This document shows, one piece after another, positions 1 to 33,188 of a stretch of 33,188 bases of DNA; the first letter of the stretch is position 1; every line of letters begins with the position of its first letter. The DNA is taken from assembly GCA_028284705.1 (NCBI GenBank), contig JANQRE010000034.1, positions 1 through 33,188 on the forward strand, given 5' to 3'. Both the position numbers and the translations under genes were made by a program. Source of the DNA: Paracoccaceae bacterium. Its GTDB lineage: Bacteria > Pseudomonadota > Alphaproteobacteria > Rhodobacterales > Rhodobacteraceae. The notes under the pieces are model-generated. The model was given only the letters and a program-made list of their open reading frames with translations. It was not told where the DNA came from and made no database searches.

Positions 1-153
1 GGCGATGGTCAGGTCTTTCACACCGCTCTCGACAATGGCGTCGATCAGAAGTTCGGGAATGCCGCAGAGCCCAAACCCCCCCGCCGCAATCAACATCCCA
101 TCCTGCAAAAGCCCGTCCAAAGCTTCCGATGCGCTGGAATAAATCTTGTTCAT
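1..153 (-). CDS. CoA transferase subunit A, N-terminal part (runs off left edge)
   Basis: Only the first 51 codons lie in the window; the frame is open to base 1. The visible protein begins MNKIYSSASEALDGLL and has the glycine-rich stretch AAGGFGLCGIPE near residues 23-34. This is typical of the alpha subunit of 3-oxoacid CoA transferases (ScoA/AtoD/PcaI type). The start codon overlaps the stop of the upstream BKACE gene in an ATGA junction, which implies translational coupling. Known for the family: CoA is moved from succinyl-CoA to a 3-oxo acid such as acetoacetate or 3-oxoadipate. Both substrates fit this locus: beta-ketoadipate is the expected pathway product, and acetoacetate is the expected product of BKACE. 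The fragment cannot decide between them. Family assignment is firm; specificity is open. Confidence 0.85.
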   Translation of the reverse strand, partial: MNKIYSSASEALDGLLQDGMLIAAGGFGLCGIPELLIDAIVESGVKDLTIA

Positions 154-989
154 GCTGCCACCTTTCTGAGACCAAGAATGTCACGCGCCTGTTGCCATGT
201 GGCGACGGGGCGGTTGTGTGTTTTGCACATCTCCACGGTCCGGCGCACAAGCGCGGCGTTGGAGGGCGCGAGGGTCGTCTTGTCGAGCCGCACATTGTCT
301 TCAAGCCCCGTGCGCGCATGTCCGCCGGAGGATATGGCCCATTCGTTCAGAACGCTCTGGTTCCGCCCGATACCAGCGGCACACCAGGGTGTGCCCTCTC
401 CGAACAGCCGGTTTACGGTCTGTACGTAGTAGTCGAAGACGTTGCGGTCCGCGGGCATAGCGTTTTTCACGCCCATGACGAATTGCACGTAAGCCGGGGC
501 GGCCAATTCACCGCGGTCCACCATCTCCTTCGCTTTCAGGATGTGGCTGAGGTCGAAGGCCTCGATTTCGGGCTTGATGTCATATCTGAGCATCTCCGCG
601 GCGAGCCAATCCACCAGATCGGGTGGGTTTTCGTAGACCCGGGTCGGGAAATTGTTCGACCCGACCGAGAGTGATGCCATGTCAGGTTTGAGCGGCAGCA
701 TTCCACCCCGGGTCTCGCCTGCACCGGACCGCCCGCCGGTGGAGAACTGGATAATCATCCCAGGACAATGCTCTTCGAGACCTTCCTTCAGGCGGGCGAA
801 TTTCTCGGGGTCGGAAGACGGCGTCTCATCCTCATTGCGCACATGCGCATGCACGATGGAGGCCCCGGCCTCGAAGGCCTCCTGCGTGCTCTCGACCTGT
901 TCGGAGATCGAGATCGGCACAGCCGGATTGTCGGATTTTCGCGGCAGCGATCCGGTGATCGCAACGCAGATGATACAGGGAGTGGTCAT
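150..989 (-). CDS. beta-keto acid cleavage enzyme (BKACE, DUF849 family)
   Basis: A 279-residue protein of normal family length. It shows the zinc-binding HAHVR motif (H47, H49) and the C-terminal HARTGLED block with R226, E230 (third zinc ligand) and D231. S83 and E143 (in EIEAFD) fall where the 3-keto-5-aminohexanoate cleavage enzyme has catalytic residues. Known for the family: a 3-keto acid plus acetyl-CoA gives acetoacetate plus a new acyl-CoA. Inference from context: downstream of maleylacetate reductase the natural substrate would be beta-ketoadipate, giving succinyl-CoA and acetoacetate. The adjoining CoA transferase could then activate the acetoacetate. The gene starts 7 bases after the CobS-like gene and overlaps the CoA transferase by 4 bases. 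Family is sure; the substrate is inferred. Confidence 0.9.
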   Translation of the reverse strand: MTTPCIICVAITGSLPRKSDNPAVPISISEQVESTQEAFEAGASIVHAHVRNEDETPSSDPEKFARLKEGLEEHCPGMIIQFSTGGRSGAGETRGGMLPLKPDMASLSVGSNNFPTRVYENPPDLVDWLAAEMLRYDIKPEIEAFDLSHILKAKEMVDRGELAAPAYVQFVMGVKNAMPADRNVFDYYVQTVNRLFGEGTPWCAAGIGRNQSVLNEWAISSGGHARTGLEDNVRLDKTTLAPSNAALVRRTVEMCKTHNRPVATWQQARDILGLRKVAA

Positions 990-996
990 GGGGCTC

Positions 997-1977
997 TCAC
1001 GTGGTTCGTTGCCATGGGGTTTCGGGGATATCCATCAGGTCGCGTCCGAAGCAGCGCTGGTAATATTCGGCGAATATCTCGCGTTCGGCCTCATCGCAGC
1101 GGTTGAGGAAGCCGACGCGAAAGGCGTGGTCGATATCGCCGAAGCGCTGGACGTTTTGCGCCCAGGACAGAACCGTTCGCGGGCTCATCACCGTCGAGAC
1201 ATCCCCCGCCTGAAAGCCAACGCGGGTCAGTCCCGCCATGCGGATCATCTGCGGCAGGGCCGCGTCCTCCGCCAGCCAGGGGGCTTTGGCCGAGACCATC
1301 GCCAACTCATTTTCCGGCGACAGATAGTCGAGCCGGACCGTGACATCCCAGCGATCGAGTTGCGCCTGATTGAGCTGCTGGGTGCCGTGATAGAGGCCGG
1401 TGATGTCGCCCAAGCCGATGGTGTTGGCGGTCGCAAATAGCCGGAAAGAGGCATGCGGTGAGAGGACCTTGTTCTGGTCCAGAATGGTCAGACGCCCCTC
1501 TGCCTCCAGCACGCGCTGGATAGCAAACATCACATCCGGACGCCCGGCGTCATATTCGTCGAAGACCAGCGCGACGGGGCGCTGGAACGCCCAGGGCAGC
1601 ATGCCTTCGCGGAATTCCGTCACCTGCTTGCCGTCGCGCAGCACGATGGCGTCTTTGCCGATCAGATCGATGCGAGAAATGTGGCTGTCGAGGTTGATCC
1701 GCACACAGGGCCAGTTGAGGCGTGCGGCGATCTGCTCGATATGGCTGGATTTGCCGGTGCCATGCGGGCCCTGCACCAGAACCCGCGCATTGCTGGAGAA
1801 CCCGGCAAGGATCGCCATGGTTGCGCCGGGGTCGAAGAGATAGCCCTCATCGATGGCCGGAACATGCGGCGTCGGTTCGCCATAGGCGGGGGCCATGCCA
1901 TCGACATCGATGCCGAAGGTCTCGCGAATGGAGACCTCGCCATCCGGCATGTCGGCGGGCAGATCCGAGGTAGTCAT
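997..1977 (-). CDS. CobS-like AAA+ ATPase (MoxR/CobS family), catabolic-operon paralogue
   Basis: A 326-residue protein that resembles cobaltochelatase subunit CobS along its whole length. It has the N-terminal SIRETFGID segment (16-24), Walker A GPHGTGKS (70-77), the block LDSHISRIDLIGKD (96-109), Walker B LVFDEYD (137-143), FATANTIGLGD (181-191) and the C-terminal AEYYQRCFG (303-311). Known role: CobS forms an ATP-driven ring with the VWA protein CobT and works on the chelatase CobN in aerobic B12 synthesis. No cobN or other cob gene is in the window. The gene sits inside the hydroquinone operon and overlaps the Rieske gene by 4 bases (ATGA). Its likely partner is the CobT-like protein at 13540-15396. 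A metal-insertion or activase role for a dioxygenase is inferred. A true B12 role cannot be excluded without the rest of the genome. Confidence 0.88.
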   Translation of the reverse strand: MTTSDLPADMPDGEVSIRETFGIDVDGMAPAYGEPTPHVPAIDEGYLFDPGATMAILAGFSSNARVLVQGPHGTGKSSHIEQIAARLNWPCVRINLDSHISRIDLIGKDAIVLRDGKQVTEFREGMLPWAFQRPVALVFDEYDAGRPDVMFAIQRVLEAEGRLTILDQNKVLSPHASFRLFATANTIGLGDITGLYHGTQQLNQAQLDRWDVTVRLDYLSPENELAMVSAKAPWLAEDAALPQMIRMAGLTRVGFQAGDVSTVMSPRTVLSWAQNVQRFGDIDHAFRVGFLNRCDEAEREIFAEYYQRCFGRDLMDIPETPWQRTT

Positions 1978-2393
1978 GCGGTGTCGAGCTCATCCGGGGT
2001 GGCGATGTAGACCGTATCGCCTTTGACCAGAACCGGCACAGGGTCGAGCCAGCAGCGCTCTGCCGCGCCGGAGACGCCATAGCCGTCTTCGACCCGGAAC
2101 TCGGCAAAATGCATCGTGCAGCGAATGCGCGTACCGTCATCGTTCATGAACGCACCTTTGCGGTAATTCAGCGGCTGGGAGTAATGCGGGCAGAGGTTGA
2201 GATAGCCATAGACCCGATCCCCGCCCTGCCGCACGACGAACATGGAAAACACCGTGGTGCCGCGTCCGAAGACGTACTCCTTGGCCTGACCAAGCTCGAT
2301 CTCGTCCAGGGGGCCCAGTTCCGTGCCGGGTTTCGGGGCGCGCGGACGGGTGCGCCAGAGCCAGGGATCGGGTTTTGAAATCGCGTCAGCCAT
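1974..2393 (-). CDS. Rieske [2Fe-2S] protein
   Basis: A 139-residue soluble protein with one Rieske centre: CPH (C68, H70) and CTMH (C92, H95). The spacing between the two halves is 21 residues, longer than the 15-17 usual in small Rieske ferredoxins, because of the insert around KGAFMNDDGTRI. There is no signal peptide or membrane segment and no catalytic mononuclear-iron domain, so it is an electron carrier rather than an oxygenase alpha subunit. The start overlaps the YCII gene by 8 bases, and the stop overlaps the CobS-like start by 4. No reductase or Rieske oxygenase is present in the window. By analogy with XylT, the ferredoxin that re-reduces catechol 2,3-dioxygenase, it may keep the iron of HapCD ferrous. 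That role is inferred. Confidence 0.88.
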   Translation of the reverse strand: MADAISKPDPWLWRTRPRAPKPGTELGPLDEIELGQAKEYVFGRGTTVFSMFVVRQGGDRVYGYLNLCPHYSQPLNYRKGAFMNDDGTRIRCTMHFAEFRVEDGYGVSGAAERCWLDPVPVLVKGDTVYIATPDELDTA

Positions 2394-2691
2394 GACCGGC
2401 CTCCAATTGCGTCAGGCCCCAGGCGAAGGGGTGAATGGACAGGGTGCCATAGACGCCGGCTTGGACGTAGGGGTCGCCATCGACAAAGCGCTTAACGGCG
2501 CTCCGGCTTTCCGCTTCGACAATCAGCAGCGTGCCGCACATCTCACCGCCATCATTCAGGAGCGGCCCGCCTACGCGCACTGTCAGCGGGTGATCGTGAT
2601 CACGCAGCCGGTCGCGATGGGCGGGGCGGTTCTTCGCCCGTGCCTCGGCACTTTCCGGCCCGTCCAATGCGTGAACCACGAAATAGGCCAT
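2386..2691 (-). CDS. YCII-family small enzyme
   Basis: A 101-residue protein with the YCII/YciI pattern: an N-terminal beta strand (MAYFVVHALDG), a conserved His in RPAHRDRL (H25) and the DGDPY motif (D73). The family has a ferredoxin-like fold related to muconolactone isomerase and uses a His/Asp pair. The pathway-relevant known member is TftG, which dechlorinates 5-chlorohydroxyquinol next to a hydroxyquinol dioxygenase (TftH) in Burkholderia. Here too the gene directly follows hydroxyquinol 1,2-dioxygenase, with a TAATG one-base overlap. It may act on a substituted hydroxyquinol, a hydroxybenzoquinone or a lactone in this pathway. The exact reaction is unknown. Confidence 0.8.
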   Translation of the reverse strand: MAYFVVHALDGPESAEARAKNRPAHRDRLRDHDHPLTVRVGGPLLNDGGEMCGTLLIVEAESRSAVKRFVDGDPYVQAGVYGTLSIHPFAWGLTQLEAGHG

Positions 2692-3521
2692 TAGGAGAGC
2701 TTTTTGAGTGTCACGTCAAAATCGGCTTTCCATCCGTCGCCGTCAGGTTCGAACTCCACGATGAGGCTTTCCTTCACGCCGAAGACAGCATCGCTTTCAA
2801 GATAGGGATCGCCCTTCACGAAGATATGGGTCACAAGCTGCTCATAACCCGGCGCGTCGACGATGTAATGGATATGGGCCGGACGCATGGCATGCCGTCC
2901 CATCGCATCCAGCATGCGCCCGACCGGTCCATCGGTCGGGATCGAATAAGGCAGCGGTTTGACGGTGATGAAATCGTAGCGCCCATCCGCGTCTGAGGTG
3001 AACAGGCCGCGCATATTCATATCGGGCTGAACCCCGGGCTGCTGGACGTCATAAAACCCGTCATCATTGGTTTGCCAGACATCGATCTTCGCTCCAGCGA
3101 TGGGGTTGCCGTTTTCATCGGTCACACGACCCGTGACGGCGCAAGGCGCGCCCTTCCCATCAAGGCAAATCGTATCGCCATTCTCGCGCACAGGCGCTTT
3201 GGCCACGTGGAACGGGCCGAGCACTGTGTTCTCCGTGGCACCATCCGGTCGGCGGTGATTGATCGCGTCGACCAGCATGGAGACCCCGAGCGTATCCGAC
3301 GCCAAGACCCATTCCTGACGTTTGTCATCGCACATCTGACCTGTTGCGGTGAGAAACTGGATGGCTTGCCCCCATTCCTCGACCGTCGGTTCCACCTCTT
3401 TGATGAAGCCGTGCAGGTGTTTCACCGCCGCTTGCATCATCTCGCGAAACCGAGGCTCGACATCATCCGCCAGGCGGGACAGCACAGCGGCTTCAGATCC
3501 ATCTTCTGTGAAGTAAGACAT
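2691..3521 (-). CDS. hydroxyquinol 1,2-dioxygenase (intradiol, Fe(III))
   Basis: A 276-residue intradiol dioxygenase. The N-terminal helical dimerisation part (about 1-100) ends in ATENTVLGPFHV, a stretch typical of hydroxyquinol rather than catechol enzymes. The C-terminal beta-sandwich carries the four iron ligands: Y157 (GFYDVQ), Y192 (PLPYSIP), H216 and H218 (RPAHIH). Known reaction: hydroxyquinol plus oxygen gives maleylacetate, the same intermediate made by the Hap branch of this operon, so both feed the maleylacetate reductase at 8210-9271. It lies 4 bases after livM and overlaps the YCII gene. Catechol 1,2-dioxygenase is a less likely alternative. Confidence 0.88.
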   Translation of the reverse strand: MSYFTEDGSEAAVLSRLADDVEPRFREMMQAAVKHLHGFIKEVEPTVEEWGQAIQFLTATGQMCDDKRQEWVLASDTLGVSMLVDAINHRRPDGATENTVLGPFHVAKAPVRENGDTICLDGKGAPCAVTGRVTDENGNPIAGAKIDVWQTNDDGFYDVQQPGVQPDMNMRGLFTSDADGRYDFITVKPLPYSIPTDGPVGRMLDAMGRHAMRPAHIHYIVDAPGYEQLVTHIFVKGDPYLESDAVFGVKESLIVEFEPDGDGWKADFDVTLKKLS

Positions 3522-3525
3522 GGGT

Positions 3526-4548
3526 TCAGTCCTTCTCTGTGATGAGGCGGCGTCCGACGGGGAAGAGGTTGATATCCCATTTGTCCGAGATCAGACCCCA
3601 GATGCCGCGCGGGGCGAAGAGCATGGTGGCCACAGCAATTCCGCCGAGCACGATCAGATACCAACTGCCCCAATCGGCAGCGATTTCGCGCAAAAGGAAG
3701 AAGACGATCACGCCGATGATCGGGCCCTCGATGGAGCCGATCCCGCCGATGACGACGATGAAAATCACAAGCGCGGTCCAGTCTTGCACCGAGAAGGCGG
3801 CATCTGGCGAAATCCGCAGCTTCTGCAAAAAGATGAGCGCGCCGACGAGACCGGTCATGCCCGCAGCGGCGACATAAACGAGAAACTTGGTGACATAGGT
3901 TTCGACACCAAGGCTCTCAGAAGCCGTCTCGCTGTCGCGGATCGCGGTCATCGCCAGACCCCAGCGGGAGCGCAGAAGCAGGAACACCATCAGAATGGAG
4001 CCAAGCGCAATGGCCAGCGCGATCCAGTAGACAAGGTGTTCGCGCCCCGACCGGCTTTCAGCGATGCTCCGGACAATGGAGGCGGGCAGCGACATGCCCG
4101 ACCCTCCGCCAAGCGCGCTCACCTGCGCGAACCCGAGGCGGAACACTTCTGCGATGACCCAGGTTCCGATGGCAAAATAGGCACCGGTCAGCCGGAAGGC
4201 GACGAAGGCCGTCGGGATGGCCACAAGCGCCGTGATCACGCCGGCCAGCACCAGTGCCAGGATCGGGTTCACCCCGCCAAACGCGGCAAGCGCAAAGAGC
4301 ATGTAGCCGCCAAGCCCGACAAAGGCCTGCTGCCCGACGGACACGAGACCGCCATAGCCCGCCAGCAGGCTCCACATCTGCGCAAGCGCCAGGTAATAGA
4401 AGATCTCCACCATCATGCGCAGATCGCCGCGGCTGGCCCAATAGGGCGCCAGCGCCAGACCGATGACGATGAGAACACCGACCGTCATCGCGACGCGCGA
4501 GGCTTTGGTCGATCTCTGAACCGTGTAGGACATGCTCATCTGCGTCAT
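3526..4548 (-). CDS. livM: Liv-type ABC transporter permease LivM
   Basis: A 340-residue very hydrophobic protein with roughly ten membrane segments. It has the LivM-family stretches SLLAGYGGLVSVGQQAFVG (about 60-79) and GGIGSIEGPIIG near residue 290. It pairs with LivH to form the membrane channel of a branched-chain amino acid-type importer. The start overlaps the livH stop in ATGA. Because the transporter genes sit between maleylacetate reductase and hydroxyquinol dioxygenase in one overlapping operon, the cargo is probably an aromatic substrate or pathway acid rather than leucine or valine. That specificity is inferred from position only. Confidence 0.93.
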   Translation of the reverse strand: MTQMSMSYTVQRSTKASRVAMTVGVLIVIGLALAPYWASRGDLRMMVEIFYYLALAQMWSLLAGYGGLVSVGQQAFVGLGGYMLFALAAFGGVNPILALVLAGVITALVAIPTAFVAFRLTGAYFAIGTWVIAEVFRLGFAQVSALGGGSGMSLPASIVRSIAESRSGREHLVYWIALAIALGSILMVFLLLRSRWGLAMTAIRDSETASESLGVETYVTKFLVYVAAAGMTGLVGALIFLQKLRISPDAAFSVQDWTALVIFIVVIGGIGSIEGPIIGVIVFFLLREIAADWGSWYLIVLGGIAVATMLFAPRGIWGLISDKWDINLFPVGRRLITEKD

Positions 4549-5411
4549 CCTTTCATCTTGGGAAAGAGGCCCTGTGGTTTGACCACGAGGACGATGAGGA
4601 AGGCGATGTGACCGGCCAGGATTTGCAGACCCGGATCGATCTGCGCGCCGATGGTCTGGGCAACGCCAAGGATGATCCCGCCCGCAAGCGTACCCCAGAG
4701 ATTGCCAAGCCCGCCGATGATCACCGCCTCAAAGGCGAAAAGCAGGCGCGCGGGGCCGACCGAGGGGTCGAAATTCGTGCGCATCGCGAGATAGACGCCT
4801 GCGATCCCGACCACGGCACTGGCAATCGCGGTGGCGTAACCGAAGATCTTCGCGTTGTCGGCCCCCATCAGGCGCACGGTGTCTTGGTCGTCGGATGTGG
4901 CCCTCAGCACGCGGCCCAGCGAGGTTCTGTAGAAAAACGCCTGCAAGCCGCCGATCACACCGAGCGCTGAGAGGAAGATTAGAAGCGGCATGAGCCCAAT
5001 ATTCAGCCCCTCGGCGATCTGGATGGAGGCCGTCTCCAACGCGCCCGCTTGCAGCTTTTGGCTATCCGCGCTGAAAACCTCCAGAAGCACGTTTTGGATG
5101 ATGATCGAAAACCCGAAGGTGACCAGAAGCGGCGGCAGGATGTCATCGCCCAGCGTTCGGTTCAGCAAAATTCGCTGACCGAAATACCCCATCAACGCCA
5201 GGCCCGGGACGACCACGATCATCGACAGAAGCGGGTGAACGCCGGTGAAGGTCACCGCCAGAAGCGCGCCATAGGCCGCCATCACGATGAAATCACCATG
5301 GGCGATGTTCACGAACCGCATGACCCCGAACATCAGGCTGAGGCCCGCCGCGAAAAGCGCGTAAAGCCCGCCCAGCAGGATGCCCTGCACGATTGCGTTG
5401 ATCCAATCCAT
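4545..5411 (-). CDS. livH: Liv-type ABC transporter permease LivH
   Basis: A 288-residue integral membrane protein. The N-terminus GGLYALFAAGLSLMFGVMR followed by FVNIAHGDF is diagnostic of LivH, and the C-terminal GGLGNLWGTLAGGIILG is the usual EAA-like region contacting the ATPases. It is the second half of the channel with LivM. Its start shares one base with the livF stop (TAATG) and its stop overlaps the livM start (ATGA), so translation is coupled through the transporter genes. The imported compound is inferred to be an aromatic or organic acid of the hydroquinone pathway. Confidence 0.93.
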   Translation of the reverse strand: MDWINAIVQGILLGGLYALFAAGLSLMFGVMRFVNIAHGDFIVMAAYGALLAVTFTGVHPLLSMIVVVPGLALMGYFGQRILLNRTLGDDILPPLLVTFGFSIIIQNVLLEVFSADSQKLQAGALETASIQIAEGLNIGLMPLLIFLSALGVIGGLQAFFYRTSLGRVLRATSDDQDTVRLMGADNAKIFGYATAIASAVVGIAGVYLAMRTNFDPSVGPARLLFAFEAVIIGGLGNLWGTLAGGIILGVAQTIGAQIDPGLQILAGHIAFLIVLVVKPQGLFPKMKG

Positions 5412-6133
5412 TACTGCGCCCCTTCCGCTTCGAGCCCAAAATAGGCCGCTGAAATCTCATCTTTGGTGAGGGTGGTCGGCGTGCCGGTGAGCGACACGCG
5501 GCCCTCCTGAAAGCAGTAGACCCGGTCGGCGACGGCGAGCGCCTGATTGATGTCCTGTTCGACAACGATCATCGTGGCGCCGGTCGCTTTGATCTTCGGC
5601 ACCGCCTCGTAAATGTCCTTGATGATGATCGGCGCGAGGCCGAGGCTGATCTCATCGCAGAGCAGCAGTTTCGGGTTCGACATCAGCCCACGCCCGATCG
5701 CGACCATCTGCTGCTGCCCGCCGCTGAGCTCCGTGCCGCCATGGTGGCGGCGCTCTTTGAGGATCGGGAACAGGTCATAAATCGTCTCCAGCGTCCAGTC
5801 GGAGCCGGACCGCCCATAGGCGCCGATCATCAGGTTTTCCTCGACAGTAAGGGACGGGAACAGCTTGCGTCCTTCCGGCACCATGGCGAGCCCCTGTTTC
5901 ACAAGGCTGTGGGCCGTCGCTCCACCAACGGGTTTGCCGAGGAACTGGATGTCCTGGCCTTGGGTTTTCAGCATACCGGTGATCGAGCGCAGGAAGGTCG
6001 ATTTGCCTGCGCCGTTGGAGCCGATAATAGCGATGGTCTCGCCCTCATGGATCTCAAAATCGATCCCGAAAAGCGCCTGGAAATCGCCGTAGAAGGCCTC
6101 AAGGCCCTTGGTTTGAAGAATGGGTTCAGGCAT
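5411..6133 (-). CDS. livF: Liv-type ABC transporter ATPase LivF
   Basis: A 240-residue ATPase with Walker A GSNGAGKST (about 38-46), the signature ELSGGQQQM and Walker B LLLCDEISLGLAP, then the H-loop-equivalent region VVEQD that is characteristic of LivF. It energises import together with LivG. The start codon lies 8 bases inside the end of livG. Length and motifs are normal, so it appears functional. Confidence 0.93.
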   Translation of the reverse strand: MPEPILQTKGLEAFYGDFQALFGIDFEIHEGETIAIIGSNGAGKSTFLRSITGMLKTQGQDIQFLGKPVGGATAHSLVKQGLAMVPEGRKLFPSLTVEENLMIGAYGRSGSDWTLETIYDLFPILKERRHHGGTELSGGQQQMVAIGRGLMSNPKLLLCDEISLGLAPIIIKDIYEAVPKIKATGATMIVVEQDINQALAVADRVYCFQEGRVSLTGTPTTLTKDEISAAYFGLEAEGAQ

Positions 6134-6854
6134 CGGCTTCGATCCCCATGTAAATCTGTTTGATCTCAGGTGAGTTCATCACTTCATGCGGATCGCCATC
6201 GGCGATCTTCGCCCCGAAATTGATGACGATCAGCCGCTCAACCACCGCCAGAAGCGCATGCACAATATGTTCGATCCAGATGATCGAAACGCCGGAGGCA
6301 TGGATGTCCTTGATGGTGGCGACCAGCGAGTGGCATTCCTGTTCGGTCAACCCGCCCGCGATCTCATCAAGCAGCAGAAGTTTGGGATTGGTGGCGAGTG
6401 CGCGGGCCATCTCCAGCCGCTTGCGCTCCAGCAGGCTCAGGCTCCCGGCGCGATTGTTGGCTTTCGGCAGAAGCCCCGTCTTATCAAGGACTTCGACGCA
6501 GCGGTCATAGCTTTCCTTCTCCGGCACGCTATCGCCGAACGCCCCACCCACAAGCAGGTTTTCGAAGACCGTCATGCCGGCGAAAGGATGCGGGATCTGA
6601 TAGGACCGCCCGATCCCCATACGGCAGCGTTTCGCGGCACTCAGGCCCGTCACATCGCCGCCGTCATAGCGGATCTCGCCCTTATCGGCCTTCACACCAC
6701 CGGCGATCAGGTTGAACATGGTGCTCTTGCCCGCGCCGTTCGGCCCGATCACACCAAGCGCCTCGCCTTGTTTGAGCGAAAAGCTGAGATCGTCGGTCAC
6801 GGTCAGCGATCCGTAACTTTTTGACACTCCGCTTAAGGTCAGCATGTCTTGCAT
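6126..6854 (-). CDS. livG: Liv-type ABC transporter ATPase LivG
   Basis: A 242-residue ATPase with Walker [10 protein letters not shown], the LivG-type signature region [17 protein letters not shown] in place of a plain LSGGQ, Walker [11 protein letters not shown] and an IEH H-loop. The C-terminus [16 protein letters not shown] is typical of LivG. The start at 6854 is supported by AGGAGG six bases upstream. It is separated from the binding-protein gene by 57 bases that hold a strong hairpin, while the downstream livF overlaps it. Confidence 0.93.
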
Positions 6855-6876
6855 CTTGTCCCTCCTGCCAGTGATT

Positions 6877-6901
6877 GGACCCCGCTTGGGGCGCGGGGCC
6901 C
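6877..6901 (-). other. intercistronic stem-loop between binding protein and livG
   Basis: In the transcript a 9-bp stem (GGGCCCCGC pairing with GCGGGGUCC, one G-U pair) closes a 7-base loop, right after the binding-protein stop. No run of U follows, so it is not a classical terminator. Such hairpins after binding-protein genes commonly protect the 3' end of the upstream message and raise binding protein over membrane components. That role is inferred. Confidence 0.6.
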
Positions 6902-6911
6902 GATCTGATCT

Positions 6912-8195
6912 TTAGGAAATGGCTTCCATGTCGCCGCCCAGCGGCACATCAGGCGCATCGCCATTCGCGGTGACGACCATGTCGTATTTGAAGTCACCGC
7001 CGAGCCGCCATTGACCGCCCACGAGCGGGGTTTTGGAGACATTTGGCACGGGTCCGTTCTGGAAGTTCACCGGTCCGACAACGGTGTTCATGTCGGTCTC
7101 GGCCAGCGCGTCACGCACGCGGTCATAGTCGGTCGGATCGCCGGAGCGCTTCAGCGCGTCCGCCGCCACTTCAAACAATGCGTGGGCAAAGCCGATGGGT
7201 TGGGTCCATTGCCGCCCGGTCGCCTCGGTGTAGCCATCGGCCACGTCTTTCGCGCTTTGGCCCGAGATCGAGGAGCTGAACGGGTGTGTGGGCGTCCACC
7301 AGACCTCGGAGCTGAGATTCTGCCCGGCATCACCAAGCGCTTCGACGGTCACCGGGAACAAGAGCGCCTTGCCCATGCTGGCCACTTTTGGCGCGTAGCC
7401 CTGTTGCTTAGCCTGGGTCCAGAAGGTGGTGAAATCGGGCGGGATCATCACGCCGGTGACGATCTCGGAACTGGCGTTCTTGAAGGCCGAAATCTGGGCC
7501 GAGAAATCGTCACTGAGGTTCTGATAGCGGCCGGGATCGGTCAGCTCAAACCCCTGCGCGGCAAGCGGTTTCGGGAAGCCGAGTTCGGGGTCGCCCCAGG
7601 CATTGCCGTCGCCATCATTGGGGAACAGGCCGCCGACGGATTTGTTGGTGTCGACCTTGCCCCACATCTCGGTGAAGACAGAGATGACATCCTCAAGGCC
7701 CCAGAAGAAATGGTAAGTATATTCAAACCCTTCCGCGGGATTGCCGCCGCGGGTGAAGAACCAGGGCTGCCACGGCGCGACGGTAGAGATGCAGGGCACG
7801 CCGTTGATCTCGCATTGGTCGGAGACCGGGTTCGTGGTCTCCGGCGTGGAGGAGACGACCATGAGGTTCACCTCGTCATCGAGGATCAGTTCCGCCGCCA
7901 CATCCGCTGCCCGGTTGGGGTTGGACTGGCTGTCCTTCACGATCACCTCGACCCCATAGGTGGAGCCGTCAATCTCGATACCGTCGGCAAAGGCCGCGTT
8001 GATGCCTTCCAGGATGTAGTCATCGCTTTCGGCGAACCCGGCCAGCGGGCCGGTTTTCGGGCTGACAAAGCCGATCTTGATCATGCCGTCCTGCGCGTGG
8101 GCCATGCGCGTGAAGCTGAGCGTCGAGACCACGGCAGCGCCTGCAACACCGGACTGGATCAGGCCGCGGCGAGTGATGGTGGTTGAGCGTTTCAT
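6912..8195 (-). CDS. Liv-type periplasmic substrate-binding protein
   Basis: A 427-residue protein with a twin-arginine-like leader (TRRGLIQ, R9-R10, hydrophobic stretch, AHA at 32-34 before the probable cleavage). The mature part starts with DGMIKIGFVSPKTGPLAGF, typical of type 1 periplasmic binding proteins of the branched-chain amino acid/amide/aromatic group. The start at 8195 has GGGAGG nine bases upstream. It follows maleylacetate reductase by 14 bases and heads the livGFHM genes. It presumably captures the transported ligand in the periplasm. Position in a hydroquinone operon suggests an aromatic ligand; the sequence alone does not identify it. Confidence 0.9.
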   Translation of the reverse strand: MKRSTTITRRGLIQSGVAGAAVVSTLSFTRMAHAQDGMIKIGFVSPKTGPLAGFAESDDYILEGINAAFADGIEIDGSTYGVEVIVKDSQSNPNRAADVAAELILDDEVNLMVVSSTPETTNPVSDQCEINGVPCISTVAPWQPWFFTRGGNPAEGFEYTYHFFWGLEDVISVFTEMWGKVDTNKSVGGLFPNDGDGNAWGDPELGFPKPLAAQGFELTDPGRYQNLSDDFSAQISAFKNASSEIVTGVMIPPDFTTFWTQAKQQGYAPKVASMGKALLFPVTVEALGDAGQNLSSEVWWTPTHPFSSSISGQSAKDVADGYTEATGRQWTQPIGFAHALFEVAADALKRSGDPTDYDRVRDALAETDMNTVVGPVNFQNGPVPNVSKTPLVGGQWRLGGDFKYDMVVTANGDAPDVPLGGDMEAIS

Positions 8196-8209
8196 ACTGG
8201 TGTCCTCCC

Positions 8210-9271
8210 TTAAGAAACGGTTGGGCGACGGCCTTCAAACGCCGCCTGAAGCATCTCGCGCACGCCGTCTTTCGTGACGGGGCGCGGGTTGTAATAGGGG
8301 TTTTGCACGGCCAGCTCGGAGGCCTTGTCGAGATCGGCTTCGCTGAGGCCCATCTCTTTGAGCGATGTCACCTGACCGACCGATTGCAGCAGGTCATAGA
8401 GGCCACCGGCCGCATCGTCCGTGCCAAGCGCGCGGGCAATCGCCGCCATCGCTTCGGGGGCGTCATCGCGGTTATACGCCGTCGAATAGGCGATCATCAG
8501 GCTGTGCACATTGGCGTGGTTGAGATCGAAGGTGCCGCCCAGCGTGTGGCAAATCTTGTGATGGATCGCCATGCCGACAGAGCCAAGGCAGGCCCCTGCG
8601 AGCCACGCGCCATAAAGCGCCTTCTCGCGGGCTTCCATATCGGAGCCATCCTTCATCAGCGGCGGAAGCGCTTCACCAAGCGCCTTGATGCTGGCCTCCG
8701 CCATCATCGAGATGATCGGATTGCGATCCTCGGCATAAAGCGCCTCGACCGCATGGGCGATGGCATTCATACCCGAGGGCCCGGAGATGAAATCAGGCAG
8801 CGTTTTGGTCAGCTCCGGGTCGTAGATCACCGTCTCCGGCAGGACCTTCTCGGAGCGCAGCGTCGTCTTCAGACCCTTCTCGGTCTGCCCGAGGATCGGG
8901 GTCATCTCGCTGCCCGCATAGGTCGTGGGCACGACGACTTGCGGCAGATCGGTGCGGTAGGCGATGGCCTTGCCCAACCCGATGGTCGAGCCGCCACCCA
9001 CAGCCAGAATGCCGTCACAATCCATCTGCCGCATCTGCAGCATCGCGCTTTCTGTCACATCGACGGGCGTGTGCATGACCGCGCCCGGATAAACAGCGCC
9101 CAAGCGGTCTTCGATCATCGCGGCGAACTGCGCCCCGGTCGAGGATTGGTCCGCCGTCGAGAGCACAAGCGCGCGCTTGATCCCCAGACGCGCCAACTCG
9201 TCCTTGACCGTCTCGCGCGTGCCGGATCCGAAGATCACCCGCGCCGGGAGAGCGTTGTAGACGAACTCCAT
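8210..9271 (-). CDS. hapF: maleylacetate reductase (hapF-like)
   Basis: A 353-residue group III (iron-type) alcohol dehydrogenase-fold protein beginning MEFVYNALPARVIFG. It has the nucleotide-binding GGGST (92-96) and the PTTYAGSEMTPILGQTE stretch characteristic of maleylacetate reductases, plus the His-rich segment IHHKICHTLGG. Known reaction: maleylacetate is reduced by NAD(P)H to beta-ketoadipate. Two branches here make maleylacetate: HapCD plus the semialdehyde dehydrogenase, and the intradiol dioxygenase. A start 31 codons upstream is rejected because those codons overlap the small Cys-rich gene in another frame and are not family sequence. The chosen ATG shares its A with that gene's TGA. 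Confidence 0.92.
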   Translation of the reverse strand: MEFVYNALPARVIFGSGTRETVKDELARLGIKRALVLSTADQSSTGAQFAAMIEDRLGAVYPGAVMHTPVDVTESAMLQMRQMDCDGILAVGGGSTIGLGKAIAYRTDLPQVVVPTTYAGSEMTPILGQTEKGLKTTLRSEKVLPETVIYDPELTKTLPDFISGPSGMNAIAHAVEALYAEDRNPIISMMAEASIKALGEALPPLMKDGSDMEAREKALYGAWLAGACLGSVGMAIHHKICHTLGGTFDLNHANVHSLMIAYSTAYNRDDAPEAMAAIARALGTDDAAGGLYDLLQSVGQVTSLKEMGLSEADLDKASELAVQNPYYNPRPVTKDGVREMLQAAFEGRRPTVS

Positions 9272-9384
9272 CACCGGGCGTCCTTCTCCGTCTTCAGCGC
9301 CGCAAGCACTTTGTCGAGGCGCGAGCAGGTGCCGAGTTTCGCTTTCGGGCATTTGCCGCAACATGCTGTCTCTGATTTGGCCAT
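9271..9384 (-). CDS. 37-residue cysteine-rich small protein, unknown function
   Basis: The short frame begins MAKSETACCGKCPKAKLG and has four cysteines (C8, C9, C12, C20) in a CCxxC-x7-C pattern, then a basic amphipathic tail ending KTEKDAR. It has a good ribosome binding site (AAAGGAG, six bases before the ATG), begins 17 bases beyond the aldehyde dehydrogenase stop, and its stop overlaps the maleylacetate reductase ATG as TGATG. These three points support real translation. The cysteine cluster suggests binding of zinc, an iron-sulfur cluster or iron, or a thiol role against quinones. I know of no named family for it. It could instead be only a leader peptide that couples translation. Confidence 0.7.
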   Translation of the reverse strand: MAKSETACCGKCPKAKLGTCSRLDKVLAALKTEKDAR

Positions 9385-9400
9385 GACGGGCTCCTTTCGC

Positions 9401-10909
9401 TCAGCGCTCGTAGTGAGGGGGGATTTGGGCATCGACATTGACCCAGACGGATTTGGCCTGGGTGTATTCGTTCATCACCTCAAACCCCATTTCGCGCCCG
9501 TAGCCGCTTTCGCCAACGCCACCGAAGGGGGAGGCGGGATGCACAACCTTGTAGGAATTGATCCAGACCATCCCGGCCTTGATCTCGCGCGCAAACCTGT
9601 GGGCGCGGCTGAGGTTCTGGGTCCAGAGACCCGAACCCAGCCCGTAGATCACGCCATTGGCCATCTGCAGCGCTTCTTCATCGTCAGAGAAGGTCGAGAT
9701 CGTCACGAAGGGGCCGAACACTTCTTCCTGACACACCCGGCTGCTCATGTCGGCCCGCACGATGGTGGGTTCCACGAAACAGCCATTGGCCAGCTCGGGA
9801 TCATCGGGGGCCTTGCCGCCGCAGATGATCTCCCCGCCCTCCTGTTCCGCGATCTTGGCGTATTCGAGCACTTTCTCCTGGTGCATCTTGGAGGTGAGCG
9901 GCCCCATTTCCGTATTGGAATCCATCGGGTTGCCAAGCCGGATCGACTTGGCGAGGGCGGCGAATTTCTCGGTGAATTCGTCTGCCACCTTCTCATGCAC
10001 GATGAGGCGGCTACCGGCGATGCAGGCCTGGCCCTGATTGTGGAAAATCGCCCAGGCCGAACCACCGATGGCGGCGGGAAGGATCGCATCGTCAAAGACG
10101 ATGTTCGGACCCTTGCCGCCCAGTTCCAACTGCACCTTTTTCAGATTGCCTGCCGAGGCTTCGACGATACGACGACCGGTGGCGGTCGATCCGGTAAAGG
10201 CGATCTTCTTGATATCCGGGTGGGAGGAGAGCCGCGCGCCAGCGGTGTGGCCATAGCCCGGCACCACGTTGACGACGCCATCAGGGATACCGACTTCCTT
10301 CATCAGTGCGGCAATACGCAGCGTGGAGAGCGGTGTGATCTCCGCCGGTTTGATGACGATGGCGTTCCCTGCAGCGAGCGCGGGCGCCATCTTCCAGCTT
10401 GTGAACATCAGCGGGAAGTTCCAGGGCACGATCTGCCCGACGACGCCTAATGCTTCGCGCTGCACATAGTTAATGAAGCCGGGATAGACCGGTGGCAGCG
10501 AGCCTTCGACCTTGTCGGCCATGCCACCGAAATAACGGAAGCACCGTGCCGTGCGCGGCACGTCGAGCTTGCGCGCATCGCGGACGGGGTGTCCTGTGTC
10601 GAGCGCCTCAAGTTTGATCAGTTCTTCGGCATTCGCCTCAATCGCGTCGGCCAGTTTCAGAAGCAATTGCCCACGATCAGCGGCATCCATCCGCGCCCAG
10701 GCCGGTTGCGCCGCTTTGGCCGCTTCAACCGCTCGGTCCACGTCCTCCTCGCGCGCCTCGGCAATGTCGCAAATCTTCTTGCCATTGAAGGGGTTGAGTA
10801 CCTCGATTGTGCCACCCGCCGCGGCATCGACAAATTCTCCATTGATGAAAAGCTGCGTGTTGATCGGTGCCGTCAGCCCGGCAATTTCAATTTCCGAATG
10901 AACTGTCAT
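9401..10909 (-). CDS. hapE: 4-hydroxymuconic semialdehyde dehydrogenase (hapE-like aldehyde dehydrogenase)
   Basis: A 502-residue NAD(P)-dependent aldehyde dehydrogenase. Visible are the oxyanion Asn in VPWNFP (N164), the general base in LELGGKGPN (E262) and the nucleophile in NQGQACIAG (C296). The family is broad, but a gene directly between hydroquinone dioxygenase and maleylacetate reductase is expected to oxidise 4-hydroxymuconic semialdehyde to maleylacetate. The start at 10909 (MTVHSEIEIAG) is chosen over an ATG three codons earlier because GAGGAG stands nine bases before it and directly abuts the earlier ATG. It is separated from hapD by about 100 bases containing a hairpin. Confidence 0.88.
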   Translation of the reverse strand: MTVHSEIEIAGLTAPINTQLFINGEFVDAAAGGTIEVLNPFNGKKICDIAEAREEDVDRAVEAAKAAQPAWARMDAADRGQLLLKLADAIEANAEELIKLEALDTGHPVRDARKLDVPRTARCFRYFGGMADKVEGSLPPVYPGFINYVQREALGVVGQIVPWNFPLMFTSWKMAPALAAGNAIVIKPAEITPLSTLRIAALMKEVGIPDGVVNVVPGYGHTAGARLSSHPDIKKIAFTGSTATGRRIVEASAGNLKKVQLELGGKGPNIVFDDAILPAAIGGSAWAIFHNQGQACIAGSRLIVHEKVADEFTEKFAALAKSIRLGNPMDSNTEMGPLTSKMHQEKVLEYAKIAEQEGGEIICGGKAPDDPELANGCFVEPTIVRADMSSRVCQEEVFGPFVTISTFSDDEEALQMANGVIYGLGSGLWTQNLSRAHRFAREIKAGMVWINSYKVVHPASPFGGVGESGYGREMGFEVMNEYTQAKSVWVNVDAQIPPHYER

Positions 10910-10974
10910 TGGGCACATCTCCTCTGTTCGCAGACGAGCGCCTGCGCGACTTATGCTTGCGTTCTTGAATGTCG

Positions 10975-10998
10975 TCCGGGCGGAGGGTTCCGCCCGGA
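10975..10998 (-). other. intercistronic stem-loop between hapD and hapE
   Basis: A perfect 10-bp stem (TCCGGGCGGA with its complement) closes a 4-base loop. It lies 13 bases after the hapD stop, within the longest gap of the operon. There is no U-tract, so full termination is unlikely. It may stabilise the hapCD message so that the dioxygenase is made in excess over downstream enzymes; this is inference. Confidence 0.6.
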
Positions 10999-11011
10999 GG
11001 CAGCCTTTCGT

Positions 11012-12046
11012 TTAGAAGTTCACCGCGACATTGGGCGCCTTACCGTCGCGGATCAGCTCCGGAATTTTCGGCGAGCCGTTTTCCCAGACCAGCAGCATGG
11101 AGCGTTTTGGCGAGAACCCCTGGTGCCGGATATTCGCCGGCATGCAGGCCACATCGCCCGCTTTCATGTGCACGACCGCTTTGGGACGCCCGGTCTCCCC
11201 ATCTTTGATGTTCCAGGTGATCTGGTCGGAGAGCTGGATGAACCACTCGCAGCGGTCATTCCCATGCTCAACGGGCAGGATGTATTCCTCAGACGTTGGG
11301 CAGAACAGGCTGTCCTTGACGACAGAGCAGACCGAGGGGTTCCAGGTCACATCCGAGCGGGACAGGTAGCCAAACAGGTTGAACGCCTGCACTTCGTGCT
11401 CATAGCCCGGTTCGGCATGCACTTCCGGCTGATCCTGATCCACGTCATCGAACATGACATTCACCGGATAGCCATTCTCATCGGTGCGCACTGGCGTATC
11501 TCCGGGCAGACCCACCATGCGGCGGGCGGTGACGCGCTGGCGGCTGACCGCGTCGTCATTGTCGCCATTCTTGGTCCCCCAGGGCGTGCCCGTTTCACGC
11601 GGCGCGGCGAAGGGATCAAAACCCTCAATCGTCCAATCCGAGATCATGCCCTTGAAGATGTCCATCAACTCGTCGGACTTGAACCGCTCGACGTAATCCT
11701 GACCTTCGGCGGCATAGGCCTCGTTCAGCGCGCCATAGAACATGTCCACTTCGCCATAGTAATTGGTCGTGCCGAACACCTGGTCGAAATTCACGGTGCC
11801 ATAGAAGAAGCCCCAGGCCACATCGCGCATCAAAGCGCGCAGGAACACATCGACAGACATCGTATGCGTGCCCTTAGGCGTTTCGATATAGGCAAAATAT
11901 TCGTCGCGGCGGAATTTGAACTTGCCTGCCTCGAAGGACTTGTAGCCCGTCACGTTGTCGGCCGGGTTCGTCACGAAATGCGCCTCCAGCGGCAGGCCGC
12001 GGGGGTTGCTGATTTCGCCATTCTCGGCTGTTTCTTTCATCGCCAT
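11012..12046 (-). CDS. hapD: hydroquinone 1,2-dioxygenase large (iron-binding) subunit
   Basis: A 344-residue cupin-like protein, about 38 kDa, the size of HapD/PnpD. It carries the unusual iron ligand pattern His-x-Asn-x3-Glu in HGNDRCE (H261, N263, E267) with the distal His in NIRHQGF (H308), as described for the PnpCD enzyme of Pseudomonas. Known reaction: Fe(II)-dependent extradiol-type cleavage of hydroquinone to 4-hydroxymuconic semialdehyde. It needs the small subunit encoded just upstream (22-base gap). GAGGAG eight bases before the ATG supports the start. The ferrous site of this family is prone to oxidation, which is relevant to the accessory genes of the operon. Confidence 0.93.
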   Translation of the reverse strand: MAMKETAENGEISNPRGLPLEAHFVTNPADNVTGYKSFEAGKFKFRRDEYFAYIETPKGTHTMSVDVFLRALMRDVAWGFFYGTVNFDQVFGTTNYYGEVDMFYGALNEAYAAEGQDYVERFKSDELMDIFKGMISDWTIEGFDPFAAPRETGTPWGTKNGDNDDAVSRQRVTARRMVGLPGDTPVRTDENGYPVNVMFDDVDQDQPEVHAEPGYEHEVQAFNLFGYLSRSDVTWNPSVCSVVKDSLFCPTSEEYILPVEHGNDRCEWFIQLSDQITWNIKDGETGRPKAVVHMKAGDVACMPANIRHQGFSPKRSMLLVWENGSPKIPELIRDGKAPNVAVNF

Positions 12047-12068
12047 CTCTAAATCTCCTCGTCCGCGG

Positions 12069-12572
12069 TTATTGCTTGCAGAATTGTGCCCATTTGTGCT
12101 GGGTCACAGGTCCATCGATTGTCTGGATCATCACGGTCGCCGCTTTGTTGGCAACGAAACGGTAGGCGGAGCCCACAGGCAGCATCGCCATATGGCCGCG
12201 GCTCAGTTTGACATACCCCATCTTCTCGCCGACCGGATCACCGTCGATCAGATGCGCGCCTTCACTTTCGGGGTCCACCACGGCATCGGGGTCATCCAGC
12301 TTCACGAACTCGACGGTGACCGGATAGTCCATGGCGACGGCAAACTCGTCGTGCGCGGCGGTGTACCAGGGCGAAGTGCCCTCAGCCCGCATGCTCTCGA
12401 TGGCGTATTCGAAGTTCTTCGCTACGGCGACGCGTTCATTCGCGCCCGACTTGGCCGCAACCTCATACATGTTCGAGAACACGTAATTCTTCGGGTTGTC
12501 CTGGCTGATGACGGTGATGCCACCGCTGTCATACTCGTCAATCTGCGCAAAATCTGTGGTATACTGGCTCAT
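12069..12572 (-). CDS. hapC: hydroquinone 1,2-dioxygenase small subunit
   Basis: A 167-residue protein, about 18 kDa, matching the HapC/PnpC alpha subunit of two-component hydroquinone dioxygenase in size and in gene order (small subunit first). It has a cupin-like C-terminal half (GYVKLSRGHMAMLPVGSAYRF) but lacks the His/Asn/Glu iron set seen in HapD, so it is the non-metal partner. It is the first gene of the long minus-strand operon, with a strong AGGAGG seven bases upstream of the ATG. Upstream lie four operator-like repeats shared with the divergent IclR gene. Confidence 0.92.
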   Translation of the reverse strand: MSQYTTDFAQIDEYDSGGITVISQDNPKNYVFSNMYEVAAKSGANERVAVAKNFEYAIESMRAEGTSPWYTAAHDEFAVAMDYPVTVEFVKLDDPDAVVDPESEGAHLIDGDPVGEKMGYVKLSRGHMAMLPVGSAYRFVANKAATVMIQTIDGPVTQHKWAQFCKQ

Positions 12573-12608
12573 ATTTATTCCTCCTATCGATGCGGGGCTC
12601 GGATTTTT

Positions 12609-12623
12609 GTTCGTATTCCGAAC
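12609..12623. promoter_or_regulatory. IclR-type operator, copy 1
   Basis: GTTCGTATTCCGAAC is a perfect inverted repeat of GTTCG with a 5-bp spacer. It resembles the PcaR/PobR-class boxes (GTTCG...CGNAC) bound by IclR-family regulators of aromatic catabolism. It lies 36 bp upstream of hapC. Confidence 0.7.
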
Positions 12624-12627
12624 GTGT

Positions 12628-12642
12628 GTTCATATTGCGAAC
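12628..12642. promoter_or_regulatory. IclR-type operator, copy 2
   Basis: GTTCATATTGCGAAC, one arm mismatch from the GTTCG-N5-CGAAC consensus. Its start is exactly 19 bp from copy 1, forming a pair on the same helical arrangement as copies 3 and 4. Confidence 0.7.
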
Positions 12643-12662
12643 CTGACTGACTGCGTTATGAT
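12635..12662 (+). promoter_or_regulatory. possible sigma70 promoter of the IclR/CobT-like operon
   Basis: TTGCGA, a 16-bp spacer, then TATGAT, reading toward the IclR gene. The -35 overlaps operator copy 2, which would allow autoregulation. It is read by eye only. Confidence 0.35.
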
Positions 12663-12683
12663 GCGTCAACAGATGACAGCCAA
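12655..12683 (-). promoter_or_regulatory. possible promoter of the hap operon
   Basis: On the minus strand TTGGCT, a 17-bp spacer, then CATAAC (each 4 of 6 consensus bases). Operator copies 3 and 4 would lie just upstream of the -35, an activator position, and copies 1 and 2 downstream of the start site. The weak match suits an activator-dependent promoter. Tentative. Confidence 0.3.
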
Positions 12684-12687
12684 ATAA

Positions 12688-12702
12688 GTTCGGAATGCGG
12701 TC
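12688..12702. promoter_or_regulatory. IclR-type operator, copy 3
   Basis: GTTCGGAATGCGGTC: a perfect left arm and a degenerate right arm (CGGTC for CGAAC). It pairs with copy 4 at 19-bp spacing. Confidence 0.6.
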
Positions 12703-12706
12703 ATTT

Positions 12707-12721
12707 GTGCGGAATGCGAAC
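12707..12721. promoter_or_regulatory. IclR-type operator, copy 4
   Basis: GTGCGGAATGCGAAC: right arm perfect, one mismatch in the left arm, with the same GGAATG core as copy 3. It lies 35 bp upstream of the IclR start codon. Confidence 0.65.
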
Positions 12722-12756
12722 AAAATTGACGGTGGGAAGAGAGCAAAGGAACGAAA

Positions 12757-13536
12757 ATGGGTGTTGTAGAGCGCATTGATCCTTCGAATCGCGACTTCGT
12801 GGGCTCCTTGGAAAAAGGGTTGCGGGTCATTCGCACGTTCAATTCTGGCGAAGAGAAAATGACCCTGTCGGATGTGGCGAAGGCCTCTGACCTGCCCAGA
12901 GCCGGGGCAAGGCGGCTTCTTTTGACGCTGAACGCGCTTGGATATGTTTCAACCGACGGCAAGTATTTTGAGCTTGCACCCAAGGTCCTCGAACTCGGCT
13001 TCTCTTACCTGGCCTCTCAGAACTGGCTGTCTGTCGCCTCGCCAATCCTCGAAAAACTCCGGGATGAACTGGACGAAGCGGTGTCGATCACGACGCTGGA
13101 AGGCACCGAGGTAGTCTATGTGGCGCGCTTCCCGGTGGATCGCGTGATGACCATGGCGATGGATATCGGATCGCGCAAACCGGCTTACTGCACCGCCATG
13201 GGGCGCGTGCTGCTTAGCACTTTGCCCGAAACAAAGATGCGCGAAATTCTGAACGAGTCCGAGATGACCGCCCTGACAAGCCGCACCCTCCACGATGTCA
13301 ACGCGGTCGCGCAGGAGATCAAACATGTACGCGAGAAAGGCTATTGCCTGATTGATCGCGAGCTTGAGGACAGCCTGGTCGCCCTGTCGGTGCCGCTGAC
13401 CAACTACCATGGCGAAACGCTCGCGGCGGTGAATGTCTGCGGGCATCCCAGCAACCTCTCGCTGGATGATTTGGAAACCCGGTGCCTGCCAGCCTTGCAA
13501 TGCGCCACGAAAGAGATCGCCTCGATCCTCGTCTGA
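12757..13536 (+). CDS. IclR-family transcriptional regulator of the hap locus
   Basis: A 259-residue regulator of the PcaR/PcaU/PobR type. It has an N-terminal winged helix (about 14-75, with FVGSLEKGLRVI and the recognition region ASDLPRAGARRLLLTL) and a C-terminal IclR effector domain (about 85-259) with CTAMGRVLL and YCLIDRELEDSLVALSVPL. It is transcribed divergently from hapC, and the shared 184-bp region holds four matching palindromes, so it most likely controls both units. Members of this group sense aromatic substrates or beta-ketoadipate-type intermediates; which one applies here is unknown. AAAGGAA precedes the ATG. The CobT-like gene begins 3 bases after its stop, so the two are probably co-transcribed. 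Confidence 0.92.
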   Translation: MGVVERIDPSNRDFVGSLEKGLRVIRTFNSGEEKMTLSDVAKASDLPRAGARRLLLTLNALGYVSTDGKYFELAPKVLELGFSYLASQNWLSVASPILEKLRDELDEAVSITTLEGTEVVYVARFPVDRVMTMAMDIGSRKPAYCTAMGRVLLSTLPETKMREILNESEMTALTSRTLHDVNAVAQEIKHVREKGYCLIDRELEDSLVALSVPLTNYHGETLAAVNVCGHPSNLSLDDLETRCLPALQCATKEIASILV

Positions 13537-13539
13537 CCC

Positions 13540-15396
13540 ATGCCCTCTGACATTCGCAGCACGGCCCAGAAGAAAGATGACAAGGGCCGGGTGCGTCACG
13601 GCGGCGAGTGGCTGGCGATCTGGTCCGATCCCGACAGTCTGAAAAGCGATGCGGAGCGGCGCGAAGAGGCCGCGGTTGATCGGGATATCCAGGCGCGACA
13701 GACCGCTTTGGCCGCCTCCGCACGATCCATGTCCGGTCAGGCCGATCTTGAGGTCCGCTTTGGCGATGGTGCGGGGGAGGCCGCGATTTCCTTGCCGATG
13801 CTGGATCGGGACGGTGCCGATCGGAGTGCAATACGCGGCAATGCCGACGCGCAAGCGATGTTCATCCGCTTCCACGACCCTGAGATACATAGCTCCCACC
13901 GCCCAGACGGACCGGTTGCCGGGCGGTTGTTTGATCTGATCGAACGCGCCCGCTGCCATGGGCTCGGCGCCGCGCGGTTCGCCGGGGTCGAGGCCAATCT
14001 GATCGCCTTTCAGATCGCCGATCTCGAGCGCCGAGACCTGATGAACGCGCATCTTGCCAGCCTCGTGCCCATCGGCGAGGCGCTTCGCATGGTGTTCCGG
14101 GATGTCTTTGCCGGACGGGTCGAGGCCTCCATTCAAACCGCCGGGCTGCGCAATTGGGATCGCTGGTTGCGTGACCGATATTCCGAACACCTCTCGCGGC
14201 TGGTCTCCGTCCGAGCCGATCAGGCGGAGTTCGCCTCTCGCGCAAACGCGTTCCTCGCCGCCCTTCTCGCGGAACTGCCGACAGGGGGCGAGATCGACCG
14301 TCTTCTGTCACCCACGGCCCCCGACGCCGATCATCAGGATGGCGACGGGCATTTGCGAGAAACCGATGAGGCCAGTCTCGCCGACCTTTGGGAGCCCGGC
14401 GATGCCAATATGCCGGAAGATGCGCCCGACACAGTTGCGGCACCGTCCCGCGCCCCAGCACCGCCTACGCCCTACGCCGTCTTCACGTCTCGCCACGACA
14501 GGATCGTGGACGCCGCCGATCTTGCGGATCGGGCCACATTGAACAAAGCCCGCAGGGCGCTCGACGAGAAGCAGGCCGATCTCAGGCGCGATATCGCCCG
14601 TCTCTCCCTGCGCTTGCAACGCACTTTGATGGCGCGGCAGATGCGCCGCTGGGAGTTCGATCAGGATGAAGGGCTGATCGATGCATCGCGCCTCGACCGG
14701 GTGATCGTGAAGCCGGGCTTCACAAGCTGCTACAAGCAGGAGTCCGACAGCCCGTTTCTGGACACCGTCGTCACGCTCCTGATCGACAATTCGGGATCGA
14801 TGCGCGGCAAACCGATTGAAACGGCCTGCGTGGTGGCGGATGTATTGGCCGCTGCATTGGAACGCTGTTCCATCGCAACCGAAGTTCTGGGCTTTACTAC
14901 CCGTAACTGGAAAGGCGGGCAGGCATTCAAGGACTGGGTCGCCGTCGGTCGGCCCGAAAATCCGGGCCGCCTGAATGATCTTTTGCACATCGTCTACAAG
15001 GACGCGCAAACCCCTTTGCGCCGCGCCCGCGACTCTCTCTGCGCCATGCTGACACCAGGCGTTCTGAAGGAAAACATCGACGGCGAGGCACTCCACTGGG
15101 CAGCGTCCCGACTTTTGTCCCGCCCCGAGCAGCGCCGCATCCTGATCGTCATCTCAGACGGTGCGCCGGTCGATCAGGCAACGCTCAATGAGAACGCCGA
15201 TCAGACGCTTCTGTTCCGGCACCTGCAGGACATCATCCGGTGGATCGATCAGGAGACCAATATCGAACTTTCCGCCATCGGGATCCGCCACGATCTAAGC
15301 GACCTCTATCACCGCGCGGCCAAGATCAACGACACCAAGGAGCTCGGCACGGTTCTGATCCATGCCTTGGACGCGATGCTGCAAGGGCGCTCTTGA
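13540..15396 (+). CDS. CobT-like VWA-domain protein, partner of the CobS-like ATPase
   Basis: A 618-residue protein of CobT architecture. An N-terminal CobT domain (about 35-255) is followed by a short acidic linker rich in Asp/Glu (about 262-298) and a C-terminal VWA domain (about 405-618). The VWA domain has the MIDAS sequence DNSGSM (416-421) and the SDGAP loop (539-543). CobT-type blocks include RRWEFDQDEG, LGFTTRNWKGGQ and LKENIDGEAL. Known: CobT works with the CobS ring and CobN to insert cobalt. No CobN is encoded here, the CobS-like partner lies in the divergent catabolic operon, and this gene follows the pathway regulator by 3 bases. This suggests a pair dedicated to this pathway, comparable in principle with the NorQ/NorD and CbbQ/CbbO activases. 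The client is unknown. No clear ribosome binding site is seen, so coupling to the IclR gene is likely. Confidence 0.88.
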   Translation: MPSDIRSTAQKKDDKGRVRHGGEWLAIWSDPDSLKSDAERREEAAVDRDIQARQTALAASARSMSGQADLEVRFGDGAGEAAISLPMLDRDGADRSAIRGNADAQAMFIRFHDPEIHSSHRPDGPVAGRLFDLIERARCHGLGAARFAGVEANLIAFQIADLERRDLMNAHLASLVPIGEALRMVFRDVFAGRVEASIQTAGLRNWDRWLRDRYSEHLSRLVSVRADQAEFASRANAFLAALLAELPTGGEIDRLLSPTAPDADHQDGDGHLRETDEASLADLWEPGDANMPEDAPDTVAAPSRAPAPPTPYAVFTSRHDRIVDAADLADRATLNKARRALDEKQADLRRDIARLSLRLQRTLMARQMRRWEFDQDEGLIDASRLDRVIVKPGFTSCYKQESDSPFLDTVVTLLIDNSGSMRGKPIETACVVADVLAAALERCSIATEVLGFTTRNWKGGQAFKDWVAVGRPENPGRLNDLLHIVYKDAQTPLRRARDSLCAMLTPGVLKENIDGEALHWAASRLLSRPEQRRILIVISDGAPVDQATLNENADQTLLFRHLQDIIRWIDQETNIELSAIGIRHDLSDLYHRAAKINDTKELGTVLIHALDAMLQGRS

Positions 15397-15400
15397 GTTC

Positions 15401-15430
15401 TTTTGGTGCGTTAAAAAAACGCCAAAGCTT
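15401..15430 (+). terminator. possible weak terminator after the CobT-like gene
   Basis: GCGTT and AACGC form a 5-bp stem around an A-rich loop, extended imperfectly by flanking TTT and AAA and followed by GCTTTT. The stem is short and AT-rich and the U-tract brief, so this is a tentative call. Confidence 0.3.
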
Positions 15431-15557
15431 TTGAGCCTCACACCTCCCGTCCCGAAAACTGTGGCCGGTCTCTCAAGACAGCGACGGTCAAGGTTCATCG
15501 ACTACCCGTTAGGTCGCAGGTGGCCACACCAAACTTCACGGTTGTGGCTTTCACCAA

Positions 15558-15573
15558 GTAACCATATGGTTAC
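15558..15573. promoter_or_regulatory. 16-bp perfect palindrome before the GMC oxidoreductase
   Basis: GTAACCATATGGTTAC is a perfect palindrome ending six bases before the ATG at 15580, so a bound repressor would cover the ribosome-binding/start region. A related element precedes the CoA transferase operon (23637) and a weaker one the sugar transporter (17398). The regulator is not identifiable; the symmetry is compatible with a GntR- or TetR-type dimer. Confidence 0.55.
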
Positions 15574-15579
15574 GAAAAC

Positions 15580-17208
15580 ATGGCGGCATTTGACTATATC
15601 ATCGTTGGCGGGGGGTCGGCAGGCTGCGTTCTGGCGGCGCGGCTGAGCGAGGATCCTAGCGCGCGCGTGATGCTGCTGGAAGCAGGCGGGCGCGACCGAA
15701 ACCCGCTTTATCACATGCCCGCGGGCTTTGCGAAAATGACCAAGGGGATCGGCTCCTGGGGGTGGTCGACTGTGCCGCAGCGGGCGTTGGGTGGCCGGTC
15801 GCTTTGGTACACGCAAGCGAAGGTTATCGGCGGCGGGTCATCGATCAATGCGCAGATTTACACGCGCGGAAACCGCCGGGATTATGATCTCTGGGCGGGT
15901 GAATTCGGATGCGACGGGTGGGGCTACGCAGATGTGCTGCCCTATTTCAAGCGCGCTGAGGGCAATGAGCGGCTCGAAGATGCGTTTCATGGTGCCGACG
16001 GTCCGCTCGGCGTCGCCGATCCGCGTGGCGCTTTGCCAGTCTGCGCGGCGTTTCTCAAGGCGGCGCAGGACTGGGGGATGCCGCATAACCCTGATTTCAA
16101 TGGGGAAAATCAGGAGGGGTGCGGGTTCTATCAACTGACGCAGCGCCATGTGCGGCGCTCTTCCACGGCGCAAGCCTATCTGAAACCTGCTGAGCGACGC
16201 CCCAATCTGACGGTGCGCACCGGCATTGATGTCGAACGTGTCGTGATCGACGGCGGGCGGGCGATCGGCGTCGATATCCTTGCGGACGGAAAACGAGAGA
16301 CCCTGCGGGCGGAGGGCGAGGTGGTGCTGAGCGCGGGGGCCATCGGGTCGCCCCGCCTGCTGATGCTCTCCGGGATTGGACCGGCGAATCATCTGAGCGC
16401 ACTTGGCATCGATGTCACGCATCACCTGCCGGGCGTTGGCGAGAACCTGCAGGATCACCTCGATCTCTGCACGATCTGGGAATGCACCGGGCGGCACAGC
16501 TATGATGGTGTGGATCGTTGGGACCGGTCGCTGCTCGCCGGTCTGCAATATCTCCTGACCAGAACCGGTCCGGTGACCGCCTCGCTCTTTGAAACCGGCG
16601 GGTTCTGGTATGCCGACCCTGACGCCGCCTCGCCTGACATTCAGTTCCATCTGGGTCAGGGGTCGGGCATCGAGAAGGGGATTGCCAGGATCGATGGCTG
16701 CGGTGTCACACTGAACAGCGCGTATCTGCGACCGCGGTCGCGCGGGACCGTGCGGTTGGCGTCCGGTGATCCGAAGGCTGCTCCGCTGATTGATCCGAAC
16801 TACTGGGGTGATCCGCATGATCGGAAGATGTCCCTGCGAGGGCTGGAGATGGCGCGCGAGATCATGGGGCAGGCGGCCTTGGCTCCGTATCTGCGCAAGG
16901 AAGTGTTGCCGGGACCGGATGTGACGGGAGAGGCATTGCTGGACTACGCCGCCCGGATGGCAAAAACCGATCATCACCCGGTCGGCACATGCCGCATGGG
17001 GGAGGATGTGGATGCCGTGGTAGCGCCGGATTTGCGGCTCCGCGGGATCGACGGATTGCGCATCTGTGATGCCTCGATCATGCCGACCATTCCCTCATCA
17101 AACACCAATGCGCCGACAATCATGATCGCCGAGAAGGGATCGGATTTGATCCATGGGGTGGCGGGGTTTGCGGCAGAAAAAATGCCCACGAAAATGGCGA
17201 ATGTCTAA
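15580..17208 (+). CDS. GMC-family FAD-dependent oxidoreductase (choline dehydrogenase-like)
   Basis: A 542-residue flavoprotein. The N-terminal dinucleotide motif YIIVGGGSAGCVLAARL (GxGxxG at 10-15), the GMC signature regions around AKVIGGGSSINAQIYTRGN and GAIGSPRLLMLSGIG, and the C-terminal HHPVGTCRMG with a later Asn in SSNTNAPT (the active-site His/Asn pair) are all present. Such enzymes oxidise primary or secondary alcohols and polyols at FAD. There is no betaine aldehyde dehydrogenase beside it, so choline is not especially likely. The start is fixed by the FAD motif, yet no clear ribosome binding site precedes it; instead the palindrome at 15558 abuts it. It seems to be a single-gene unit and may belong to the regulon of the operon at 23676. 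Substrate unknown. Confidence 0.88.
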   Translation: MAAFDYIIVGGGSAGCVLAARLSEDPSARVMLLEAGGRDRNPLYHMPAGFAKMTKGIGSWGWSTVPQRALGGRSLWYTQAKVIGGGSSINAQIYTRGNRRDYDLWAGEFGCDGWGYADVLPYFKRAEGNERLEDAFHGADGPLGVADPRGALPVCAAFLKAAQDWGMPHNPDFNGENQEGCGFYQLTQRHVRRSSTAQAYLKPAERRPNLTVRTGIDVERVVIDGGRAIGVDILADGKRETLRAEGEVVLSAGAIGSPRLLMLSGIGPANHLSALGIDVTHHLPGVGENLQDHLDLCTIWECTGRHSYDGVDRWDRSLLAGLQYLLTRTGPVTASLFETGGFWYADPDAASPDIQFHLGQGSGIEKGIARIDGCGVTLNSAYLRPRSRGTVRLASGDPKAAPLIDPNYWGDPHDRKMSLRGLEMAREIMGQAALAPYLRKEVLPGPDVTGEALLDYAARMAKTDHHPVGTCRMGEDVDAVVAPDLRLRGIDGLRICDASIMPTIPSSNTNAPTIMIAEKGSDLIHGVAGFAAEKMPTKMANV

Positions 17209-17256
17209 AACATGGGCGGCTAAGTTAATGAAAATTAACCAAATTTTCGGCGATTG

Positions 17257-17266
17257 TTAGCGCTAA
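17257..17266. promoter_or_regulatory. LacI-type operator-like palindrome
   Basis: TTAGCGCTAA, within TGTTAGCGCTAAAC, has the central CG and outward symmetry typical of LacI/GalR-family operators before alphaproteobacterial sugar ABC operons. It lies about 160 bp upstream of the sugar-binding protein gene. No LacI gene is in the window, so the regulator would be elsewhere. Confidence 0.45.
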
Positions 17267-17397
17267 ACTTAATTCTGGTCGATGCGTTTCACTGGTTGCG
17301 AAAGAGGGTTCCGCTGCTATCCTTCCTGCCGGTGCTGCGTGATCGAATCCGGCATTTGCTTGACATCGATGCCATGACAGACAACAACGTCACGCAA

Positions 17398-17413
17398 GTA
17401 ACCACTTGGTGCG
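17398..17413. promoter_or_regulatory. TAACCA-type element before the sugar transporter
   Basis: GTAACCACTTGGTGCG matches the palindrome at 15558 in 11 of 16 positions, and the two share CAAGTAACCA. It ends 15 bases before the binding-protein start. The right half is degenerate, so binding is uncertain. Confidence 0.3.
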
Positions 17414-17428
17414 ATATGGGAGGAAATA

Positions 17429-18679
17429 ATGTCTGCACTCAAAACCATACTAAAGGCCACTGCGGCCACAGTGATCGTGAGCGCCTCGGCAGCGTATGCC
17501 GAAGACGTTGAGGTTCTCCACTGGTGGACCTCGGGCGGTGAAGCCGCTGCGCTGAACGTTCTGAAACAGGATCTCGAAGGCCAGGGCATCGGCTGGCAAG
17601 ACATGCCGGTCGCCGGTGGCGGTGGCGAGCAAGCAATGACCGTCCTGCGCGCCCGCGTCACCGCCGGCAACGCCCCAACCGCCGTGCAGATGCTCGGCTT
17701 CGACATTCTGGACTGGGGCAACGAGGGTGCTCTGGCCGATTTGAACGCCGTTGCAGCTGATCAAGGCTGGGATGCCGTGGTGCCTGACGCCTTGAAATCA
17801 TTCGCAAAAGTTGATGGCAAGTGGGTCTCCGCACCCGTGAACGTGCATTCGACCAACTGGGTCTGGGCGAACAAATCCGTGCTCGATGCGAACGGCATTG
17901 CCCCGCCGCAAACCTGGGAAGAGTTTGAAGCGGCGCTCGCCACTTTGAAGGAAGCCGGCGTCACGCCGATCGCCCATGGCGGTCAGGCCTGGCAGGACGC
18001 GACCGTGTTTGACGCGGTGGCCATGTCCGCTGGTGGTCCGGACTTTTACAAGTCGGCCTTCATTGATCTGGATGCCGAGGCGCTCGGCAGCGACACAATG
18101 GTCGAAGCCTTCCGCCGCATGGAGGTGATCCGCGCCAATGTCGACGAGAACTTCTCGGGCCGTGACTGGAACCTCGCCACGGCGATGGTGATCAATGGCG
18201 AAGCGGGCTTCCAGATGATGGGCGACTGGGCGAAGGGCGAATTCCTGAACGCCGGCAAAGTGCCGGGTGAGGACTTCCTCTGCTTCCGCTTCCCGGGCAC
18301 GCAATCTCAGGTGACCTTCAACGCCGACCAGTTTGCGATGTTTGACCAGGGTGGTGTTGTGTCCGACCAGCAGGCGGCCCTGGCCTCCGCCATCCTGTCG
18401 CCGAGCTTCCAGTCCGCGTTCAACGTGGTGAAGGGTTCGGTTCCGGCACGCACGGATGTGTCCGACGAGGCGTTTGATGCCTGCGGCAAGCAGGGCATGA
18501 AAGATCTCGCGGCTGCTGCGTCTTCCGGGAACCTGTTCGGTTCCATGGCGCATGGCCATGCGAACCCGGCTGCCGTGAAAAACGCGATGTATGACGTGAT
18601 CACCGCCCATTTCAACGGTGAATATGACGCAGCAACGGCGGCTGAAGAGCTGGCCACGGCTGTCGAAATCGCGCAATAA
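17429..18679 (+). CDS. CUT1 sugar ABC transporter, periplasmic binding protein (glucose/mannose type)
   Basis: A 416-residue secreted protein. Residues 1 to about 24 form a Sec signal peptide (hydrophobic core, AYA before EDVEVLHWW). The mature start [19 protein letters not shown] and the later GDWAKGEF stretch are typical of GtsA-like glucose/mannose-binding proteins of the CUT1 family. GGAGG lies before the ATG. It leads an operon with two permeases and an ATPase, and a strong hairpin follows the stop. Monosaccharide import is the likely role; the precise sugar is inferred from family resemblance only. Confidence 0.9.
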
Positions 18680-18686
18680 AATCAAC

Positions 18687-18715
18687 GGCCTGATCCGGAA
18701 TGCCCGGGTCAGGCC
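18687..18715 (+). other. intercistronic stem-loop after the sugar-binding protein gene
   Basis: GGCCTGATCC pairs with GGGTCAGGCC as a 10-bp stem with one G-U pair and a 9-base loop, starting 7 bases after the stop codon. No U-tract follows. It probably slows 3' decay and sets a high ratio of binding protein to permeases; a similar hairpin follows the other binding-protein gene in this window. Confidence 0.65.
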
Positions 18716-18745
18716 AATTCACGGACAGTGAGGGGGGACACCGGT

Positions 18746-19642
18746 ATGGCTGAGGCCGCAACCGACGTGGATATGCGCACCCGACTGCAGGAATGGTTGC
18801 CGCGATTGGTGCTGTCGCCCTCGCTCGCGCTGGTTCTGTTCTTCGTTTACGGGTTCATCCTGTTCACGATCTATCTCTCCTTCACGGACAGCCGCATCCT
18901 GCCCTCCTTCGGTATGGTCGGCTGGGAGAATTACTCGAAACTCTTCCGCCTGCGCCATTGGGAGATCGCGGTCACCAATCTGGCGATTTTTGCAACGCTC
19001 TATATCGTCATTTGCTCACTGATCGGGCTGTTGCTCGCGATCCTGTTGGACCAGAAAATCCGCGGTGAGGGGTTCATCCGTCCGATCTTCCTCTACCCGA
19101 TGGCCTTGTCCTTTATCGTCACTGGTACCGCGTGGAAATGGATGCTGGACCCCGGGATCGGGCTTGAGAACACCATGCATCTTTGGGGTTGGGAGAGCTT
19201 CGCCTTCGACTGGATCAAGAACCGTGACTTCGCGATTTACACGGTCGTGTTGGCCGCGGTCTGGCAGTCTTCGGGTTTCACCATGGCGATGTTTCTCGCC
19301 GGGCTCAGAGGCATTGATAACGAGATTCTGAAAGCCGCGCAGATGGATGGCGCCTCGACTTGGCAACTCTATCGCCGGATCATCATCCCGCAGCTTCGGC
19401 CCGCGTTTTTGTCGGCCTTCGTGATCCTCAGCCACCTTGCAATTAAGTCCTATGACCTTGTGATTGCGTTGACGGGCGGGGGCCCGGGCAGGGCCACGGA
19501 ACTGCCCGCGACCTTCATGTATTCCTACACATTCAGCCGAAACCAGATGGGGATCGGTGCCTCGAGTGCCGTCATCATGTTGATGACGATCGCCGCGATC
19601 ATGGTGCCGTATCTCTATGCGGAACTGAAGGAGAGGAAGTGA
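18746..19642 (+). CDS. CUT1 sugar ABC transporter permease 1
   Basis: A 298-residue membrane protein with six predicted segments and the permease EAA loop region EILKAAQMDGASTWQLYRRIIIPQL (about 200-225), plus GGGPGRATE. This is the first permease of a MalF/GtsB-type pair. A GTG six codons earlier is possible, but the ATG at 18746 is preferred because GAGGGGGG stands upstream of it. Its stop shares one base with the next start (TGATG), so the two permeases are translationally coupled. Confidence 0.92.
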   Translation: MAEAATDVDMRTRLQEWLPRLVLSPSLALVLFFVYGFILFTIYLSFTDSRILPSFGMVGWENYSKLFRLRHWEIAVTNLAIFATLYIVICSLIGLLLAILLDQKIRGEGFIRPIFLYPMALSFIVTGTAWKWMLDPGIGLENTMHLWGWESFAFDWIKNRDFAIYTVVLAAVWQSSGFTMAMFLAGLRGIDNEILKAAQMDGASTWQLYRRIIIPQLRPAFLSAFVILSHLAIKSYDLVIALTGGGPGRATELPATFMYSYTFSRNQMGIGASSAVIMLMTIAAIMVPYLYAELKERK

Positions 19643-20523
19643 TGTCGATAGCCTCTTCCGAAAACGCTGTGAGCACGAACCGCGTGGCAAGGACGTTCGT
19701 ATATCTGGTGCTGCTGCTCTTCGCGCTGTTCTACCTGCTGCCGCTCTTCATCATGCTGGTGAATTCGGTGAAACCGCTGTCGGAAATCACCGGCGGTAAC
19801 ATGATTGCCATGCCGGAGGTCTGGACGCTGGACCCCTGGCGGGCAGCCTGGTCCTCGGCCCAGATCGGGGTCGAGCCGACGGGGCTCAGGCCCTATTTCA
19901 TCAACTCGATCATCATGGCAGTGCCCGCCGTTGTCCTGTCAACGATCTTCGGCGCGTTGAACGGCTATGTGCTGACGAAATGGCAGTTCCGCGGGCACAA
20001 TATCGTCTTCGGGCTGTTGCTCTTTTCCTGCTTCATCCCGTTCCAGATCGTGCTGATCCCAATGGCGCAGAGCCTTGGTGTGTTGGGCCTCGCTGGCTCG
20101 ACGCCCGGATTGATACTTGTGCATTTCGTCTATGGGATCGGCTTCACGACGCTGTATTTCCGCAACTATTACGCGGCGTTCCCGACCGAGCTGGTGCGCG
20201 CGGCACAGATCGATGGGGCCGGGTTCTTCCGCATCTTCTGGCGCATCCTCCTGCCGTCTTCCGGGCCGATCATCGCGGTGAGTTTCATCTGGCAGTTCAC
20301 CAATATCTGGAACGACTTCCTGTTCGGCGCCTCATTCGCGGATGCCGACAGCCAACCGATGACGGTGGCGCTGAACAACCTCGTCTCCAGCTCGACCGGC
20401 GTGAAGGAATACAACGTACATTTCGCAGGCGCGATCATGGCGGCGCTGCCGACACTGCTCGTCTATATCGTGGCCGGGCGCTACTTCGTGCGCGGCCTCA
20501 TGGCCGGGTCAGTGAAAGGGTGA
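19642..20523 (+). CDS. CUT1 sugar ABC transporter permease 2
   Basis: A 293-residue MalG/GtsC-type permease with an N-terminal membrane segment (LVLLLFALFYLLPLFIMLVNS), the EAA loop ELVRAAQIDGAGFFRIFWRILLP and a C-terminus FVRGLMAGSVKG that is standard for CUT1 second permeases. GGAGAGGAAG is close upstream of the ATG. It forms the channel with the preceding gene. Confidence 0.92.
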   Translation: MSIASSENAVSTNRVARTFVYLVLLLFALFYLLPLFIMLVNSVKPLSEITGGNMIAMPEVWTLDPWRAAWSSAQIGVEPTGLRPYFINSIIMAVPAVVLSTIFGALNGYVLTKWQFRGHNIVFGLLLFSCFIPFQIVLIPMAQSLGVLGLAGSTPGLILVHFVYGIGFTTLYFRNYYAAFPTELVRAAQIDGAGFFRIFWRILLPSSGPIIAVSFIWQFTNIWNDFLFGASFADADSQPMTVALNNLVSSSTGVKEYNVHFAGAIMAALPTLLVYIVAGRYFVRGLMAGSVKG

Positions 20524-20526
20524 GGC

Positions 20527-20622
20527 ATGGTTTTGAATGACAAAATGAAAGGCGCCGGTGGCGCGTTTCAAATGCCGAACGCGCGGGGCAACCGCACCGC
20601 GCCGGTCAATCCGGAGGGTTGA
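20527..20622 (+). CDS. possible 31-residue ORF between permease and ATPase
   Basis: An ATG frame of 31 codons (begins MVLNDKMKGAGGAFQ, ends APVNPEG) fills almost all of the 102-base gap between the second permease and the ATPase. It starts 3 bases after one stop and ends 3 bases before the next start. A GGTGAGG sits very close to its ATG, and its own end carries the ATPase ribosome binding site (GGAGG). No family is recognised. It may be a coupling leader or chance. Confidence 0.3.
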   Translation: MVLNDKMKGAGGAFQMPNARGNRTAPVNPEG

Positions 20623-20625
20623 AGA

Positions 20626-21741
20626 ATGGGCTTTCTCTCAATCGACAATGTGACCAAGTCTTACGGGGCGACGGAGGTCTTGCACCGCGTCGATATCGAC
20701 GTTGAGGAGGGCGAGTTTTTGGTACTGGTCGGCCCGTCGGGCTGCGGCAAATCCACGCTTCTGAACATGATTGCGGGGCTGGAGGGGATCACCTCCGGCA
20801 CCATTGCGATCAATGAAAAACCGATGAACGGGGTGCATCCCTCGAAGCGCAATATCGCGATGGTGTTCCAGTCCTATGCGCTCTACCCGAACATGACGGT
20901 GGCGCAGAATATCACCTTCGGGCTGGAGATGCATGGCACGCCGAAACCCGAGCGTGACGAAGCGCTGGCGAAGGTAGCGGAGCTCTTGCAGATCACACCG
21001 CTTCTGTCGCGCAAACCCGGGCAGTTGTCAGGTGGTCAGCGCCAGAGGGTGGCGATGGGGCGCGCTTTGGTGCGCAATCCGGATGTGTTCCTGTTTGACG
21101 AGCCGCTCTCGAACCTCGATGCGAAGCTGCGCGTTGATATGCGCACGGAGATCAAGAAACTGCACCAGCGGCTGGGCACGACGATCGTCTATGTGACCCA
21201 TGACCAGATCGAGGCCATGACGCTCTCGACCCGGATCGCGGTGATGAATGGCGGTTATGTGCAGCAGCTCGGCACGCCGAAGGAGATCTATGACAACCCG
21301 GCGAATATCTTTGTGGCGAGCTTCATGGGGTCGCCATCGATGAACCTGATCCCGGCGAAACTGCGTGTGAATGGAGCGGATGCTGCGGTGGAGATTGCCG
21401 ACAGCAAGGGTGCGCCGATCACCTTGCCGGTGCCAGCGGATGCTTCCAATCTCGCGGGCCGCAACGGCGAGGAAGTGCTTTTGGGCATCCGGCCCGAGGC
21501 GCTGACCGACCCGGAGGGCGCGGACCGCAATGCCAATACGGTGGTGCAGCTATCGAATGTGATCGATGTGACGGAACCTGCGGGATCGGACACGTTTGTG
21601 ACCACCACCATGGGGGGTTGTGACGTGATCGGGCGGATGCGTGCGGATGCGGAAGCCAGGCCCGGTGAGCTTTCGGAACTGGCGATGAATATGGATAAGG
21701 CCGTGCTGTTCGATCCCAAGACTGAAGATCGGATCGGCTAA
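20626..21741 (+). CDS. CUT1 sugar ABC transporter ATPase (UgpC/MsmK type)
   Basis: A 371-residue ATPase with Walker [10 protein letters not shown] (about 37-45), Q-loop [13 protein letters not shown], signature [19 protein letters not shown], Walker [17 protein letters not shown] and H-loop [14 protein letters not shown]-terminal TOBE/MOP-like regulatory domain (about 245-371) contains LLGIRPE. This full layout is typical of CUT1 ATPases such as UgpC, MalK and GtsD. It completes the transporter operon. GGAGG lies upstream of the ATG. Confidence 0.93.
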
Positions 21742-21744
21742 GCG

Positions 21745-22380
21745 TCAGGGGTCCACACAAACCAACCGCATGATCGTGTCAATATTGAACTGAAGCCGCG
21801 CGTCGAGCGCTTCGGGCCGCATCAAATCCTGCTCGTAGACGATCGCGCCAGTGTAGCGGTTTGTCAGGTAATAATAACCGATGGCAGCGATCGTGATGTT
21901 GAGCTGCACCGGATCGACGCCGGTACGAAACTCACCCGAGGCCACACCGCGCTCCAGAATGCCGCCAACCATCGAGATGAACTTGCGGCTGACCACTTTG
22001 ATCGCCTCGGACTTCTTGAGATGGCGCGCCCTGTGCAGGTTCTCGCTGTTCACCAGGGTGACGAATTCAGGGTTCTTGAGGTAGTAAGTCCAGGTGAACC
22101 GCACCAGTGTCTCCAGCGCGTCGCGCGGCGGCAGGTCTTCGAGCTCGAGCTTCTGTTCGGCCGTGCGGATATCGAGATAGGCGGCTTCGAGAACGGCCTG
22201 AAAGAGATCCTCCTTGCTGCCGAAATAGTGATAGATCATCCGCTTATTGGCTTTTGCGCGCTCGGAGATCACGTCAACCCGCGCACCGCCCAGACCGTTC
22301 TTGGCAAATTCCTTTTTGGCGGCGGCCATGATGCGGGCCTTGGTGGCGTCCGCATCGCGAATTTTCGTTTTGACGGCCAT
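21745..22380 (-). CDS. TetR-family transcriptional regulator
   Basis: A 211-residue regulator from the preferred start MAVKTKIRDADATKARIM. The TetR helix-turn-helix spans about residues 12-58, with GLGGARVDVISERAKANKRMIYHYFGSKEDLFQAVL as its recognition part, and the rest is the helical ligand/dimer domain. A longer frame adds 32 N-terminal codons without family character, so it is not used. It converges on the sugar ATPase gene (3 bases apart) and diverges from the kinase gene, whose 186-bp shared upstream region contains a TCGTTC-N3-GAACGA repeat. It probably regulates itself and the kinase. Ligand unknown. Confidence 0.88.
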   Translation of the reverse strand: MAVKTKIRDADATKARIMAAAKKEFAKNGLGGARVDVISERAKANKRMIYHYFGSKEDLFQAVLEAAYLDIRTAEQKLELEDLPPRDALETLVRFTWTYYLKNPEFVTLVNSENLHRARHLKKSEAIKVVSRKFISMVGGILERGVASGEFRTGVDPVQLNITIAAIGYYYLTNRYTGAIVYEQDLMRPEALDARLQFNIDTIMRLVCVDP

Positions 22381-22486
22381 TTCTGTTGTCTCAGATCCCC
22401 GATATGTCGTCCGGCCTTCATAGAGAAATGAAGGGCTTGGGTCAAAGGACGGAATAAGCTGCGCGCTTGGCGTCACCTAATATGTG

Positions 22487-22501
22487 TCGTTCGCGGAACG
22501 A
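22487..22501. promoter_or_regulatory. inverted repeat in the TetR/kinase divergent region
   Basis: TCGTTCGCGGAACGA has 6-bp perfect arms around GCG. It lies 66 bp before the kinase start and 107 bp from the TetR start, a fitting place for a TetR operator. Single copy, by eye. Confidence 0.4.
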
Positions 22502-22566
22502 GCCCTAGGCTGGCCCTTCGCCATCGCGTAGGCTGAGCGTTCAAGACCCTGGGATTTGGTGCGGAT

Positions 22567-23517
22567 ATGTCGGCTATTCTGACGATTACCTTGAGCCCGT
22601 GTCTCGATATCGCGACCTCGGTGGCGGGGGTTGTGCCGGGACCGAAATTGCGCTGTGCGGCCCCTGTGGTTGATCCCGGAGGCGGCGGTGTCAATGCCGC
22701 GCGCGCCATTCAACGGATGGGTGGCGAGACGGAGGCGCTGGTCGTTGTGGGTGGACCGACCGGTGAGCGAGTGCTGGCGCTTCTGGCGGCGGAGGGTATT
22801 CAGGTCCGTCCGGTCCATACCGAGGCGGAGACCCGAATAAGTTTCGCCGCCACCGATACCGCGAGCAGCGATCAATATCGCTTCAGCCTGCCCGCGGTGC
22901 CATTGACCGAGAGGGATGTGCAGCGATTGCCAGGCGAGATCTTCGAGGCAGTCGCACCGGGTGCGGTTGTGGTGCTCAGTGGCTCGCAGCCAGACGGCAT
23001 GGTGACGAGTTTTCCGGCGGACCTTGCCGAGGCGCTGCGCCCAAAAACCGATCGCCTGATCCTCGACACATCCGGCGAGGCTTTGTTTGCGGCTGTGGCC
23101 TCTCACGATGCGCCGCTCTATCTGTTGCGTATTGATCAGAAGGAGGCGCGCGAGGCGTCGGCTCAAGCATTGGAAACCATCGATGACAGCATTGGTTTCG
23201 CGGCCTCGCTCGTCTCCAAAGGGGTGGCGCGGGTCGTTGTGACGGGATGTGGGGCTGCTGGGTCGATCCTGGTGACCGAGGAGCGTCGGTTATTCTGCGC
23301 GGCCCCCAAGGTTCCGGTCGAGAGCAAGATCGGGGCGGGAGATTCATTCGTGGGCGCGCTTTCCTACCAGATTGGCAAAGGCGCGTCCCTGGAGGACGCG
23401 TTGCGCTGGGGCGTGGCCGCCGCCAGTGCGACCGTGATGACCCCGGCGACAGAACTGTGCCACCGGTCCGATATTGAACGCCTTGTGCTGGATTGTGTAA
23501 TCGAAGATCGTCTCTGA
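22567..23517 (+). CDS. pfkB: PfkB-family 6-phosphofructokinase (Pfk-2 type) or related sugar-phosphate kinase
   Basis: A 316-residue ribokinase-fold kinase close to E. coli Pfk-2. It has the N-terminal TLSPCLD, the substrate motif DPGGGGVNAARAI (37-48) and the C-terminal IGAGDSFVGAL (255-265) with catalytic D259. Known reaction: fructose 6-phosphate (or 1-phosphate, tagatose 6-phosphate) plus ATP gives the bisphosphate. One oddity: the conserved NxxE region reads RIDQKE (188-193), with Asp in place of the usual Asn, although the Lys and Glu are kept. This may alter Mg or phosphate handling or specificity. It follows a sugar transporter, consistent with sugar use, although many relatives use the Entner-Doudoroff route. 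Confidence 0.85.
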   Translation: MSAILTITLSPCLDIATSVAGVVPGPKLRCAAPVVDPGGGGVNAARAIQRMGGETEALVVVGGPTGERVLALLAAEGIQVRPVHTEAETRISFAATDTASSDQYRFSLPAVPLTERDVQRLPGEIFEAVAPGAVVVLSGSQPDGMVTSFPADLAEALRPKTDRLILDTSGEALFAAVASHDAPLYLLRIDQKEAREASAQALETIDDSIGFAASLVSKGVARVVVTGCGAAGSILVTEERRLFCAAPKVPVESKIGAGDSFVGALSYQIGKGASLEDALRWGVAAASATVMTPATELCHRSDIERLVLDCVIEDRL

Positions 23518-23539
23518 GATGGGATTGGGGCGGATTTTA

Positions 23540-23613
23540 GGGACAAGTTGGGCGTGCGGGACAAATTGCGGAAACTCTGTGGTACCGTTTGGACCCGATT
23601 GTCCTTGATCCGC
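23540..23613. repeat. GGGACAA repeats and inverted arms upstream of the CoA transferase operon
   Basis: GGGACAAGTTG (23540-23550) and GGGACAAATTG (23558-23568) are direct repeats 18 bp apart. An inverted TTGTCC (23599-23604) follows. The outer arms GCGGAT...GGACAA (23530-23546) and TTGTCC...ATCCGC (23599-23613) form an imperfect long inverted repeat. This fits a regulatory site or an RNA hairpin at the end of the kinase transcript. Confidence 0.4.
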
Positions 23614-23636
23614 TGGCAGATTCACGTAATATCCAG

Positions 23637-23652
23637 ATAACCATTTAGTTAC
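23637..23652. promoter_or_regulatory. TAACCA palindrome before the CoA transferase operon
   Basis: ATAACCATTTAGTTAC matches the 15558 palindrome at 13 of 16 positions and keeps outer symmetry (TAAC...GTTA). It lies 23 bp before the start at 23676. It suggests that one regulator controls the GMC gene and this operon. Confidence 0.5.
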
Positions 23653-23675
23653 TTAGGAAAGCTCGGGGGACAGTC

Positions 23676-25259
23676 ATGTCGAAAGTTCTGACCGCTGAAG
23701 AGGCGGCTGATCTCCTCCCGGATGGTGCCGTTGTCGCGGTGAACTCATCGAGTGGCCTGTGCTGTCCAGATGCCGTTCTGGCCGCGATCGGCGCGCGTTT
23801 TGATGCGACCGGCCATCCACAGAACCTGACCACGATCCACCCGATTGCAGCGGGAGATTTCTTTGGCACCAAAGGCGTCGATCATATTGCGAAACCCGGC
23901 TGTCTGAGCCGGATCATCGGGGGGTCATACCCATCAGGCCCCACAAAGGCTGATCCGCCTCTGATCTGGCAAATGATTACCGGCGAGCGGGTGGCGGCCT
24001 ATAACGCTCCCTCTGGCATCGTCTTTGACATGTTGCGTGAGGGCGCGGCGAAACGGCCCGGCGTTCTGACCAAGGTCGGGATGGACACCTTTGTCGATCC
24101 GCGCCTTGAGGGCTGCGCGATGAATGAGACGGCGAAGGCCGACCCGATTGTTGAGCTGCGCGACTTCGACGGGGAAGAGTGGCTTTATTTCAAAGCCATC
24201 GCGCCTCAGATCGCCATCATCCGCGCAACAACCTCGGATGAGCGCGGCAATCTCAGCTTCGAGCATGAGGGCGCATATCTCGGAGCAATGGAGATGGCCT
24301 TGGCCGCGCGCAACACCGGCGGCAAGGTGATTGCGCAGGTCAAACGCGTGACGGCAAATGGCTCGATCCGACCGCATGATGTGCATGTTCCGGGCATTTT
24401 GGTCGATGTGGTGGTCGAGGCGCCTGAACAGCTACAGACCACAGCGACCCCCTACGATCCGGCCATTTCTGGCGAGGTTATCCGCCCGCTCGACAGCTTT
24501 CAGAGTGCCGAGTTTAACCTCGGCAAAGTGATCGCGCGTCGTGTGGCGCAGGAATTGCACTCGGGCTGGGCGGTGAATATCGGCTTTGGCATATCTGCCA
24601 ATGTGCCTCGGATTTTCGTTGAAGAGGGATGTCACGGCGCGGTCACCTGGATGATCGAACAAGGTGCGGTTGGTGGCGTGCCGCTGCTGGATTTCAAATT
24701 CGGTTGTTCGGCCAATGCGGAGGCTTTCGTGGCCTCGCCACACCAGTTCAGCTATTTTCAGGCGGGCGGATTTGACTGTTCTCTGCTGTCTTTCCTCGAG
24801 GTCGGCGCGGATGGTTCGGTCAATGTCTCGCGCCTCTCCGCCGTGCCGCATCGCACAGCGGGAGCAGGCGGTTTCGTGGATATCACCGCACGGGCGCGCA
24901 AGATCGTCTTTTCGGGCATGTTCAATGCTGGCGCGAAAATGTCGATATCTGACAATGGCTTGCAGATTGACCGGGAAGGCAAGATCGCGAAATTCGTGGA
25001 AAAGGTCGATCAGGTGTCCTTCTCCGGCAAACGCGCCATCGCGCAGGGACAGGATGTGACTTACGTCACCGAGCGCTGCGTGATCCGCCTCGAAGAGCGC
25101 GGGTTGGTGATCACGGAGATCGCGCCGGGCATCGATCTGGAACGGGATGTGTTGCAGCAGGCGGCCACGCAACTGGGTGTGAGCGACGATCTGAAAGTCA
25201 TGGATCAGAACCTGTTCCGGCCGGATTTGATCGGTCTTTCCCCGAAGGCGGCTGCATGA
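23676..25259 (+). CDS. class I CoA transferase, fused alpha-beta (YdiF/propionate CoA transferase type)
   Basis: A 527-residue single-chain CoA transferase. Residues about 1-265 are the alpha-like half and about 275-527 the beta-like half with NIGFGISANVPR. The catalytic Glu lies in IEQGAVGG (E328), close to the Glu of E. coli YdiF. Known: it moves CoA between acyl-CoA and acetate- or propionate-like acids through a glutamyl-CoA intermediate. It is the first gene of a six-gene plus-strand operon, and its stop overlaps the crotonase ATG (ATGA). It would activate the organic acid that the crotonase then handles. The acid itself is unknown. Confidence 0.9.
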   Translation: MSKVLTAEEAADLLPDGAVVAVNSSSGLCCPDAVLAAIGARFDATGHPQNLTTIHPIAAGDFFGTKGVDHIAKPGCLSRIIGGSYPSGPTKADPPLIWQMITGERVAAYNAPSGIVFDMLREGAAKRPGVLTKVGMDTFVDPRLEGCAMNETAKADPIVELRDFDGEEWLYFKAIAPQIAIIRATTSDERGNLSFEHEGAYLGAMEMALAARNTGGKVIAQVKRVTANGSIRPHDVHVPGILVDVVVEAPEQLQTTATPYDPAISGEVIRPLDSFQSAEFNLGKVIARRVAQELHSGWAVNIGFGISANVPRIFVEEGCHGAVTWMIEQGAVGGVPLLDFKFGCSANAEAFVASPHQFSYFQAGGFDCSLLSFLEVGADGSVNVSRLSAVPHRTAGAGGFVDITARARKIVFSGMFNAGAKMSISDNGLQIDREGKIAKFVEKVDQVSFSGKRAIAQGQDVTYVTERCVIRLEERGLVITEIAPGIDLERDVLQQAATQLGVSDDLKVMDQNLFRPDLIGLSPKAAA

Positions 25260-26035
25260 GCGACGGGTTCTCTCTGACGGTCGATAAGGGCATCGCGCAT
25301 CTGCGCATTGAACGGCCCGAACGCCTGAACGCGTTGACGGCGGAGATGATGGATGCGCTTGCGGCGCGCTGTCGCGAGATTGAACGGCGGCAGGATATCG
25401 GCGTCGTGGTCCTCTCAGGCGAGGGTAAAGCGTTTTCTGCGGGCGGGGATATCGACGCCTGGAGCGGTGAGAGCCCGGAGGCCTTCGGGCGGCATTGGGT
25501 GCGGGATGGGCATCTGGCCTTTGACGCCCTGGCGCGGTTGTCGCAGCCGGTGATTGCGGTGCTGGACGGGCATGCCTTGGGCGGCGGGCTGGAGCTTGCC
25601 GCCTGTGCGGATTACCGGGTCGCGGAAACGCAGATCAAAATCGGTCAGCCAGAGACCGGCCTCGGCATCATCCCCGGCTGGTCCGGCACGCAACGCGCGG
25701 TGCGCCGGTTCGGCGCTCAGGTCGTGCGGCGCATGGCGCTGTTCGGGGAGGTCTTCACGGCGGAGGAGGCGCGGGTGCTCGGGATTGTCGACATGGTCTG
25801 CGACACCGGCGGCGCAATGACGGCGGCAGAGGGGCTGGCCAAGCAAGTGCTGAACCGCGGCGGACGCGCGACGGAACTGACAAAAATGATGATCAACGCC
25901 GCCGATGGCGAGGACCATGAACGTGTTCTCGAGGCTTTGGCGGGCCGCATCGCGGCGGGATCGGACGAACTCGCCGAGGGATTGGCGGCCTTTCGCGAGA
26001 AGCGGCCCGCAAAACACAACAGACATGAGGACTGA
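25256..26035 (+). CDS. enoyl-CoA hydratase/isomerase (crotonase) family protein
   Basis: A 259-residue crotonase-fold protein. The two oxyanion-hole elements are FSAGGDI (60-66) and GHALGGGLELA (105-115). Both acids of classical hydratases are present: E113 in GGGLE and E133 in GQPETGLG, followed by GIIPGWSGTQR. Hydration of an enoyl-CoA is therefore chemically possible, but the superfamily also includes ring-opening hydrolases and decarboxylases. It is coupled to the CoA transferase by overlap and precedes the Dabb gene by one base. Confidence 0.9.
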   Translation: MSDGFSLTVDKGIAHLRIERPERLNALTAEMMDALAARCREIERRQDIGVVVLSGEGKAFSAGGDIDAWSGESPEAFGRHWVRDGHLAFDALARLSQPVIAVLDGHALGGGLELAACADYRVAETQIKIGQPETGLGIIPGWSGTQRAVRRFGAQVVRRMALFGEVFTAEEARVLGIVDMVCDTGGAMTAAEGLAKQVLNRGGRATELTKMMINAADGEDHERVLEALAGRIAAGSDELAEGLAAFREKRPAKHNRHED

Positions 26036-26036
26036 C

Positions 26037-26348
26037 ATGATCCGGCATCTGGTACATCTGCGCTTTAAGAGCGAGACGAGTGAGGAAACAAAGCTGGCTT
26101 TGTATGAGGAGCTTGCGGGATTGGACGCGCGGATCGATGGGATCATCGACTTCCAGCATCGCAAGAACGTCAGTGTCGAGACGCCTCTGGTCCGCGACTT
26201 CCTCGACATGTTCTGGTTTGATTTCAGGGATGTGGCCGTCCGGGATGCCTATCTGGTGGACGAAGTGCATCAGGCCATTGGCGGACGGATCGTCGAGAAT
26301 CTGGAAGGGGGCGCTGACGGCGTCTTCGTGTGTGATGTAGATGTCTGA
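26037..26348 (+). CDS. Dabb (stress-responsive A/B barrel) domain protein
   Basis: A 103-residue protein that begins MIRHLVHLRFKSETSEE, the usual Dabb beta strand and helix. It continues with alternating strands and helices and the conserved DFLDMFWFDF and DEVHQAI stretches. The start is set by GAGG six bases before the ATG; a 44-codon upstream extension overlaps the crotonase gene and is not used. Dabb proteins are small dimers, and some are cyclases or lyases acting on polyketide or aromatic-like substrates (olivetolic acid cyclase is the known example). In this operon it may be a small isomerase or cyclase; the reaction is unknown. Confidence 0.85.
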   Translation: MIRHLVHLRFKSETSEETKLALYEELAGLDARIDGIIDFQHRKNVSVETPLVRDFLDMFWFDFRDVAVRDAYLVDEVHQAIGGRIVENLEGGADGVFVCDVDV

Positions 26349-26387
26349 GCGGTCCTGGAAACGCATTGACCGGCAAGGTTTGTCGGC

Positions 26388-27155
26388 ATGATGCAAGCGG
26401 CGCTTGTCACCGGCTCAAGCCGCGGGATTGGATTGGGCGCGGCGAAGGCGCTGGCCGCAGAAGGGTTCGCGATTGCGGTTAATGGACCGCAAGAGGATGC
26501 AGAATTGTCGGCTGCGGTGGAGCAGATTGCGGCGCTGGGTGTGCCGGTCGTCGCCGCGCCCTTTGATGTGTCTGACATCGGCGCTCACGACGCTGCTCTG
26601 GACAAGATCGAAGCTGCCATCGGGCCGCTGACGACGCTTGTGAACAATGCCGGGGTTGGCGTGCTGCAGCGTGGTGACATGCTTGAGGTCACTCCGGAAA
26701 GTTTTGACCGCTGCATATCGGTGAATACCCGCGGCATGTTCTTTCTGTCGCAAGCTTTCGCCAAACGGCTTACGGGCCGTGAGAGATCACCCGATCTGTT
26801 TCATGCCATCATCAATGTGACCTCGTCGAATGCGGAAGCCGTGGCGGCGCCGCGTGCGGAATATTGCGCCTCCAAGGCCGCTGCTGCGATGATCTCCAAA
26901 ACGCTCGCCGTACGCCTCGGCCCCGAAGAGATTGCCGTCTATGACGTGCGCCCCGGCCTGATTGAGACGGATATGACTGCGCCGGTGATTGCCGAGTACG
27001 ACAAGCGCGCGAAGGACGGTCTGACGCTCTTCCCACGCGTTGGACAACCCGAAGAGATCGGTCGGATCATCGCCTCGCTCGCGTCTGGGAAACTGCCCTA
27101 TACGACCGGTCAGGTGATCTCGGCGGATGGCGGGATGCTGGTGCCGCGGTTCTAA
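26388..27155 (+). CDS. short-chain dehydrogenase/reductase (SDR)
   Basis: A 255-residue classical SDR with the cofactor motif TGSSRGIG (8-15), NNAGVG near 88-93, a Ser in NVTSSNAEA and the catalytic YCASK in the standard place, and the C-terminal VISADGGMLVPRF. These enzymes reversibly oxidise a hydroxyl group with NAD(P). In a sugar- or acid-degrading operon it could oxidise a polyol/sugar hydroxyl or a 3-hydroxyacyl-CoA. The gap from the Dabb gene is 39 bases and to the next start 10 bases. Confidence 0.9.
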   Translation: MMQAALVTGSSRGIGLGAAKALAAEGFAIAVNGPQEDAELSAAVEQIAALGVPVVAAPFDVSDIGAHDAALDKIEAAIGPLTTLVNNAGVGVLQRGDMLEVTPESFDRCISVNTRGMFFLSQAFAKRLTGRERSPDLFHAIINVTSSNAEAVAAPRAEYCASKAAAAMISKTLAVRLGPEEIAVYDVRPGLIETDMTAPVIAEYDKRAKDGLTLFPRVGQPEEIGRIIASLASGKLPYTTGQVISADGGMLVPRF

Positions 27156-27165
27156 GGAGGCCGAG

Positions 27166-28317
27166 ATGAAACTCTCACTACCCGAGGTGTCCGGCGCGCT
27201 GCAGGACTATCAGATGGTCGGCACGCCGATCGCGCCTGCGACCCTGTCCCCGAACTCGTCGCGCATCGTGTTTTCCGCCGCCCATGTCGTCGCCGATCCG
27301 TTTTCGGCCAATGATCCCAGCGGGGTCCCGGCGGTGGATTGGGAAGCCACCATGGTCTTCCGCCGCCACCTTGCGGGCATGGGTCTCGGCATCGCGGAGG
27401 CGATGGACACAGCGCAGCGAGGGATGGGCCTCGACTGGAGCGGCGCGTTGGAGTTGATCACGCGCACCAAGGCGGAACTGCCCGATGCGTTGGTCTTCAA
27501 CGGCGCGGGCACCGATCAACTGGACCCTGCCAATGCGGCGACTTTAGACGATGTCATCGCCGCTTATCTCGAACAGATCGAAGCAATCCAGAAGGTCGGC
27601 GGGCGGATCATCCTGATGGCAAGCCGGGCCCTGGCGAAGGTGGCGACCTCGCCCGATGATTATCTGACCGTCTATGCGAAGGTTCTCGCTGCTTGTGACG
27701 AGCCCGTTGTCCTGCACTGGTTGGGACCGATGTTTGACCCGGCGCTGGAGGGCTATTGGGGCAGCGATGATTTCGAGAGCTGTCTGGAGACCTGTCTGGC
27801 GATGATCGAGGCCAGTGTTGCCAAGGTCGATGGCATCAAAATCTCGCTTCTGGACAAGGAGAAAGAGATCATCATGCGCCGTCGCCTGCCGGAGGGCGTG
27901 AAGATGTATACCGGCGATGATTTCAACTATCCGGAGCTGATCGAAGGGGACGAGCAGGGTTTCTCGCACGCGCTTCTCGGAATTTTCGACCCGCTCGCCT
28001 CCGCCGCGGCCTTTGCGGTGTCGAAACTGTCTGAGGGAGATGCCGCGACATTCCGCGCGACACTTGATCCGACGGTGCCCCTGGCGCGGCAGATCTTTCG
28101 GGCGCCGACGCAATATTACAAGACAGGAGTGGTGTTTCTGGCCTGGCTCAACGGGTTTCAGGACCATTTCGTGATGCTGAACGGGGCGCAGGCGATGCGA
28201 CCCTTACCGGATTTCGTGACGCTGTTCAAAATGGCCGATGAATGCGGCTTGTTGCGAGACCCGGAGATGGCGGCGGCGCGGATGAAACGGCTGCTTGCGG
28301 TTTATGGCGTGACCTGA
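27166..28317 (+). CDS. DUF993 protein (dihydrodipicolinate synthase-like TIM barrel)
   Basis: A 383-residue protein of the uncharacterised DUF993 family, thought to be a TIM-barrel relative of DHDPS/NAL aldolases. Typical stretches are VFSAAHVVADP, VVLHWLGPMFDPALEGYWG, KVDGIKISLLDKEKE (a Lys in the position expected of a Schiff-base lysine) and MYTGDDFNYPELI. The start at 27166 is chosen because AAGGAGG precedes it; thirteen upstream codons overlap the SDR end. These genes commonly neighbour sugar isomerase/epimerase-like TIM barrels, as here. An aldolase or lyase step on a keto-sugar is a reasonable guess, not shown. Confidence 0.82.
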   Translation: MKLSLPEVSGALQDYQMVGTPIAPATLSPNSSRIVFSAAHVVADPFSANDPSGVPAVDWEATMVFRRHLAGMGLGIAEAMDTAQRGMGLDWSGALELITRTKAELPDALVFNGAGTDQLDPANAATLDDVIAAYLEQIEAIQKVGGRIILMASRALAKVATSPDDYLTVYAKVLAACDEPVVLHWLGPMFDPALEGYWGSDDFESCLETCLAMIEASVAKVDGIKISLLDKEKEIIMRRRLPEGVKMYTGDDFNYPELIEGDEQGFSHALLGIFDPLASAAAFAVSKLSEGDAATFRATLDPTVPLARQIFRAPTQYYKTGVVFLAWLNGFQDHFVMLNGAQAMRPLPDFVTLFKMADECGLLRDPEMAAARMKRLLAVYGVT

Positions 28318-28320
28318 CGG

Positions 28321-29169
28321 ATGCGAGATTTCTCGAACGATACCAGTGCCTTGGCGCTCAACACGGCGACGCTTGGCCACAATCTGGATGGGTTTGGAGC
28401 AGGCTGGTCCACCGAACGGATCATCGACGCCTGCGCGGAGCGCGGTTATGGCGGGATCGTGTTCTGGCGGCGGGAAATCGGCGACCGCGCGGTCGACATC
28501 GGCGAGCGCGTCCGCGCCGCTGGCATGAAGGTTGTGGGGCTGTGCCGGACGCCCTATTTGACCGGTTCCGATGTGCCAGAAAATTGGGCAGATGATGCAA
28601 AATTAAGCATAGAAATGGCCGCCGAGCTTGGCACAACCGTCCTGACAATCGTCACCGGTGGCACCGAGCCCGGCACGAAAGGGATCGTCGAAAGTCAGAC
28701 AGTTCTCGCCGAGCGCATCGCGCAAATCGCCCCCCTCGCGGCGGAGCGGGGGGTCAATCTGGCGTTGGAACCGCTCAATCCGATGTTCGGTGGGAACCGC
28801 ACCTGCATCATGACGGCGCGGGACGCGGTCAGGGTTTGCGAGATGGTTGGGGCGGAGAATGTCGGGCTTGCCATCGACGTCTATCACGTCTGGTGGGACA
28901 CGACGCTGGCCGAAACCCTGGCGGAGACGAATGTTCCGATCCTGGGCTACCACCTCTGCGACTGGCTGGAAGACACGTCCGATATGCTGCTCGATCGCGG
29001 GATGATGGGGGACGGTGTCGCGGATTTGAAAGCGCTGCGCGCTGCCGTCGAGGGGGCGGGCTATGCGGGGCCCTGCGAGGTCGAAATCTTCTCCGCGCAA
29101 GACTGGTGGCAGCGCGATCCGGGCGAAGTGCTCGATGTGATCGTGGAGCGGTTTCGGACGGTGTGCTGA
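28321..29169 (+). CDS. sugar phosphate isomerase/epimerase-like TIM barrel (AP endonuclease 2 fold)
   Basis: A 282-residue protein with the metal-ligand pattern of xylose isomerase-like TIM barrels: E150 (LALEPLNP), D186 (LAIDVYHVWWD), H211 (GYHLCDW) and E255 (CEVEIFS). Known members isomerise or epimerise keto sugars, dehydrate inosose, or eliminate 3-keto glycosides. It begins 3 bases after the DUF993 stop and is the last gene of the operon, then converges on the minus-strand operon 19 bases away. Together with the SDR and DUF993 genes it points to an oxidised sugar or cyclic polyol as substrate. Confidence 0.85.
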   Translation: MRDFSNDTSALALNTATLGHNLDGFGAGWSTERIIDACAERGYGGIVFWRREIGDRAVDIGERVRAAGMKVVGLCRTPYLTGSDVPENWADDAKLSIEMAAELGTTVLTIVTGGTEPGTKGIVESQTVLAERIAQIAPLAAERGVNLALEPLNPMFGGNRTCIMTARDAVRVCEMVGAENVGLAIDVYHVWWDTTLAETLAETNVPILGYHLCDWLEDTSDMLLDRGMMGDGVADLKALRAAVEGAGYAGPCEVEIFSAQDWWQRDPGEVLDVIVERFRTVC

Positions 29170-29188
29170 AGACGGGCCTCGAGCCCGT

Positions 29189-30310
29189 TCATTCCATGAG
29201 TGCGGTGCGGAAGCGGGCCAATTTCTCCGGGTCGGGCGTGACGCCAAGACCTGGGGCGGTCGGGACATGGACCATGCCGTTTCGCACCGGGAAAGGCTCT
29301 GTGGCGATGTCCTCGGCGGCATAATAGGTGGACATGTAAAACTCACAGCCGAGTTGGAGATCGGGCACCGCGGCCATCAGATGCGCACCGGCGGCATGTG
29401 CGATGGAGGCCTCAAACATGCAGCCTCCATAGACCTCAATCCCAGTGGCGCGGGCGATGGCTGCGACCTCAAGCGCGCGGCGGATGCCCCCGGCTTTCAT
29501 GATCTTTAGGGAGAAGATATCTGCGATGCGGGATTGCGCGCCAAGTAGGGCGTCGCGCGGATTGAAGACGCTCTCATCGGCCATGATCGGCACATCCACC
29601 GCGTGCGTGATGGCGGCGAGGGCCTCCCGTTCATGCATCTTCACCGGCTGCTCGACGAAGTCGGGGCGGAAGGCTTCGAGGTCGCGGATGTGGCGGATCG
29701 CGTCATAGGCGGGCAGGCCCTGGTTGTAGTCGATGCGCAAGCCGATCTCGTCGCCATATTTGGCGCGCAGGGTTTCGAGGCGGTGGAGGTCGAAGGCATG
29801 GTCGGCGAACCCGGTCTTCAGTTTGAAGAGGCGCACGCCATCCGCCCAGAGGGAAGCGATATCCTCGAGATCGACTTCGAAATCGGGGTTGGCGATGGAG
29901 AAGCTCATCGGGATTTCGTCGCGATGCCTGCCGCCGACAAGCTCGGCGATGGAGAGGCCGGTGATCTGGCCCGTGATGTCGAGCAGCGCGCATTCGAGCG
30001 CGGCCTTGGCCTCGGGGTGATCGACGATGATCTTATCGGCGCGTGTCATGAGAGGTTCGATCTGTATCGGGTCTTGTCCGATCAGGTGCGGGCGGAGATG
30101 GATGTGGAGCGCGGCGGCATTGCCCTCCACCGTGCCAGTGAAAACGGGCCAGGGGGAGGCTTCGCCCCAGCCGGTGATCCCGGTGTCAGTTGTGAGTTCG
30201 AGGAGCGCGACATTGATGCCGGATACATTGCCCGAGCCGTGGGAATGGGTGGCTTTAGCGGGGATGGAAAGGGTGTGAACCCGGAGCGTCTCGATCTTAT
30301 GCGACGACAT
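29189..30310 (-). CDS. enolase-superfamily protein, muconate lactonizing enzyme subgroup
   Basis: A 373-residue protein with the complete muconate-lactonizing-subgroup residue set. Two Lys are in FKLKTG (K163, K165). The metal acids are D194 (RIDYNQ), E220 (FVEQPV) and D245 (MADES), and the second base is K269 (SLKIMKAGG). These spacings equal those of muconate cycloisomerase. The subgroup includes true MLE, o-succinylbenzoate synthase, dipeptide epimerases and sugar-acid or lactone enzymes, so cycloisomerase activity is only one option. The start at 30310 is chosen because it overlaps the stop of the upstream ThDP gene as TGATG; a start four codons earlier is less likely. No catechol 1,2-dioxygenase lies beside it, which weakens a plain catechol-pathway reading. 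Confidence 0.85.
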   Translation of the reverse strand: MSSHKIETLRVHTLSIPAKATHSHGSGNVSGINVALLELTTDTGITGWGEASPWPVFTGTVEGNAAALHIHLRPHLIGQDPIQIEPLMTRADKIIVDHPEAKAALECALLDITGQITGLSIAELVGGRHRDEIPMSFSIANPDFEVDLEDIASLWADGVRLFKLKTGFADHAFDLHRLETLRAKYGDEIGLRIDYNQGLPAYDAIRHIRDLEAFRPDFVEQPVKMHEREALAAITHAVDVPIMADESVFNPRDALLGAQSRIADIFSLKIMKAGGIRRALEVAAIARATGIEVYGGCMFEASIAHAAGAHLMAAVPDLQLGCEFYMSTYYAAEDIATEPFPVRNGMVHVPTAPGLGVTPDPEKLARFRTALME

Positions 30311-32010
30311 CAGGCGATCCATTCGCTGACCGGCGCGTTTGCTTCGTTCAACGGTTGACTGATGATATCGACAAGGGTTGGACCGGGGTGATTGATTGCG
30401 GCCTTGAGCGTCTTTTCAAGATCGGCGGGGTGTTCGACTTTCCAGGCCTTGACGCCGAACGCCTCGGCCACGGACTGGTGGTCGGTGCGGTTGAAATCGA
30501 CGGAATAGTAGCGCTCCTGAAATGCGGTTTTCTGACCGGCCTTGATCCAGCCATAGACGGAATTGGAGAAGACGATGAAGGTGATCGGCATCTTGCGGCG
30601 CACGACGGTTTCCAGCTCACCGCAGGTGAAGCCGAAGGAGCCGTCACCCATGAGCGAGACCACCTTCTTGTCCGGCGCGCCGATATGGGCGCCCACGGCC
30701 GCTGAGAGGGCGTAGCCCAGAGCGCCGTGAGCGCGGTTTGAGAACAGCGTGCGGCCCGTGGTGCGCAGCTCGTAATAGGCGGAGATGTAGGGACAGGGCG
30801 TGCCGGGATCGCCGACGATGATCGCGTCATCGTCGAGGAGTTTGCGCAAGGTGGCGATCGTGCGTTCGGGGCGGATCGGGGTCTCGTCGCTTGTCGCGAT
30901 GGCGTTGAACGCGTCCCATTTGCGTTTTTTGAGCGGCGCGATGGCAGCGGCGCCGCCGAAGGTTTTGGCGTCGCGGTCGTCTAGTGCGCGGTTGAGGGCA
31001 GCAAGGGCGAGGCGGGCGTCTGAGACCACCGCCACTTCGGTCGGATAACTCGCGCCGATGACCTCCGGGTCGCTGTCGATATGCACGATGCGGGTGCCTT
31101 TTGCGGGGTAACGCCAAAGCTCGGTTGTCACGGAACCTGCGCGGCAGCCGATAAAAACAACGAGATCAGCGGCTTGCACGAGTTCGCGGGTCGGGATGAC
31201 GCCGCCATTGGAGCCGACGACGCCGACATTGTTTGCATGGGTTTCGGGGATCGAGCCCTGCCCGGAGATCGTGGTGGCGGTTGCAATGTCGAGCGCTTCG
31301 ACAAACTTCACGTATTCCGCCTCGCCACCTGCCAGCACAATGCCACCGCCGCAAACGATCACCGGGAATTTCGCCGACAGTATCGCGTCGAGCGCGGCCT
31401 CAGTCGCCGCGGGGTTTGGGCCGGAGGGATGAGCCGGATAGGTTTTGTGCGCGTCATCGGCCCAAATCGTGTCGGGGTCGGCCTCGCCGCGCTGCACATC
31501 GATGGGCAGGCCCAGATGCGCGGAACCGGGCCGTCCGGTGGTCATTTTGCGAAAGGCGGTGCGCACCATGTCGGGCACGGCATCGGCGTGCTGGATCACC
31601 GTGTTGAACTTGGTCAGCGGGCGCATCAGCCCCTCCTGATCCAGTTCGGTCAGCGGGTAGTGACATTTCGAGCGGGTACCCACATCGGAGGTGATCGCGA
31701 GGATCGGGACGGAACTTTCATTGGCCTCCACCAGACCGGGTAGAATGTAGGTGGCACCCCCGCCGGACGGGCCTTCGCAGATGCCGGGCTTTCCGGTTAC
31801 GCGGGCATAACCGTCTGCCATATAGGCCGCGCAGCGTTCGTCGCGGGTCAGGATGTGGTCGATGCCGTGATCAAGCCGGTAGAGCGCATCATAAAGCGGT
31901 AGCGTGGTGTCGCCACAAAGACCGAAGATGTGCTTCACGCCGTAAGCGTCGAGCATTTTCACCATGGCCTCGGCGCCGGTGAGCGTGTTGGTGGCAGCAG
32001 TATCGGGCAT
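30310..32010 (-). CDS. thiamine diphosphate-dependent enzyme (acetolactate synthase-like family)
   Basis: A 566-residue three-domain ThDP enzyme: a pyrimidine-binding domain with the activating Glu (E58, in RDERCAAYMADGYAR), a middle domain, and a pyrophosphate-binding domain with GDGS (455-458) and the metal-ligand Asn in FSNSVYGW (N483). The family covers acetolactate synthase, glyoxylate carboligase, benzoylformate decarboxylase, sulfoacetaldehyde acetyltransferase and others. No small regulatory subunit is adjacent, which argues against a biosynthetic acetolactate synthase. Between a D-2-hydroxyacid dehydrogenase and an MLE-type enzyme it may decarboxylate or ligate a 2-keto acid. Substrate unknown. 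Confidence 0.88.
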   Translation of the reverse strand: MPDTAATNTLTGAEAMVKMLDAYGVKHIFGLCGDTTLPLYDALYRLDHGIDHILTRDERCAAYMADGYARVTGKPGICEGPSGGGATYILPGLVEANESSVPILAITSDVGTRSKCHYPLTELDQEGLMRPLTKFNTVIQHADAVPDMVRTAFRKMTTGRPGSAHLGLPIDVQRGEADPDTIWADDAHKTYPAHPSGPNPAATEAALDAILSAKFPVIVCGGGIVLAGGEAEYVKFVEALDIATATTISGQGSIPETHANNVGVVGSNGGVIPTRELVQAADLVVFIGCRAGSVTTELWRYPAKGTRIVHIDSDPEVIGASYPTEVAVVSDARLALAALNRALDDRDAKTFGGAAAIAPLKKRKWDAFNAIATSDETPIRPERTIATLRKLLDDDAIIVGDPGTPCPYISAYYELRTTGRTLFSNRAHGALGYALSAAVGAHIGAPDKKVVSLMGDGSFGFTCGELETVVRRKMPITFIVFSNSVYGWIKAGQKTAFQERYYSVDFNRTDHQSVAEAFGVKAWKVEHPADLEKTLKAAINHPGPTLVDIISQPLNEANAPVSEWIA

Positions 32011-32069
32011 GGGCGCTCCTCCCTGAACGGGCTGAGCCTAGCCGATTGAGCGGCTTTGCCAAGCAGGGT

Positions 32070-33188
32070 CTATTCGGCGGCGGCTTTCGAGCCGCAATCA
32101 CAGCCGTAATGCTTCTCGCGCGAGGTCTTGCCGATGCCCGGGTTGAAAGAGTTGGTCGGGTCGAGCGTTTTGTAGTGCTCTACCAGGGCGGGCTTAGCGG
32201 TGTAGAGGTGACCGACATTGTGCTCGGCGGGGTATTCGGCGCGGCGGGCGTCGAGGAGGGCCAGCATCTTGTCCTTGATGGCCTGAACGTCGGCACCCTT
32301 CCTCACGATGTAATCCTGATGAAAGACGTGACAGAGGAAGTGGCCGTAATAGAGCTTGGCGACGAGGTCTTTCTCGATCTCCTCAGGCAGCTCTTCGACC
32401 CAATCGCGGTCATTGCGGCGGAGCGCGATGTCGAGGGCGAGGACATCCTCGGTGGTCGAGGTGTTGACCGCATGCATGCGGATCGCAGCACCGGCGGCGG
32501 CGAAGCGGTGCAGCATCGCCTTGCCGGTTTCCTTGTTATCGCAGAGGAACCAGCCCTCCGGCCCAACGGTCTCGTTGAGCAAAAGCTCTGTTTCCTCTGC
32601 GATTCCCCCAGCAACTTTCAGGACCAGGTGGTGTTCGTAGCGGTCGCGATAATCCAGCATGCGTTTGGGCAGCGCTTCGGGGACCAAGCGCGAGAAGCCT
32701 TGCATGATGCGGTCGACGAGGTTTTTGGGCAGGAAGGGGATTTTGTTCAGCCGCGCATCGAACGCGCCTTTCAGCGCGAAGAAGAGCGGCAGACGATCCG
32801 TGCCGAACCAGTGGATCATCAAGAGCGTGTCCTTGCCGTAGCGGCGCGCGATGTCGAAACAGTCGCGATGCAGATACTCGCCGCTGACCGGCAGTTCGGG
32901 CAGTTCGGTCAAAAGACGGCGACGTAGATCGGTCAGATGGTCAGGCGTGTTGGTGCCGATATAGTAGACCTTCTCGCCGCTCTCGATGGGGAAACTGTCG
33001 AGGCGCACGGCGAAGACGGCAAGTTTGCCTGCACAGCCCGAGGCCTCGTAGAGACCTTCGGGATCGGCGTTGAACCGGGCGGGGCTGTCGGCCTCCACAT
33101 CGCGGACCTTGCTGGCGTAGTTGCCGTCGGAGGCATGCCCGGCATCGGAGTTAACGCTGCTTGCGTCAATCTCGCCTCGACCGTGGCG
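32070..33188 (-). CDS. dld: quinone-dependent D-lactate dehydrogenase, partial (5' end beyond right edge)
   Basis: The frame is open to the right edge of the window, so 372 codons of the C-terminal part are present. They include YEASGCAGKLAVFAVRLD, the membrane-associated cap region typical of E. coli Dld, and the C-terminal NVGHLYTAKPALVEHYK with DPTNSFNPGIGKTS. Known role: FAD-dependent oxidation of D-lactate (or a similar D-2-hydroxy acid) to pyruvate with electrons to the quinone pool at the membrane. The N-terminal FAD domain lies outside. The ThDP gene follows after 59 bases, so a 2-hydroxy acid to 2-keto acid to ThDP enzyme sequence is plausible. A GTG at 33098 is internal, not the start. 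Confidence 0.92.
   Translation of the reverse strand, partial: RHGRGEIDASSVNSDAGHASDGNYASKVRDVEADSPARFNADPEGLYEASGCAGKLAVFAVRLDSFPIESGEKVYYIGTNTPDHLTDLRRRLLTELPELPVSGEYLHRDCFDIARRYGKDTLLMIHWFGTDRLPLFFALKGAFDARLNKIPFLPKNLVDRIMQGFSRLVPEALPKRMLDYRDRYEHHLVLKVAGGIAEETELLLNETVGPEGWFLCDNKETGKAMLHRFAAAGAAIRMHAVNTSTTEDVLALDIALRRNDRDWVEELPEEIEKDLVAKLYYGHFLCHVFHQDYIVRKGADVQAIKDKMLALLDARRAEYPAEHNVGHLYTAKPALVEHYKTLDPTNSFNPGIGKTSREKHYGCDCGSKAAAE

Follow-up and report, generated by a model that had tools for sequence, protein, structure and literature searches.

The locus and its CobS/CobT-like pair

The window, by which we mean the whole 33,188-nucleotide stretch of DNA analysed, contains a run of 14 minus-strand genes, the hap operon, whose intergenic gaps range from -8 to 93 bases, together with a divergent plus-strand arm. 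The genes that bear on this study are the following.

150..989, minus strand: BKACE beta-keto acid cleavage enzyme (Pfam), the operon's last gene
997..1977, minus strand: CobS-like AAA+ ATPase, 326 aa, gene 13 of 14 (Pfam CobS_N and AAA_5)
1974..2393, minus strand: Rieske [2Fe-2S] ferredoxin-like protein, a possible reductant (Pfam; CxH...CxxH at residue 68)
2386..2691, minus strand: YciI-family protein (Pfam)
2691..3521, minus strand: intradiol ring-cleavage dioxygenase, probably hydroxyquinol 1,2-dioxygenase (Dioxygenase_C and Dioxygenase_N)
3526..8195, minus strand: branched-chain-type ABC uptake system, LivM, LivH, LivF, LivG and periplasmic binding protein (family matches)
8210..9364, minus strand: Fe-ADH family enzyme, probably maleylacetate reductase (family match; substrate from context)
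9401..10918, minus strand: aldehyde dehydrogenase, probably 4-hydroxymuconic semialdehyde dehydrogenase (family match; substrate from context)
11012..12046, minus strand: HapD, large subunit of hydroquinone 1,2-dioxygenase (PnpCD_PnpD_N; PDB 5m21_B, E 1.8e-163)
12069..12572, minus strand: HapC-like small subunit of hydroquinone 1,2-dioxygenase (named by position and homology; no Pfam match)
12757..13536, plus strand: IclR-type regulator of the PcaR/PcaU/PobR family (TIGR02431, 303.2 bits, above the cut-off of 284.75)
13540..15396, plus strand: CobT-like VWA/MIDAS protein, 618 aa (Pfam CobT and CobT_C), 3 bases after the IclR stop
15580..17208, plus strand: GMC oxidoreductase (Pfam), first gene 3' of the CobT-like gene after a 183-base gap

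A HapC homologue adjoins HapD in all 13 of the other hap loci compared, at 44-58% identity. Residues H261, N263, E267 and H308 of HapD occupy what we take to be the iron-ligand positions.

The initial annotation had placed a CobS-like frame within the operon, which is correct once the strand is set right: the frame is on the minus strand, and a plus-strand reading of the same interval is interrupted by stops. The gene overlaps the Rieske gene by 4 bases and is separated from the BKACE gene by 7. Its CobT-like counterpart, which is indeed full length and immediately behind the regulator, lies 11.6 kb away on the opposite strand, in the divergent arm. The junctions around both genes overlap or are tightly packed, and their GC3 resembles that of their neighbours. 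Residues 1 to about 45 of the CobT-like protein have no counterpart in most homologues; the ATG at 13540 is accepted as its start, and an internal start at GTG 18, TTG 57 or ATG 64 would also be possible from the sequence. Promoters and terminators predicted around the IclR and CobT-like genes showed no excess over shuffled sequence.

The catalytic motifs of both proteins, described earlier as intact, could be located residue by residue. The CobS-like protein has Walker A (GPHGTGKS, residue 70), Walker B (VFDEYD, 138), ATAN (182), DRW (208) and SPRT (265), the complete AAA+ set looked for in an AAA+/VWA activase, and the CobT-like protein keeps the MIDAS motifs DNSGS (416), GFTT (451) and SDG (539); the roles of all these motifs are those we presume for the two families. 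It also has a candidate finger segment at about residues 368-407, modelled with low confidence, and a short linker at 236-310. PDB construct 21vt lacks a segment matching residues 368-407, as would be expected of a finger. The VWA region (408-614) was predicted with pLDDT mostly of 70-88, and its top fold matches are NorD in NorQD complexes and the MIDAS domains of Rea1/MDN1, solved CobT chains being absent among the 50 matches listed. The CobS-like model (mean pLDDT 47) was too poor for use; by sequence the protein is a CobS (448 bits) rather than a NorQ (44 bits).

Separation from the cobaltochelatase of the host

Both proteins fall below the cut-offs of the NCBI equivalog profiles (CobS-like, TIGR01650, 484.5 against 558.55 bits; CobT-like, TIGR01651, 465.3 against 759.05), whereas a second pair in the host genome exceeds both. 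This canonical pair, on contig C24 (CobS 585 bits, CobT 823 bits), stands in the same BolA-DnaJ-CobS-CobT order as in annotated relatives. A CobN of 1606 bits is encoded on contig C45, so the window pair is not the only CobS/CobT available to it, and contig C35 carries BchH, above its cut-off, and BchL. At the locus, Pfam searches of 31 window ORFs (overlapping shadow ORFs set aside) returned no CobN or other B12 family besides CobS and CobT, as previously noted. Since the host owns a separate canonical CobS-CobT pair, a CobN and a BchH, the window pair was rejected as its B12 genes, in keeping with the initial annotation, and a B12 reading is very likely wrong. In the host, a NorQ-like AAA+ gene also adjoins a NorB-like gene; the naming is by eye, and NCBIfam searched at 1e-30 returned nothing.

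We compared the pair with canonical sequences, defined as every row of the host's class except the window and thus by class rather than by the presence of CobN; the class is Alphaproteobacteria as judged from named tree neighbours. Rows were limited to CobS of 300-480 aa and CobT of 560-700 aa, with the CobT of L067 kept in the tree alone. The CobS-like protein has lost 17 of 144 canonical-invariant positions and the CobT-like protein 28 of 140, against leave-one-out maxima of 3 and 4 in other members. The pair also forms the longest end branch in both trees (1.84 against a median of 0.14 for CobS; 3.04 against 0.15 for CobT), of which the CobT tree was built by a quick method and the CobS bootstrap had not settled. 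The N-terminal half of the CobT-like protein is not disproportionately diverged (25% vs 29%), and N-terminal divergence was dropped as a sign of retargeting. Its linker measures 75 aa with a net acidity of 13, compared with 96-108 aa and at least 15 (median 37) in 57 comparison rows, and its acidic fraction of 0.21 equals the lowest canonical value.

Relatives and recurrence

Searches of the order, the phylum, plasmids and contigs turned up no relative sharing more than about 45% identity over the full length. For the CobT-like protein, none of the matches listed, sorted best first, from 390 genomes of the order or 398 of the phylum was a close relative, the C-terminal half alone reaching 55% identity among those listed for the phylum. 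Among 72,556 plasmids, 941 records matched it, all below 60% and the best full-length match at about 40%. A scan of genome contigs for exact matches of six 8-residue peptides, which could miss a relative of 50-70% identity, returned one relative at 40% that is canonical by score.

The 13 other hap-positive genomes contain no second CobT, and no CobS or CobT occurs in the fetched surroundings of their hapCD genes. The proposed second cobS/cobT copies next to hapCD thus did not materialize, linkage of CobS/CobT to hapCD was rejected as a general rule, and the recurrent association with the enzyme served that is looked for in an activase is not seen for hapCD. In contrast to the 11.6 kb between the window genes, the distance from cobS to the cobT that follows it does not exceed about 0.7 kb in L011-L015, L046, L065-L068 and L109-L118.

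A catabolic clade containing the pair, also anticipated earlier, was not recovered. We did find a beta/gamma group of CobS/CobT-like pairs that occupies IclR/xsc taurine-type loci; its beta members probably belong to a Burkholderiales-like order, judging from named tree neighbours and best matches. An IclR gene is nearby in seven of the eight genomes sampled, and four of the eight lack any CobN-family gene; such pairs are present in genomes 99-100% complete that have none. Other taurine-type members (G1135 and G1186) do have CobN. One locus, L109, combines a linker of 96 aa and net acidity 8 with a below-cut-off CobN-family gene about 11 kb away, so short linkers and weakly acidic ones are found beyond the CobN-free genomes as well. 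The four rows of this group make up a starred clade in both trees (the CobT tree by the quick method), and the window pair lies outside it. Departures from canonical residues shared with the group number 17 of 28 in the CobT-like protein (8.7 expected, hypergeometric P 2.5e-4) and 4 of 17 in the CobS-like protein (1.1 expected, P 0.012), a result that is just suggestive because every canonical row comes from the host's class, and some columns tolerate change more than others.

Discussion

An intact CobS/CobT-like pair with all its motifs is located in the hap operon and on its divergent arm, apart from the B12 set of the host and outside canonical constraint. Given that the pair is not devoted to B12, that it has no recurring link with the dioxygenase and that a homologous dioxygenase shows activity after production in E. 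coli, the best reading is a machine with a non-B12 client, while the choice of HapCD or the intradiol enzyme as this client is unsupported. With moderate confidence, we regard the two proteins as a CobS/CobT-derived AAA+/VWA remodelling machine freed from cobalamin synthesis, the client of which is most likely an enzyme of the locus; among the hydroquinone genes the pair probably assists some enzyme at the expense of ATP. That a ring assembles, that the two proteins act together and which client they serve are what we infer here. The CobS-like protein would form an ATPase ring on which the VWA domain of the CobT-like protein docks with its finger in the pore, and the CobT-like protein may grip the client through its MIDAS site or its N-terminal domain. 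ATP turnover would shift the CobT-like protein against the client and open the client, so that a metal could enter or a dead-end ligand leave, in the way suggested for NorQD. Because electron microscopy described CobS/CobT as a two-tiered hexamer (excerpt of PMC7689651), a NorQD-like geometry is an extrapolation here.

Which enzyme might be served is a more tentative matter. Conceivably, the client is a protein missing from other hap loci (the GMC oxidoreductase, BKACE or YciI) with which the pair arrived: across the stretches fetched around the 13 other hap loci, BKACE and GMC are unmatched and YciI has no match of significance, BKACE directly follows the CobS-like gene and GMC is the first gene after the CobT-like gene. 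RavA-ViaA, which modulates the fumarate reductase complex (available part of PMC10585395), would be a parallel. However, the stretches compared were limited, 183 bases separate the GMC gene from the CobT-like gene, and no relative of the pair was found in which co-occurrence could be followed.

A role of the pair in loading HapCD or the intradiol dioxygenase with iron, or in freeing either of an inhibitor, as first proposed, is rather unlikely. The CobS-like gene does share an operon with HapCD, and the idea is kept alive by a native homologous hydroquinone dioxygenase, which loses activity to O2, regains part of it with Fe(II)/ascorbate, and is apparently inactivated irreversibly by hydroquinone, its own substrate (excerpt of PMC3222310). 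NorQD, for which insertion of non-haem iron has been described, offers a precedent (excerpt of PMC13036017). Nevertheless, the pair is missing from the other hap-positive genomes despite their conserved HapCD and much of the operon, and the intradiol enzyme also occurs without it (L057). Also speaking against a dependence of HapCD on the pair is the homologous PnpCD, which, like NpcCD, was made in E. coli and converted methylhydroquinone in vitro, PnpCD with added Fe2+ (accessible portion of PMC4879640), and the Rieske protein could reduce ferric HapCD more simply. A client encoded elsewhere in the genome appears about equally improbable. We consider somewhat less probable still the broader idea that CobS/CobT repeatedly split from CobN to become catabolic activases at taurine/sulfoacetaldehyde, urease, sulfatase and hydroquinone loci, here metallating or rescuing a ring-cleavage iron dioxygenase.

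That the genes were picked up by chance with their neighbours and are now neutral or decaying would suit their single occurrence and long branches, but is distinctly improbable for full-length frames that keep every motif at 36-42% identity to full-length CobT homologues and mostly 61-66% to those of CobS, with tight junctions and neighbour-like GC3. Spare subunits working with the host CobN or BchH, although of the same families and with motifs kept, are very doubtful in view of the sub-threshold scores, the lost invariants, the shortened linker, the canonical pair of the host and the PcaR-type regulator beside the window genes.

Genes of this type carry annotations such as 'cobalt chelatase' or CobS/CobT and are therefore taken for B12 genes; the beta-type group suggests that this reading has been wrong repeatedly. 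If such pairs are activases, the range of enzymes served by mechanisms of the NorQD/CbbQO kind would widen to clients so far unstudied. The reported loss of hydroquinone dioxygenase activity on exposure to its own substrate (PMC3222310) is a defect of the kind that such a machine might repair.

Relative to known systems, the pair shares with the cobaltochelatase CobS/CobT (TIGR01650/TIGR01651; PDB 9uka, 21vt, 21vu) its domain architecture, Walker and MIDAS motifs and finger segment; in contrast, its locus has no CobN, both scores are under the cut-offs, 17 and 28 invariants are lost, the linker is short and the BolA-DnaJ-CobS-CobT context is absent. Like the taurine-type group, it has an IclR gene nearby, a catabolic context and a short linker, and CobN is often absent from that group, although there cobS and cobT lie side by side in another pathway (xsc, DAO oxidoreductase) and on a separate tree branch. 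Other hap/pnp operons share hapC, hapD, the aldehyde dehydrogenase and the Fe-ADH with the window locus; of the 13 other loci compared, 10 have the LIV-type transporter, 8 have the Rieske protein and none has CobS/CobT there. NorQ/NorD and CbbQ/CbbO are accessory genes that lie beside the enzyme they serve. These MoxR-type AAA+ proteins with a VWA partner follow the same two-protein logic as the window pair, in which the ATPase is a CobS by sequence and the VWA region finds its top fold match in NorD.

Results

The CobS-like and CobT-like proteins of the window are encoded at the hydroquinone-degradation (hap) locus as follows:

997-1977, minus strand, CobS-like ORF (families CobS_N and AAA_5)
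13540-15396, plus strand, CobT-like ORF (families CobT and CobT_C)

Both pairs of coordinates agree with the initial annotation, with the CobS-like ORF now placed on the minus strand, and Walker, other AAA+ and MIDAS motifs were all found in the pair. CobS belongs to a run of 14 minus-strand genes with intergenic gaps of -8 to 93 bases, namely HapC, HapD, ALDH, Fe-ADH, a binding protein, LivG, LivF, LivH, LivM, an intradiol dioxygenase, YciI, a Rieske protein, CobS, and BKACE. The Rieske and CobS genes overlap by 4 bases, and CobT starts 3 bases past the IclR gene in the divergent arm of the locus. HapD carries the motif H-x-N-x3-E plus a later H, which we take to be the iron ligands of the hydroquinone dioxygenase large subunit. 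It is clearly such a subunit on the basis of its match to PDB 5m21_B (E 1.8e-163). The Rieske ferredoxin-like protein (1974-2393) is possibly a reductant that reactivates ferric HapCD; 8 of the 13 other hap loci, every one from one family, encode a homologue. A second catabolic region, seemingly unrelated to the hap locus, spans 17429-33098 and encodes a sugar-type ABC transporter, a TetR regulator, a PfkB kinase, a CoA transferase, ECH, SDR, DUF993, sugar-isomerase-like, enolase-family and TPP enzymes, and a D-lactate dehydrogenase.

The window pair does not represent the B12 genes of the host. The host genome (4.04 Mb, 50 contigs, 98.7% complete), in which the window is an entire contig (C13), contains a second CobS (585 bits) and CobT (823 bits) on contig C24, both above the NCBI cut-offs, in the order BolA, DnaJ, CobS, CobT that is also found in annotated relatives (one with an extra gene between). 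CobN is located on contig C45 (TIGR02257, 1606 bits), with a CobO/BtuR-family gene 0.8 kb beyond. The second CobN/BchH-family member, on contig C35, is BchH (TIGR02025, 1434 bits against a cut-off of 829), and the gene after it is BchL (TIGR01281, 436 bits against a cut-off of 345). As the window CobS (484.5 bits) and CobT (465.3 bits) fall below their cut-offs of 558.55 and 759.05, respectively, while the host has a canonical pair and CobN elsewhere, the first test set by the initial annotation, for other cobS/cobT copies in the host along with cobN, does not refute its proposal. The GC content of the window (0.609) is similar to that of other stretches read (0.596-0.636).

The pair lies outside the constraint acting on canonical CobS/CobT, with its core kept. 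CobS departs at 17 of 144 columns invariant across 29 rows of the host's class and CobT at 28 of 140 columns invariant across 57 rows, compared with at most three and four departures, respectively, when every other row was left out in turn; the longest end branch in each tree is the window protein. The CobT segment 236-310, which leads from the N-terminal domain to the VWA domain, has 75 residues and a net acidity of 13, against 96-108 residues and at least 15 (median 37) in the 57 other rows, although its acidic fraction (0.21) equals the lowest value among them. Segment 368-407, missing from the solved CobT construct 21vt, is present with its conserved residues retained. For the VWA region, the predicted structure is mostly confident and resembles most closely NorD, as part of NorQD complexes, and the MDN1/Rea1 MIDAS domains, with no solved CobT chain among the 50 matches listed.

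A HapD search identified 1 of 295 genomes in the host's family (the host alone), 10 of 385 in its class including the host, and 8 of 11 in one other family, four of them counted before, giving 13 hap-positive genomes apart from the host. The recurrent linkage to dioxygenases expected from the initial annotation was absent: neither CobS nor CobT was found around the hap genes in any of these 13 loci (about 10 kb on each side, less at contig ends), 10 of which share the LIV-type transporter, and none of the genomes has two CobT proteins. A single CobT is present in twelve, its identity to the window CobT being 41-45% along the entire protein or 51% where the C-terminal half is aligned; the remaining genome (93% complete) has none. 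No relative above about 45% over the full length occurred among the best matches listed (390 and 398 genomes) or in the 13 hap-positive genomes, and a peptide-pattern scan of genome_contigs gave one locus at 40% identity.

CobS/CobT-like pairs do occur in other catabolic loci. Of 250 genomes sampled from a beta-type order, 10 contain a CobT relative with an E value of 1e-30 or better. Eight of these were assigned, by best match rather than by trees, to the taurine-type group, the four members of which in the CobS and CobT trees (from Caballeronia, Burkholderia multivorans, Cupriavidus, and Photobacterium) cluster as one clade each time. The stretches fetched for these eight pairs contain xsc in six, an IclR gene in seven, and, in five, genes for a DAO-type FAD oxidoreductase and a SnoaL/NTF2-type protein together; locus L116 is the one lacking all of these. 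There (3901-16827), a sulfatase gene lies on either side of the pair, and a gene of the formylglycine-generating-enzyme family is close by. A CobN-family match is absent from four of the eight genomes (G1035, G1489, G1248, and G1310; 99-100% complete), over the cut-off in two, and below it in two. Eleven CobT rows of this group show 51-69 departures from 139 invariants. Across the taurine-type loci (L011, L012, L015, L067, and L111-L118), the pair is tied to IclR, xsc, pta, the DAO-type FAD oxidoreductase, and SnoaL/NTF2. On a Pandoraea plasmid (L013, 5392-12850), ureE-ureG-cobS-cobT is divergent from ureDABC, and ureF was not found in the stretch read; this CobST may substitute for, or add to, urease maturation. 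Another pair (L110, 1547-11062) lies beside genes for a lyase, an Asp/Glu racemase-like protein, an FAD_binding_2 protein, and an M24 peptidase, and its genome gave no CobN match. A CobT-type VWA domain with 47% identity to residues 405-614 of the window CobT is encoded on a 308-kb viral contig from IMG/VR (L127, 5842-6684).

Discussion

By analogy with NorQD, an AAA+ ring would push the finger-bearing VWA protein against a client, the ring, the CobS-CobT pairing, and the client all being putative. The NorD finger is described as required for iron insertion (PMC13036017), and EM of the B12 CobS/CobT pair is interpreted as a two-tiered hexamer (PMC7689651); the geometry of the window pair may therefore differ from a NorQD-like one. 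Two points favour the client proposed initially, an iron dioxygenase (HapCD or the intradiol enzyme): it shares an operon with CobS, and a native hydroquinone dioxygenase is described as inactivated by O2 and by its substrate, the latter apparently irreversibly (PMC3222310). Two points count against it: the 13 other hap loci lack the pair, and PnpCD and NpcCD are active when produced in E. coli (PMC4879640).

Among open-access titles and abstract openings, no CobS/CobT-type pair was reported to act on a dioxygenase or to occur in taurine or urease loci; two papers that matched gave a gene-list entry (PMC4334477) and a remark about B12 genes (PMC2265553). As taurine-type, sulfatase, and urease loci carry such pairs, some without CobN, the window is not unique as a catabolic CobS/CobT-like locus. 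The window pair, however, is a member of none of these groups.
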